DNA from: Prorocentrum cordatum
Lineage: Eukaryota > Sar > Dinophyceae > Prorocentrales > Prorocentraceae
Length of the DNA: 64,000 bases
Direction of reading: 5' to 3'
Assembly (NCBI GenBank): GCA_963575745.1
Contig: CAUYUJ010014597.1
Span: 326,957 to 390,956 of the forward strand
Below the pieces are notes generated by a model, which was not told the DNA's origin, did not search any database, and saw only the letters and a list, made by a program, of their open reading frames with translations. How positions within the stretch are numbered: the first letter of the stretch is position 1; each line of letters opens with the position of its first letter. This document shows positions 1 through 64,000 of the stretch, in pieces. Made by a program: the position numbers and the translations under genes.

Positions 1-929
1 TAAACAACTACGGCCCCGCTGCCGTGTAAAAGCGTATTCCACAAAACTGCGCTAGCCTAAAATCAGGCGTTTTTGGCAATATTGACAGTCATGCCGTGAT
101 TATTGCCCAGAAGGTTGAATTATCACTATTTACAAAAAAACAGTTGTTCATAGTACCGCGTTTGGTGTGACGATGCCAGATCTTTGGTTACGACAGGTGT
201 CAAGGCGGCAACGTTCGTTGTACCTTGTGTTGCTACTGGTGCTGCGTGCTTTAGTATTTATGGTGGTGTGGATGTTATCGTGGTGTTGTCGTTGCCGTGT
301 CTGTTGTCGTTGTTGGATTTGTTCTCTTACAAGGTAGCGATATTGGTGTGAGTGTGGTGTTACTGTTACGGATGTAACTTTTACACTGTTCCGATGCTGA
401 TATTAATGTTCGCGCTGTGATTCCCCGCAAATGTGCGAGCATAAAAATGTATTACCCAGCCGCGCAAAGACTGTTCGATCGGAAATCTCTGCCGGCTAAG
501 CTGGTACGATTACTGTGTATACCGTGTTGCTCATGTGCTAGACGCATCGTTTCTGCTGTTGGTGGTACTGCCGTCGTGTTGGCGAGATTCCTGCCGCGTC
601 CTTATTGTTGTTGCTGTTATACATAATCATTTTCTGGTCACGATGTAATGTTGTTGGTGGTGCTGTTGAGGTTATCGTGGCGGTTGTTCGTTTTGTTGTT
701 CCTAATGGTGTGGGACTTGCTGTGTTTCGACAGTTGCCGTGTGTTTTGCAGTGCATGTTGTTCACAGGGCTGCTACACATGGGCTCTACTGTGCTTACAT
801 TGTTGGCGATGTAGCTACATGTGCTCGTGTTCCTGCTGTTGGTATGTGCTTGCTATTGTTTCTCATCGGCGTTGCTGTTGTTGTTGTTGGCGTTGCTGTT
901 TCTGTTGGCGTGGATGCCAGTGCCATTGA
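1..929. other. Gene-free low-complexity DNA rich in GTTG/TTGCTG
   Basis: Nothing here looks like a gene. The plus strand is a loose mixture of GTTGTTG, TTGCTG and GTGTTG words, a decayed trinucleotide repeat. The short open frames on both strands only reflect this composition. Confidence 0.6.
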
Positions 930-1016
930 GAAAGATGGCGCCCCTCCTGGTGAGCTGGAGGCCTCTGTCGGCTCTGTGGGCCAAACTTGGCGGCGCGCAG
1001 AGGGGGGTAGCAGGAG

Positions 1017-1127
1017 GGGGGAAGGCTTCTTAGAAGGTGGCTGCTTCCTAGAAGGCGCGGGCCTTACATCCACAGATAAGGCCCGCGCCTTCTAATAAGC
1101 AGGGGTGCATCTAAGAAGCCTTCCCCC
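1017..1127. mobile_element. Foldback (long inverted repeat) element
   Basis: The left arm begins GGGGGAAGGCTTCTTAGA and ends GGCGCGGGCCTTA. The right arm begins TAAGGCCCGCGCC and ends TCTAAGAAGCCTTCCCCC. The arms are about 50 bp each around a 10-base loop at 1067-1076, with a few internal mismatches. This is a foldback or MITE-like element, or a palindrome made by repair. No protein is encoded. The word AAGGCCTTCT also appears in the dispersed repeat at 27525-27690 and 47045-47165. Confidence 0.7.
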
Positions 1128-1159
1128 TAAACGGTTTCTCCCAGGGCCGTAGGCGACAC

Positions 1160-1295
1160 GAGGAGGGGAGGGCGAGGAGGGGTAGGAGGGAGGATGAGGA
1201 GGAGGAGGAGGAGGAGGTGGAGGAGGGGGAGGAGGAGATGGAGGAGGAGGAGCAGGAGGGAGGAGGGAGGAGGAGGAGGAGCAGGAAGAGGAGGA
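1160..1295. repeat. GGA/CTC microsatellite (GGA on plus)
   Basis: An impure run of GAGGAGGAGG with occasional C and T interruptions, one of many such tracts in the window. Confidence 0.85.
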
Positions 1296-2499
1296 CGGGT
1301 CGCCTAAGCCCTTCGGAGAAACCCTCCCCTTCCCCCCTCTCCCTGCCTCCATCTGCGCGTGGCTGACAAACGGGGGCCCGGTGCCCTGGCGCTCAAAACG
1401 TGGCGACCTTCACGAAGATGGCACCACGCCCAGTCGGCCTGGGGCCTCTGCGGGCTCTATGGGCCCGTCGTGGGCATGGCGCCTTCTTACCCTTAGGTCG
1501 GACATGTCCCTCTACAGGCGGATGTTGGACGAAAAATCAGAAATATGCCAGAAATGCAAAACATGCTCAAAAATATGAAAGAACTCGTCCCCTGACTATT
1601 TGACTATTCCCCCTGTAGCGGGACAGGCCCGACTCAGTCTTATCCTCGAAGAACCGGTAACGGGCGACCTGGCCTTCGAAAGGTGGCGAGAGGGCGGCGC
1701 CGCTCCCGATGGGCTGGAGGCCTCTGCCGTCTCTGTGGGCCAGGGGCCGGGCGCAGTGGCCTTCGGATTGCCCCAGCAAAGCACCCAAACCGGAGCAGAG
1801 CACCCTAACAGCGGCAAAAACGAAGAGACGGGTCGAGGGGAGGGAGGTCGGCTAGATCGGCTAGATCGGTCGAGGGGAGGGCACGGCCATGTGAACCTCA
1901 ATCTATTTTGTTGTGGATCGTGGCCGTGTGACAGGGATCACAGTACGGCCATGCGCACCGCCGTTGTGTATCGCTTTGGGATATAACACGGCCGTGTGAC
2001 AGTGGTGAAAAGGCACGGGCACTTGCACCGTAGTGCTTCTAAAAAACATCGCGGCTCTGTGACAGGGGCGAGAGCACGACAATGCGCACCGTAAGGCATG
2101 TTCGACACGGGATCGCAGCCGTGTGGCATGGGTGGAAGCGCGGCCATGTGCACCGTTGTGTTTTTTCCATTGGGATCGAGGCCGCCCGGACCAAACATGT
2201 CGCCAGCATGAAGGCGAGAGCACCATCCTTACGTACATTGCCGTTCGCCGGGCGTTCACGAGCTCCCCTGCTCTCCTGTTGGATTCTTCTGTGGTAGACT
2301 CTGGCGAAACGCTGACAGGATAAAATGGCGACCCTCACGAAGATGGCGCCCCTCCTGGTGGGCTAGAGGCCTGCCGGCTCTGTGGGTCAGTCGTGGGCCG
2401 GGCGCCCTGGCCTTCCAAAAATGAGAACCTCCACGAGGATGCCGCCCCTCCTGGTGGGCCGGAGGCCTCTGGGGGCACTGTGGGCCGTGGGCCGATGTG

Positions 2500-3320
2500 T
2501 TAGCACAAGCGGTTCTTTCCTAGACATAAAGATTGCGATTTCGGAGACCTCGGTCAGCTTTGATCGTGTGGTTTTTGCTGCTCGTGCGCGGTTGCTGCTC
2601 ATGTGATTGTGATTATGATCTGTCCCTTGGCGTTATAGCCGGAAGTATTACCACCAATGTTCCTGCTGCTTCCATTTCTGATGGTTGGTGTTGCTAGAGT
2701 CAGTCGCTCTGTTGTTACGGTGTGCTCTCAATGTTGCTACAGCTGTTGTTACGGCATGATGTTGCTAATGTTGCTGACACGGTTGTTGTTTTCGTTGTTG
2801 TTTCTACTGGCGTGGATGTGATCGTGTCGTTCTTCTGGTGTTTGCGGTGTTGTACACGTCGCTTGTAAGCTGCTAGATTCCCAACGTATGATGTACCATA
2901 ATAATGGATTAACTAGTCAACATGCTTGCGTTTCCCGAGGGCTAGGCGGGCTTTGCTGATGCGAATGTTGCTGACTGCTGCTTCACGTGGTTGTTATGTT
3001 ATTACGCTGTTGATAACTGTGGTATCACTGCGGTTGTGTGAATACTACGGCTGCTGATGTTGTTTCCAAATGCCGTCGATACTGATTAGTTGTACGATGG
3101 GTTGCTGTCATTACAGTTGTTATGATTGTGGCTGTTCCTATATCACTGCTTGGTGTTGTTCCTGCCCTGTGTTTCCTGCTCCGCAAAAGAGCTCCAGGTT
3201 CTCCAGGATCAGTCAGCATCGAATGGGGGAATCGGGTCGAAACGAACTGGGCGTCGGATCGGGCCGCATCAGCATGGAATCCAAATCGAATTGAATAGCC
3301 CGGGCACAGATGCACCATAA
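2500..3320. other. Gene-free, GTTG-rich sequence
   Basis: Composition returns to that of the first kilobase, with TTGTTG and GTTGCT words. I see no gene, RNA or recognisable mobile element. Confidence 0.5.
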
Positions 3321-3324
3321 CACC

Positions 3325-3430
3325 ATGCGAAGATCGGGCCGTATCGGATCTTCGAAAATATTGCAATCGACTCGGATCGGGCCAACAAAAACCGATGTCG
3401 AACCGAATCGATCGGATCGAAATGGACCCT
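3325..3430 (+). repeat. GATCGG-rich dispersed repeat, copy A
   Basis: This stretch is rich in GATCGG and CGAATCG words and matches the reverse complement of 46015-46115 over about 95 bp, including GGGCCG[CT]ATCGGA at one end and CGATCGGATCGAAA at the other. The two copies lie about 43 kb apart in opposite orientation. No coding potential is evident. Confidence 0.65.
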
Positions 3431-3469
3431 GCCTCTCCGCCTCGACCCCCAAAGTCAACACCAACTCCC

Positions 3470-3673
3470 CCTCCCACGACCCACCCTCATCATCCCCCCC
3501 TCCTCCGCCACGCACTCGTCGTCGTCGTCCTCCTCCTCCTCCTCCTCCTCCTCCTCCTCCTCCTCCCCCTTCTTATACTCCTCCGCTTCCAACCCCCAGT
3601 TCATCCTCATCCTCTTTTCCCTGACTTTCTTCCTCATCGTCCTTTTCTTCCTCCTCGTCCTTGTCACCAGCAT

Positions 3674-3722
<49 letters not shown>

Positions 3723-3916
3723 CCATCACCATCACCATCACCATCACCATCACCATCACCATCATCGTCCATTATCATCATCATCATCCTCACCAACACC
3801 ACCATCATCATTACCATCAACAACATCGTCTTCATCATCATCATCACCACCGTAGCCGCCATTATCGTCATCACCAGCATCATCATTCTCATCATCGTCA
3901 TCACCACCATCACCAC

Positions 3917-3954
<38 letters not shown>

Positions 3955-4060
3955 CCACCATCTTCATTACCATTACCATCGTCATCATCATCATCAGCAA
4001 CAACAACAATATTATCATCATCATCATCGTCCTGATCATCGTCGTCATCATCATAACCAT
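3470..4060. repeat. CTC then CAT microsatellite block
   Basis: A CTC tract (about 3527-3569) passes into a long CAT/CAC trinucleotide tract (about 3668-4055). The long histidine-, serine- or methionine-rich open frames on either strand are artefacts of the repeat having no stop codons. Confidence 0.9.
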
Positions 4061-4189
4061 ATCAAGTTCCTCCCTTATCCTCATCATCCTAGCCATCAGC
4101 AGCGTCAACATCAATCCCAAATGAACACGGAGGAGGAGGAAACCACGCCACAGGTTTTTACCTCCTAAGGTGTGCCCAGCGTGAAAAAA

Positions 4190-4600
4190 AGAGACAGGAG
4201 GAGGAGGAGGAGGAGGAGGAGGAGGAGGCGGCGAATGACCAACGGTGTGCAAAGGAGCTGTTAGGGCGCCAGGGGGGGCCGCCGCAGGAGGAGGCACGCG
4301 AGGCGTCTGGCCGCCGCCCTCAAGAAACCACGAGCCCTAGTCGTCGTCGTCGTCCTCCTCCTCCTCCTCCTGTTCGTTCTCCTCCTCCTCCCCCGCGTCA
4401 TCCTGTGCCAACATCCAACGTACCCTCCTCCCGCACCTTCCAGAGGCCATGGGCTCCCGCGCCTCGCGGGAGGCGGGGGTGGGGGGGGGGGCTCGCTGGA
4501 AGGGGGAGAAAGGGGGAGGAGCGAGAGGAGGAGGGAGAGGATGAGGTGGAGGGGAAGGAGGAGGAGGAGGAGGAGCAGGAGAAGGAGGAGGAGGAGAGGG
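4190..4600. repeat. GGA-rich microsatellite blocks
   Basis: GGA runs occur at about 4197-4232 and 4500-4600, with CGTCGTCGTC and CTCCTC runs around 4340-4395. The second GGA block (CTC on minus) could mark the 3' flank of the decayed minus-strand LINE to its right. Confidence 0.75.
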
Positions 4601-5817
4601 CGGACCCAGGGACGACCGACGACGGCGAGACGACACAATCAAGTTCGGGCGGCGGCGGCGCCGCTGCCGCGGGCGGCAGCGGCACGCCGCAGCAAGCAGG
4701 CGAGGGACGGGCCTCCGCTCCGCACCTCCCAGCGCACGCAGGCTCTGCCGAGAGCTCTGAGCTCCCCGTGGGAAGGGACCGCCCAATGGGCGGCGCGAAA
4801 TCACAGGCGAGGACAACAGACCGCAGAGCGGGGATAAACAGGGGCCCGGGGGGGAAGACAAGAATCTGGTGGACGGCGGGGGCCCACAAGCAAGCCTCAG
4901 GAAGCTCCGGACACATACTGGACATACGTTGGAACAGCTGGTAAATCATTCAGTGAAGCACGTCATCCCTTCCGAAAGACTAATTGCACCACCTGTACCT
5001 TTGCGTGAGTTCTCGGAAGCGTCTAGCCGTGCACCAACTGTTACACGCAGAACGAAACCAGGAGGCGAATATCCAAGTCTGGGCATGGTGGGCACGCCTC
5101 CCATTAACATCAGACAATCATGAATCTGGCTGTCTGTCACGCGCATTGTCGTGTAATGCTTAATTCGCTCCGATGGTGCGCACCGCAAGCTCAGGGGCCT
5201 CTCAAACTCATAAGCCGGTCGGTCATCCTTTGCAAGGACGGGGTGGAAGAGGGCGACCCGGGCAGGAAAGTGATCCGGTCGGAGTTGCCAAGTCGGCCAG
5301 TGCCGTAGGCGCTGGAACGATCGTGCGCCGACGTCGCAAGAGAACTCAAAATAACATCGCCTGCGAAGAGCTCAATCGAACTCCGCGGCTGGGTGGGGGA
5401 AGGGGAGTAGTAGGCGTGGCGGAACATGGCAGCTCGGCACATGCACTCGAGACCCCTGGTCTGGAACAGGCCAACTCGCACAGATGGCATTCCTGGGGAT
5501 GGCATTCCTGGGGGCGCGCGCGAAATCTGGCCAATGTCTCTGCGTCGGCTCGGTTGACTTCGAGGGCAAAGAGAAAGTGGCCGACCAGGGTATGGCACGA
5601 AAAACCGTGGACGCTGAACCGTGCAGTGCGCTTGTGGGACTCCTCTGGCCGTGCCTTCCATCTTCCTCGTCGATCTTCCCAACTCCACGGGTTGGCATCC
5701 TACCCTAGAGTCAGTTCGAGATGCATGGCAGCGGCGGCGAAGAGAAAGGCTGCCCGCGCGGGTGCGCAACTCTCGGATATTGTTTCATTTCGTCCAGGGA
5801 AAGCTGGGTGCACGGAG

Positions 5818-6748
5818 TCACCATGGCATGCTTAGAATGTAGCAGAAGTCCTGCGGCCTCTGCAGTAATGACTCAGACCCCTCGAACAATCGAGAGCGCC
5901 TTATGATGTCCCTGGAGACCAGCGCGACATCGCCTGGGGATTGCGCCGCGCGCCACCCCGAGGGTCGGGCCGATGGCGAGGGCGAAGATCGATCCAGACA
6001 GCGGGCGCCGCTGCTTGGCTTGGCCCTCCTCCATCGCAAGAAGCGGCGCCCCCTGGGGCCGCCGAACCAACAAAAAACGACTTCAACGCTCCAGCGCAGG
6101 GCCTGGACAGCGAGCCCAATGTGTTCGGGCACCTTCATGGCGAGAAGGACTCAGGAAAGCATGCCATGGAGGAGGCCGGGCATGGCCACCGCCGCGTCTG
6201 CGGCTGCCATCCCTGTGTCCTTGCGCAGACGCTGGCGATGCCAGGTCGTGATTTTGGCTTCGATGTCGAGAGTATGGTTGGTCACGCTCCTCCCCGTAAT
6301 AATCCCTGTTTGGGCATCGGTGCCGGTTTGCCGGCGCAGCGACGAGCACATGGGCGCGTTGATCGCCGTGGAGACGACATCGTTGCAAGCGCCGCTGAGG
6401 GCGGTCGGCCCAGCGCGTTCAGCCGCGCGGAACAAACCAGCGCCTGTCGCGCCGGAGGCCTGGTTCCCCTCGGCCAGAGACACTGCCGCGCCATGACTGA
6501 AATCACCACCATGGAGCGCACCGTTGACCACAACGCAACATGCGCTAAAACAGCTGATCCTGGGGGCCTCCGCGAGCCCAGCGCGAGTAGGGGGTCCGAA
6601 CGGGCCCCGGTGCACTGCCGCGAAGCATGGCGACGGCGTTCTCAACTTCAGGAAAATCGAGCCCAATATCCCAGGCGGGCACCGTTGCACGCGCGGTCCG
6701 ATCACTTTCTCGCGCGCGGCCGGCCCGCAGGAGTCTCGTGGATTTCAC
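5818..6748 (-). pseudogene. LINE reverse transcriptase fossil
   Basis: Reading down the minus strand in shifting frames, the RT pieces appear in the expected order. Near 6600-6660 SAPGP...PYSRWA matches the SAPGPDGxPY entry to the RT domain. Near 6330-6450 come INAPMCSSLRR, GIITGRSVTNHTLDIEAKI, corresponding to the GF(I/V)xGR finger motif. Near 6180-6200 AMPGLLHGML replaces the AFPS motif. Near 5905-5940 GDVALVSRDI stands where ADDxALV is expected, so the catalytic ADD motif is lost. At least three frame changes and several stops are present. The family looks different from elements 1-3. Confidence 0.6.
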
Positions 6749-8774
6749 CCCGGCGCTTCGCGAGAGCTCTACCTACGTCGTCGGGGCCATGTAGCTGCCG
6801 CCCCGTCGGATCCACGACGCCCGAGAGATGCCTGGTCTCTGGGTCCTGGCCCGCGCGGAGGCGCGGGTCTCCAGCCGCGCCTGTAGGGCGCCTACTTCCG
6901 GGGACCACGAGGGCAAGGTCAACTTCTTGCTGGCGATCTTGAGCCCGCTGAAATGAAAAACAACACAGGTGCCCCTGAAATTGACGCCCGCGCGCCCAGG
7001 CGACGCCGTCGGTCTGGGCGAAGTGACTGGGCCGCGGGCAGCGTCGGACTGACCTCGCAACAAGCTCATCGCGACCGCCGCCAATACTTCGCATTAGATA
7101 GAGAGCCCAGGCGGCGCGCTCGTCGTTAATCCGGGCAGGGCGGAAGACAAGCCTGCGCCGCGCAAGATGCGCCGCTCCGCGAAAAATGCGCCTGGCTTCC
7201 TGAAGGGCCCCCTGGAGGCCCTCGGACTGGTGGCCCGCCCCCCGCGAAGCGGCCCCACCTCCTCGGCAAACCGGCGGCGCCTGGAGGCCTGCGACGGATG
7301 CCGAGCAGCCCCGCGAGGTCCAGAGGGAGCGAATGTGACGCCGACGGGGGCGTGATCCGAGGCACCCCTTTCTTGTTCGGGACCCCGAGGACAAGGTTGT
7401 CGCGGTTGAGGTCGAGGAGAGACACTGAAAAGAGCCGAATTGACCGAAAATCAGAGACCGACCGACCCTTCTCGACTGCGCCGGGTGCCAACTGCGCGGG
7501 CGCCCAGAATGTCATGCTGGAGCAACCCCGCGTCTTCCCGAGGCCCATGCCTCCCCTGGAGACCCGACAGCGCCATATCCCTGGACAACTGCGGTGCAAA
7601 TTCTAGGTTTGGCCCGCGTTGCCTCGACGAGCGAGCTGACTGGCCCAAATCGGCATCTGGCGTTCCATGAGAGCGCTGAAAGCTTGCATCGCGTCGGAAA
7701 CAGCGTAGAACTGCAATCGACGGCGCCGATCGACCAGGGGGGGCGGGGGGGGGGGGAACGGGGCCGAAGAGGGACAGCTGCCGTCGATATTTGAGTTGCG
7801 CAGTAGGCCCAGCCCGCTGGCCAGGAGCCCCGCGACGGGCGAGCAGCTCTGGAAGTCGCACTCGCGTGCGCATGCTGGCGCGGCTGTAGAGGAGACGGAG
7901 GAAACGCAGAGGAGGAAGTAGACGGCCCAGTCGAGCAGCCCAGCAGAACGGGAGCGGCGACGGCGAGCTTGGCCAGGGCCCCTGCCCGCCAGGTCTGGAA
8001 TCTCCAGCAGGCCCGTCGAGGATGGGGGCCGCGGAAAAGGAAGCGTGGCTCGCGGTAGTCGGAAACGTCGAAATAGGGCAGGACCGCGTGGAACCATTTC
8101 GGGAACTGGGCCCAGGGCCTCGCCGCGGCCCTCTTGCATCACGAAGAGAACCCAGACATCTTCGCCCCAAGCCGTGAACAGCATTCCTGTCGGAGGCTTG
8201 CTCCTAATCTCCACGCAATCAAAGTCGATGTGGTCCTCTTTACCCAGGTGACAAACAAAACTGCTGCCGCGACATGCGAGGTACACCTCTTCCAGCGAAC
8301 GTCGGGGTTGGTGCCACTTCAGGCTCTCAGCGGGTGGCGTCGCCTGCGCGTGTCCATCCATCCAAGGCCCTCCGCGCGCAGTCTGCCGAAGAACGTCCTC
8401 GCGTGGAGGGCGGGGCTCGAGCCTGATCCAACAGCTTATGCTCCAGTATTGAAATGTAGCCACCGCGTGAACCCCCATGTCACGCGGCATCTGCGCAATG
8501 ATGAACTGAGCGCGCCGGCGCATGACGGACGCGAGCACATTTGCAAGGAGACATCATATCCAAATCCTGCGAGAGCCTGACTTACATCTAGTTGAGGCTG
8601 AGGAGGCAAACGAGGAGGGCACGGCAGCAGACCCGCCTGTCGAGGGCGGCGGACTGGCAGAGGAACGCGGCCGCGGAGGAGGCGGCGAGAGCAACTTCAG
8701 CTTGGCGTCGAGCTTGGCCTACAATCTGGCTTCGAACTGCTCGGCCACAGCCGATTACCCAGCCTTGTCCAGGG

Positions 8775-8905
8775 CCTCATGCCTCTGACGAGCTTGCTGG
8801 TCCACCCGCTGGTTCAGCTTGGTGGTTGCCTCCTCGTGCTCCGAGATGGAGGCCCGCAGCTCGGACTTGGTGGTGATGGCCTCGTGTCTCCTGTCTGCCT
8901 ACATC
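8775..8905 (-). pseudogene. Possible LINE ORF1 coiled-coil fragment
   Basis: On the minus strand this segment reads as charged heptad-like sequence containing ITTKSELRASISEHEEAT and LNQRVDQQARQRHEALDK, followed by a stop. It lies upstream of the RT fossil on the same strand, where an ORF1 coiled coil would be expected. Assignment rests on composition and position only. Confidence 0.4.
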
Positions 8906-9627
8906 TGCGTCGCGAAAAACAGAATGTCGAGGTTCGTCGGCGGCGGCGTCGGGTTATCTTCATGTTTGGCATTTTTTGTATCAGAGGTGATGTGGGCGGG
9001 AGACATTCCGGACTGGACGTCATCATCGGTCATGTCGAATTGCTCGGGCGTCATCTCCATCGGCGGGGTGGAGGGCGAACCAAGGAAGAGCGAATCAACC
9101 TCCACGGGCGCAGCGTTCTCGTCGAAGGCTCTACAGCCCCGTAGGCATCGATAACCTCAAATTGCACCACCGGGGACGACGCCGTCAGGCCAAAGTCCCC
9201 GTCCTCGTCATCCCCAGACTCGAGCACGACAACCATCTTCTTGCGCGGCTCGTCTGAATGCTCGCGGGTCCTGCGCGTTGCTCCTGCCCACGGGCCGGCG
9301 TTAGCACGCGGGTGAACGCCTGTGGAACCCTCGGGGCCCCCCGAGGTTCTTGATACACTTGCCCTTGTTGTTTTTTTTCTCTGGGTCGGGAAAACATCCT
9401 GGCCGAAGGGCGACGGCTGCGGCCTGGAGGCTCCTTTGCCGTTGGCGTTGCTGGGGGCTGAAGATTTGGGGCTCAACGCAGGATTTGCTAGGGAGATCCT
9501 CGTGGAAAAACGGGTAAGAATTATGAGTGGCAGGCCAGCGCAGGACACGCTGGATAGCTCGAAAGAAAGCTGCCCGCTCAACTTGGACCTGCTCCCCCAT
9601 CGCACATGAGCCAACATGGCACAATAA

Positions 9628-9657
9628 GAGGAGGAGGAGGAAGAGGAGGAGGAAGAC
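9628..9657. repeat. GGA/CTC tract at the 5' side of the minus-strand LINE
   Basis: A short GAGGAGGAGG run on plus, so CTC on the LINE's sense strand. The context is the same as at the 5' junctions of elements 1, 2 and 3. Confidence 0.8.
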
Positions 9658-10007
9658 CACTGTAACCCCAAGAGTCATCAACGATGTTGGAATAAACCCT
9701 TTTTCCCCAGCTCCGTCTTCATAGGCCCCCTACAGCGGTTAATTTCCACTGCGGAAGCTGCCTCGCTGGAAAACACTCGTTTGAAGAACCTGAATCGCAC
9801 CATCGCATTATTTTCGGGACTCCAACGCCACGGATCAACATGACTGTTGCAATTTGACGATCCTGAATCGCGCCAGGACGCCATTCCTGGGACGTCAACC
9901 CACCGAAACAACTTCACTGCTGCACCCTCATGCTCTTGAATCTTTCCAACACACTATGTCTGGTACGCCGGCCATGGGAACCAACGAACGTTTTGCAAAG
10001 TTAGCAA

Positions 10008-10470
10008 AGAATGCGCGCGGCCTAAAGCGAAAACCACATGTTGAAAACCACCCGCCCGCATCCCCTGAAAATTTCACAGAAAGTTTTAATTCCGTGTGTG
10101 CGCGGCGCTTCGGCGATAACCACATTTGAAAACCACCCGCCCTCAACCCGTGAAGGCTTTGCCAACTCTTCAAAAGAATGTGCGCAGTGCTAAAGCGAGA
10201 ACCACATGTTGAAAACCATCCGCCTTCAATCCGTGAAGCCCTTGTGATTCTTAATATGGTAAGAAGGATACGTGCGGCGCTGAAGCGAGAACCACATTTT
10301 GAAAACCACCCGCCCTCAATCCGTGAAGCTATCGCATATTTTCTTTTTCTGCAAAACAAAAATATGTATATAACTGTGTGAATATATGTGTGTTAACAAG
10401 TGCGCAGTGCTAAAGCAAGAACCGCTTTTTGAAAACGACACGCCCTCCATCTGCGAAATTCCTGTCAATT
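10008..10470 (+). repeat. Five imperfect ~60-bp repeats, irregular spacers
   Basis: The core TAAAGCGAGAACCACATGTT followed by GAAAACCACCCGCCCTCAAT and CCGTGAAG recurs at about 10018, 10105, 10185, 10275 and 10408. Repeats diverge by roughly 10-25 percent and start-to-start distance varies from about 80 to 130 bp. The spacers are unrelated. This is not CRISPR, because repeats and spacing are too irregular. Confidence 0.7.
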
Positions 10471-10559
10471 TTGAAGCTTCAAGTTCAATCGTGGTGAGGA
10501 GGTCTCAAGCGAAATGCCTGGCCCGCCCTTTCGGCCGGCCTCGGGGTGCGACAGGGAGA

Positions 10560-10800
10560 AGTTATTTATAAGGAAGAGGAACGAACCAGGAGGAGGAGGA
10601 GAAGGGAGGACGACGGAGAGGAGGGAGGATTAGGGAGAGGCTGAGGACGAGAAGGAAGCGGAGGAGCGAGGAGGGTGACGACGCCGACGACGACGACGAC
10701 GACGACCGCCGCCGAAGGCCGCCGAAGGCCGCCGAAGGCCGCAGAAAGCCGCCGAAGGCCAACGACGGCCGCCGACGGCCAACGACGGCCGCCGGCGGGC
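10560..10800. repeat. GGA-rich block and 10-bp GCCGCCGAAG minisatellite
   Basis: A GGA-rich stretch (about 10575-10680) passes through GACGACGAC into a minisatellite of GCCGCCGAAG and later GCCAACGACG units up to about 10800. No gene is supported. Confidence 0.7.
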
Positions 10801-11154
10801 TGGCCGGGCCTGCGCCGCCCCACCCGCGGCGAGGGAGGCCGCCGCAGCGGCGCTCGCGGTACGCCAGGGCGCCCTGTGGCAGACGGGCGGGGCGGGCGGG
10901 GGCAACCGCAGGGGAGGGGACGCAGAAGGACATGCCACCACCTGCCGACAAACAAACCCTTTCATTTTTGTTTCCTGGCGGTCGTCGGCGCAAGCTCGTT
11001 GGAATCAGCAGCGTCCGCAAGGGCGCCCCAACTTGCGCAGCAAGCGTGGCTGCACGCGGCTGACGAGGTGAACTCTGGAAGCCAATCTCTCGCAAGGGAT
11101 ACTGAGACCTACGCCTTGCCTTGCACTCGTCCGCGAGTTTTGCTCCTATTGTTT

Positions 11155-11643
11155 CCCAACCATCCCGTTGCGTTGGGTCCTCGATGTGAAGAGACAGAGC
11201 CCCACGCTCGTTCCTTCCTCCACCTCCCTCCTCCCATCACAATCGTCATCGCCATCGTCATCATCATCAGCATCATCATCACCATTGCCATCGTCATCGT
11301 CATTATCGCCATTGTCATGTCACCATTGTCATCACCATCACCGTCTTCTTCATCATCATCATCACCAACAAGAACATCACCGCCGTCAGCATCATCAACA
11401 TCGTCATCATCATCACAATCAGCATCGCCATTAGCTTCGGTACTCTTCTCCTATCGCCATCATCATCAGCATCATCATCAACATCGTCATCATGATCGCC
11501 ATCAGCTTCGTCACCAGTGGCAAGCCCGCATGCTTCTCCCCCGCTTTTCACTGGCACAGTACTCACAAGTTCTTTGGCCCCACAGGGAGCTCCACCGAAG
11601 ACGATATTTACAACTGCGCATATCACAACTGCATATGATTGGG
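11155..11643 (-). mobile_element. Composite satellite repeat, copy a (minimal)
   Basis: On plus the unit begins CCCAACCAT (11155-11163) and ends ATGATTGGG (11635-11643), a near-perfect inverted pair. Inside are the right-end module (GAAGAGACAG, about 11185-11210), an ATC microsatellite (about 11237-11510), less than one 77-bp satellite monomer (GGCCCCACAGGGAGCTCCACC) and the left-end module with two CAACTGCGCATA-like repeats. It matches the ends of copies c and d, which carry many monomers. Confidence 0.65.
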
Positions 11644-11659
11644 TCCAGTGCCAGTCTGT

Positions 11660-12319
11660 TTGTTTGTTTGGCGTCCTTCTGCACTCTTCAAGTCGATTAT
11701 TTCGAATTAGTTGCATTTTTAGTCGACTAGTGTCGGCTAGTCCTTCACAACGCGCGCGCGCCTCCTTGCAGTACGGACAGGACTCTACTTCAACCGCGTT
11801 CTTCGCTTGTTTTCGGCCACTGGGCCCAACATAAGATCGCATTTTTTGATCGGGGGGTTGTAGTAATATGTGCCCCCCGTGGAGGCGTACGTCCGACCCG
11901 AACATATAGAACAGACACCTTGTAGTCTATAGCTTCCCGACCGGTATGGCCAGAAAGCGACGGGCGGGGCGGGCGGGCGCGAGAGAGCGTTTTTTCTTGT
12001 TTGATGGGAGGCGGGGGCAAGGTTCGGATGTCGCCACGTGTTCGGCGAATTCGGAAGCCTAACCCCGCCGACCGTGGAGTTGCCCGCATCGTGGCTCGGC
12101 GAGGGCAGGGTGCGGACTCCGCCGCCCAGGTCAGCCAGAGGGGGCCGGAGGGAGCCGGCGAGCCCCCGCCAGTGCTGACCCCGCCACAAAAGGCAGGTTT
12201 TCGTCCGACGCCTCCAGCGACCCGAAACCGCAAAGAGCGTCCAGCCTCGGCCGATGCCGGGCAACTGGCGGCGTTCTGCCGTGCACGTCCGAGCGAGGGC
12301 CGCTCACCCGCGCCACGGA
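11660..12319. other. No recognisable gene
   Basis: Mixed GC-rich sequence with overlapping open frames on both strands and no motif I recognise. Frames of 150-190 codons here run into the following CTC tract and are not credible. Confidence 0.4.
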
Positions 12320-12371
12320 GGGTTCCTCCTCCTCCTCATCCTCCTCCTCCTCCTCCTCCTCCTCTTCCTCA

Positions 12372-12406
<35 letters not shown>

Positions 12407-12680
12407 CTCCTCCTCCTTCTCCTCCCCTCCTCCCCCTCCTCGTCCCCCTCCTCCTCCTCCTCCTCCTCCTCCTCCTCCTCCTGCGGGCGCAGAACGGCTC
12501 GCTTCGGGGATCTCCTGACCCGGGTCAATCCAGACCCGTGTCAGTCAGGCCTTGCGAGATCCTGCAATGATGGGCCAACTTTTCACCATCCCTACCATAG
12601 GTTGGGCGAGGGAGAAGGGAGGATGGGGAGGTCTTCCTCCTCCTCCCCTTCCTCCTCTTCCTCCTCCTCTTCCGCGCAGA
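12320..12680. repeat. CTC microsatellite tracts
   Basis: An impure CTC/TCC run occupies about 12326-12482 and a shorter one about 12635-12672. Confidence 0.85.
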
Positions 12681-12689
12681 AACTACATA

Positions 12690-13860
12690 TGGAGCTTGTG
12701 TCATAAAATCATGTTGGGTGCACAGGCGTATCGGAGCTGCACAATGTGGATTGCATATTGACACCTTATGGGTGCAGCCGTCCTCTGGAACAACATCGAA
12801 GGAACCCATGGGGCGAAAAGGCGATGCGAAATGCGCCGCAAAACGCAACAGACCAACAACAAATCGGAGAGAGCACGGCTTTCGAAATATATAGGCCCCA
12901 GACATCGGAAATTGACGCGGCAATGCTGTGACAGGCGCGTGGAAGAGCATCTGCGCAACCTCGGAGGCTTGAAGAACCTGCCGGATGCACGCAGATTGCC
13001 GTCGATGCCGGCCAATTGGTGCCCCGTTACTAGCGGGAAATCCCAAGCATATTTGGAAGAAGTATTCGGCCTTGGCCGCGCATCCACGCGACCGCAATGG
13101 GAATGAGATTTCTACAACGAACGGCCGAACGAAACCCTTCCGTTTTCACTTGGCGAACTCCACCGCGCTTTCAAGAAGATGAAGACAGGCGCGCGCGGAC
13201 CAGAACGGTGTAACTTTGGAGGTGTCTTTATGCGGTGTGCCTCTCGTGCACGAGTTTCTCCTGGAATCGTTCGATATATCGTTCGCTTCCGATGTCCATG
13301 AACCGTTCTGGCGGGGAGCATACCTGACCAGGATGCAAAACGCACCTATCATTTTCCCGTTCGCAGGATCGCTCAAGCCTTTGGCCAGCAGCGCGGCGCC
13401 CTCGGCGCGAAGGCCGCCTTGCGCAGACAAGACCAAATTCAACTTGTCGCGAACCCGCGGCGCCGCCTCTTGCCCCGAACAAAAACAAACACGCAGAAGC
13501 TGGCAACGGGACGTTTGCGCACTGGTGGTGGCGTCGCGAACCAGCACCACCACGCGTGGATGACGCACTTCTGTGGATGCCCGCTGCCTGGCTGCGCGAT
13601 GCCGTGGCCGCCGTCGACTTGAAGGAGATGGCCCGCGAATTCTTCGAGCCTGCGGATGTTGCCCGCCTCGCTGACACAGCCGCTCCCGTCGGGCGCCATC
13701 GCGTCGCGGGGCGATCCGGGCGAAGGCGCCGTTCTCCCAGGTCTGATCGGCCCCCGCCGTCGCCTGTAGCCGCCGAGCCGTGCCCGTTCCTTGCCCTCCC
13801 CGCTGGGGTGGCCGAGTTTCGCGGCGCCCGGTGCTTCGGGGAGTAGCTGGCCCCCTCTCT
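12690..13860. other. No supported gene; unidentified sequence
   Basis: Base composition is less repetitive here and there are moderate open frames on both strands (for example 13216-13563 plus and 12525-13097 minus), but none shows a motif, a conserved start or a partner. It could be old transposon sequence. Confidence 0.35.
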
Positions 13861-14190
13861 TACATCTTCCCTCCTCCCGCGCTTCTCTCCCGCCTTTCCT
13901 ACCCCCTACCCCCCCCCCTGCACCCTTCCGCTTTTTCACCCCTCCCCCGCCCACCCCGTCTCCCCTGCTTCCCCCCCGCGGTCCTTCGTCCCTCCTTCCT
14001 TCTCCCTTATTGTCCCTGTCTCCGTCTTCCTGCCCCCCTCCATCCTCCTCATACTTTCCTCCTCCCTTTTTTCCTCATTTCCCCCTCCTCGCCCCCCCGC
14101 ACCCACTCGCTACACCCCCCCTCTCCCTCCTTCCCCGCCCTCCCTCCCCCCCCCCGCCTTCTTGCCCGCTGTTCCTTCGCCCTGTCGTCG
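13850..14190 (+). repeat. Polypyrimidine tract
   Basis: About 340 bases of almost pure C and T on plus (CCCTCC, TTCCCC, CTTCTC words) without a fixed period. It is the longest non-trinucleotide pyrimidine tract in the window and a candidate triplex-forming sequence. Confidence 0.8.
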
Positions 14191-15174
14191 CATGGCATTG
14201 CCGGTCTGGGCGAGAGCCGCGTGTCCGCGAGGCCGCACCACCAACCCGCTTTCGGTCAGCGCTTGGCCTTGGATGCCCGTGGTCCGCACGTGTATCCAGT
14301 AAGCATGACTGGACTTTCCCCGCGGGCGACCCATCCCAAACGTTTCCCGACAAACAAAAACTGCTCGTAGCCCGCACGACGCCGCTGGCAAGAGCAAACT
14401 TGTTTCGCCAATGCAACACGCAGTATCGTACTTCATGGTGTTATCGCTAGTCCGCATTTCTTCTCAAGGGCGACTGAACGCAATGGAATATTTGGGTCCC
14501 CTTGGAAGACCCTCGTCGGCCCGGCCGGATTCTGAACTGGGACATAAATAGCACGTGAGCTTCCATGAGGTAGTCTGGAACTGGGCACCTCAATCTTGGA
14601 ACAGCGCTGCCTCGCCCGCGGGTCGCAGCGCCCTCCAAGGAGGCGGGGCGTCGGGGGTGTTGCGGCGGGATGGCGCCCAGCAGCGCTATCTGTGGCCGCG
14701 GACTGGGACCGCGCGAGGGCACCCTCCAGGCGGGCGGCTCGCGGGTTCGCGCACGAGGTGACCCCCCTCCCCCCCCCCCATGCGCGCGCAGCGAGTGGGA
14801 CAGACGGGGGGGCCAAGCAGGAGAACGGCGAGAGGCCCCGAGAAGGGCGGAGGGGGGGGAAAGCTCCCGTCCTCCCGCCCGCCGTCGCCCATCGCCACCC
14901 CTACACCCCCTTTGGGAGAGGACAGGGCTCTGCAGTTGCGGAGGCGGAACAACATATGTGAACATCACGCATATCCACGGACTGGGCGACGCAACTTGGC
15001 GGTGGCCCGACTTCGGCCCGATGGCAATGGATCATAGAATGCGTCGCGTGCTGCCTAAACTGGAGTCGGATTGCCATACTCAAGCTTGTATTCAAGATGT
15101 TTTTCAGGATGACGCATGCGCATCTGCAACCACATTGAGACCGTCAACAGCGCGGAGACCAAGTCGGTGCTCGA
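14191..15174. other. No supported gene; possible 5' remains of the RT fossil
   Basis: Apart from short GC-rich frames there is nothing I can name. The last 200 bases could be decayed upstream sequence of the RT fossil at 15175, but I found no convincing motif. Confidence 0.35.
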
Positions 15175-16400
15175 CCGAACCGATCAGTCGGCGACACCGT
15201 CGTTGTGTGGGAGAAGATCTGCACGAAAAAGTGGGAGTATGTATAATCGTTGCGGATCGTCAGCCTTGGTATGACGAAATCCTTCGATACGAAAGACAAT
15301 CCGATGCTGGTTGCCGCTCTGCGGAAGCGGGGCGCTCCTAGCAACGATTTGTGTTCGTTGGCCGACGTGTATGTGAACAAGACAGGGCAGGTGCAGGACG
15401 ACGATCTGTTTGACATCATCCGCGGCGTCAAACAAGAAGATGTGCTGTTCTCTATGCTGTTTAACGCTGGGCTTGAACAGGCGGTACGTGACTTCGAATC
15501 AAAATGCCCTAACTGCAGCTTGCGAGTTGGGCCCGCGAGCGCCTTCGCAGCATCAGGCACGCGGGCGACAGTCTGTGGCACGCTGAACCATCAGAAGAGG
15601 CAATGCGGATGCTCGCCATGCTGTCCACGGATCTGGGCAAGCAAGGCCTCATACTGAATGCGAACAAGACGAATATTGTCACGAACGATACGGATGCATC
15701 CCACGCTGATATTCCGATGATGGTGTCGTGCGGCGCTGTGTCGTTATTTGTCATGACGTGCCGTGACTTCCACAAATACCTCGGCTGGAAATTCAGTGGC
15801 AATCTGACAGGCCGCGTGGACTCTCACCTCGACTACACACCGGAGTGCGCGTGTGGTCACTTCCACGCGAACAAGAAGACGCTTGCCAACAAAAACGCAT
15901 CACTGCGCCTTCTGTTGAAATTGATCGAATCTGCGATCGCTCCTACAGCTGTGTACGGAATGGTTTCCCGGGACATGACCACCAGACATCGCTCGTGGTT
16001 GGCAGCCGCTCGGAACAAGATGCTTCGGAGGGTGGTAAGATTCCCGAAGCCGCCGCATCAGACCTGGGAGGTTTCGGGTATTCGCTTCAAGCACAGAATT
16101 GGGCAGGCAATGAATGCATTCGCTGTTCCTGAATGGATTCTGAATGGGCCAGAACCGTAGATATAGCTCCATGACAGCTGATGTCGCGGCTTTGCGGGCT
16201 CGTGGCCGGCAATTGCGATGCCCTGGACACATGACGTCCCAAGACGCCGAGGCAGACCCAGGACGAGATAGACAGATTTTATGCGCAAGTGCTTCTCGTC
16301 GATGGGACATCGGTGTTGCAGGAACAACTGCGGCTAGGCCAGAAGTGTCCCATGGAGTGCTTTCGAGGAAGGGCATTGGCAGCTTATGGACAAAAGTCAC
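15175..16400 (+). pseudogene. Reverse transcriptase fossil of a second LINE family
   Basis: Pieces appear in order with frame changes. VWEKICTKKWE then IVSLGMTKSFDTKD (about 15205-15300) is RT motif A of the KAFDTVD type. RGVKQEDVLFSMLFNAGLE (about 15420-15480) is motif B of the RGVKQGDPLSPLLFNAVLE type. After a frame change, HAGDSLW (about 15560) replaces FADDLLL, followed by GLILNANKTNIVTN. KYLGW, a YGMVS...MLRRVVRF block (about 15950-16050) and VPRRRGRPRTR (about 16235-16270, then a stop) are typical of the C-terminal part of this LINE class. A TAA near 15241, the mutated active site and the frame changes make it dead. Confidence 0.75.
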
Positions 16401-16639
16401 ACGTGATTATTGAACGTGTTAGAGGGGTGTGTTCATTATGCTTATGCAATGATAATTGCGTACCCACCTCATTTTTGGAACGAGCCGCTCCCCGAGCTGC
16501 TCGGTCGGACATTGCGTTGCGAGGGAGGACGCCCGCAGAGGGGAGAGAGGGGAGAGCTGTCACTTCATGATGTTTTCGAACCAGCAACTCCCCAAACATA
16601 TGGACGCCTGGACCCGTTCCCAGTGACCCGTGTATCGTC

Positions 16640-17060
16640 CCGAAGGGGGCGCGCACAAGGGGGCAGGGGGAGTGGGGACGTCTTCTTCGGGGAGCTCCCC
16701 ATGGGTCCCTGCTGGAGCTCGTGCATTCACCGCGACTTGTGCCTTCGGTGGAGCTCCCGATGGGGCCATGAAACGTGAAAGAGGAGGGTGCCGAATGAGA
16801 GGCGTGAACTCATGCGGTCACCGCCACTGCAACCTTCGGTGGAGCCCCCCCCCCTATGGGTCTCCGACACGTGTTGGCGGTGTGCTGACATGGCAGGAGG
16901 GAACGCATGCGGCCACCGCTACCGAAGCCTTCCATGGAGCTCCTTGTGATGCCACGAAACGGTGTGAAGGGCGTGCCGAAAGGAACGGTTGGAACTCATG
17001 CGGTCACCGCTATTGGAACCTTCTGGGTCCCAGTGGCTTGCTCGCAAAGCACCACCGCAC
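16640..17060 (+). repeat. Diverged 77-bp-family satellite remnants
   Basis: Four degenerate monomers carry GGTGGAGCTCCC, GGGGCCATGAAACG and CATGCGG words (starts near 16747, 16830, 16925 and 17018), spaced about 83-95 bp. They match the satellite at 34.4-41.2 kb but are more diverged and lack its terminal modules. Confidence 0.55.
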
Positions 17061-17900
17061 CAGAGGAGGAGGGGGAGGAGGTGGCAAAAACCTTCCGTTG
17101 CGATTTCTTCACGGCGCGAGGACCTCCAGCGGCGCCCAGGACGATTCGGGCAGGCCCCAGAACGCCCTCGACGAGGCGCAGCTGCTGGAAGGCAGCCAGA
17201 GGCTGAAAAACCTCTTGGAACCGACGAGGACTGCCGACACATCTGCCGCCGACTCGGAGAGGCGGGGCGGCAACGGCGGCTGGCCACGGCCCATCCTTTT
17301 TTCTTAGGCAGGCGGTGGGCCGCTGGGCACGCACTCCCGCGGCGTCAGACGGTACTTCCTCCTCCTCCTCTCTCCTCCCTCCTCCTTCCTCCCATCCCAT
17401 CTGTGATGAGAAAGAGCTTCACACTACGACACGACCGTGATGTAGATAGAAATGGAGATGATGATGTTGTTTATATGCCGTCGTTCTCGCAATCATGCAA
17501 TCCAATGTTGAGCGACGTTTATTAATATGTCTTCTTGTCTGTTGCTCGGCCAGACTGGAGCCCGGCCTAAAGCTTGTGATTTCGAATGCAGCTCACAACT
17601 CGTCGCAGGAACCAGAGGCTAATCCCCTCCCTCTTCTCACTCCTCTTCCTCTTTCGAGGAAACGCAAGCATGGATTAGCGACGCGTGTACTAGCGACGAG
17701 TCTAGTCTCCGTGCAGAGTCGGCGATGTCCGTCGCAATCAGGGCGACATTGGTCTCAGGGCTCGGGGATGCCTGCCCCCACGCGCCAGATCTGCGAACGG
17801 AAACCCGTTCGTGGTGATTTTTGTCGGGGGTCTTGGCCCATCCATTCTCCCCCCATCCCGCTGCGCGCCCCTGGGTTTCCAAAGGGGGGGGGACGGAGGC
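17061..17900. other. No supported gene
   Basis: GC-rich sequence with a short CTC-rich stretch near 17355-17395. No motif recognised. Confidence 0.4.
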
Positions 17901-17903
17901 CCT

Positions 17904-18510
17904 AGCTGATGACCTGATTTTCGCGCCTCGGGCAACCCCACGCATGCCCGCGCGCACTAACCGCCTGGAACCTGCGCAATCGACAAGGTCAGGCTATCCG
18001 GGGGAGGGAGGGGTCCCGATAACCCGGGTTATCAGCTGACCTACAAAAGATGTATCCAGGCACAGACCCCCGACGTAATTATTTCTTCATGACGTCGACC
18101 CCCAAAGATCTCGACCCATTCCCAGGGAACGAATCTTCATCCTGAATCGTTTTTTTGTCGGTCCCAGGGCCCGGCGAGGGCCCCCAGAGGCCGAACAAAA
18201 CAAAAAAACAGCCGTCGAATTTTTACGAGCTTCATCGGGGTCTGGACCCATCCATCATCCATCCATACTTCCCCCTTCCGCTGCCCCCTCCATCAGGAAA
18301 CATGTTTACATTTTTGTTCGACGATAAACTGGGCTATCCATTGGGAGCGAGGTGCCAACTGATAGCCTGACCTGCTCGCTTCGGGCAACCCCACGGATGC
18401 CCGCGCGCACCAGTACTGCGCAACCCTTTCGGATCTGCGAAGCGACGAGGCCATCTTATCGGGGGTGGGAAAAGGCCCGATAACCTGGTTTATCGGCGGA
18501 TCTTGAAACA
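17904..18510 (+). repeat. Pair of ~150-bp direct repeats
   Basis: Segments at about 17904-18045 and 18355-18510 share CTCGGGCAACCCCACG, ATGCCCGCGCGCAC and a GGCCCGATAACC...TTATC end with similar spacing. Each ends with a small inverted repeat around CCCGATAACC/GGTTATCGG. The unit is unidentified. Confidence 0.6.
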
Positions 18511-18653
18511 ACTGTCTCCAGTCGGGGAGACGTGAGACTCGAGGTCGGGGGACTCGGGTTGACCTGGCGAGGCCGTCAAGAAAATGACGAGACCCAGGCT
18601 GAAACTTGAGGCGGCCTCCCACTGCGAGCATGCCGAGAGCACTGGACCGTCAA

Positions 18654-18753
18654 NNNNNNNNNNNNNNNNNNNNNNNNNNNNNNNNNNNNNNNNNNNNNNN
18701 NNNNNNNNNNNNNNNNNNNNNNNNNNNNNNNNNNNNNNNNNNNNNNNNNNNNN
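18654..18753. other. Assembly gap (100 N)
   Basis: Exactly 100 N bases, a conventional scaffold gap of unknown true size. It sits directly before the CTC tract that precedes element 1, so the assembler probably failed in the microsatellite. Confidence 0.99.
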
Positions 18754-18845
18754 CTCCTCCTCCTCCCCCTCCTCCTCCCCCTCCCCCTCCTCCTCCTCCT
18801 CCTCCTCCTCCTCCTCCTCCTCCTCCTCCTCCTCCTCCTCCTCCT
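18754..18845 (+). repeat. CTC microsatellite at the 5' junction of element 1
   Basis: A nearly pure CTC/CTCCCC run that meets the gap on the left and changes directly into the element 1 leader at CTCAAG. Confidence 0.9.
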
Positions 18846-18921
18846 CTCAAGTAACATTGGGGCCCGAGCTTTCAGCTGACGAGCTCCAGTCTCTGTGCCG
18901 CCACGGGGCACTTGAGGGACT
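18846..18921 (+). other. Predicted 5'-UTR pseudoknot RNA, element 1
   Basis: CTCAAGT (18846-18852) pairs with ACTTGAG (18910-18916). AGTCT (18888-18892) pairs with GGACT (18917-18921), interleaved with the first helix as a pseudoknot. Two hairpins lie inside: GAGCT/AGCTC (18866-18870 with 18882-18886) and GTGCC/GGCAC (18895-18899 with 18907-18911; two bases compete with the first helix). Element 2 folds the same way with different bases. The role is unknown. Confidence 0.55.
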
Positions 18922-19002
18922 AGGCTAAGCACAACCAGCCCCATCCATTTGTGCTTCAGCCTCGACTAAAGCAGAGACAAATCTTAGTTTTGAGTTGCAG
19001 CC

Positions 19003-20151
19003 ATGACCGGTGCAGGCAAGACAGCCCCACGCCGAGCATGGACGAAGTGCCAGAATTGCCAGCGCTGTGAGTACAATGACATCCTAGCCAGCAAGCACAA
19101 CCTCTGCTGCCCAGGATGCCGCCAGAAGGTGGGCCTGTACAAGAAGCCGAGCTCTTCGCGTCGGAGGAACGTCCAGTTCACAGACGACGAGTGCGAGGAG
19201 CTGCAGCACCCACGTGGCATCCTACGTTCGCCGAGCCCTGGCCGCGGAGGCAAAGGCAGGCGAAAGGGCGACGACAAGACCTCAGCCATCACCGACCTGC
19301 TCAAGCAAGCGCTGGAGTCCACGGCCGACCCTGTGCCCCAGGCCAGCCTGAAGCAGCAGGTCGAGCGGCTCGAGGCGGATGCAGCCGCGGCCAAAGGCAC
19401 CACCCCAGTGGAAGCCCTGAGGCGGGCCGACGGCGCCTGGAAGGACGCTGATCATCGCCGTGGCCAGCAGGTGGCGCACGTGCCGAGGCTCCGCCAGCAG
19501 CTGGAGCTGGCCGAGGCCAAGGAGGCCAAGGCCGCCGTCGAGGTCGCGCAGGCGCTCAAGGCGCGGACGGCCGCGGCGCAGGCGCTGGCGTGCGCCGAGA
19601 GCGTCACCACGCAGTGCGCCGACACCAAGGGCACATCCGAGGCCAAGATCTTCGAGGTCTCCTACGATAAGAATTTTTTCGCGAATATTGACACCATGGA
19701 GTGCGAGGAGCACGAGAAGGCAGTTCTACGTCAGCTTCGTAAGAGTCTTGAGGCGACAGCATCGGACCTAGAGAGCAAGGAGGCCGAGGTCAAGGCGTGG
19801 CTGGCCCAGGCTCAGAAGTTGAAGTCTGAGATCGAGGATCGATCTGCCAAGAAGAGGAAGAACGCGGAGGGCCAGGGCGTTGCCACAGGCGCGGGTGCCG
19901 AGCCGCCTGGGGAGAGCGTCGCGCGTGGAGCGCAGGGTGCCGAGGGCGCCGCCGCCACGCAGACGGCCTCCACAGAGGGCACCGCCGAGGCCGCCGAGAC
20001 CGAGGCCGTGAAGGCCGAGGCCCAGAGGTTGTCGGAGGCGAAGTTCCAGGCCATGGCCAACCAGAAGGGCAAGAGCAACGGCAAGGGCGTCGGCGCCCCT
20101 CCCCAGCCGCAGCCGCAGCAGACCACAGAGGATAAGAAACAAGACGAGTGA
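19003..20151 (+). CDS. LINE ORF1 protein: zinc ribbon-like + coiled coil (element 1)
   Basis: A 382-residue protein starting at ATG in GCAGCCATGACC. Residues 13-39 hold W-x2-C-x2-C-x2-CEYND followed by CCPGC, a probable zinc-binding module also found in element 2. A basic linker follows, then about residues 95-290 are Ala/Glu/Lys-rich heptads expected to form a coiled coil. The tail is low in complexity (Gly, Ala, Gln). In known LINEs, ORF1 proteins bind the element RNA and multimerise; that role is inferred here from position and architecture. The frame ends GAG TGA, followed by CTAGG, and the ORF2 frame continues in the same register. Confidence 0.8.
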   Translation: MTGAGKTAPRRAWTKCQNCQRCEYNDILASKHNLCCPGCRQKVGLYKKPSSSRRRNVQFTDDECEELQHPRGILRSPSPGRGGKGRRKGDDKTSAITDLLKQALESTADPVPQASLKQQVERLEADAAAAKGTTPVEALRRADGAWKDADHRRGQQVAHVPRLRQQLELAEAKEAKAAVEVAQALKARTAAAQALACAESVTTQCADTKGTSEAKIFEVSYDKNFFANIDTMECEEHEKAVLRQLRKSLEATASDLESKEAEVKAWLAQAQKLKSEIEDRSAKKRKNAEGQGVATGAGAEPPGESVARGAQGAEGAAATQTASTEGTAEAAETEAVKAEAQRLSEAKFQAMANQKGKSNGKGVGAPPQPQPQQTTEDKKQDE

Positions 20152-20155
20152 CTAG
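20149..20155 (+). promoter_or_regulatory. Candidate leaky stop TGA-CTAG between ORF1 and ORF2
   Basis: The ORF1 stop TGA is followed by CTAG, the best known context for stop-codon readthrough. The next 30 codons in the same frame are open and lead into the endonuclease; the first in-frame ATG is only at 20239, after conserved endonuclease sequence has begun (FHGNVTC, matching FFGNITC in element 2). The same GAG-TGA-CTA-GG string is present in element 2. Confidence 0.6.
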
Positions 20156-20957
20156 GTACGGAGCCTAGTCGCCAGTCGGACAAGGAGCCGACAGAGGGAG
20201 GCCGCACGGCCAATATATTCCACGGGAATGTCACCTGCATGGGGGAGAAGGCGTGGTCATGGCTGGTTGGGCAGCCACGCGACTTCTTCAGCATCGTTGA
20301 GACTCATATTCATGATAAACAGTCTCTCACGAAGTACGATGGCAAAGCTCGGGGGAAGGGCTTCGCCTACACGCCAATCCAGCTAGGCGTACCCAGAGAG
20401 TCGTCACAGACGACCATGTCGAGTTCGCGAACGAGGGGGGCGAGTGGTTCATGTCCAAGAGCCACCTCCAGGTCGCCAGGCTCAGTGCATCCAAGCTCGC
20501 GGCATCCAAGCTGCAGGCGCCCAACCACCCATCCTCGCTCGACGGGTTCGTGGCGGTGACAGCGCACTTCGCTGGTTTCTCCATGGCCATCGTGTCCTTC
20601 TACGCGCACAACGGAGCGGGGGTGAGAGGCCTGAACGCTGGTAGGTACCAGCGCCTTGCAGGCCTCCTGTGGTCGGTTCAGTTGCCATGGATAGTGATCG
20701 GTGATTTCAACATCTCGCCTCAAAATTTTGTTCGGTCAGGCATCCCTGACAGACTGCACGGCACTGTGGTCGCCGCTGGGGACACGGCAACTTGTAATCT
20801 TGGCACGGGCACGGTCATTGATTACGTTTTGTGCAGTAAATCAGCGGCCCCTTTCATCGTTTCTGTCACGCCTGTCCTAGCTGTTCCCTGGAAGCCTCAC
20901 ATAGGCCTCGAGGTCACTCTCCGTAGTTCGGGTGAACAACTCATCACTAGGATCCTA
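20152..20957 (+). pseudogene. LINE ORF2 EEP endonuclease domain, frameshifted (element 1)
   Basis: An exonuclease-endonuclease-phosphatase domain that nicks target DNA for reverse transcription. In the first frame (20152 to about 20400) are FHGNVTC and FSIVETHI, with the catalytic Glu. From about 20403 the frame changes and continues with FANEGGEWF, VIGDFN (20697-20711), VIDYVL (about 20814) and WKPHIGLE (about 20890), which carries the catalytic His. Alignment with element 2 places a single frameshift at about 20385-20405. The domain then meets TAG at 20958-20960, where element 2 has an alanine codon. Catalytic residues look intact, so the damage may be recent. Confidence 0.75.
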
Positions 20958-20960
20958 TAG

Positions 20961-23900
20961 GTGCCAGGACGCCCGCCGCAAGTCCCGCGTCCCACCTCTG
21001 AACCTACAGTAGGTTCGAATTCCAGTCTCGCTAAGATTGAGCGCCAAGTCCAGCATCAGAATGCGGTTGACAGGCGCGCCCAGAAATTTACTTCATTGTT
21101 CGGCGACTGTGGGCCTCAATCGTCTCGTGCGCACTCTGAGGGGGAGGAGTCTGGGGACCAAGACACCGCCCGCTTAGAGCCGAGGGAGCACGTTGCCGAG
21201 TTAGATTATTCTGAATGGCCTGAAGAGGAGGAGGACCCGTGGGCCGAAGAGTCCGGCTTCGTCCCCAGGAACCCTCTAGGCTCGTTAGACACTACAAGTT
21301 TTGGGAATTCGTCTTGTTCTGAACCTGTCAAGTGTGGGGCCTGGGAGTCTGGGGGAGATCCGTCTGGGGGAGTCGAGGGCGTGGGGGTGGTGCTGCCGAG
21401 CTCGGCCGCTGCTCCGACCTTTGGCTCATCCCGGGCGCAGACCCTGGATTCCCAGCGTGTTGGAGACCTGCCCTCGGACCCTGACGTGGAAGTCTCTGGA
21501 GGAGCCCCGACTTATGCAATACCTCCTGAGCTGTGGGAGCGGTGTTGGAGGGAAGTCGGGTTTACACCTGGCACGTTCTCGCTTCAGTCCCTTGCTCCTG
21601 CGCTGCGTCAGTCCGTAGCCGTTCGGCTCAAACCTGATCTTGTCTCTACTATTTCAGGCCCATACGCCTCCTGGGTGTCCGCTGTCGAAGCCACCATTTC
21701 TACACACCATGGAGTGGAGATTCCACCAGGCCCACGTCGAGCAGAGGGGCCACGTTTCAAAGTGACCGCCGCCAAGATGCCCGGCAAAGCGCGAGTAGCG
21801 GCGCTTAGAGATCAAGTCAGTGCATGGTGGACGCAACTACACGCACTTCTTTCAAGACTACACTTGCATCGTGACAAGCGTAATGGACCACGACAGGTTG
21901 CTCAGTATACGGCTGCCTGCGCACGACATCTGGACACCCGACCAGACAAAGCTCGGCGAGCCTTGCTAGCTGAGCGCGAACCACCATGGGATGAATGGAT
22001 GCGGGCCATCCGAGCTGCAAGCGAGGTGCCCGCCAAGGAGCTGGAGCAGTACGTCCTCTTGTCCAAGCGTGTCATGGGCAGAGCGCAGCGACGTGCAGTC
22101 CAGGAGTCCATTCGAGTTTTCAGAGATTTTATGGGCACAGCCGAGTCTATAGGCACGCTGCATCGCTCATTGGACCCACAGGGTCTACCAGCACAGGAAC
22201 CCGACCACGAGGGGGAGGTGCTCTACCATCCCAAGGACATCATAGACGTCAAGTCTCGTGGTTGGCATGATCTATGGGCGCCTCACAGTATGGATGAGGA
22301 GTTAGTGCAGCATGCCTTTCAGCAGGTTCGGGAGGCAGCTCAGGACGATGTTCCACCACCCATCTCGGTTGAGGACATCAGAGCAGCCTTGCGGCAGATG
22401 CGGCCCCGAGCGGGGCTTGGCGTCGACATGCTTTCCCCAGGGGACTTCGAGCGTCTCCCAGATTCGGCTCTCCCTGAGTTGGCGCTGCTGTTCGAGGCTT
22501 GTGAGTACCATCTCGTTTGGCCCGCTCAGGTTCTCATGATCGTTGGGCGCATGCTGCCCAAGAAGAGCACGGGCGACCGCATCATCGGGCTCGTCTCAAT
22601 GGTTGGCAGATTATGGAGTTTGATCCGTGAACCGTTGGCGCGGCAGTGGAGCAGCGACACGGAGGCGTCCTGGGACGCAGCAGCCCGAGGGAACTCCAGT
22701 CTGAGGGAAGCATTTGTAAGAACCCTCCAACAGGAAGCGCCACATCATCTGGGCATCGCTGTCGGAGAGGGCCTGGTTGACATTATTAAAGCATTTTACG
22801 GTTCCATCGAATGGCCAGTGCTGGTGTTATGTTCCCTCAACCTGTCCTTCCCACCGAGGATCCTCTACCTCGAGCTGCTGCAGTGCGCGGCAGCACGCGC
22901 AGTGAGCCAGCTTGGGGCCACATCGCGGGCTTTTCAGCCGACGCGAAGTGTGGTGCAGGGCCTCCGCTCAGGCACGAGATTCGGCAAGGCCATGACCCAC
23001 TACGTGCTGTCAGCCATCACAGTCGCTCATCCTAGAGTGAACCATCGGATTTGGATAGACGACCTTTCGCAAGGGACATGCGGATCGAGGTCGGCAGTTA
23101 GGAGACAACTCGCATCGTGCATCACCGAGACATGTCAGGAGCTGCAGGCCAAGCAGCCCACCGTCTCCCCGAAGTCCGTTGTCATTTGTTCACACAGTCA
23201 GGACGCCAAGTGGATCGCCATACGGGTCAAGAAGGCAGGTTTCACCATCCTCCCCAAGCTCCAGGCGGCATACCTGGGCGTCGACGTCGCTGGTGGCAGC
23301 AGGCACGGGCGCTCGACCCGCGTCGTCCGCGAGGCCAAGCACAAGCGCATGAATGCCAAGGTGCGACGTTTCGCCTGGACGGCCAAGAAGTATCAAACAT
23401 GCGGTCGCCTCGAGCGACAGGGGGCCCAATCTGCTGGAGTGCATGGACACCAGGTCTACGGCACTTTCGGCAGCAAGATGACGGATATCCGACGGCGACT
23501 GGGTTTTTATTTAGCAGCCCCCACGAGGGGACGATGTTTGACCAGCCTACTCGCCCTACGAGCTGGTGACGCGGATCCCGCCATCCAGATGCCCACAGCC
23601 TGCCTGGACCAGTGGCTCACTACGTGGCGGGACCGCCCCGAGATCAGACCTGGAGTACGACAAGCCTGGCGCCAAGTTGTACAGCACCTTCGGTCCATAC
23701 CAGAAGGCCAACGATCCCGCCATATACGAGGGCCTCTCACAGCTGTAGTACTACACTTAATGGAGGCAGGATGGGGTGTGGATGAGCCTACGGCCTGGAC
23801 CATACCACCATCCCATGGGGCAGCGGGCGACGAGTGGAGGTTCGACGATGCCATGTGCACAGGCGACAAGGCCCTCGACTCGCACAGTGCCTTCCTGGAG

Positions 23901-24618
23901 GACTTCCGCGCCTCGCTCAGGCACCAGCTGTGGGTCAAGGCCAGCCGCCACTTTTGCGGAGCAGGCCCCGAGCGAGGTGTGGATGTGACCTCGTACCGTG
24001 TGCTTTTGCAGCAATTGGCAGCTGTTCCTGAGTACGGGCATCGTCTGTCAGAGACCATGCTTGCTTGTGCCGTAGGAGCTTCTTGGCCGATGCAGCGGCG
24101 CAAAGGTGAGATTGCCAGATTTGATGGCAACGTTTTGTGCCCTCGATGCGGCAAGGAGCCAGAGACGGCAAAGCACCGCATCTGGCTGTGCGAATGCAAC
24201 CAAGGGAAGGTTGCACACGATGAATCGCAGGAATTGCTACCGCAGGCCCTAGCGCAGATGGACATGGATGAGGGGTTTTGGCTCAGGGGCATGCTTCCCG
24301 CGGCCTGGGCAGCCGTACCCCCGCCACAGGATACCGAATGCTGGACCCCTGAGGGATTCAATGCAGTCTCTGCAGGGTGCTGGGGTGAAGGCTCCATCGA
24401 CAGCCTTCTCCTCATCAGTGGCGATGCAAGCGGAGGGCCAGACAGTAGCAGCAACCTGTTTCGCCGTGTTGGTGTAGCAGTGGCTCTCTTTGCCTCGCTC
24501 GAGCCATGCGTTGAGCTATTTGGCACGGTGCGCGGCCCCCTGTGTGGTCCTCGCCAAGTCGTGGCGAGGGGAGAGCTTAGGGCCCTGTTGCTAGCGGTCT
24601 GGCTCACCAAAGGCGTTA
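20961..24618 (+). CDS. LINE ORF2: RT, zinc knuckle and first half of RNase H (element 1)
   Basis: This continues the ORF2 frame after the TAG at 20958; the GTG at 20961 is not a real start. After a variable acidic linker, the RT domain lies at about 22370-23240: GVDMLSP, GDRIIGLVSMVGRLWSLIRE, motif A VDIIKAFYGSIEW, motif B VQGLRSGTRF and motif C WIDD (23052-23063). The usual Y/F-x-D-D is replaced by W-I-D-D. A C-x2-C-x8-H-x4-C knuckle begins at 24138. RNase H starts with SGDASGG (Asp) and ARGELRALL (Glu) and is broken at LTKGV by the insertion at 24619. Without it the frame resumes at 26037. It synthesises element cDNA at a nicked target. Confidence 0.85.
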
Positions 24619-24714
24619 TTCCCCACGTCCTGAGTGGGGTTCTTGTTTTCCCAGAACACCCTCTCCTTCCCACCCACCTCCCGCTGCATCTTCCATACAG
24701 CACAATATTATTCC

Positions 24715-24960
24715 TACCACACACACCATACCATACCATAGTTCCTACCACACATACCATACCATACCATACCATACCACACCATACGTACCATACCGTA
24801 CCATACCATACCATGGCGTACCATAGCATACCATACCATACACACCAATGCCACACCGTACCATACCATACCATACCTCCAGTACCATACCATACCATAT
24901 CATACCATACCGTACCATACCATACCTACCATATCATTCCATACCACTCCATACCGAAAA
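24715..24960 (+). repeat. CCATA pentanucleotide microsatellite
   Basis: An impure run of CCATA with CCATAC, GTACC and CACA variants. The open frame entering from the RNase H reads it as an HTIPYHT-like peptide, which is not protein homology. Confidence 0.9.
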
Positions 24961-24964
24961 CCAT

Positions 24965-25990
24965 ACTACTTACATGGTTCCGTGCCCCTCCCACCCCTCC
25001 AGGGAGGCCCCGCCTGAGCGAGGAGGGTATCGGAATACCATACTATTTACATGGTTTCGTGCCCCTCCCACCCCTCCAGGGAGGCCCCGCCTGAGCGAGG
25101 AGGGTATCGGAATACCATACCCTCCCCTCCCACACCTCCAGGGAGGCCCCGCCTGAGCGAGGAGGGTATCGGAATACCATACTATTTACATGGTTTCGTG
25201 CCCCTCCCACCCCTCCAGGGAGGCCCCGCCTGAGCGAGGAGGGTATCGGAATACCATACTATTTACATGGTTTCGTGCCCCTCCCACCCCTCCAGGGAGG
25301 CCCCGCCTGAGCGAGGAGGGTATCGGAATACCATACTATTTACATGGTTTCGTGCCCCTCCCACCCCTCCAGGGAGGCCCCGCCTGAGCGAGGAGGGTAT
25401 CGGAATACCATACTATTTACATGGTTTCGTGCCCCTCCCACCCCTCCAGGGAGGCCCCGCCTGAGCGAGGAGGGTATCGGAATACCATACTATTTACATG
25501 GTTTCGTGCCCCTCCCACCCCTCCAGGGAGGCCCCGCCTGAGCGAGGAGGGTATCGGAATACCATACTATTTACATGGTTTCGTGCCCCTCCCACCCCTC
25601 CAGGGAGGCCCCGCCTGAGCGAGGAGGGTATCGGAATACCATACTATTTACATGGTTTCGTGCCCCTCCCACCCCTCCAGGGAGGCCCCGCCTGAGCGAG
25701 GAGGGTATCGGAATACCATACTATTTACATGGTTTCGTGCCCCTCCCACCCCTCCAGGGAGGCCCCGCCTGAGCGAGGAGGGTATCGGAATACCATACTA
25801 TTTACATGGTTTCGTGCCCCTCCCACCCCTCCAGCCCATACTATTTACATGGTTTCGTGCCCCTCCCACCCCTCCAGGGAGGCCCCGCCTGAGCGAGGAG
25901 GGTATCGGAATACCATACTATTTACATGGTTTCGTGCCCCTCCCACCCCTGCAGGGAGGCCCCGCCTGAGCGAGGAGGGCATCAAGAAAA
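24965..25990 (+). repeat. 77-bp tandem repeat array, about 14 units
   Basis: Units contain TACTATTTACATGGTTTCGT, CCTCCAGGGAGGC and GGTATCGGAATACC. Starts fall at 24965, 25041, 25180 and then every 77 bp to 25796, with short units near 25118 and 25800-25840. The central nine or so units are identical in sequence, so the array expanded or was homogenised recently. Each unit has two small hairpins, CCTCC-AG-GGAGG and GGTAT-CGGA-ATACC. A repeated 65-residue open frame appears only because the unit lacks stops. Confidence 0.93.
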
Positions 25991-26036
25991 TGGGTCCCAC
26001 GAAACCGTTAATCTCTGTATGTGGGGAACTCCGTTA

Positions 26037-26890
26037 GCATAATTTTGTTCATTTCAGACTGCGAACCTGTAGTCAAAGGATGGTTCGCTGGCCGCTATGA
26101 TCGGCCCCAAGGCGATGATAAGGATTTGTGGGCGCAGCTAGGCCAGCTTCTCAAGGAGCGGGCAGGCGGCGCTGCATCGGTCACAGTTGATTTCACCCAC
26201 TCCCACCTCACCGCCCTAGACATTGTGAGGGGAGTGGCACCGAGATGGAAGGTCACTAGCAATGCTGTAGTTGACGAGGTGGCGGGCCTTGCAGCCAAGG
26301 AGGCGAGAGTCTCACAGGATGTGCGATCGAATGTTCTGTGGCACGAGCGCAGAGCCCGACTTGTACGCATGCAGATTTTGCGGGCCACCTTAGATGCCTG
26401 CGATGCCGAAGCTGAAAATAGAGTTGCGCCTCGTGGGAAAAAGGTCGCCCCTGCCCCCTCGCCCCCCTCTGCTGCCTCTCTCTCCCTCTTCTCTACCGAC
26501 CATTGCCTTGATGAGACAGGGCGCAGGTGTACTCGGTGTGGGGGCTCGGCCACAAAGGCGCGGACCACCCACTGGCGTCAGTCACCCTGTTTCGAGCCCC
26601 TGAACTATAACGGAGTGATTTTCAACAAACCCCCCCAAGCCTTGTTGCATATAGCGGGGGGCTTTGTTGACTCCTCTCATCGAATGCAGTGGCACAGTGG
26701 GCTGAGATTGTGGTTCTGTGGCAAGTGTGGATGCTACGGGCATCAACTACTAGACGGGCTTGGCCGTCCATGTCAGCGTCCCACTGCCAACAGGCTTGAA
26801 TATCTTTCCAGGATTTCCCGTGGGCTCTGGCCAAAGGTTCTGAGCAAGACGGAGAAGGCCACCCGACGCGGAGGAGCGTCTCGAGGGTAG
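26037..26890 (+). CDS. LINE ORF2 C-terminus: rest of RNase H and zinc module (element 1)
   Basis: After the insertion the frame gives ILFISD with the third RNase H Asp, VDFTHSH (His) and VVDEVAGLAAKEARV (last Asp), so the RNase H residues are all present across the two halves. A helical basic linker follows. The end carries a C-terminal zinc module shared with element 2: CTRCGG (about 26527), HIAGGFVDSSHR, LWFCGKCG (about 26709), LGRPCQR and GLWPKVLSKTEKA. The stop is TAG at 26888. Confidence 0.82.
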
Positions 26891-26978
26891 GCCCTTCGTC
26901 GCATTGCATACAGCATGTCATTATTGTCATTGCTTGCTTTCCTGACGTTGTCATGTATCCATACCCATACCCATACCC
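26891..26978 (+). other. Element 1 3' UTR and tail
   Basis: Short non-coding end with TCATTATTGTCATTGC and a terminal CCATAC repeat that meets the CTC tract directly. There is no poly(A) tail. Confidence 0.6.
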
Positions 26979-27467
26979 TCCTCCTCCTCCTCCTCCTCCT
27001 CCTCCTCCTCCTCGTCCTCCTTCTACTCCTCCTCCTCCTCCTGCTCCTGCTCCTCCTCCTCCTCCTCCTCCTCCTCCACCTCCTCCTCCTCCTCCTCCTC
27101 CTCCCCCTCTTCGGATCAGAGGGGAGGTGCGGCAAGGGCACCTCCGCCGCGGCGGCTCCGCCGACGCTGGGCCCCGCCAGGCCGGCACGGCACCGGCGGG
27201 CGCCGCCAGCGGAGTTGCAGCCGGCCGCTGCCAGGGCGGGGAGGCCTCCCAAGGGGCCCATGATGGGCCTGCTTCCCACCACCACCACAAGTTGGAGGGG
27301 GGAAGGAGGTGGACGAGGAGGAGGACGAAGAGGAGGAGGCGGAGGAGGAGGAGGAGGAGAGAGAGGAGGTGGAGGAGGAGGAGGAGGAGGAAGAGGAGGA
27401 GGACCCCCTCCCCCTCCAATTTATGGTGGTGGTGGTGGTGGTGGTGGTGGTGGTGGTGGTGGTGGAA
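26979..27467. repeat. CTC tract, spacer, GGA tract, GGT tract
   Basis: CTC runs to about 27113, a GC-rich spacer follows, GGA occupies about 27297-27413 and (GGT)n about 27424-27467. The CTC and GGA tracts are mutually complementary and could pair as a long hairpin around the spacer. Confidence 0.88.
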
Positions 27468-27524
27468 AACAAGCCCATCAGCCCGGGGGGGGGGCAGCCG
27501 AGGACGAGGATCGGCGGCGAGCGA

Positions 27525-27690
27525 GGGCGGGGTGCGAAGGAGAAGGCCTTCTCGGAAGGCTCGGAAGTCCCCCAGACTTCGGAGAAGTGTTCTGAGCCTT
27601 CCCCGAAGACGCAGGAAACTTCTCAGAAGGCGCTAGGGTTTCTGAGAAGTCCCGCCGCCGTCTGAGAAGGCCTTCTCCTTCTCACTTCCC
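27525..27690 (+). repeat. AAGGCCTTCTC-rich dispersed repeat, copy A
   Basis: Contains GGAGAAGGCCTTCTCGGAAG, CGGAAGTCCCC and GAGCCTTCCCCGAAGAC. About 120 bp match 47045-47165 in the same orientation. Several internal short inverted repeats around AGAAGGCCTTCT. Confidence 0.7.
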
Positions 27691-27884
27691 CCCTGGGCTC
27701 GCCACCGAGATAAGGGATGCAGGAGGAGAGAAGATGGACGAGCTATGGCGCTATGGCGAACACGTGGCTCCCAGGTGCCAGCCGGGCCACATCGCCACAA
27801 TCGCCCACGAAGATACAAGCTCGACTTTGGCGGGAGCCCACGCCCAAAGCGGTTCAAGGCCTCGAGCCCCTTTCGGATGAGAAG

Positions 27885-28505
27885 ATCGAGGAGGAGGAGG
27901 AGGACTAAGGAAGGGCAGGAGGCGGGAGGGGATGAGAAGGAGTAGGAGGAAGAGCAGGAGTAGGAGCAGGATGAGGAGGAGGCGGAAGAGCAGGAGGAGG
28001 AGGAGGAGGAGCAGGAGCAGGAGGAGGAAGAGGAGGAGGAGGAGGAGGAGGAGCAGGAGGGGAGGATAAGGAGGAGGAGGAGGGAGGAGGAGGAGAAGGA
28101 GGAGGAGGAGGAGGAGGAGGGGGAACAGGAGGAGGAGGAGGGAGCGGGAGGAGGAGGAGGATGAGCAGGAGGAGGAGGAAGAGGAGGAGCAGGAGCGGGA
28201 GGAGGAGGAGGAGGAGGAGGAGGAGCTGGAGGAGAAAGGATGGACCCTTTCCCCTACTGTCCTTTGCCCGTCTCGTCTCGAACCTTGCACAGGCTACGAA
28301 CGTATGCGTCTTTCTGTCGATTGAGTGGAGGATGCAAGAGGAGAGAGGATGGAGGAGGACGACTAGGAGGGCGGAGGAGGGGCAGGAGGAGAGAGGATCA
28401 CGAGCAGGAGGAGGAATAATAAGATCAGGAGGAGGAGGAGGAGCAGGAGCAAGGGGAGTAGGAGTAGGAGTAGGAGGAGGAGGAGGAGGAGGAGGAGGAG
28501 GAAGA
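27885..28505. repeat. GGA microsatellite tracts
   Basis: Two impure GGA tracts (about 27885-28245 and 28330-28505) are separated by about 85 bp of ordinary sequence. Leucine- or serine-rich frames on the minus strand are artefacts. Confidence 0.88.
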
Positions 28506-28549
28506 TGAGAATGAATACGACGAGGAGGGGGGAAATATGATGCAGGAGG

Positions 28550-29225
28550 GCAAGCTTGGAGGATCGGCTTGGGCCTCCTCGGGCTCTCCTGGAGGGCCTC
28601 CTGGAGATCTCCTGGGCCGTCTTGGGGGCCTCTTGATATGCATTAACGCCCTCTTGGGAACCGCACGGCCTCCAAGACGGCTTTCAAGGCAAACGAGATG
28701 ACGTCAATATAACCCGATATGCACCACCACTGCTCAAGAGGCTCCCAAGACAGCCTCAAGACACATCAAGAGGCCCCCAAGACGGTCAAAGAGGTCTCCA
28801 AGAGGCCCCATGGAGAGCCCGAAGAGGCCAACACCATTGGCTTGTCCTACGCAGTTGAATGGAAGAACTTGAGGTTCTCACGTGTTCGGGCTTCCGACCG
28901 CCCAGCACGGACACCAACAAAAACCTGAACGAGGCCTCCAAGGCAGCTCCAAGACAGCCCAAGCAACTCAAAAAAGGACCCCAGGTCGGCCCAAGAAGAC
29001 CAACAAATCGCCCAAGGGGCTCCCAAGAAAGCCCCACGGCCGTGAACCGTCCCAAGAGGGCATCAACGCAACCTAAAGGGGGCCCCAAGGCGGCCGCCAT
29101 AGGCGCCAGACGGGCCAAGCGTTCCCACAGACTGCCCAAGAGGCCCCATGAGGCCCCCAAGATGCCCCCAAACAACTTTCAGGAAATTCCCACAAAGCCC
29201 CAAGACTGCCCCCAAGAAGCCGCCT
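28550..29225. repeat. Inverted minisatellite of CAAGAGGCCCCCAAGAC units
   Basis: From about 28730 to 29220 the plus strand carries degenerate copies of CAAGAGGCCCC and CCAAGACGGCC. From about 28560 to 28640 the same words occur as CCTCCTGG and GTCTTGGGGGCCTCTTG on the other strand. The two blocks face each other around 28645-28725. Confidence 0.6.
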
Positions 29226-29240
29226 GCTCCTCATCCTCAA

Positions 29241-29282
29241 TTTCTCACTCTCCTCCTCCTCGTCCTCCTCCTCCTCCTCGTT
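29241..29282 (+). repeat. CTC tract at the 5' side of the element-3-like fossil
   Basis: A short CTC/CTCGTC run directly before the fossil's leader, as for element 3. Confidence 0.75.
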
Positions 29283-29839
29283 TGGTTCAAACCATCTGGG
29301 CCCAAGCGCGACCCCGCAACCGTTTCGCCCTGCGGCGGGCGCCTGCCGTGCCATAGCCCCCAGCCCCATGCCTCGCCTGGCGCGCCCGCGGCTGTCTCAA
29401 GCCTCGCATGGCGCCGCTACTATTGCTGGCGCCTCCCGAACCGCGCTCGGATGCCCTGGCGTTCCGCTGAATCCGCCTGCGGCCTGGCACTGTACTCGAC
29501 ACGGCACGCTCGAGGTCACGGTCACCAACGTGGCAGCGACGGCTTCCACGGTCACGTTCATCTGTTCGCTCAGTCTTGCGGCGGGAACAAGCCCGAGAAC
29601 GGCTGGCACTACATCACGGTTGCAGGCTGCCCATGGGAAAAGGAGCAACAGGCGAACTGAAGAAGCCAACGACACAGGTCGCTGGCCTTGCGTGGCTACT
29701 CGCAAGTGTGCTGCAACCAGAAACTACAGCACTAACGGGCGGTGCTACATGGGCGGCCGCGATCGGCAAGGTCGACCAGACCCTTCTGGGGCGACTCCGC
29801 CTGGGCAGATGCGCCGCCCTCGGCCCTCATCAGCGTCTC

Positions 29840-30500
29840 AGCGACTCCCAGGGGATAGCGGAGAGCCAGCAACCAGCGGGTGGGATTGACCACGCCACCA
29901 GAGCACGGCGTGCCATTGCTGCTCGACGGCGCCTGCAACTCGGCGAGGGCAACGAGCTCGTCGTCAGCGCCAGGAAACAGGTCACCGCCACCGAGCCGTC
30001 AGCGCCAGGAAGCAGCTCGCCGCCGCCGAGGAGCGCGAGCGTGCAGGTCGCGCGACCGACATGCTGCGGCGAGCCCTCAACAGGCATAGCGCCAAGCAGA
30101 AGGAGTACGACGCGCACGCCACTGCCGTCGGTGGCCTTCAGCAAGGGCTCGATGCCAAGACGAGAAAGAAATATGGAGGCAACCAAAGTGGACGCCGATG
30201 CCATCCACCTGGAGATGGCAACCGCTCGCGCTGCTGTCATGGTCGTGGCGGGGAACATCAACGCCGCCTTGGCGTCGATTGGCATTCACCTCGCCGAGCT
30301 CCACCGCGCCTTCGAGGCGCACGAGAAAGCAGCCGTGGCGGCCATTGCAAGGGCCCCTCCTGGTGCTGCTGCTGGTGCACCTGCTCCTGCAACTCCTGGC
30401 GTACATCCTTGGGGCCACCAGATCGGCGCAGACCGTGAAGGCGGGCCCGCAGCGCGAGATGCTAGCATGGGGGGCGCCACCACCACGCCAGGCTGAGGCC
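29840..30500 (+). pseudogene. ORF1-like coiled-coil remains
   Basis: Coiled-coil segments occur in two frames: ARKQLAAAEERERAG and LRRALNRHSAKQKEYDAHA (about 30005-30120), then ATKVDADAIHLEMATAR through LAELHRAFEAHEKAA (about 30175-30350), followed by an Ala/Pro-rich tail to a TGA near 30495. The frame change and missing N-terminal zinc sequence mark it as decayed. Identification as ORF1 rests on position between the element-3-like leader and the endonuclease. Confidence 0.5.
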
Positions 30501-31340
30501 CAGCTAGGCGCCATGACGCTGGCTCAGTTCAGCTGTCGCAGTTTTGACCTTCCTCAGTGCAAGCTGGCTGGGCCATTCACTGATTTCACTGATCATGCCT
30601 CTACTCGCCCTGGCATTGCAAGTCCTGGGCACCTCGGGCGCGAACCCGGCGGTGATCGGGACGCAGTTGACGGTGGTTCGTCTGACACGGTTTTGGTCGC
30701 GCATCGAGTTGATGGCGGTTCAGCTGGCGCTGGCACTTCGTGCCCTTCGTCTACCACGTCCGCTTCTCGCACAACGGCTACGGCATTGCGGTCGGCTACT
30801 ACGACCACAGCTGGAATGGGAATTTCTCGTACCTCGTATGCTTCATGCGCCGCGCCTGCGCAAGGCCCAGTAGAGATCGAGAAGGCGGCGGGCTCGCATG
30901 CGCTGCCATCTCAACCTTTGTCCTTCAGGGTTGCCCCAACCCGTTCTTCTGGTATCCTGCATGTGGTTGGGAGGTCTGACTCTGACACCTTGAGTACTCC
31001 TGCAAGTGCTGGGCACGGGGGGCATGGAACTGATAATGAGCATCCCGCAACAAAATTCCAGGACAGATGCTGCGGACGTCTCGGAATTCCAGAGACCCGT
31101 GGGGATGGTCTTGACTTGGTTGATGATGCAATTTCGGAGCTGGCCACTGGGTCTTCAATAATTCCACATGTATTTACAATCAAGCTGCTGCTGGTCGTCC
31201 GCCAGCCAACTGGCGCCACGTCGGCCCGGGAGAAGAGCACCGTAGGAGACAAGCGTAAAGACTTGCAGGCCGAGACTTTCAACGGCAGTGGATGGCCCCC
31301 ACGGAAAGACTTCTGAGATCGTGGCAGGTGATGCTCAGCT

Positions 31341-31900
31341 GCATTCGCTCAAGAGCTTAGTCTTCGTGGTGATGAGCTTGATCGTGCCAAGGAGTGGGCA
31401 TCCAAGCCCGGCTGGCAGCCCTTTGTGACTAATCCTGTGGGTGGTGCAAATGATTCATGTGGCCCTGGTGCGGGCGTCTTCGTGCGCCGCGATGCTGGGG
31501 CTACTGTTCTTCCTGGACATCGTAGCCCTGACGTGCTCTCGCCTGGCCATGCGGTCGCCGTTCTCATGCGTGGTGGGCCTCGGCATGGGTTCATCGCGGC
31601 GTCGCTATACCTAGAGTAGAGCAAGGTGAGAAGCTTGGCGGCAGGAGTACAGAGCGTCTTCAGACCTTGGGCGCACGTCTCTCGCACTACCGAATCACTT
31701 ACCTGGTTGGCGGAGACTTAAAATCTTGATCCGTCCGTCATTGATGCCTCGAGGATCCCTGAGCGCCTCGGAGCCAAAGCAGTTGCTGCAGCTGGTTGAC
31801 GGCGCGCATCGGGGCCCAAAGTCAGGGCGGCACTCGAATCATGATTGTTGGTTGGCCAGTGACGGCCTGGCGAGTGCGACACGGCCGCCTTCGAGGGCGC
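31341..31900 (+). pseudogene. EEP endonuclease fossil, element 3 family
   Basis: QELSLRGDELDRAKEWA, GWQPFV and GAGVFVRRDAGATVLPG match the element 3 endonuclease (QELRIDGDD, GWHAII, GLFVRRHISVTVLPG) in one frame up to TAG at 31617. After a frame change LVGGDLKS replaces LAAGDFNC, so the catalytic GDFN is damaged. A later piece, HDCWLASDGLAS, matches IDYWLASLSIAG. At least two frame changes and several stops. Confidence 0.75.
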
Positions 31901-32042
31901 CCGAGCTTCTGCCCCAAAACCATCGCGCCAGACACTCGGCCGAAAGGTCACCGGCTCGGAGTCTCCACGGGCCGGCGCGTTATGGGCGTTCCCTGCGATC
32001 TGATTGCTAGGATTCGCGCGCGCGTGGCGGCCCCCTGCCAGT

Positions 32043-32545
32043 AAGAGGGAGGAGGACGAGGAGGAGGAGGAGGCGGAGGAGGAGGAGGAGGAGGAGGAGG
32101 AGGCGGCAGGACACCTCTCGGTCGATTGCAGGCCTGCCGATCCCAGCCGCGTGTCGGAGCGGGCTTCGCGACACCGACGGCTTTTCTCCTGGCCAGTCGG
32201 CACCCTGCCGACGGAGGGCCGCCCCGGCGGGCGCCTCATTCCCGTGCACGTGGCCGCTACTGGCCGGGGGCCCTGAAATGCACTGGGCTCGGGGGTGGAC
32301 AGAGCCACACATCGAGACACACATCCAGAGGGCCGCGCTGGCTGCAGGGAGGGAGGGAGGGAGGGAGGTAGGGAGGGAGGGAGGGAGGGAGGAGGAGGAG
32401 GAGGAGAAGTTAGAGGAGGAGTTGGAGGAGTTGGAGGAGGAGGAGGAGGAGGCGGAGGAGGAGGAGGACTTGGAGGAGGAGGACGAAGAGGAGGACGAAG
32501 AGGAGGAGGAGGAGGAGGAGGAGGAGGACGAGGAGGGGGAGGAAC
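32043..32545. repeat. GGA/GGGA microsatellites
   Basis: GGA at about 32048-32106, then GGGA repeats (about 32345-32390) passing into GGA to 32545. Confidence 0.88.
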
Positions 32546-33044
32546 ACAAAGATCGGGGATGGACAGAACCCCCGTTAGTAAAACGTGGTTTCGTGACAAC
32601 GACCTCGGGCCCAAACCTGGCGGGCGCAAGCCTGGAAAATGACGGCCGCGGCGCCCTCTCGAGAACCGAAACCGGACAATTCACTCATCGGCGTGTCAGG
32701 GTGGGGGTTCTGTCCACCCCAGATGGGCCAGGTTCTTCGGGGAGCCCAATTCGGACTGACATCTTTTGCGGCGGTTTGGGCCTGCGCTGGACGAGAGAAA
32801 GTGCAGGGACTCGGTGCACCCAGCCCAGCGCCCAAACCTTCTACTGCCCCGACCACCCTTCACATCGCCTCGCGTTCTCGTGGTCATCTGCTGCCTGGGC
32901 GCCACCTCCGCGATCCTCGGTGGGAGGGCGTCACTCCTTGTAGGTGCACGGCGAGGCCACCCCTGCGGGCTCGCACTCTACTGAGGCGGCTTGGCGCCAA
33001 GATCGCGCGGCCGCTCAAGGCAGTGTCGTATCCGTTTCTTCGCC
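32546..33044. other. No supported gene
   Basis: Unique-looking GC-rich sequence with overlapping frames on both strands, none with a recognisable domain. Confidence 0.4.
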
Positions 33045-33205
33045 CTCCTTCTCCTCCACCACCACCTCCACCTCCACCTCCTCCTCCTCCTCCTCCTCCT
33101 CCTTTTTCCTTCTCCACCCCCACCTCCTTCTCCTCCTTCTTTTCCGTTTCCTTCTCCTCCTCCTCCTCCTCCTCCTCCTCCTCCTCCTTCTCCTCCTCCT
33201 CCCTA
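33045..33205 (+). repeat. CTC/TCC microsatellite
   Basis: An impure CTC run with TTC interruptions. Confidence 0.88.
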
Positions 33206-34159
33206 CCGCGTGGACAAAGATGAGGTCGGGATCACGACCTGCTCAAATGCAAACTACTTGTTGGAATTGCGTTGTCCGGGGTTTGCCGCAGGCAGCTGGA
33301 TGTATCCTCCGTTCTAAAAGAAGAAAGATGTACCCCTCCGGAGTAAGCTGTTGCTGCTTTCGCACTGCAACTTACTCATGATGCTGCCCCATCGTCCATC
33401 CGGAATATGGACTCATATCATCCCAGCCAGGCCCGGTACCGCCCCCCTTCATCCCCTGCCAAAAGAACAGTATGCGTCCGCACTTGTTTATAAAACATCA
33501 TCACTTGTCAAACATCCATGGCCAAACGGGGCACGAAGTGCACACGTGCGCGCCGTCGCGGGCGCATGCCAAAGTCCTTCAACAGCCTCTGGTTCCGCAG
33601 GGATTTTAAAACGGAGTGCCCCGAAAGCAAATTACCCTGTGACGTGCCCAACCCATTTGCATCAAGTGGCAAGAGGGACTGGCACAAGCTCGCCAGGACA
33701 ATGACAGTGCAGGCGCCGTGATATGTGTTGTGCAAGCTACATGGGGTGCGGTCACGCGGCACGATTCAGCACGATACACAGGACAACAACCGAAGGACGA
33801 GAAGCGAGCGCCCAGGCTTGAGGAGGAGCGGGGGCGAAGGGCGGGGAAAGGGACGCGCGGGGGGCAGACCCGCCAGCGCGGCAGCAGCAGAGAGAATGTG
33901 GCAGGGGGCAGAGGACGACGACGAACGTGACGGGAGGAGACCGAAGAGTGTTGCATGGGTCGGTAGTGCACTAGAGGTGCAGCTCTGCGTGCGCCATGTC
34001 GCCGCGGCGCTCGATAAAATGATTACAGCTGCATCGAAGCAGTGCAAGAAACGAGCGAGGCATAGCTCGCCCGCCAGCTTCCCTGCTTCCTTCCTGCACT
34101 CTTCAGTGCGGGAGCGACACGCTCGAAGGCGCGCCGCCAGGTCTGCGGGCGGTCCGCGA
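33206..34159. repeat. Mostly unidentified; a satellite-flank fragment at 33490-33665
   Basis: The segment 33490-33665 resembles 35100-35296, the left flank of composite copy c: both carry a CGTCG-rich Arg-type stretch, GGAGTGCCCCGAAA (GTCGAGTGCCCCGAAA in the flank) and a CCCAACC end. The 67-residue frame at 33518-33721 arises from this repeat (KCTRARRRGRM against KCSSARRRTRM in the flank), so I do not call it a gene. The rest shows nothing I recognise. Confidence 0.45.
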
Positions 34160-34436
34160 CGGCGCCCTGGTGAATCCCCCTGCAGCCTTCGAAAATGGTG
34201 CCATTTTTGCAGATCGCAGCCCCCCCCCGGGATAGCGAGGTCAAATCTGAATCTGGGTGGTGCCTCACTCCGCTGAACCCCCCAGCAGCCCTCGAAAGTG
34301 GCGGCAGTTTCGGAGATCGCAGCGTCCCAGGGTTGGCAAGGTCAATCTGAGTCTGGGTGGTGCCTCACTCTACTGGAACCCCACAGAAGGCCTCGAAAGT
34401 GGCGGCAGTTTCGCAGATCGCAGCCCCCCAGGGATG
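34160..34436 (+). repeat. ~98-bp tandem repeat, nearly three copies
   Basis: Copies begin near 34165, 34275 and 34373. Each has CCTCGAAAGTGGCGGCAGTT, GCAGATCGCAGCCCCCCAGG and CTGGGTGGTGCCTCACTC. They abut the 77-bp satellite of copy b. Confidence 0.75.
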
Positions 34437-34439
34437 GAT

Positions 34440-35032
34440 TTCGGCACACCCCTCACACGTTTCGTAGCCCCGTGGGGAGCTCCACCGAAGGCCCCGGTGG
34501 CAAGGCCCGCATGCCGCCACCTCGCAATTTCGGCACACCCCTCACACGTTTTGTAGCCCCGTAGGGAGCTCCACCGAAGGCTGCAGTGGCAGGGCCCGCA
34601 TGCCGCCACCCCGCAATTTCGGCACACCCGTCACGCGCTTCGTGGCCCCATAGATAGGAAGCTCCACCGAAGGCCCCAATGGCTGCGTTCGCATGCGGTT
34701 CCACCCCCCATTTCAGCAAACCCCTCACGCATTCCGTGGCCCCACAGGGTGCTCCACTTGAGGCCCCGGTGGCAACGCCCGCATGCGGTTCCATCCCACA
34801 TTTTGGCGAAGGCCGCAGCGGCAGGGTCCGCATGTCAGTGCCGCCCCCTTTCTGCACACCCCTCGCACGCTTCGTGGCCCTATAGGGAGCTCCACCGAAA
34901 GCCTCAGTTGAAAAGGCCGCCTGCCGCCGACAGGCCACTTTGGCACACCCCTCAAACTTTTCGTGGCTGCATAGGAGGATCCACCGAAGATGGTACTCAC
35001 AACTGCGGTACTTATCACTGCTTATGGTTGGG
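34440..35032 (-). mobile_element. Composite satellite repeat, copy b (one end only)
   Basis: On the minus strand it starts with CCCAACCAT (plus 35024-35032 as ATGGTTGGG) and the left-end module with CAGTTGTGAGTACC, followed by diverged 77-bp monomers (GCTTCGTGGCCCC, GGAGCTCCACCGAAGGCCCC on plus). The right-end module was not found; the array runs into the 98-bp repeats. It faces copy c head to head. Confidence 0.6.
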
Positions 35033-35287
35033 AGTTTCGCCAGGCGAATGTGTTTCGTTTCGACATGTTCATCACATGTTACCAGACGCGCCTCTCGCGC
35101 GCGCATGTCGACATCGCTCGATGGCCATTGCGCGCGCGCTGTCGCAACAAACCCTTGCGCAAAACGAGGCGAAGTGCTCGAGCGCGCGTCGTCGCACGCG
35201 CATGCAGAAATTCTTCGAACATCGTAAGTTTCGAAAGGGTTGCAAAGTCGAGTGCCCCGAAAAACACAACATTAGCCTGGCGAAGGA
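35033..35287. other. Spacer between head-to-head composite repeats
   Basis: The borders TTTCGCCAGGCGAATGTG (left) and CATTAGCCTGGCGAAGGA (right) are inverted copies of the region outside the CCCAACCAT end. About 195 bp between them are rich in GCGCGC and CGTCG. No gene. Confidence 0.5.
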
Positions 35288-36947
35288 CCCAACCATATGA
35301 AATTGTGAATGCCGCCGTTACTGTTACCGTGTTCAGTGGCCCCCCCATGGGCCACGAAACGCTGTGCTGGGTGGGGGAGACGCATGCGAACTGGGCCACT
35401 GGGGTCTTCGATGGGGTTCCCCATGGGCAACGAAACGATGTACTGGGTGGGGGTGGCGCATGCGAACTTTGCCACTGGGGCCTTCGGTGGACCCCCCTGT
35501 GGGTCACGAAACGCTGCGCTGGGCGGGGGAGACGCATGCGAACTTTGTCACAGGGTCTTCAGGTGGAGCTCCACATGGGGCCACGAAACGTTGTACTGGG
35601 TGGAAGAAACGCATGTGGACTTTGCCGCTGGGACCTTCGGTGGAGCTCCCTATGGGGCCACGAAGCGCTGCGCTGGTCGGGGGTGGCGCATGCGGGCGGT
35701 GACACTGAGACCTTCGGTGGGGCTCACTATGGGGACATGAAGCGCTGTACTGGGCGGGGGAGATGCATACGAGAAGTGCAACTGGGTCCTTCGGTGGAGC
35801 TCCCTCTTGGGCCACGAAGCGCTGTACCGGGGTGGGTGACGCATACAGAAAATGCCACTGAGGCCTTCGGTGGAGCTCCCCATTGGGCCACGAAGCGCTG
35901 TACTGGGTGGGGGAAAAGCATGCGGGCGGCAGCGTCGGGACCTTCGGAGAAGCTCCCCATGGGGCCACGGAGCGCTGTACTGGGGGGGGACTCATGTGGA
36001 CGGTGCCACTGAAACCTTCGGTGGAGCTCCTCTTGGGGCCACGGAGCGCTGTACCAAATGGGGGTGACGCATGCGGGCAATAGCACTGGGACATCCGGTG
36101 GGGCTCCCTATGGGGCCACGGAGCGCTGTACTGGATGGGGGTGGCGCATGCGGGCGGTAGCACTGGGACATTCGGTGGAGCTCCTCATGGGGGCACGAAG
36201 CGCTGTACCGGGTGGGGGTGACGCATGCGGGCGGTAACACTGGGACCTTCGGTGCAGCTCCTATGGGGCAACGAAGCGCAGTACTGAAAGGGGGTGACGC
36301 ATGCGGGCGGCAGCATTGGGACCTTCGATGTAGTTCCTTTTGGGGCCGAAAGGCGCTGTATTGGGTGGGGGTGACGCATGCGGGCGGTAGCACTGGGACC
36401 TTCGGTGGAGCTCCATATGGGGCCACGAAACGCTGTACTGGGTGGGGGTGACGCATGCGGGCGGTAGCAATGGGACCTTCGGTGGAGCTCCCTATGGGGC
36501 CACGGAGCGCTGTGCTGGTAGGGGTAGCGCATGCGGGCGGTAGCACTGGGACCTTCGGTGGAGCCCCCCATGGGGCCACGAAGAGCTGTGGTGGACGGGG
36601 GTGGCGCATGCGGGCGGTACCACTGGGACCTTCTGTGGAGTTCCCTATAGGGACACGAAACGCTGTACCGGGCGGGGGGGTAACGCATGCGGGCGGTAGC
36701 ACTGAGGCCTTCGGTGTAGCTCCGTACGGGGCCACGAAGCGTTGACCTAAGCGGGGGCGACGCACGCAGGCGGTAGCTCTGGGACCTTCGGTGCAGCTCC
36801 GTATGGGGCCACGAAGCGTGTGAGGGGTGCAAGGGATGGGAGGAGCGGGAGGAGGGAGAGGAGGGGGAGGAGGGGGAGGAGGACGGAGTGAGGGACGCGG
36901 GGCGCTGTCTCTTCAAACCGAAGACCCAACGCCACAGGATGGTTGGG
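35288..36947 (+). mobile_element. Composite satellite repeat, copy c
   Basis: It begins CCCAACCAT (35288-35296) and ends ATGGTTGGG (36939-36947), a perfect 9-bp inverted pair. Inside are the left module, about 19 monomers of a 77-bp satellite (TTCGGTGGAGCTCCCTATGG, CCACGAAGCGCTGTACTGGG, GACGCATGCGGGCGGTAGCA), then CGTGTGAGGGGTG, a GGAGGG-rich tract and the right module with GCGCTGTCTCTTCAAA. Because 77 is not a multiple of three and monomers lack stops, long frames run in several phases; none is a gene. Confidence 0.75.
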
Positions 36948-37600
36948 AAACGTACAAGAATTTGCAACATCGGCCTTCAAAAATGCCTGCGCTCGCGCTC
37001 CTGCAAATTCTGAAAACAAAAAAAACGTCATACAATGTGTCCACATATTCATCGGCCAAACTGGGGACTTCTCGCGCCGCATGTCGAAATCAGTCGAACG
37101 CCCTTGCGCGCGCGCGGGAGGGGCACGATCCGTTCCAAATAACACCACGCGGGCCATTTTCGCGCGTCGGCCGCGCGCGCATGTCGAATTCCTTCCACAG
37201 CCTTCATCACCGACGCGAGGGCGTCTTCATCGTCGCCGGTGTGATCACCACCGGCGCCGTCATGGGCCTTGCCGTCGTCGTTGTCATCATTGTTGCGAAC
37301 ATCGCCACCACCAGCATCGTGTCTACCATTGTCGACGTCGCCATGGTACCGCGCCCGCCTAAGTCGCCGACGCGCACTGAAGTGCCCGCTGGGAAGTGCT
37401 CAACGGTCGGCGCCATCGCGGCCGCGACGGTCGCGCCAAACTAGCTGGCCGCTTCGCGCGCGAGCATGCGCGCTAGCACGGCCGCGGCGATGCGCCAGCA
37501 AGCGCCAAGCAGTCATCGCAATCGCCACAGCATGGATTTTGTGAAACAAGTCGCGGGGATGAGGGTGGAATGATTGCGCGAACAATGGTGTTGACAACTT
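36948..37600. other. No supported gene
   Basis: GC-rich sequence with GCGCGC clusters. The region 37060-37190 (CGCATGTCGAA, GCGCGCGCATGTCGAA) resembles the spacer at 35100-35200, so part is repeat flank. Confidence 0.4.
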
Positions 37601-37604
37601 CAAG

Positions 37605-37770
37605 TTCAGCAGGAGAGGTTGCACCACATAGATTGCACCAGAGAGGCTGCACATCATAGATGGCTCCACCAAGACTGCACAACATAGATTGCGCAGCACA
37701 GATAACGCACCATAGATTGCACCACGTAAACTGCAGCCCACATAGATTGCACAACATAGATGACTAGAAA
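37605..37770. repeat. ~15-bp minisatellite with ACATAGATTGCACC units
   Basis: Ten or so diverged units of CACATAGATTGCACCA. No open frame of note. Confidence 0.75.
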
Positions 37771-38212
37771 CAACATGTGTGGAGTCCACGTCGGCGAACA
37801 TCTCTCACGGATCGTATCTTCATCAGATCCTCACGAAGAGTCCCAGACTGGGGCAACGCAAAGACTCCTGGGCCTCTCCAGAGAGCGTCAAATTCCGGGA
37901 CCCTAAGTACCTTCAACGTCGGTGTCCTTGCATAGAATGGTCAAGAACCTGTCGGGCAAAGCCAAACGTCGGACCGTCCTGACTGATATGGGGCCTGCAC
38001 ATGTATACATAATATTATATGTGCTGGAGGCGAAGGGGTGTGATCGAAGTGGAGAGCCCCCCCCCGGGGAACTCGGTTTCGGTTTCGGGTTCGTGTCGTG
38101 CGAGCCAGGTGAATCTGCGTGGGCGGGCGGAAGAATGAACCCTCCTCTGGCTAGGGCGCGGCGAGGACAGAAGTCCGCCCCCCATTCGCGGGCGGGTGCC
38201 AAGGGTGTCCCG

Positions 38213-38582
38213 ACGTGGTGTCCCGATGGCGTCCCGATGGTATCCCGATGGTGTCCCGTGGTGTCCCGCACTGTCTCGAATGGTGTCCCGATGGTGTCCT
38301 CGTGGTGTGTCGATGGTGTCCCGCTGTGCCCCGCCGTGGTTTCCCGACGGCGCCTCGTGGTGTCCCGTGGTGTCCCGTGGTGTCCGGTGCTGTCCCGTAG
38401 AGTCCCGCGGTGTCTCGTGGTGTCCCGTGATGGTGTACCTTGGTGTATCGTTGTGTCTCGTGGTGTCCTGTGGTGTCCCGCGGTGTCCTGACGTGGTGTC
38501 ACGATGGTGTCCCGTGGTGTCCCGTGGTGTTCCGCGGTGTCCCGCGGTGTCCCGCGGTGTCCCGTGGTGTCCCGCGGCGTTC
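38213..38582 (+). repeat. 10-bp minisatellite TGGTGTCCCG
   Basis: About 35 units, mostly TGGTGTCCCG or CGGTGTCCCG with indels. The valine/cysteine-rich frames are artefacts. Confidence 0.9.
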
Positions 38583-39067
38583 CATGAGATCGATAGTGAG
38601 ATCGATGGTGAGATCGACGGTGAGATCGATAGTGAGATGGGTCGTGAAATCGGTCGTGGGATCGATAATGAGACTGGTAGTGAGATCGATAATGAGATCG
38701 AGCGTGAGATTAATACTGAGACTGGTAGTGAAATCGATAGTGGAATCGATAGTGAGATCAACGATGAAATCGATAGTGATATCCATAGTGGGACCGATAG
38801 TGAAATCGATCGTGAGATCGACAATGATGTCGATCGCGGGATCGATAGTGAGATCGATCGTGACATCAACTATGCAACCGATAGGAGGTCGATTGTGAGG
38901 TCGAGTGTGAGAACCACCGTGATATCGATAATGAGGTCGATAGTGGGAGGGATGATGACATTGATTGTGATATCGGTAGTGACATCGATTGTGCGATCTT
39001 TCGTGATGCCGATAGTGAGATCGATAGTGGAATCGATCGTGAGATTGATAGTGGGATCGTGACAGTG
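38583..39067 (+). repeat. 12-bp minisatellite GAGATCGATAGT
   Basis: About 40 units of GATCGATAGTGA, joined directly to the preceding 10-bp minisatellite without a spacer. Because 12 is a multiple of three, an Ile/Glu/Asp-Ser repeat peptide stays open in frame (EIDSEIDG type), but start, stop and context give no support for a gene. Confidence 0.9.
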
Positions 39068-39318
39068 AGACGTTGGTTCCTCCCCCACCCGCCCCCCGAA
39101 CTTCCTTATCACCCGAGGTGTGGTCGTACAGGTACATGTATAGTGGGCGCCACCTCTCTCGTGCTGCGCTTCTACTTTCCCCACGACTGCGCAGCGTCGC
39201 TTTCAGTCGTGTATTTCGAACCTGCTGTTCCACTTGCGCTATCACCATGCGCTCCATAAACACCACTTCCTCCTCCCCCTCTGTCATCTTTTCAATCCAA
39301 GATGAACCTGGCAAAAGA

Positions 39319-41301
39319 CCCAACCATCTGCAGTTGTGAGTACCGCAGTTGTGAGTATCGCCTTCGGTGGAGCTCCCCATGGGCCACGAAACGCTGTACT
39401 GGGTGGGGAAGACGCATGCGGACGGTGCCACTGGGACCTCCGGTGGAGCTCCCTATGGGGCCAAGAAGCGCTGTCTTGGGTGGGAGAGACGCGTACGGAA
39501 CGTGCCACTGGGGCTTTCGGTGGTGCTCCCTATACGGACACGAGGTGCTGTAGTGGGTGGGGGAGACGCATGCGAACGGTGCCATTGAGGCCTTCGGTGG
39601 AGCTCCCCATGCGGCCACGAAGCGCTGTACTGGGTAGGGGACAACATGCGGACGGGCCACTGGGGCCTCCGGTGGAGCTCCCTGTGGGGCCACGAAACGC
39701 TGTACTGTGTGGGGGGGGGGGACGCATGCGGAAAGTGCCACTGGGGCCTTCGGTGGAGCTTCCTAAGGGCCACGACATGCTGTACTGGGTGGGGGAGACG
39801 CATGCGGACGGTTCCACTGGGACCCTCGGTGGAGCTCCCTATAGGCCCACGAAAGGCTGTACTTGGTGGGGAAACGCACGTAAACTTTGCAACTGAGGCC
39901 GTCGGTGGAGCTCCCTATGCGGCCTGAGACGCATGCTGTATACTGGGTGGGGGTGGCGCATGCGGGCGGTAGCACTGGGACCTTCGGTGGAGCTCCCTAT
40001 GGGGCCACGAACCGCTGTATTTGGTGGGGGAGACGCGTGTACGGAACGTGCCACTGGGGCTTTCGGTGGAGTTCCCTATACGGACACGAGATGCTGTAGT
40101 GGGTGGGGGAGACGCATGCGAACGGTGCCATTGAGGCCTTCGGTGGAGCTCCCCATGCGGCCACGAAGCGCTGTACTGGGTAGGGGACAACATGCGGACG
40201 GGCCACTGGGGCCTCCAGTGGAGCTCCCTGTGGGGCCACGAAACGCTGTACTGGATGGGGGGGGACGCATGCGGAAAGTGCCACTGGGTCCTTCGGTGGA
40301 GATCCGTTTTCAGCCACGAAGCGCCGTTCTGGATGGGGGAGGCGCATGCGTAGGGAGCCACTGGCGCCGACGGTGTAGCTCCCTATGGGGCAACAAAGCG
40401 CTGGACTGAGTGGGGTGGACGCATGCGAGCGGTTCCGCTGAGGCCTTCGGTGGAGCTCCCCATGGGGTCCCGAAACGCTGTGCTCGGTGGGGGGGCCACA
40501 TGCGGGCGGTAGCACTGGCTTTGGGGCCACGAAACGCTGTACTGGGTTGGGTAGACGCATGCGAGCGTGCGAGCGGTAGCACTGGGACCTTCTGTGGAGC
40601 TCCCTATGGGGCCACGAAGCGCTGTACTGGGTGGGGGGACGCATGCGGGCGGTTTTTCTGGGACCTTCGGTGGAGCTCCCTATAGGCCCACGAAACGCTG
40701 TACTGGGTGGGGAAGACGCATGCGGGCAGTAGCCTTGGCACTTTGGGTGGATCTCCCTGTGCGGCCACGAAACGCTGTACTGGGTTGGGGGGGCACTTGG
40801 GGCCGTAGCATTAGGACCGTCGGTGGAGCTCCCTATGGGGCCACGAAGCGCTGTACTGGGTGGGGGGACGCATGCGGGCGGTTTCTCTGGGACCTTCGGT
40901 GGAGCTCCCTATGGGCCCACGAAACGCTGCACTGGGTGGGGAAGACGCATGCGGGCAGTAGCCTTGGCACTTTGGGTGGATCTCCCTGTGCGGCCACGAA
41001 ACGCTGTACTGGGTTGGGGGGGCACTTGGGGCCGTAGCATTAGGACCGTCGGTGGAGCTCCCTATGGGGCCACGAAGCGCTGTACTGGGTGGGGGTGGCG
41101 CATGCGGGTAGCACTGGGACTTTCGGTGAAGCTCCCTACGGGGCCACGAAGCGTGTGAGGGGTGTGCCGAAAGGTAGACTGACGCGGAACGCAGAGGCAC
41201 GGATGGGAGGATGGAGAGAAGGAGGAGGAGGAGATGGCACTAGGAGGAACGCGGGGCGCTGTCTCTTCAAAACGAAGACCCAACACCGCAGGATGGTCGG
41301 G
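39319..41301 (+). mobile_element. Composite satellite repeat, copy d
   Basis: It begins CCCAACCAT (39319-39327) and ends ATGGTCGGG (41293-41301), one mismatch from perfect inversion. The left module has GCAGTTGTGAGTACCGCAGT. About 23 monomers of the 77-bp family follow, with higher-order duplication: 39480-39720 closely matches 40035-40265, and 40590-40830 closely matches 40835-41080. Then come CGTGTGAGGGGTG, a GGA-rich stretch and the right module with GCGCTGTCTCTTCAAAACGA. Confidence 0.75.
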
Positions 41302-42060
41302 AACAAATCATTGCCCCAGCAATCCCTTCCCTCGGGCCTGCAGCATGGGAGCGGTCCAGCGGGCGGCCGCCCACGCCAAGCCCACGAGAGGGTGCTGTGA
41401 CCGCCGGGGCTCGCCGGCGGCAGTCTCCCTTCGCCATCTCTCTGGGCGGACAAGCGCCTGCAATGCGTCGCCGCCAACTTCCTGCGTTCGGCTCAATCCT
41501 AGACTGTTCGAAACCCTAGCGGTTTCTCTGCATAGCTCCCCATTACCTTCCTTCCGTTCTGTCCCGGGTTGTCCTATACCTGGTTACTTGCCATGCGTCG
41601 CCGCCAACTTCCCTCGTTCAAACCTGCCCCCGACTGTCTCCGACAACTTCCTTCGCTCGGTCCTATCCCCGAGTGTCCGTGTCCGCCAACCTCCCTCGTT
41701 CGGCCCACTTTCCAAGCCCTGCCTGAGATCCGACGTCGCGAAAAAATGGAAACGTCACGCAAAAAACAATCGGAACCCCATACCCAATCTTTCTGAGCCA
41801 CTTTTCGAGCGGGATCGATCTGGGCCGAAACCGGGCGAAAACGCCCGGCTCGAACAAATTGAAACGCCAGGATCTCAGGGACTCTCCCCGACCCTGCTGA
41901 GGGCCATGCGTCGCCACGTTCTGTGGTTCGGCCTCGTTACGGCTGCCCTCTGCCCATGTGCTCGCCCTGCGTCGCAGGGCCGGGAGCTGTCTGAGGCAGG
42001 GCCGCGCCTGGGAGCTGGCCTGCTCCTTCGGCGCAGTGAATACTAGCCAATGGGCTCCGC
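41302..42060 (+). repeat. Imperfect ~47-bp repeats in unidentified sequence
   Basis: GCGTCGCCGCCAACTTCC followed by CTCGTTCGG-type sequence recurs near 41465, 41594 and 41685, with partial copies between. The 270-codon frame starting in copy d and crossing this region has no recognisable domain; I do not call it. Confidence 0.45.
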
Positions 42061-42063
42061 CAC

Positions 42064-42100
42064 TTCTCCCCGCCTCTGTCTCTCTGTCTGTCTCTGTCTT

Positions 42101-42132
<32 letters not shown>

Positions 42133-42160
42133 CCTCTCTCTCTCTCTCTCTTCCCCCCTC
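42064..42160 (+). repeat. TC dinucleotide microsatellite
   Basis: TCTCTG then TCTCTC runs. The only clear dinucleotide tract in the window. Confidence 0.9.
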
Positions 42161-43589
42161 TCCTGGTCTACAGGAAGGAAGAAGTGCATCAGCATAAGCT
42201 TTTGGGTGTCCGCTCGGGTTTCTCGGATCTGTGCTTGGATTATTGCAGGCGCCCGATACAGTTCGGCGACTGATGGGGTCAAGAGCTCCAGCCTTCAATC
42301 CAACTCGGCATAAAGGAATATAAGGAACCCAGAAGCCGCATCGCTGGAGTGTTCTATAAGGGACGGGGATGCCCAGAACGACGGACAAAGCTTGCCGGCG
42401 CAGAGCTGGACTATGGGAAGATACTAGGAGGTCTGCTTACGCAGGCGAGTCAGCAGCGTAGCATGCTCTGGGTAACTGTTGGGAGCGGAACGCGACGAGT
42501 CTTGGCACAGATGGCCCGCCCCACCAGTGGATGTTGAACCAATTCGAACGAGACAGAGCACAATGAGGGACGTGGAGCAGCGCAGCGAGGGTGAATTCGA
42601 GACGAGCCAGCGGCGCGCAGATGGCGGGACAAAAGCCTGGAAGCATACAGGACTGGCCCACATCGGACAGGACCGAGACCGCTCTAGTGGAGTATAAACA
42701 ATCGGTCGTCGTTGCCGGGTTGCCTCCTTTAAAGATCATCCGCATACGAGAATGTCACTTCACCAGCGGCATGTGTCAGCTCTCCGTCGTTACACTGGGC
42801 CCCCAAATCCTACCCAAGTAAGTAAATCCAATGTGGCACGATATGGAAGTTGCCCCGCTTGGGCGACTGATTTCGGATCCAGAACCAATATCTGGCTGCC
42901 AGGACCCCGCTACAGGGACCCTCCAGGGGAACAAACAAGCACTTGGCATGCCTCAGGGCAAGACAGGCGAAGGCCTCACTACAGCAAAAGAAAGCCTGCA
43001 GCTCGATCAGCATCTTGATGGAGTCTATCACGGCCCCAGTGTCGCCCGCACAGGCACGAGCGATGCCGAGACGAGGTGTGTTGCTGTTCTGCGGGTCCTG
43101 TCGCACCGCCACACCAGGAACGTGCGAGGCTCGTGCAAGTACAGTCGAGAAGTCATCGGGGAAGGGGTGGTTGCGGATGGCGAATCATACCCCTGATCCT
43201 GGACAGCCTTGGACGATGCCCGCGCCGACGCAGACGAGGAAGCTGCACAAGCGGCCGCAGACGCCGAATCACTTCGCCTCAACATATAGCGCTTCGATGA
43301 AAATCAGCAGCGGCGGGGGCACGGGCAGCGACGCGAAACATCGCAGGATCCATGAATGGGCCACTGACGGTAAAGCCGGACCATAATCGAAGCTCACCAG
43401 CGCTGGGAGCCGAACGCCTGCGTCTGGAAGCATCGAGAAGACACGCGCTCGACAATCAAGTTCGAGGATATTCAAGCCGAATTTCCTCCCCTGACCAAAT
43501 ATTTGATGGGAAAGCTGGATCACCTCTCACATCTTCGGGCTCAGGTGACTACATACTGTTCCAATGACACTGTTATTCGATGTTTGCTT
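42161..43589 (+). other. Unidentified; possible decayed ORF1-like fragment
   Basis: Overlapping frames without recognisable domains. Near 43205-43290 one frame gives DDARADADEEAAQAAADAES then a stop, a coiled-coil-like string reminiscent of LINE ORF1 proteins. The rest shows nothing I can name. Confidence 0.3.
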
Positions 43590-43870
43590 CCCCTTTCTCT
43601 TCCTCCTCCTCTTCCTCCTCCCCCTCCCCCTCCCTCCTCGTCCTCGTCCTCGCCCGGTCCTCCTCCTCCTCCTCCTTCTCCTACTCCTCCTCCTCCTTCT
43701 CCTCCTGCCCTTCCCGAAGTGCGTCCACATCAGCCTGTGGGAGGTCACTCCAGTTGTGCCAGCCAGGGAGGCCCGACAAGAACAGAAAGGAGGAAGGAGG
43801 ACCAGGAGGTTGAGGGAATCAAGAGAGGAATGAGAGACTAAGAGGAGAAAGATGACGAGGAGAGGAAGGA
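43590..43870. repeat. CTC tract followed by GGA-rich sequence
   Basis: CTC/CTT at about 43595-43715 and GGA-rich sequence at about 43788-43870. Confidence 0.8.
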
Positions 43871-44256
43871 GGGACGAGCAGTGATGGCAAGTCCCAGTCA
43901 TGCCCTCGCCACTGGCCTGGCAGACGGAGGCGGGGGTTGCGAGAGGACGCCTGAAACGGCCGGCGCGCCGCACTTTTCCTGGAGGCCGCTCCAGCGTCCA
44001 AGCCCTCCCTCGTACCGAGAATTTCGCACGGGGCCTGAAAACATACACCAAGAGTGCTTGACTTCGACCCCACCTCCCCTCCACCCTTCTCCTCCTTTGC
44101 TCCCACTCTCCTGCTCCCTCCTGCCGTGCGTCGCCTTCCTTCCCTCCTGCTTCCCGAAACAAAGGCACCGATACCGCTCTCACCAGGAGTTCGAGGCGAA
44201 CCCAGCCGTGGCAACGAGGAACGGGCAGCGGTATCCGTACATCAACCTTCCCTGAG
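43871..44256. other. No supported gene
   Basis: CT-rich in its right half, with no recognisable motif. Confidence 0.4.
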
Positions 44257-44890
44257 GTAGGTGGGGCGTCGGGCATCGGCGGGAGGCCTCCTAGATGGGG
44301 TCAGAGTAGATGGGACCGGAGGATCGCGCCGCATCGCCAATGCATCAGCGATGCATCGTCGATGCACCGCCGACGTCCGCGATGCATCGGCGACGTCGGC
44401 GTGGGGAAACACGGGCTCCACATCGAGCTGCATCACCGATGCATCGGCGATGCGGTGCGATCCTCCGACCCTAGGAGGCCTAGAGGCAGGTGGGGCGGCG
44501 GGCACCGGCGGTGCAGTGTTCAGGGCCCCGGCATGAAGGGCCCGGGCACTGCGCTAGCCCCCCCTGGCACCGGGGCATCGTGATATTGGGGGCGCAGCAC
44601 CGCGCGGCAAGCGCAGGTCACGAAGCTCACTGTGGCTCATGCGGCCGCAGGGAGGTCAGAGGCCTCCCAGATGGGGTCCGAGCAGATGGTGTCGGAGGGT
44701 CGCGCCGCATCGACGATGCATCGCCGATACATCGGCGATGCCTCGGCGATGCATCGCCGACGTCGTCGACGCATCGGCGGCGCCAGTGTGGAGAAGATGG
44801 GGCTCTCATTGAACCGCCTCCCCGATGCATCGGCGATGCAGCGCGATCCTCCGACCCCATCTGCTTCGACCCCACTTGGGAGGCCTAGAG
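44257..44890. repeat. GCATCGGCGATGC palindromic minisatellite, two blocks
   Basis: Blocks at about 44310-44460 and 44695-44850 consist of GATGCATCGGCGATGCATCG-type units containing the palindrome GCATCG-N-CGATGC. Both are bordered by a common unit (GGAGGCCTCCCAGATGGGGT, GTCGGAGG, TCGCGCCGCATCG), so the whole is a larger repeat duplicated at least twice. Confidence 0.75.
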
Positions 44891-45139
44891 AGGTCCGTGG
44901 GCGCAGCTTTGCGCGCCGCAGTCGGAACATTACCGATCGAAGCCCGACCCTTCTCCTTTTTAATCGGAGTGAACGGCGAAATGAAAACATCCAGAAGGAC
45001 TCGCAAAATAAACCCCGCGTCCAAGAGGGGTGCGTTCAAGACGGCGGATTCGCTAATCATGGCCCGAGGCATGCGCGGGGACCAGGGGGGGGGCCACGGA
45101 ACACATCAAAATCTGGGCAGGTATCATGTCCCTGGCCAT

Positions 45140-45415
45140 GATGTCCACACCTCAGTGGGCCCTGGAAACGACAAGGCCGTTTTTTTACCGGTTCCGTTTT
45201 GCCGTTTTTGTTGCCGGTTCCGACGCCGTTTTTTTACCGATTCCGTCGCCGTGGTTTGACCGGTTCCGGCTCCGGTTCCAATCCTGGAGCCGTTTTTTGC
45301 CGTTTCCCGTGGCCGTTTGTTTGCCGTTTCCATTTTCAACGAACATTTTTTTGGAAACGGTGAAAAAACGACCCTGCCGTTTCCTGGGCCCACAAAGGTC
45401 CACACCCCCGCAGTC
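45140..45415. mobile_element. Foldback element with ~45-bp inverted ends
   Basis: The left end has GTCCACACC, TGGGCCCTGGAAACGACAAG and GCCGTTTTTTTACCGG. The right end is its imperfect reverse complement (GGTGAAAAAACGAC, TGCCGTTTCCTGGGCCCA, GGTCCACACC). The interior is made of CCGTTTTT and CCGGTTCCG repeats. No protein. It could be a MITE or a foldback element. Confidence 0.65.
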
Positions 45416-46014
45416 ATCACCGTCCTCCTGGGCGGCCACGATCAGGTGGTGCGGGTGGGGGTCGGGATTCGGCCGGTGATTCTGACAGGCGCGGTGCCCT
45501 TCTCCCTCGGGCGGGCGGCCAAAGGGGAGTCCGACCCAAAGGTGCCCCAGCGCGAGCGTTGAAAGCATCTGCTGGGGCGGGGTGGGCTCCTGTCTAGGAG
45601 CCGAGGACCATGTGCTGCACCTGAGCCAGCCTATGTCGAGGTCCGAGGCGTGGCCGTCGAAACCTTGCGTTCGATCAGCATAAGGACTATGGTACACGGT
45701 TCGGTGTAGCGACCGACGGCATTTCGTGCACGTTTTGTTATTGGCCCACGGTCCCCAGATCTCACACTGATTTCTTCGTTCTTGGGGCCCTGGTCCCTCG
45801 GCGAGGGGGGGCCATGTTCTTCATCCACGTTAGTCTGTCCATATCGCGACTGTGCGCTCCTTCTCCTCTCCTCGCGCTCACCTTCTCTCGTCGTTGCACC
45901 CGCTCAAACAAGGGGTCACGAGGCACAGAAAGAGCAGGGCGCCTGGGGTTGGCGGCGGGGCCCCATCTGGCACGTGCGTCGGGTCCTTCGTTTTCTGTTA
46001 CAAAACACACCAAA
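45416..46014. other. No supported gene
   Basis: Unique-looking sequence with short frames on both strands and no motif recognised. Confidence 0.4.
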
Positions 46015-46115
46015 CACATGATCCGTTTCGATCCGATCGATCCGACTCGACACCGACTCCGAGCAATCCTATCCGACTCGATTACGATGTTCGGACGGTC
46101 CGATGCGGCCCAGTG
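46015..46115 (-). repeat. GATCGG-rich dispersed repeat, copy B
   Basis: Reverse-complement match to 3325-3430; see copy A. Confidence 0.65.
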
Positions 46116-47279
46116 CTCCCATAGTCTGGTTGTGCATCCTGGCGCGGCCGATCCTGCGCACACCCCGAGTCGAGCCGACGTTCCGACCTGACTGATCCTG
46201 CCCCACCCCTGCCCTGGAGATCGTCCCTTGGACGATGACGATGATGATGACGACATCGTCGCCGTTGCCGCCATCGCTCCTGCGCGCGTTCTGACGAGGG
46301 TTTCGAGCCGGATCCAGCCGTGAAGGCGAGGGCCCTCCAGAAGGCCCACCAACGGCAAAGCGCGTCAAAATCCAGGAGGACGGATTCTCCTCATCTCAAG
46401 GTCCAGTTCGATCCGATTCGAGCGAGGCCCGAGTTCTGGGCCCCCCCTGCGCGCGTCCCCTGTGCCGAACCGGCTTGTTTGTGCAGGCGGTGTACAAACA
46501 TCGTGCCCTCAAAGGATGCCATGTTTGTATGCAACTCCCGCTCCACGGTCGTGTGCCAGACCAGCTTGAATGGTGTGCGTGTGTGCCAAAACCGCGTCAA
46601 CAATCGATACCGATGTCGACTCCAGCCGGCGCGAACCGATTCGAGCCCCAGGGCGGTGGTCATGGACAAATCCCCCCTCGGACCTGGATCCGTGACCGAG
46701 CCAACATCGAAGACACAACAAAACCTGCCTAAGCGTAAACTGTCGGAGTTCCGCGCGGAATTCTTGGATCGGCGATGGGCACCCCTACCTGCCATGGAAA
46801 GGGAGCCGAAGAAAAAACAACTGCATAAAGCTAAACTCTTGGAGGTCCACGCCTGGCGCGAGGAGCGCGCCAAGGGCGGCACCGAATGCGCCGTCAGGGG
46901 GTCAAGCGCCGATCCAGGAAGTCCGCGCGGACCTCCGAGATCCAGGAAGTCCGTGCGGATCTCTTCGACAGGGGCAAGATTCCCAAACCTGCGACGTTTT
47001 GGTTTCGCTCACGGCGTGGCCTCCCCACAAACCTCTCAACTTGGCGGCGAGCGAGGGGGGTGGGGGGGGGGAAATGCGAGGAGAAGGCCTTCTCGGAAGG
47101 CCCGGAAGTCCCCAGGCCTTCTGGGAAGTTTCCGAAGCCTTCCCCGAAGACAATACAGAATTCTCGCGGGCCGCCGCCTTATCGCGCCGTTGTGTCGAGG
47201 GCCGCTCTGCGCGGACGGCACGTCAAATTCGGACCCCCACTTCCTCCATCGTCTCTCCTCCCTCCTCCCTTCTCCGCCC
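46116..47279. repeat. No supported gene; dispersed repeat copy B at 47045-47165
   Basis: Part of a very long open frame that runs on through the CTC tract into element 3, but this part has no domain and no conserved start. 47045-47165 matches 27525-27690 (AGGAGAAGGCCTTCTCGGAA, GAAGCCTTCCCCGAAGAC). Confidence 0.6.
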
Positions 47280-48221
47280 TCCTCCCCCCTCCCTCCTTCC
47301 TCCTCCTCCTCCTCCTCCTCCTCCTCCTCCTCCTCCTCCTCCTCCTCCTCCTCCTCCTCCCTCCTCCTACCTCCTCCTCCTCCTCCCTCCTGCTCCTCCC
47401 TCCTCCTCCTCCTTCTCCTCCTCCTTCCTCTTCCTCCCTCCTCCTCCTCTCCTCCTCCACCTCCTCCTCCTTCCCTCGTCTCCCTCCCTCTGCTCCTCCT
47501 CCCTCATCCTCCCTCCTCCTCCCTCTGCCTCCCTCCTCCCTCATCACCCTCCTCCTCCTCCGCCGCTCCTTCCTCCTCCTCCCCCTCCCCTCCTCCTCCT
47601 CCGCCTCCTCCTCCTCCATTCCTCCTCCTCCTCTCGTGCCTCCTCCGCCTCCTTCCTCCTCCTCCTCCTCCGGTTCTCCTCCTCCTGCAAAAAAAACCTC
47701 TCCTCCTCCCCTCCTCCCTCCTCCTCCTCCTCCTCCTCCTCCTCCTCTTCTCCTCCTCCTCCTCCTCCTCCTCCTCCTCCTCCTCCTCCTCCTCCTCTTC
47801 CTCCTCTTCCCCTCCTCCTCCTCCTCCTCCTCCTCCTCCTCCTCTCCTCCTCCTCCTCCTCTCTTCCTCTCCTCCTCCTCCTCCTCCTCCTCCTCCATCT
47901 CCTCCTCCTCCTCCGCTCCTCCTCCTCCTCTCCTCCGCCTCTCCTCCTCCTCCTCCTCCTCCTCCTCCTCCTCCTCCTCCTCCTCCTCCTCCTCCTCCTC
48001 CTCCTCCTCCCCCCGCTCCCTCCTCCTCCTCCTCCTCTCCTCCTCCTCCTCGCTCCCCTCCTCCTCTTCCTCCTCCCTCTTCCTCCTCCCCCCTCCCCTC
48101 CCCCTCCTCTTCTTCCCCCCCCCCTCCTCCTTCTGCCCCTGCTCCCCCTCCTCCTCCCCCTCCTCCTCCTCCTCCTCCTCCTCCTCCTCCTCCTCCTCCT
48201 CCTCCTCCTCCTCCTCCTCCT
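47280..48221 (+). repeat. Very long CTC microsatellite, 5' flank of element 3
   Basis: About 940 bp of CTC/CCT with small interruptions, including an AAAAAA run near 47690. Open frames on both strands read it as Leu/Ser/Pro or Glu/Arg/Gly polymers; all are artefacts. It changes abruptly into the element 3 leader at 48222. Confidence 0.95.
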
Positions 48222-48439
48222 AGGTGGCTTGGCACCGTGGCCCCCGCCCCACGCCCCCCCGCAGCCATTTTGCCTGCGGGCGGGCGCCGCGGGGCCCGCG
48301 CCATAGCCCCCGCGCCGGCGGCCCGCAGCGTGCGGGCGCCTGCACATCGTGCTCTCCTGGGTGGCGCTGGCTGCTGCGCTTGGCCGCGGCCCCCGCCAGG
48401 CGTGCTGGGCATCACGGCGACCGCAGGAGCGCCCGTGGC

Positions 48440-49414
48440 ATGGCCCAGCAGCAGCCCAGGCAGGCTGCGGCCCCGACCCAGCAGCCCAACTGGCCACGTG
48501 CTGCGTCGAGGCTTTGCGGGTTCCGCAGCAACTTCCCCAGCCGCGACGCATGCTGGAAGTGCGGCAGGGACCGCCTCGGCCGCCTGGTCCGCGAGTCGCC
48601 CGCTTCATCTGAGCAGGGCGGGAGGTCGGCATCTGCGAGCCGTCGCCGTCGCTCTGGCCCTCCTCCTCGCGGGCGTGCTGGTCCTCCTGGTGGGGCAGCC
48701 CAAGGAGAACCTGCTGGGCCTGCAGTCGTGCGCGCCAGGCAAGGACTGGCGGCGCTCCAGAAGCTTGGCTACGCCGACGAGCACCCGCTCATCCAGGCTG
48801 CGCGGCAGGAGCTCGCCACCCTGGAGGCTGAAGAGCGTCGCGCTCAGCCCCCTGAGCAGCTCTTGGTCTCCCTACAGAAGCGTGTGGAGGTGGCGCGGGC
48901 TAGAGCCTCTCAGCTGGCGGACGACCTCGGCGAGGCCATCGCGAGGGTCGACGACCTCCGCAAGCAGCAGGGTGTGGCCGACATGGAGGTCAAGAACCTG
49001 GAGGCGGAGGTCCAGGCTGCCCAGCGCGCCGTGGCGGCCTCGGCGGCGGGCCCCAGTGGCGTCGACTTGGCAGCCCTCGCCTCCACGCTGGTGGGCCTCC
49101 AGGCCACGCTCGCCAGCGCCCCTGCACGCGTCGCCAGTGGGCAGGGTATCACAGTCTTGGAGGCGATCGGGCAGCAGGTTGCAGCGCTTGGCACAGCGTT
49201 CCCCGCCGCCTCAGCCCTCATGGCTTCAGGTGCTGCGGCTGCCCCCGCTGCCGCTGGAGCAGGAGGCCCGCCAGACTCCCTGCCAGCTGCCGCAGCTGTC
49301 ACGGCTCCCCCTGCCGCGGCACTGCCTCCTGGCGCTGCCCATGCGTTCCGCGCTGGCGGGGGAACCGCCGCTGCAGCCTGGGAAGTCGCAGCTGAGGCCG
49401 ACATGGAAGGCTAG
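48440..49414 (+). CDS. LINE ORF1 protein with RanBP2-like finger and coiled coil (element 3)
   Basis: 324 residues from the first in-frame ATG after the leader (upstream in-frame sequence back to 48224 has only a GTG). Residues about 17-43 contain NWPRA...LCGFRSNFPSRDACWKCG, which resembles the second half of a RanBP2-type zinc finger (CG-x2-N-F-x2-R-x2-C-x2-C), a fold that binds single-stranded RNA in known proteins; the first Cys of the usual four seems missing. An Arg/Pro/Gly-rich linker follows, then a coiled coil at about residues 95-195 (LATLEAEERRA, LLVSLQKRVEVARARASQL, MEVKNLEAEVQAAQ) and an Ala-rich tail. RNA binding is inferred. The stop overlaps ORF2 by 74 bases. Confidence 0.75.
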   Translation: MAQQQPRQAAAPTQQPNWPRAASRLCGFRSNFPSRDACWKCGRDRLGRLVRESPASSEQGGRSASASRRRRSGPPPRGRAGPPGGAAQGEPAGPAVVRARQGLAALQKLGYADEHPLIQAARQELATLEAEERRAQPPEQLLVSLQKRVEVARARASQLADDLGEAIARVDDLRKQQGVADMEVKNLEAEVQAAQRAVAASAAGPSGVDLAALASTLVGLQATLASAPARVASGQGITVLEAIGQQVAALGTAFPAASALMASGAAAAPAAAGAGGPPDSLPAAAAVTAPPAAALPPGAAHAFRAGGGTAAAAWEVAAEADMEG

Positions 49415-52400
49415 ACACCGTGGGCGTCGTGGCAGCGCCCGCGTGAAGGCCTCTTTCGTCACCTACAACGGCTCGTCCTGGGCTTCGTGCAGGGAGTTTC
49501 TGACCTACTGCGACCTTGGCATCCAGGTGGTGGCGGCCCAGGAGTTGCGCATCGATGGTGATGACCGTCGGCGCGCTGAAGGCTGGGCTGCACGGGCTGG
49601 GTGGCATGCTATTATTTCATCGTGCAGACGTCTGGAGTCGGGCCGCCCGTCTGCTGGAGTTGGTCTTTTCGTTCGACGTCACATCAGCGTGACGGTGCTG
49701 CCAGGCTTGCGAGATGTTGGCCTGATTCCGAGTTTTTGTGTGGCCTGTCATGCCGATTTTGGCATCAAAGGTGGGCTTGTGCTGTTGTCTTGCTACTTTG
49801 AGGTGGGACGATGGAATGACGTGAATGTGATGCGGCTCTACGACATTGCTACGACGCTGCGGGGTTGGAACAGGCCGTTTCTTGCGGCGGGGGATTTCAA
49901 CTGCGATCCGGAGCACCTCTTGGAGTTTGGCTTCCTGAACTTCATTCCTGCAGCAGTGGTCGCGAGGCCTCCCGATCCTACAGGGCGTCATCCTGTTGGC
50001 ACGTGCCGCAGTGCTAAAGGAGCCTACTCGACCATCGACTACTGGCTGGCCAGCTTGTCTATCGCGGGCTCGATGGCGAAGCCCCACCCTGTGGAGGGAT
50101 GGCCTGCATCGCCACACCTCCCTATGCTGACGTCCCTGGACGCACGGGCTAAGGCTGTCAAGTTCCTCGTCTTGCGGGCGCCGAAGGCTTTCCCGAAGGC
50201 AGCCCCGACTGAGGACATCACGCCTGTGCTGGCAGCTGGCACCCGCGATCTCATCGAGGATGATGTAGCACTGGGAGGAGCTGCGAGTCCTGCTCAGGCT
50301 CAGGCGAGGCTGGATCGCTTGTACGCTGAGTTCGTGAATGTCGTGGAGGAGGAGCTGCTTGTGCGGTATGGCATCCCTGTCAGCGACGCTCCTCGCTACT
50401 GCGGCCGTGCTGACAAGGTGGCCTACTGCTGGCGTCAGGCTGGGGGAGCGCCTGCAGCTGCTAGGCCTGCTGCACCTCCCGACGCTCGACGTGCTCGACG
50501 ACTGGCCCAGGCGACGGACGACGCGGTGCGTGCTGGCCTGCAACCTCTGGATTTGCTTCGGCGCCTGGACAGGCTTGTCTCTCTGGGCGCCGAAAGGTCT
50601 TTTCGTTCGCTCGAGTGCCAGCACGTGGTGGCCACGCTGCGTGGCGTTCTGCCGCTGGCAAGAGAGGTCGTGGAGGCGCCCCCCAGTGCATTCCAGGAGC
50701 TGCTGGATCGCGCTGCCTCGGTACAGCCAGGTGGCCACGCTGCGAGGCATGCTGCTGATCTTGGGATGATGGGTCTCGATGGCATTCAGCGCCTGCTGTT
50801 GGATTCGGTCTATTTTGTCGTGGGTTGGCTTCGAACCTATGCCGACGGCCTGGAGCAGGAGGCGATGGCTGAGCGCAGGCGGGACTTTGCGCGGTGGGCT
50901 GCCAGCTGTCGCGAGTCTCGCATCAAGCCGCTGCTCAGCTTCACTAAGCCGCCTGGTGTTCCCCATTCCCAAGTGTTTCGGCATCAGAGGCCCTCCACCC
51001 TGGCTCAGGATGTTGCTGATGATCAAATGGATGGTTGGTCGGGCATCTGGAATGCGCGCCCTGCCTCTGAGGTCCCCACCAGTGCCCATGTGCATGGAGC
51101 GGCTGATGGGCCCGACGACTACGTGGTGAGGCACCTCGCGGATTTCCCTGACACGGCCCAGCTCTTTGAGGATATTCGGCGTTTGCCCCGCGCCTCCTTG
51201 CCTGTGCCGAAGATTGGGCAGTTGCGTGCGGCAGCTAAGTCCTTCAAGTGGCATACGGGGCAGGGCGCTGATCGGCTTGCCCCTCGTTCTCTCAGCCTGC
51301 TCACTGACGAGACCCTCTCGCTGCTGGTGCACGTGCTTTGGCTGGCGGAGCACTGGGAGCGCTGGCCCACGCAGATGGCTGCCGTTCACATCGTGCTCCT
51401 GGCGAAGCCCAAAGGTGGATGGCGGCCCATCGCGCTCTTGCAGGCGGCCTACCGCGTATGGTCGCAGGTCCGCAGCGGGCAGCTGCGGACTTGGCTGCTG
51501 GAGCACGACAGGCCTTTCTTCGCCCTGGCCTCTGGCAAGACCACTCTTGATGTGGCCTCAAGGGCCTTGGTGAGGGCAGAGGCTGCACTGGCGGTCGAGG
51601 ATGGCGTCGTCACGGCCATTGCTGATATCGAGAAGTGCTTCGACCGCATCTGTTGGCGGAGGCTGGTGGCTGCGGCGGCCAAGCATGGGTTTCCGCGCCA
51701 GCTGATGTCATGTGCCTTGGTGATGGACCGTGCGCCTCGCAGGTTGGTGTGGCAGCAGGCTACGTCGTATGCGGTTACGGTATCCCAAGGAGTGCTGCCA
51801 GGCTGCAAGTTCGCGATGGCCATGGTGCAGCTACTGATGCTCGCGTCCTTGGATGATTTCGTAGGCACGGTGGAGCCCGGCATCCCTGCGCAGGTGGGTT
51901 TCTCCTTTTCGTTGGACGTTTTCGCGGATGACCTTACCCTGCAGGTGGTGGCCAGGAGGACGGATTTGTGCAGGGTCGCCACCGACGCTGTGGCCTTGCT
52001 CTGTGACGCCCTGCTGGATCTTGGCCTCCCCGTGGCGAAGTCAAAGGCGTTCCTCACTGCGTCTGACGACTCTACCGCCCCCGCCGTGACTCGGCTTTTG
52101 CGGAGATACGGTTTCCAGGCCAGGTCCTGGTTGGAGGTCCTAGGCCTGGAGGTGGCTGCTGGCAAGAGCGTTCGTGCTCGTGTGCTTCGGGGTCGGGTCG
52201 GGCGTGTCTCGAAGCGGGCCAGGCACTTCAGGAGGCTTAGTCATCTCGGGGCGAAGTTCAGGCAGGTTCCCAAGGCTGCCGTCGGCCCAGCTATCACTTA
52301 CGGTTTGGGCATTGTGGGAGCTGGGCCGCACCTTGTCAAGCGAATGACCTCCCTGGCGAAGCTGGGCTGGAGTGCCATTCCCTCGGGGGCCTCGCACTGG

Positions 52401-54437
52401 ATCGCTTCTATGTTGGAGGACGGCTTTGAATCTCAACCAGCGACGATGGCCATTGTTGGACCTGTGTTCAACTGGGCGTTAATGATTCAGTCGGGTGAAG
52501 TTGATCACTCCACGTTGCAGACGGCATGGCGCTCTCAGTTTTGGAAGGTGGCCTCAGTGGATTTGCGTGTGAGCTGGAAGCTGGTGGCGGGCCCCGCGGG
52601 TGCTTTTGCGCGGTCTGTTACGTACCTGGGCTGGACTGTTTCCTCGGCATTTTGTGTGCGTACTCGTGCAGGTTTTACTTTGGACTTACGTGGGGCGGCG
52701 CCGTCTGGTGTCAAATGGCTGGCGCTCAAGGACTTTGAGGTCGCGGGCTGGTACCAGTGGGCTGCCAGGCCAGAGGTGATGCCAGAGGTGGAAGGCCCGT
52801 CTCACAAGGACCCTGCGGGTGCGTGGTTGGGACCCATACGTGCTTTGCTTTGCGCGAGCCCCAGGGCCAAGCGCTGGGTACTGGATCCGCTCGCTCGGGC
52901 TGCACTACGTACCGCGGTCGTGGGGGGCCACTTCACTCAGAAGCGATTGCATCGTCATGCTTACGCTCATTCCCCCGACTGCAGGAACTGCCCTGGTGTT
53001 GACGGAACGGCTCACCACAGGCATTGGAGGTGCCACGTGTTTGATGATGTTCGTGAGTTTGCTGTTTCTGATGCCACCCTGGATGCGGCAAGGAGGGCAC
53101 CACCTGGGGACTTGCTCTACTCTCGCGGGCTGCACCCCAACTCCTTTCTGCCAGCTTTGCCGCCCAGGAATGATACGGGCATTTGGTGTTATGATCGTGG
53201 AGCTCGGTCTGAAAGACACTTTGTCGTCACAGGCTCGGTGTTCACTGACGGTTCGTGCAAGAAGTTGTTCCACTGGGGTGATGCTGACCGTGCGGGCTGG
53301 GGTTTCGTGGTTGTGGGTGATTCTCGCTACTACGGAGCAGTCTTTGGGCCGCTTCCTGGCCACCGTCAGACGTCAGCTCGAGGCGAGCTATTCGCTGTGA
53401 TTCAGGTGCTGTCCGTCGGCGTGGCCCCGCTCCACATCTACGCGGACTACTTGCCACTGCTCGAGGGGCTGGCGCGCGGCAAGCGCTGGTGCCTCAATCC
53501 GAGGCGTGAGAATGTCGATCTATGGCGTCGCCTCTTTCACCAGCTTGAGGATCACGGAGGTTTTTCCGTTCCTGGTGGCCTGGAAGTGCCGATCCTTTTC
53601 TCGTACGTCAAGGGCCACTCTTCTGAGGACTCCTGGCATCGACGCTGCAATGATCTCGCTGATCAAGCGGCGAAGAGGGGTCGGCAGGTGCACGACCTTC
53701 CTCGGGGCGTGGTCGAGAGGCGCACCGACTCGCTGGCTACGCTCAAGTCTATCGCGACTTGGATTGCGAACGCCTCCAGGATGATTTTCGACGGCACTGT
53801 GGCCCCCGATCGCATGGACGTTCCACGGCGGCGGGGCATGGAGCTGCGCGGCCGCTGGGAGCAGCTGGAGGCGGCAGGCGCTGGTGGCGGCAGCGCCGTG
53901 AGGGCGCGCCGCGGTGCGGGCAAGCCCGCGGGTGAGCAGGCGTGCCCGCCCCAGCTCCTGCATCGTGTGCGGCTCAGGGGCAGGAAGTATTGCTGTGATC
54001 GTTGTTCCGCTTGCGCGGTGACTCCGAAAGGTGCTGCTAGGCTTAGGAGGGCTCTTTGTAGGGTCGCGGAGACGGCGGCCCTCTGGGGCCTCGATGGTGT
54101 TTCGCCTGTGCCTTCCTCGGCTGCGGCCCCTGCGGGGCTGTGCGGCCCTTGTGGGTCGGGCGGGTGCGTTTCGGGCCCCCCTGAGGTTGGCCCCTCCTTG
54201 GAGCTTCCTGCTGTTGAAGCCCCAAGTGGGCCAGAGAGGCCGCCGCCCGTCGCGACTGAGGGTCTTGAGCGGACCTTGGCCTTCAAGCGGGTGAGATTTC
54301 AGGTGGATGGTGTGGGTGAGGACCAGCTTGATGCTGAGTTAGGGGATGCGTGTCGGCGCGCCAAAGAGGCACGCTCCCTGGGCCCACGAGAGCCCCCCCC
54401 ACCGCCGCCCCCCCCCCCGCTCCTGCCAGGACGGTGA
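49341..54437 (+). CDS. LINE ORF2: EEP endonuclease-RT-zinc knuckle-RNase H (element 3)
   Basis: 1698 residues from the ATG at 49341, inside the end of ORF1 in another frame. The open frame extends far upstream through the CTC tract, but that part is not protein. Endonuclease: FVTYNGSSW, AAQELRI (Glu), AAGDFN (Asp at residue 185), STIDYWLAS and SPHLPM (His). RT: GADRLAPRS, LLAKPKGGWRPIALL, motif A AIADIEKCFDRI, motif B SQGVLPGCKF and FADD at residues 861-864. A C-x2-C-x8-H-x4-C knuckle starts at residue 1214. RNase H: FTDGS (Asp 1303), ARGELFAV (Glu), YADYLPLLEG (Asp), VKGHSS (His) and NDLADQAAKRG (Asp). All active-site residues are present. The frame ends after a proline run made by a C11 tract, just before a zinc module in another frame. 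Confidence 0.9.
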   Translation: MRSALAGEPPLQPGKSQLRPTWKARHRGRRGSARVKASFVTYNGSSWASCREFLTYCDLGIQVVAAQELRIDGDDRRRAEGWAARAGWHAIISSCRRLESGRPSAGVGLFVRRHISVTVLPGLRDVGLIPSFCVACHADFGIKGGLVLLSCYFEVGRWNDVNVMRLYDIATTLRGWNRPFLAAGDFNCDPEHLLEFGFLNFIPAAVVARPPDPTGRHPVGTCRSAKGAYSTIDYWLASLSIAGSMAKPHPVEGWPASPHLPMLTSLDARAKAVKFLVLRAPKAFPKAAPTEDITPVLAAGTRDLIEDDVALGGAASPAQAQARLDRLYAEFVNVVEEELLVRYGIPVSDAPRYCGRADKVAYCWRQAGGAPAAARPAAPPDARRARRLAQATDDAVRAGLQPLDLLRRLDRLVSLGAERSFRSLECQHVVATLRGVLPLAREVVEAPPSAFQELLDRAASVQPGGHAARHAADLGMMGLDGIQRLLLDSVYFVVGWLRTYADGLEQEAMAERRRDFARWAASCRESRIKPLLSFTKPPGVPHSQVFRHQRPSTLAQDVADDQMDGWSGIWNARPASEVPTSAHVHGAADGPDDYVVRHLADFPDTAQLFEDIRRLPRASLPVPKIGQLRAAAKSFKWHTGQGADRLAPRSLSLLTDETLSLLVHVLWLAEHWERWPTQMAAVHIVLLAKPKGGWRPIALLQAAYRVWSQVRSGQLRTWLLEHDRPFFALASGKTTLDVASRALVRAEAALAVEDGVVTAIADIEKCFDRICWRRLVAAAAKHGFPRQLMSCALVMDRAPRRLVWQQATSYAVTVSQGVLPGCKFAMAMVQLLMLASLDDFVGTVEPGIPAQVGFSFSLDVFADDLTLQVVARRTDLCRVATDAVALLCDALLDLGLPVAKSKAFLTASDDSTAPAVTRLLRRYGFQARSWLEVLGLEVAAGKSVRARVLRGRVGRVSKRARHFRRLSHLGAKFRQVPKAAVGPAITYGLGIVGAGPHLVKRMTSLAKLGWSAIPSGASHWIASMLEDGFESQPATMAIVGPVFNWALMIQSGEVDHSTLQTAWRSQFWKVASVDLRVSWKLVAGPAGAFARSVTYLGWTVSSAFCVRTRAGFTLDLRGAAPSGVKWLALKDFEVAGWYQWAARPEVMPEVEGPSHKDPAGAWLGPIRALLCASPRAKRWVLDPLARAALRTAVVGGHFTQKRLHRHAYAHSPDCRNCPGVDGTAHHRHWRCHVFDDVREFAVSDATLDAARRAPPGDLLYSRGLHPNSFLPALPPRNDTGIWCYDRGARSERHFVVTGSVFTDGSCKKLFHWGDADRAGWGFVVVGDSRYYGAVFGPLPGHRQTSARGELFAVIQVLSVGVAPLHIYADYLPLLEGLARGKRWCLNPRRENVDLWRRLFHQLEDHGGFSVPGGLEVPILFSYVKGHSSEDSWHRRCNDLADQAAKRGRQVHDLPRGVVERRTDSLATLKSIATWIANASRMIFDGTVAPDRMDVPRRRGMELRGRWEQLEAAGAGGGSAVRARRGAGKPAGEQACPPQLLHRVRLRGRKYCCDRCSACAVTPKGAARLRRALCRVAETAALWGLDGVSPVPSSAAAPAGLCGPCGSGGCVSGPPEVGPSLELPAVEAPSGPERPPPVATEGLERTLAFKRVRFQVDGVGEDQLDAELGDACRRAKEARSLGPREPPPPPPPPPLLPGR

Positions 54438-54922
54438 GGGACCGCAGGGCTGGTGGGCCCCTGGAGGGGCCTCGTCCGAAGGCGCCTCGGACTGGGGTGG
54501 CGCCCTCGGCTTCGGGGGTCGGTGAGCCTGCGGGCTCTGGGGAGCTTGGGGGGCATCCGCCCTCCAAGCGCCCTCGGACATCTGGGGGTACTGGTGGGCC
54601 TTCCTGGGTTGCGCGTGAGGCCACCCGCCCTGAGGTCCCTCTCCCCGCTCAAGGCCCTGTTGGGCCCAGCAGTGCTAGAGGCCATCAAATGTGTCGTGCT
54701 GGTGAGACCCTTGCATTCTGCCTTCGTTGTGGCGCCAGGGCCCAGCCGTCGGCCCCTCGCTCGCGTTTGTGGGGGCCGTGCGAGGGAATTGCATCCAGCA
54801 AGGACTCCACCTATTTGAAGCGCCTGATGGTGGGTAGAGACCCCTGTTCGGGCGAGTGGCGGGGTGAGCCCCGTCCTCTCTTCCCCACAGATGATGCCTG
54901 CTTCTGGCTTCGTCTGCGGTAG
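54420..54922 (+). pseudogene. C-terminal zinc module of element 3 ORF2, out of frame
   Basis: In the frame entered after the C11 run at 54408-54418, a low-complexity Pro/Gly/Arg linker leads to LAFCLRCGARA (54710-54742), LWGPCEG and TYLKRLM. These match LWFCVRCGAYA, LGEPCGR and YLKRMSK at the end of element 2 ORF2. The module therefore most likely belonged to ORF2 before a slip in the C run made the stop at 54435. The fact that its residues are preserved suggests the slip is recent or a sequencing error. Confidence 0.65.
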
Positions 54923-55045
54923 TCCGAGGTTTCGTCTGTGGCTGTTCTCTCTTTAATCGTCGGGTTGCGCGCCCTCGGCCTTTTTTCCGTCTCGTTTCCC
55001 CCCTTTTCGCTCGCTCTGCGCACCCGTTTCGATCTGGTCGTGCCT
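54923..55045 (+). other. Element 3 3' UTR
   Basis: Short T- and C-rich end (TTTTTTCCGTCTCG, CCCCCCTTTTCGCTCG) that passes directly into CTC repeats after GGTCGTG. No poly(A). Confidence 0.55.
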
Positions 55046-55090
55046 CCTCCTCCTCCTCCTCCTCCTCCTCCTCCTCCTCCTCCTCCTCCT
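55046..55090 (+). repeat. CTC tract between elements 3 and 2
   Basis: About 15 CTC units. It is the 3' flank of element 3 and the 5' flank of element 2 at once. Confidence 0.9.
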
Positions 55091-55159
55091 CTCAAGCTCT
55101 TTCGGCCCTGGCCTTTCCGCCAGGGCTGTCCCAAGACCTCCACGAGGTGCTTGAGGGAC
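55091..55159 (+). other. Predicted 5'-UTR pseudoknot RNA, element 2
   Basis: CTCAAGC (55091-55097) pairs with GCTTGAG (55149-55155). GTCC (55128-55131) pairs with GGAC (55156-55159), forming the pseudoknot. Hairpins GCCCTGGC/GCCAGGGC (55105-55112 with 55119-55126) and ACCTC/GAGGT (55136-55140 with 55144-55148) lie inside. Compared with element 1 the layout is the same although hairpin sequences differ, and the last pair of the first helix changed from T-A to C-G. Confidence 0.55.
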
Positions 55160-55216
55160 TTCCGTGCCCCTGTCCATCCTTGTTCAGGTTTTACGGTTGA
55201 CTAACGCTGGGACACC

Positions 55217-56377
55217 ATGGGGCGCCATGCGCGCCACTTTCCCGCAGCTGAGGGCGCACCCTGGCGCCAAGTGGTGGGATCCACCCGCCTCTGGAGTCGA
55301 TGCAAAGGGTGCAACGCATGCGAGTACAACGACCGCATCAGCCCCACTCATCCAGTCTGCCCCAGGTGCCACAGGCCCATGAAGTTGCACCGCTCTCGTT
55401 CACGCAGCCCCAGCGTCGTCCGCTTCGGGCCCGAGGAGATCATCGAGGTCCCCGAACCAGGCTGCGAACATCGAGGGCGGTGCCCAGGCAGGCGGCGCCA
55501 AGCCGCGCGCGACCTCCAACGCCGAGCTGGCCGCTCACTTGCGGCAAGCCATGGCCATCGCCACCGACCCAGCCATGCAGGCGGTCCTCCACGCCCAGGT
55601 GCAGCGGCTGGGCGCTTCCGACGCCGTCGTGGTCCAGGAGAGCGAGGTCGAGGCGATCAGGAAGGCCGACGGCGCGTGGCGGACAGCCACGAACCATCAC
55701 AATCAGGTCGTCAGCAATGTCATCAGGCTCCACAAGGCGCTCGAGGCTGCAGAGAGCAAGAAGCAAGCCGCCGCGCTCGAGGTCGCTCGCACAGAGCAGG
55801 CCAAAAGGCGCGCGGCGCAGAGGGAGCCGGCCGCTGCGACCCGACTTCCCATGGTGCCCAGGGCGACGGGCCTCAGGAGCCCTTCACGGTCAAGTGGGAC
55901 CCCGACCTCTTCAAGCAGATCGACGAGCTCGACTTCACTGAAGGCGAGCAGGCGGAGCTCGACGCCATCAAGAAAGGGCTGGAGGACCTCCAGCAGCAGT
56001 TCGCTACCAAAGGACCGCAGGTCACGAGTCTGATCGAGAGGGCTCGCAAGGTCCGCAGCGCCCAGGAGGCCAGGTACGCCAAGAAGCGCAAGGGGGCTGA
56101 CGGCCAGACCAACGGCGGCACTCCTGGGCAGGCCGACGAGGCAGCCACCCCGCCACGCGGCTCCAGTGGCGTGGCCGGCGCCGAAGGCAGCTCAGCCGAT
56201 GGCGGCGTGAGCGCCAGCCCCGCCGAGGCCGCGCCTACCAAGGACGCCGACCAGCAGCTGGCTGCCGAGGCCGCTGCCGCCGACGCCACTCGACCAGGAG
56301 GAGCTGCCGCAGATCCTGCCGCCAAGGCCAGCGCCAAGGGCAAGGGCAGGCGCAACGGTCGAGCCCACTCCGAGTGA
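55217..56377 (+). CDS. LINE ORF1 protein, middle part frameshifted (element 2)
   Basis: An open frame of 386 codons from ATG in ACACCATGG. Residues 26-51 have W-x2-C-x2-C-x2-CEYND...CPRC, the same signature as element 1. From about 55465 to 55840-55885 the homologous coiled coil is in another frame (NAELAAHLRQAMAIATD, EAIRKADGAWRTA, LEAAESKKQAAALEVA, matching element 1 ADGAWKDA), while the nominal frame gives only Arg/Gly-rich nonsense. Homology returns to the first frame at EPFTVKWDPDLF, KQIDELDFTEGEQ. So two opposite indels flank the coiled coil. The frame ends GAG TGA CTAGG. Confidence 0.75.
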   Translation: MGRHARHFPAAEGAPWRQVVGSTRLWSRCKGCNACEYNDRISPTHPVCPRCHRPMKLHRSRSRSPSVVRFGPEEIIEVPEPGCEHRGRCPGRRRQAARDLQRRAGRSLAASHGHRHRPSHAGGPPRPGAAAGRFRRRRGPGERGRGDQEGRRRVADSHEPSQSGRQQCHQAPQGARGCREQEASRRARGRSHRAGQKARGAEGAGRCDPTSHGAQGDGPQEPFTVKWDPDLFKQIDELDFTEGEQAELDAIKKGLEDLQQQFATKGPQVTSLIERARKVRSAQEARYAKKRKGADGQTNGGTPGQADEAATPPRGSSGVAGAEGSSADGGVSASPAEAAPTKDADQQLAAEAAAADATRPGGAAADPAAKASAKGKGRRNGRAHSE

Positions 56378-56381
56378 CTAG
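56375..56381 (+). promoter_or_regulatory. Candidate leaky stop TGA-CTAG between ORF1 and ORF2
   Basis: The same GAG-TGA-CTA-GG string as in element 1. The downstream frame is open from 56378 in the same register, without ATG before the endonuclease homology (FFGNITC). Confidence 0.6.
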
Positions 56382-59300
56382 GCATAGCAGGGTCACCTTC
56401 AGCTGGGGGAGGGGCGAGCGTCCCTGCCGCTCACGACGCCGTGGCAGCCGCTACCAGTACTAGTACATCCTCTACGTTGTTCTTTGGGAACATCACATGC
56501 GCAGGCCAGAAGACGTTCGACTGGGTCAGGACATCTACGGACGACTTCGTGGCTTTTGTGGAGACACACATCAGTGACGGCAGCGTTGGCAAGTGGAAGG
56601 CACGATATCGATATATCAATCGTCGGCTCTTCGCCAACCCTGCGAGACCTCCTCAGGTTGATCAGGAAATTGGGAGGCTACACCATTCCACCAGTGAATG
56701 CACAGTCGCTCCTGAGCATGCCAATGAGGGAGGAGAACGGTTTCTTCCCAGAGGGCACCTCCGTGCCCATCCCCTCTTAGAGTGCCTCCAGGCCAAAGGG
56801 CTCCAGTGTCTTCCCACCTCCAGCAGCCTCGACAGTTTCCTCCCCGTGGTGATTCACCTCAAGGGGTACTCCATTGTGGCTGTTTTCTTTTACGCTTTCT
56901 GTAGCATATGCCTGAGAGGGCCCAATGTCGCCCGCTTTAGACGTCTCGGGAGCCTCCTCAGGTCCCTCCAGCTCCCATGGTTTGTCGTCGGGGACTGGAA
57001 CCTCAGCCCCGAAGCTCTCAGTAGGACAGGCTTTCTCCAGCAGGTCCAAGGGGAGATCCTTTGCGCCCCTGTGGAATACACGTACGACCCTGGCGGCGGA
57101 CGTAAGCCATCGCATTTGGATTTCGTTGTTCATAGCGCCGCTGCCCGCCCGTGCCTGGTCGACGTTTCCGCTGTGCATGACATGCCGTGGAAGCCTCGCA
57201 TAGGTTTGCGAATTCGGCTCGTTCAAACAGAAGACCAGCTCCTGACTAGAGTTCTCGCCCTGCCTAGGCGGCTCCCCGCCGCCAACAAGCCCCCCAGAGT
57301 TGCCACTCCTGGCTCCGAGGCCAGCCGTGCCAGAGCAGCCGGACAGGAAGCCCGTCTCAAGACAGAGGCTAACAGGCAGACTCTTCTTCAAACGCTTATT
57401 CAAGGTTTTCAGGGCAATGACCCTGCAGAATTGCCCACCAGTGCTGGCGAAACGTCCGACTGTGATGTGCCCGAATCCCAGCTCGCGGACAGCTCTGACG
57501 ACGAAGATCCCTGGGCTCACGAGAGCAGTTTCAGCCCACATGTGCCTGCTGCTGCTTCGAACGCCGCCCGCGTCGAGACAAAAGACATGCCGCCAAGCCC
57601 AGCATTGGAGTGCCAGGCCCTGCCATCCAGTCAGCATCGCTTTGCACCGCCCAACACTGAGTATCATAGCGAACATGTTCAGCCTGCTGCCTTTGCATTT
57701 TCTGCCGCCCGCCCTGATGGTGAACTGCAACAACAGCGCAAGGACGGCTTTTCTCTGCATGATTCTGCCTCTGGTGACAGTCATCCATGCCTCTCAGCCA
57801 GTACAGTCAGACAGTCGAGTTTAACAGGTAGTAAATTGACAGCCCAGCGTGAGAACCCCCCCAGCGACCCTGACGCAAGCCAGGGGACCCAGCCCCCGTG
57901 CCGAACTAGGAGCCCCGAATTCGACATCAGCCCAGAGCTATGGAGTGCCCACAGGCAACAAATCAGTGTCTTGCCGCCGCAAGCATCGCGGCCTGCCCCT
58001 GCTGCTGCTGCTTCCACAGCCTTCAGGCTCAAGCCTGACATCGCCCTGCAGCATGGGCAACTCTACGGTGCGTGGGTCACGACCGTTGAGACCTCCATTT
58101 GTGCACGCCACCAGATCCCCTTCAGCGGAACTTCACGCGCCGATGGACCGCAGTACCATATTGAAGTTGTTCGAGAGCTGCAGTGTCGACGCATCTCTCC
58201 ACTTGCTGACAACAGCAGCACGTGGTGGACGACACTCCACACCCTGCTACAGGGCATCTACAGGCACAGGGCGCGGGGCAACGGTCACCTCCAGCTCCAG
58301 CAGTTGTTCAGAGGGATCGAGAGGCTCTTCGAATCGCCTCCCAGCCAAGCCGCTCACGTCATCCACGACAAGGACGGCTACAGTTGGACACAGTGGCTCG
58401 ATTTCCTCGGCCACATACAGCAACACAGCGCTGAGCAGGTCGTCGCTGGTGCAGTCAGAGCATCACGACTAGCACGGCGAGCACAGCAGCGAGCCATACG
58501 ACGTGCCATCTACAACTTTCGCGACTGGGCGGTCACTGACGACGCCATAGGTATATTACATCGTGCATTACGACCTCAGCCACAACCCGCCGAGGTTACC
58601 AAGGACCGCGGCGCCACCATCATGCACCCCAAGGACCTGATTGACAGCAAGGTGGACACCTGGAGGCGAGTCTGGGCACCCGAGGGAGCTGCCAATATTG
58701 GCGGCCTGCAGGAGTGCTTCCACCGCATCGTCGAACGAATCCAGGAGTGCCCGCTGCCACCCATCACCAACTACGAGGTGCGACAAGCCATCAAGCGTCT
58801 CAAAGCCAATACTGCTTTGGGAGCTGACCGACTTCGGCCAGCCGACCTACAACGGCTACCAGACAACGCACCCAGCGAGCCCGCCGAGCTGTACAACATT
58901 GCAGAGCAGGTACAGATGTGGCCCCATCAACTCCTTCACACCATCGGCGTCACGAGGGCCAAGAAGGATAACGGGGACAGGATACTCGGCATCATGACCA
59001 TCATCGCTCGGCTCTGGTCCCTCATCAGGGAACCCTACGTACAGGCCTGGGACAGGGAGTACTTCGCCCACTGGGATGCCATCGCCAAGGGGAACTCTGC
59101 GTTCCGCGAGGCCTACGAGCGCAGCCTCCACGAGGAGGTGGCCGCCAAGCTCGGCATCACGCAAGCTCACGGCCTCCTTGACGTTTCGCAGTTCTACGAC
59201 TCCATACATTGGACCACCCTCATTGACGAGGCCCTAGAGCTCAATTTCCCGCCCGAGATCTTGGGCTTAGAAGTTTTACAGTGCACGGCACCACGCGCGC

Positions 59301-59632
59301 TCATGCAGAGCGGCGCCTACGCCGATGCCATCCAACCCACGCGCTCAATGGTGCAAGGGCTGCGGTCGGGCACTCGCTTCGCCAAGATCATGACTTACAA
59401 GGCCTTGCTCCATGCCACCACGTGCCATCCTCAGACACGGCACCGCGTATGGGTCGACGACCTGTCGCATCGCATGCAGGCCAGCCGACGCGCCCTGCGC
59501 GTCGACATGGTTCACGTTCTCACCGACACATGCATGGCGCTCCAGGGCTACGGCCTCAGCATCGCCAAGAAGAGCGTCATAGTATGCACACACATCCAGG
59601 ACGCCGAGTACATAGCCAAGGTCATGCGCATG
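56378..59632 (+). CDS. LINE ORF2: endonuclease and RT (element 2)
   Basis: The frame follows ORF1 directly with no ATG at its start, so translation by readthrough or a non-AUG start is needed. Endonuclease: FFGNITC, AFVETHI (Glu), HANEGGERF, VVGDWN (Asp), LDFVV and WKPRIGL, where the expected catalytic His (PHIGL in element 1) is Arg. A Ser/Pro/Asp-rich linker follows. RT (about 58780-59620): GADRLRP, GDRILGIMTIIARLWSLIRE, motif A LLDVSQFYDSIHW, motif B VQGLRSGTRF and motif C WVDD (59450-59461). Homology passes to the next frame at A4 (59633-59636): one extra A compared with the frame of element 1. Confidence 0.85.
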
Positions 59633-59633
59633 A

Positions 59634-61877
59634 AAAGGGTACCCCATCCAGCCACGCGAACATGCCGCATACCTGGGGGCCGACCTCAGCTGCGGCACCA
59701 GGCAGGCGCGCGCTACCACCACCCAACGACGTCTACGGCACCGCAACATGCATGTCAAGATCGTCAGGGTAGCCCGAGTCACCAAGCGATATCACGTTAC
59801 ATCCCGTCTGGCGATCCAGGGCGGGCTCGCAGCAGCCAACTATGCCCACCAACTCTACGGCACATTTGGGACGGCCATGACTACTTGCAGACGGCGTCTG
59901 GGAGACGCGGTCGGACCACGGCTCCGAGGACGGTGTTTGACCACTCTTCTCGATCTCAAGGCTGCAGAATGGGACCCAGCACGAAAATTGCCGCGTGAAT
60001 CCGTCGTTGCCTGGCTTACAGCGTGGACTTCCAACCAGCAGCTCCACCATGCCATCAACAGCACGTGGGCAAAGATCGTCGAGCATTTCAAGCGCATCCC
60101 AGCAGCTCAGCGTGTCCGACACATACGTGGCCAACAAGCCACCATCATCCACTACCTCATGCAGATGCGGTGGGACCCATCACGACCGACTCAATGGCGC
60201 ATGCCTCAGACAGCAGGTCTCAGCGGGGACTCATGGGTGATTGACGTCACTGAGCTCCCAGGTTTCCCCGACGCCGACATTCCACATCAGCTCCTACTTG
60301 ACGTCGACGCCAGCATCTGCCACCAACTGTGGACTTGTGCGAGCAAGCACCATGGAGGCGAGGGCCTACAGCATGGTGTGGACAACAGGTCCTACCGCAA
60401 GCTGCTTACCTACTTAGAGCGCATGCCACAAGGAGTAAGGTTGGCCAATTTGATGCTCACCATCGCTACGGGCGCCATGTGGACACGACAGCGAGTATTT
60501 CAGGAGACAAAGACGCCAGACGTTGACGCCAAGTGCCCCAGGTGCAGCCGGGCCAATGAGGATGACTTCCACCGCGCCTGGGAATGCGAAGGCAATCAGG
60601 ACAATCCCATCCTTCGAGGCACCAGCTACTTACTTCCAGAGGCCTACGCCCAGCGGGACATGTACGAATGTTTCTGGACTAGGGGACTAATGCCAGCAGC
60701 ATGGACGGCAGTACCACAACCGCCACAACATGAACAGTGGTCCTGCCATGGTTTCGAGCATTTCTTCCCACAGTGTCTACGAGTCCACGCTGATACGACA
60801 CTTTACGCTTTCGGTGATGCAAGCGGCGGCCAGGACACCAACAACCCACAGCTTCGGAGGGTGGGTGTCGGAGCTGCCATATTTTCCAGCCTCGAGGACA
60901 ACAGCGTGGAGATGAGTGCTGCTTTCTGGGGGCCGTTACCTGGTCCTCATCAGACGGTGCCCAGAGGCGAGCTCCTCGCTCTCGTCGCGACGGTGGAGGC
61001 TACAGACCAGGACCTCGTCTTTTTAACCGACAACGAAGCCTGTAACATCAATTTCCATCACGGCAAGGCCCAGGAACCTACTGGCAGCGACGCTGACCTC
61101 TGGTTGAGATTGAAGAAGGCGACAGCGCAGCGTACTGGGACGATCACAATTATCTGGGTACCTTCTCACGCCGAACCACAGGACATCATCCAAGGGGGGA
61201 TTGCTTCGTCTTTGGCGGTGGGCAATCGTGTTGCAGACACTCTTGCTGGTATTGCCGCCAGTGAGGCACGGGTTTTACCTGAACACCGCCAGCGGGTAGC
61301 GCTGGCTGAACAAAAAGCTTTTCAGGTCCGCATGAGGTTACTTCGCACAGCGCTCGACACCCTCGAGGCCCAGAGGCAGGAGTTTCAGTGTCAGAGGGAG
61401 CAACGCCCTAAGAGGCAGGCGGCTAAGGCAGACCGACCGCCTGCCCCTCGTTCTTGTGCTCTCTTTGGGTCCCAGCACTCTGTCGACCCCACTGGCTCCC
61501 AATGTACTAGGTGCTTTTGTTCCTCCAGCAAAGCTTCGAGGTCTCGTTGGCTCCTTTTGGATTGTTTTGAGTTTCTTAACATAGACGGCACTTATAAGGA
61601 GGCCCCTCAGGGGAAGTCGGTCCATGTCGCGGGGGGGTTCGTGCACAGTAGCCACCGTTCTCGGTTCCACGCTCAGCTGAATTTGTGGTTCTGTGTCAGG
61701 TGTGGAGCTTACGCTCAGTTGGTTCTCGGGAAACTCGGGGAACCCTGCGGTAGGCTCACCCCCTCGGGGCAGGAATACCTCAAGCGTATGTCCAAGGGGC
61801 TCTGGCCGAAGGCCCTCAGTCGAGCTGAGAAGGCCACCAGAGCTCACAACACCCCGAGTGGGGTGGCGGAGGTCTAA
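59634..61877 (+). CDS. LINE ORF2: RT thumb, zinc knuckle, RNase H, zinc module (element 2)
   Basis: This continues ORF2 after the single-base slip, beginning KGYPIQPREHAAYLGADL (element 1: LQAAYLGVDV). It includes HQLYGTFGTAM, RRRLG and RGRCLTTLLDL, as in element 1. The C-x2-C-x8-H-x4-C knuckle starts at 60534. RNase H: FGDASGG (Asp), PRGELLAL (Glu), FLTDNEA (Asp), WVPSHAE (His) and NRVADTLAG (Asp), all present. The C-terminal zinc module has CTRCF (about 61503), HVAGGFVHSSHR, LWFCVRCGAYA (about 61683), LGEPCGR, YLKRMSKGLWPKALSRAEKA. Stop TAA at 61875. Confidence 0.85.
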   Translation, partial: KGYPIQPREHAAYLGADLSCGTRQARATTTQRRLRHRNMHVKIVRVARVTKRYHVTSRLAIQGGLAAANYAHQLYGTFGTAMTTCRRRLGDAVGPRLRGRCLTTLLDLKAAEWDPARKLPRESVVAWLTAWTSNQQLHHAINSTWAKIVEHFKRIPAAQRVRHIRGQQATIIHYLMQMRWDPSRPTQWRMPQTAGLSGDSWVIDVTELPGFPDADIPHQLLLDVDASICHQLWTCASKHHGGEGLQHGVDNRSYRKLLTYLERMPQGVRLANLMLTIATGAMWTRQRVFQETKTPDVDAKCPRCSRANEDDFHRAWECEGNQDNPILRGTSYLLPEAYAQRDMYECFWTRGLMPAAWTAVPQPPQHEQWSCHGFEHFFPQCLRVHADTTLYAFGDASGGQDTNNPQLRRVGVGAAIFSSLEDNSVEMSAAFWGPLPGPHQTVPRGELLALVATVEATDQDLVFLTDNEACNINFHHGKAQEPTGSDADLWLRLKKATAQRTGTITIIWVPSHAEPQDIIQGGIASSLAVGNRVADTLAGIAASEARVLPEHRQRVALAEQKAFQVRMRLLRTALDTLEAQRQEFQCQREQRPKRQAAKADRPPAPRSCALFGSQHSVDPTGSQCTRCFCSSSKASRSRWLLLDCFEFLNIDGTYKEAPQGKSVHVAGGFVHSSHRSRFHAQLNLWFCVRCGAYAQLVLGKLGEPCGRLTPSGQEYLKRMSKGLWPKALSRAEKATRAHNTPSGVAEV

Positions 61878-61918
61878 TTATCCACATCGCTACGCGATCA
61901 GGCAGAGACTCCAAAGAC

Positions 61919-62066
61919 TCCTCCTCCTCCTCCTCCTCCTCCTCCTCCTCCGACTCCTCCTCCACCTCTTCCTCCTCCTTTCTCCTTCCCCATCCTCCTC
62001 CTCCTCCTCCTTCTCCTCCTTCTCCTCCTCCTCCTCCTTCCCCTCCTCCTCCCCCTCCCCCCTCCT
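61919..62066 (+). repeat. CTC microsatellite, 3' flank of element 2
   Basis: CTC/CTT run starting directly after CAGAGACTCCAAAGA. Confidence 0.9.
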
Positions 62067-62448
62067 TCCTCGGGGACGGGTCTCCGCCGCGGGCCGCTAT
62101 CTCTGAAAGGGCCCCCCTGGCCCACGAGCGGGGCCTAAAAGCCAAGGCCCGGAGCCTGCCTTCACGGGCCTGCTTAGGAGGGAAGCTGAGCAGTGAGACG
62201 AATCGGCATTGCTCATCCTCTCCCCCCTCCTCTTCGTCCTCCCCCTCTCACTCCTACTCCTCTTACTCCTCCTCTCCTTCCTCCTCCTCCTCCTCCTCTT
62301 CCTCCTCCCTCCCCCCTCCCTTTCCCCTCCCCCCCTCCCCTCCCCCTCCTCCTCCTCCCTCCTCCTCCTCCTCCTCCTCCTACCTCTTCCTCCCCCTCCT
62401 CCTCCTCCTCCTCCTCCTATCTCCTCCTCCTCCTCCTCCTCCCCTCAG

Positions 62449-62484
<36 letters not shown>

Positions 62485-62569
62485 CTTTCTCCTCCTTTTT
62501 TTTTCCTCCTCCTCCTCGTTCTCCTCCTCCTCCTCCTCCTCCTCTTCATCACCATCCGATTATTATGAA
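62067..62569 (+). repeat. Short spacer then CTC and CAT microsatellites
   Basis: About 150 bp of ordinary sequence (62067-62215), then CTC/CCT runs to about 62545 interrupted by CAT (62448-62480). Confidence 0.85.
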
Positions 62570-62880
62570 TATCGCCCGTATTCGCAGTCTTGTTAGTAGT
62601 AGCCGTACCATTCGTACGGTTATCATCATTCGTATCAGTAACAATATCATTCTTATGGTGCTTCCGATTCGTAGTAGTATTAGTAGCACGTGTAATCTTA
62701 TTCATGGTATTACTATACGTATTATGTTTGGTATACGTCGTTGTATTCGTATGCTCCTCCTTCTTCATATTACTATACTTCTTATCCGTCTTGTCATTTG
62801 GAGTCCTTCAATTCTCCGTAGTTATAGTATTACTCTTTCTTCGGAGTATTACCCGTACCCTGTTTATGATTATGTTTCCT
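62570..62880. repeat. AT-rich island of degenerate ATTCGTAGTA words
   Basis: About 310 bp of conspicuously AT-rich sequence with TATTCGTA, GTATTAC and TACGTATTA words, reading as Asn/Thr-rich on minus. Probably a decayed trinucleotide repeat. No gene. Confidence 0.6.
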
Positions 62881-64000
62881 CCTCCTCCGCATCCCTCCCC
62901 TCCTCCTCCGCATCCCCTTCCTGCTCCTCCTCCTCCTCCACCTGCGCCTCCTCCTCCTCCAACGCCTCCTCCCTCCTCCTCCCTCCTCCTCCTCGCTCTC
63001 CTTCTCCTCCCCCTCCTCCTCCTCCTCCTCCTCATCCTCTGCCTCCCCGTCCTCTGTTTCTTTGTTGTTGTTGTCACGTGTTTCTTCTTATGTCGCGTAT
63101 TCCTCTGCCTCTTCCTCCTCGTCCTCCTCATCCTGCGCCGCTGTCCCCTCGTCCTCGTCATTATCATCCGCATTATCGCCACCATCATCATCATCATCAG
63201 CATCAACACCATCAGCCAAGTCATCATCATCATCAGCACCACCATAAGTACCATCGCCATCACCATCACCACAATCACCATATCCATCACCAGCATCAGC
63301 ACCGACACGAGCAACAACATCAACATCATCATCATCATCAGCATCAACAGCATCGCCATCGTCATCATCATGATCATCACCAGCATCATCATCATCCATC
63401 TCCTCGCTTTCCTCCCTCTCCTCCCGATCCTTCTCCCTCGCCTCCTCCCTCTCCTCATCCATCGCCTCATCCCTCTCCTCTTCCTCCTCCTCCCCCTCCT
63501 CCTCATACTCCATCTCCTCGTCCTCCCTCTCCCCCTCCTCCTCCTCCTCCTCATCAGCAGCATCATCATCATCATCCTCCTCCCCATCATCATCAACATC
63601 CTCCGCCTCCTCCTACGCGGCGCGATGATCGACCATGTCGTGATTCGCTGCCGTTCCGTGGTCGGCTGGTGGAACGGCGTCTTCTTCGGCGGCGACGCCT
63701 GCTTCGTCGGCGGCAAGTTCGCCTACGTCGACGCGCCCCTGGCCCTCTTCCTCTGCGAGTGGGTCTTCTTCCACACTTGCTTCGCCCTTGCCCTCTCCGC
63801 CTTCGCGGCGCGAGGGCGCCACGCTGTCGCTCGTCGGTCGCGCCCGCGGCCGCCCGGGAGACACGCGTGAGGCGCTGCGCTCTTCCTCGTCGTCCTCCTC
63901 CTCCGCCACTTCCTCCTCCTCTTCCGCTTCATTGTCCTCCTCCTCCTCCTCCTCCGCCTCCGTCTCCTCCCCCTTCTCTTCCTCCTCCTCCTCCTCCTCC
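62881..64000. repeat. CTC, CAT and mixed microsatellites to the window end
   Basis: CTC (about 62880-63055), CTC/CAT (about 63100-63612) and CTC (about 63885-64000). The non-repetitive stretch 63615-63880 has open frames on both strands but no recognised domain. The long frames are artefacts. Confidence 0.85.

Follow-up and report, generated by a model that had tools for sequence, protein, structure and literature searches.

Waldo, Kibi and Koshi are microsatellite-specific LINEs of animals. Togen, which targets (TG)n, and some HERO families have the same kind of specificity (PMC4640811, available sections). Relics of the dinoflagellate spliced leader (DinoSL), CTCAAG among them, have been reported to be widespread in dinoflagellate retrogenes (PMC12014239, available sections). 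In the open literature, subscription papers aside, we found neither (CTC)n-specific LINEs nor dinoflagellate HDV-like ribozymes described. The stretch of Prorocentrum cordatum DNA analysed here, 64,000 nucleotides long and referred to as the window, contains three long LINEs bordered by CTC repeats (Table 1). The earlier note on the window proposed that such LINEs insert specifically into (CTC)n, which is supported by the flanks of their genomic copies. The predicted HDV-like ribozyme of elements 1 and 2 and the link to the spliced leader are new beyond that note.

Direct reading of the sequence confirmed that elements 1, 3 and 2 each start after and end before CTC on their sense strand, at six of six junctions. 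The 100-N gap at 18654-18753 lies on the outer side of the 5' tract of element 1, and the join between this tract and the element is contiguous. Inside the three elements, neither CTC nor GAG forms a pure run of at least 12 bases. The elements contain the RT, endonuclease and RNase H regions of LINEs. Pfam searches matched RVT_1 and RNase_H above and EEP below the cut-off in element 3, EEP below the cut-off and no RVT_1 in element 1, and RVT_1 and RNase_H below the cut-off and no EEP in element 2. In alignments of the RT, endonuclease and RNase H regions, elements 1 and 2 agree at 38-42%, whereas either agrees with element 3 at 22-27%; elements 1 and 2 on one side and element 3 on the other are two deeply diverged LINE groups. 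Membership in the R2 clade, which has a restriction-like endonuclease and a 28S target, is at odds with the EEP-type domain and the CTC target. A protein search returned seven relatives of element 3, one of them from P. cordatum; further protein searches for relatives gave no match, and none were found encoded in the viral contig set. One viral and thirteen prokaryotic matches to the DNA pattern were rejected, since by eye they are unlike the element.

Table 1. Coordinates of the features in the window, counted from its first nucleotide
Feature	Position	Strand	Details
CTC tract followed by DinoSL-like motif	9607..9656	-	GCCATGTTGGCTCA; no LINE similarity
(CTC)n tract 5' of element 1	18754..18846	+	outer end adjoins 100-N gap
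Predicted HDV-like ribozyme, element 1	18846..18978	+	P1 18846-18852/18910-18916; P2 18889-18895/18972-18978; P3 18897-18899/18907-18909; L3 18900-18906; GACUAA 18964-18969
Element 1 (LINE)	18847..26976	+	ORF1 19003-20151; endonuclease piece 20319-20957; RT region 20961-24713; satellite insertion about 24711-25983; C-terminal piece 26012-26890
(CTC)n tract 3' of element 1	26977..27109	+	
(CTC)n tract 5' of element-3-like fossil	29250..29279	+	
Element-3-like fossil	29280..31616	+	5' UTR, ORF1 and endonuclease pieces; no 3' end located
CTC array 5' of element 3	47242..48221	+	pure run 48159-48221 adjoining element
Element 3 (LINE)	48222..55042	+	first bases AGGTGGC; ORF1 frame 48224-49414; ORF2 frame to 54437, RT and RNase H; C terminus read in a different frame, stop after 54919
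DinoSL-like motif in 5' UTR of element 3	48259..48275	+	15/17 match, weak on its own
Pure CTC tract, 3' end of element 3 and 5' end of element 2	55043..55091	+	
Predicted HDV-like ribozyme, element 2	55091..55214	+	P1 55091-55097/55149-55155; P2 55127-55133/55208-55214; P3 55136-55138/55146-55148; L3 55139-55145; GACUAA 55199-55204
Element 2 (LINE)	55092..61917	+	ORF1 55217-56377; ORF2 in two frames, 56441-59998 and 59634-61877
(CTC)n tract 3' of element 2	61918..62071	+	

Two fossil LINEs with CTC on their 5' side had also been listed. The plus-strand fossil at 29280 stands: its 5' UTR aligns with that of element 3 with a score of 78, compared with 55 for the best of 200 shuffles, and its ORF1 and endonuclease pieces match element 3 at 42% over 31 and 45% over 51 residues (E 0.003 each). 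The minus-strand site at 9627 has the CTC tract and was rejected as a LINE, since it shows no LINE similarity; it is perhaps a leader-tagged retrocopy. Because of this site, seven of the eight claimed LINE junctions with sense CTC remain. The statement that GGA tracts on the plus strand are just as common in the window does not hold, as there are 66 CTC-on-plus and 31 GAG-on-plus runs of at least 12 bases; outside the elements, such pure runs account for 3.6% and 1.4% of bases, respectively. Across the whole assembly, overlapping (CTC)8 matches number 3.45 million on one strand and 3.35 million on the other.

A pattern search of the 4.13-Gb assembly for the 5' motif shared by elements 1 and 2 identified 131 places, compared with eight for the reversed pattern. 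Sequences were fetched for 98 places outside the window, 83 of which contain the ribozyme core. At least 18 CTC matches in the 24 bases directly upstream were found in 61 of these 83 copies, and a CTC stretch lies within 12 bases upstream in 71, leaving 12 without one; the corresponding frequencies at 20,000 random positions were 1.6% and 2.0%. Eight apparently unrelated matches to the pattern, which serve as an internal control, have no CTC upstream. Sense CTC precedes 37 of the 40 fetched element-3-like copies and is missing from three. GAG was not found upstream of either family (0/83 in the last 24 bases, 0/40 in 190 bases), so the proposed polarity holds for both. The 3' ends of the element 1 and 2 kind adjoin a CTC-type tract in 14 of 15 readable copies. 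Thus most of the copies examined reside in one repeat, as in microsatellite-specific LINEs, and the outcome named in the earlier note as contradicting its proposal, unrelated flanks in most genomic copies, was not what the fetched copies showed. Copies sharing flanks (C483 with C14623; C803 with C5748 and C7757) are probably duplicates, and the counts therefore overstate the number of independent events. In the C1 sample, two LINE fragments of other groups, the ends of which are undefined, have no sense CTC run of at least 15 bases within 2 kb. The pattern could be passive, with loose insertion followed by best survival or assembly in pyrimidine-rich DNA of low value, and even outliers such as C14545 lie in C-rich sequence. 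However, with CTC at about 2% of random positions, survival would have to purge nearly all other insertions and all those in GAG sense, and many of the copies sit in long contigs; we regard this explanation as very improbable.

Target-site duplications, which are typical of LINEs, were recognized in two copies and cannot be distinguished within pure repeats. C14545, which lies in non-CTC DNA, has CCCCCGCCCTCGCCGCA on both sides, a duplication of up to 17 bases by eye, and the duplication of C12824 matches at 21 of 21 positions in an irregular tract. In seven copies, an exact 21-base DinoSL is located between the CTC tract and the element body: six of the 40 element-3-like copies and C4173, which has two further leader relics ahead of its element-1-like body. 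Diverged leaders are present in C15019, C6295 and C696. The position of the leader in the seven copies suggests that the RNAs from which they derive had been trans-spliced. The body of the element 3 kind mostly starts as AG/GTGGC after the tract, with NAG/G in 31 of 40 copies, and leader-bearing and leaderless copies have the body joined at the same AG. Acceptors of P. cordatum contain AGG in 79.7% of cases (PMC10666404, available sections). The window has no DinoSL with up to three mismatches, and its DinoSL-like matches were rejected as proof, since a site inside the ORF of element 1 scores 25 and that of element 3 scores 26. A 200-kb sample contains three exact DinoSL copies, each adjoining a CTC/GAG tract but two with GAG on the sense strand; retrocopies in general are thus not strand-strict.

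Alternatively, the elements might produce the CTC tracts themselves, as 3' tails or by slippage, with later copies nesting in them and no pre-existing target. The purest runs of the window do adjoin elements: they are 34-63 bases long and exceed the other 92 runs (Mann-Whitney p 0.0002). Nevertheless, element 3 is preceded by a 980-bp degenerate sense array, CTC/GAG tracts abound outside elements, and target-site duplications are present. Furthermore, CTC lies upstream of the leader in leader-bearing copies, a position in which it cannot stem from the element. There is, in our view, scarcely any chance that the elements are the source of the tracts.

The 5' start of elements 1 and 2 is predicted to be an HDV-like ribozyme with its cut site at the tract boundary. 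The predicted fold has the nested double pseudoknot of P1-P4, P1.1, and a C before an A-rich J4/2. A descriptor, written after the two window sites had been seen, hit exactly these two junction sites in a search of both strands of the window, and 30 shuffles gave one loose and no strict hit. The genome pattern fixes CTCAAG and CTTGAG, and P1 conservation in that set is therefore by construction; pair 7 of P1, which was left free, is C-G in 76, T-A in 7 and A-T in 1 of 98 places. P2 occurs as 23 distinct pair sets, which are fully paired with themselves, compared to 58.5% of bases paired when swapped. Rfam searches at gathering scores detected no ribozyme anywhere in the window, and for the two 5' ends even a threshold of E 10 gave none; no HDV-like fold was found in element 3 or in either fossil. 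The CTCAAG that starts the element 1 and 2 kind after the tract corresponds to the predicted P1 strand CUCAAG, which is identical to the 3' end of DinoSL. Overlap with DinoSL as the sole cause of CTCAAG was rejected, since the surrounding helices covary like those of a ribozyme. In addition, of 40 long tracts, 22 end in CCT, 8 in TCC and just 2 in CTC directly before CTCAAG, which is thus usually out of register with the repeat.

Based on these features, a retroposition cycle can be proposed. An element copy would be transcribed, probably from upstream, and the CTC tract together with AG would act as a 3' splice acceptor to which DinoSL is added. In the element 1 and 2 kind, the 3' CUCAAG of the leader would pair with CUUGAG of the element to form P1, and the ribozyme would cut before CUCAAG. 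Reverse transcription of the element RNA would begin where the GAG strand of a different tract is nicked; read-through (CUC)n at the RNA 3' end might assist by base pairing. The new copy would lie in sense orientation in (CTC)n and have a tract and AG, so that the acceptor would be remade.

Most of the copies examined lie in sense (CTC)n, and we consider it probable that the tract is both the insertion target and the polypyrimidine tract of a trans-splice acceptor. More tentatively, and with a chance that we place slightly short of even, the host leader may complete the LINE ribozyme: trans-splicing at (CTC)n-AG would supply the CUCAAG of P1, the ribozyme would remove the capped portion of the leader, and insertion in sense (CTC)n would provide each new copy with a ready-made acceptor, making target choice, RNA processing and the 5' end one self-renewing design. 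These could instead be plain microsatellite-specific LINEs, in which the endonuclease or the RNA 3' end chooses (CTC)n; leader relics and acceptor-like sequence would then arise incidentally, because the host trans-splices its mRNAs anyway. Targeting alone explains the flanks, and leader relics are widespread in dinoflagellate retrogenes (PMC12014239, available sections), but neither the terminal sequence of the leader in P1 nor the AG joint shared by leader-bearing and leaderless element 3 bodies is accounted for, which makes this reading unlikely. If the (CTC)n tract does double as target and acceptor, this would be a LINE that targets a repeat because the repeat benefits its own RNA as a source of a splice signal, and retroposition in dinoflagellates, the genomes of which are rich in leader-tagged retrocopies, would gain a candidate machine and landing rule. 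A ribozyme with the host spliced leader as one strand is testable in vitro.

Like Togen and the HERO microsatellite LINEs, the P. cordatum elements lie within one short tandem repeat; unlike them, they have another repeat and host, leader tags and a predicted boundary ribozyme (PMC4640811, available sections). The NeSL and HERO clades have a restriction-like enzyme, whereas weak Pfam matches suggest an EEP-type endonuclease here. R2 shares the 5' HDV-like ribozyme, predicted in our case; R2 host sequence can form part of P1, and the cut site shapes the 5' junction, as predicted for elements 1 and 2 (PMC3774820, available sections). In contrast to the rDNA-specific R2, the elements here have (CTC)n as their target and spliced leader sequence in the P1 strand (PMC3774820, available sections). 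The trypanosomatid L1Tc/ingi elements with Pr77 similarly combine a 5' HDV-like ribozyme (predicted here), a LINE and a trans-splicing host; they have a poly(A) tract and duplications of 7-11 nt, and the available sections of PMC4035085 describe neither a leader as P1 nor a microsatellite target. Dinoflagellate DinoSL-tagged retrogenes share the genomic leader relics, including CTCAAG, but are host genes, whereas the P. cordatum case concerns autonomous LINEs with a CTC target and a predicted ribozyme (PMC12014239, available sections).

The window (C13748:326957–390956) contains three long plus-strand LINEs, each of which begins directly after a CTC tract and ends directly before another, and the reading of these junctions confirmed the earlier note. 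CTC also lies immediately 5′ of the start of the plus-strand fossil. The second claimed fossil, on the minus strand at 9627, has no LINE similarity; therefore, seven of the eight claimed CTC-sense junctions stand, all on the plus strand. The RT and RNase H regions of elements 1 and 2 are approximately 38–42% identical, and element 3 is 22–27% identical to either of them over the aligned pieces. RVT_1 and RNase H exceed Pfam cut-offs in element 3; the remaining Pfam matches in the three elements were below cut-off or absent. A relative of element 3 at the protein level is on record under the name P. cordatum. Runs (at least 12) of CTC versus GAG on the plus strand number 62 versus 22 upstream of the window, 66 versus 31 within it, and 40 versus 85 in a sample from contig C1, and this regional bias may follow gene direction.

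Positions of features in the window and in other parts of the assembly
Feature	Position	Strand	Remarks
Element 1	18847–26976	+	LINE
Element 2	55092–61917	+	LINE
Element 3	48222–55042	+	LINE
Plus-strand fossil	29280	+	element-3-like remnant
Claimed minus-strand fossil	9607–9656	−	CTC tract, then decayed motif resembling the dinoflagellate spliced leader (DinoSL); perhaps a leader-tagged retrocopy
Tandem repeats, unit ~77–89 bp	24956–25983; 34438–34786; 35332–41150		some have common words, e.g. GTTTCGT; one array within element 1
Open frame	46320–54437		single frame, 2705 aa, open from CTC array into element 3
Gap	18654–18753		100 N, directly upstream of 5′ tract of element 1
Genomic copy L116	C15236:261240–261530		CTCAA repeat run between CTC tract and element, as if the element 5′ end had slipped
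200-kb sample	C13748:226957–326956; C1:50001–150000

An HDV-like nested double pseudoknot is predicted to form in elements 1 and 2, starting at the tract boundary. Its P1 is CUCAAGU/ACUUGAG in element 1 and CUCAAGC/GCUUGAG in element 2, P2 is GUCUCUG/CAGAGAC and UGUCCCA/UGGGACA, and L3 is GCCACGG and UCCACGA, respectively; in both elements P3 has 3 bp, GG follows P1′, and GACUAA precedes P2′. Between the two elements, six of the seven P1 pairs are unchanged and one is altered on both sides, and six of the seven P2 pairs are altered on both sides. Over the two strands of the window together, a descriptor of this topology matched exactly twice, at the element 1 and 2 junctions; in 30 dinucleotide-shuffled controls it had a single loose match and none under strict settings. 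These figures are not blind because the descriptor was composed after both sites were known. Rfam identified no ribozyme anywhere in the window at gathering scores and none in the 5′ ends of elements 1 and 2 at E up to 10. No HDV-like fold was found in element 3 or at the two fossil sites.

The assembly searched for further copies comprises 4,128,499,153 bases in 21,875 contigs. CTCAAG followed by 35–60 bases and CTTGAGGGACT occurs at 131 places, and the reversed pattern at 8. Among the 100 of the 131 matches listed, 98 are outside the window and were analysed with up to 120 upstream bases each; 83 contain the P3–L3 core. The flank preference proposed from the window extends to these 83 copies, not all of which are independent (C483 and C14623 have flanks in common): the last 24 upstream bases contain at least 18 CTC matches in 61 (at least 20 in 55), compared to 1.6% of random positions, and GAG in none. 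The CTC stretch ends within 3 bases of the element in 62 copies, 4–12 bases away in 9, and farther in 7, and is missing from 5; it lies within 12 bases of 2.0% of random positions, a baseline of 200 kb from two regions of the same genome. Eight of the 15 coreless matches appear unrelated by eye, none with CTC, and the other seven resemble family members, five with CTC. Across the 98 matches, P1 pair 7, which the pattern left free, is C-G 76 times, T-A seven times, and A-T once. With a flexible search, all 83 core copies have a P2 helix of 5 bp or longer; each of 23 distinct P2 sets is completely paired with its own partner, compared to 58.5% of bases when partners are swapped (34 of 506 swaps still fully paired). 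GACNRA precedes P2′ in 71 of the 83.

The 3′ ends were sampled 6.2–7.4 kb downstream in 20 hand-picked ribozyme-bearing copies of the 83. The C-terminal coding region is visible in 16, one of which runs into Ns, and 14 of the 15 readable copies end at a tract of CTC type, which contains a pure run of at least 12 in 13 of them and is of the CCCTCC type in C11181. In several copies the tract is preceded by a short repeat tail, for example of CCCATA or TTCCTA units, and no poly(A) was seen in the downstream stretches of this kind of element. The sole exception, C14545, is inserted in C-rich non-CTC DNA, where CCCCCGCCCTCGCCGCA, identified by eye, flanks both sides; its first Cs could be element tail. 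The flanks of C12824, which has an irregular tract, match at 21 of 21 positions; flank matches within pure repeats are uninformative about duplication. For the element 3 kind, the 3′ evidence is the window's own junction.

The 5′ UTR pattern common to element 3 and the plus-strand fossil occurs at 45 places in the assembly, and its reverse at none. Among 40 of the 43 matches outside the window, 37 have a sense CTC stretch upstream, 35–75 bases from the match in 31 of them (~54 in element 3), and none has GAG within 190 upstream bases. Six of the 40 carry an exact 21-base DinoSL, given as DCCGUAGCCAUUUUGGCUCAAG in PMC2606063, 3′ of the CTC directly or past a short spacer; three of these have one flank in common and likely represent a single event. 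The body is joined at GTGGC in five of the six and at an internal place in C1743; NAG|G is found at the GTGGC body start in 31 of the 40, leader-bearing copies included. In C4173, an exact leader and two relics lie between the CTC tract and an element-1-like body beginning with CTGACG, which in element 1 comes after TTTCAG. Diverged leaders are present in C696, C15019, and C6295. Judging from their sequence, the leader-bearing copies are probably remnants of element transcripts that had been trans-spliced and then inserted into CTC tracts.

Within the window the leader evidence is weak: DinoSL with up to three mismatches has no match there, and the local match of element 3 is scarcely better than a chance site. 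In the 200-kb sample, all three exact DinoSL copies adjoin a CTC/GAG tract, and retrocopies of host genes may thus share this type of insertion site. One of the three is CTC sense and two are GAG sense, which is evidence against a fixed orientation for retroposed copies in general.

In the likely mechanism, element transcription, trans-splicing, ribozyme cutting, and target nicking are inferred. Insertion would be target-primed, with the GAG strand of (CTC)n providing the primer. A trans-splice acceptor would then arise from the tract, acting as polypyrimidine tract, and from the first bases of the element, acting as AG; the predicted ribozyme of the element 1 and 2 kind would trim the leader down to CUCAAG. 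CTCAAG is a frequent truncated leader relic in retrogenes, according to PMC12014239. P1 has this same sequence, and this identity suggests, short of proof, that P1 could come from the leader. A leader-derived P1 strand would resemble R2, in which, as described in PMC3774820, host 28S sequence can form P1 and the position of cleavage shapes the 5′ junction.
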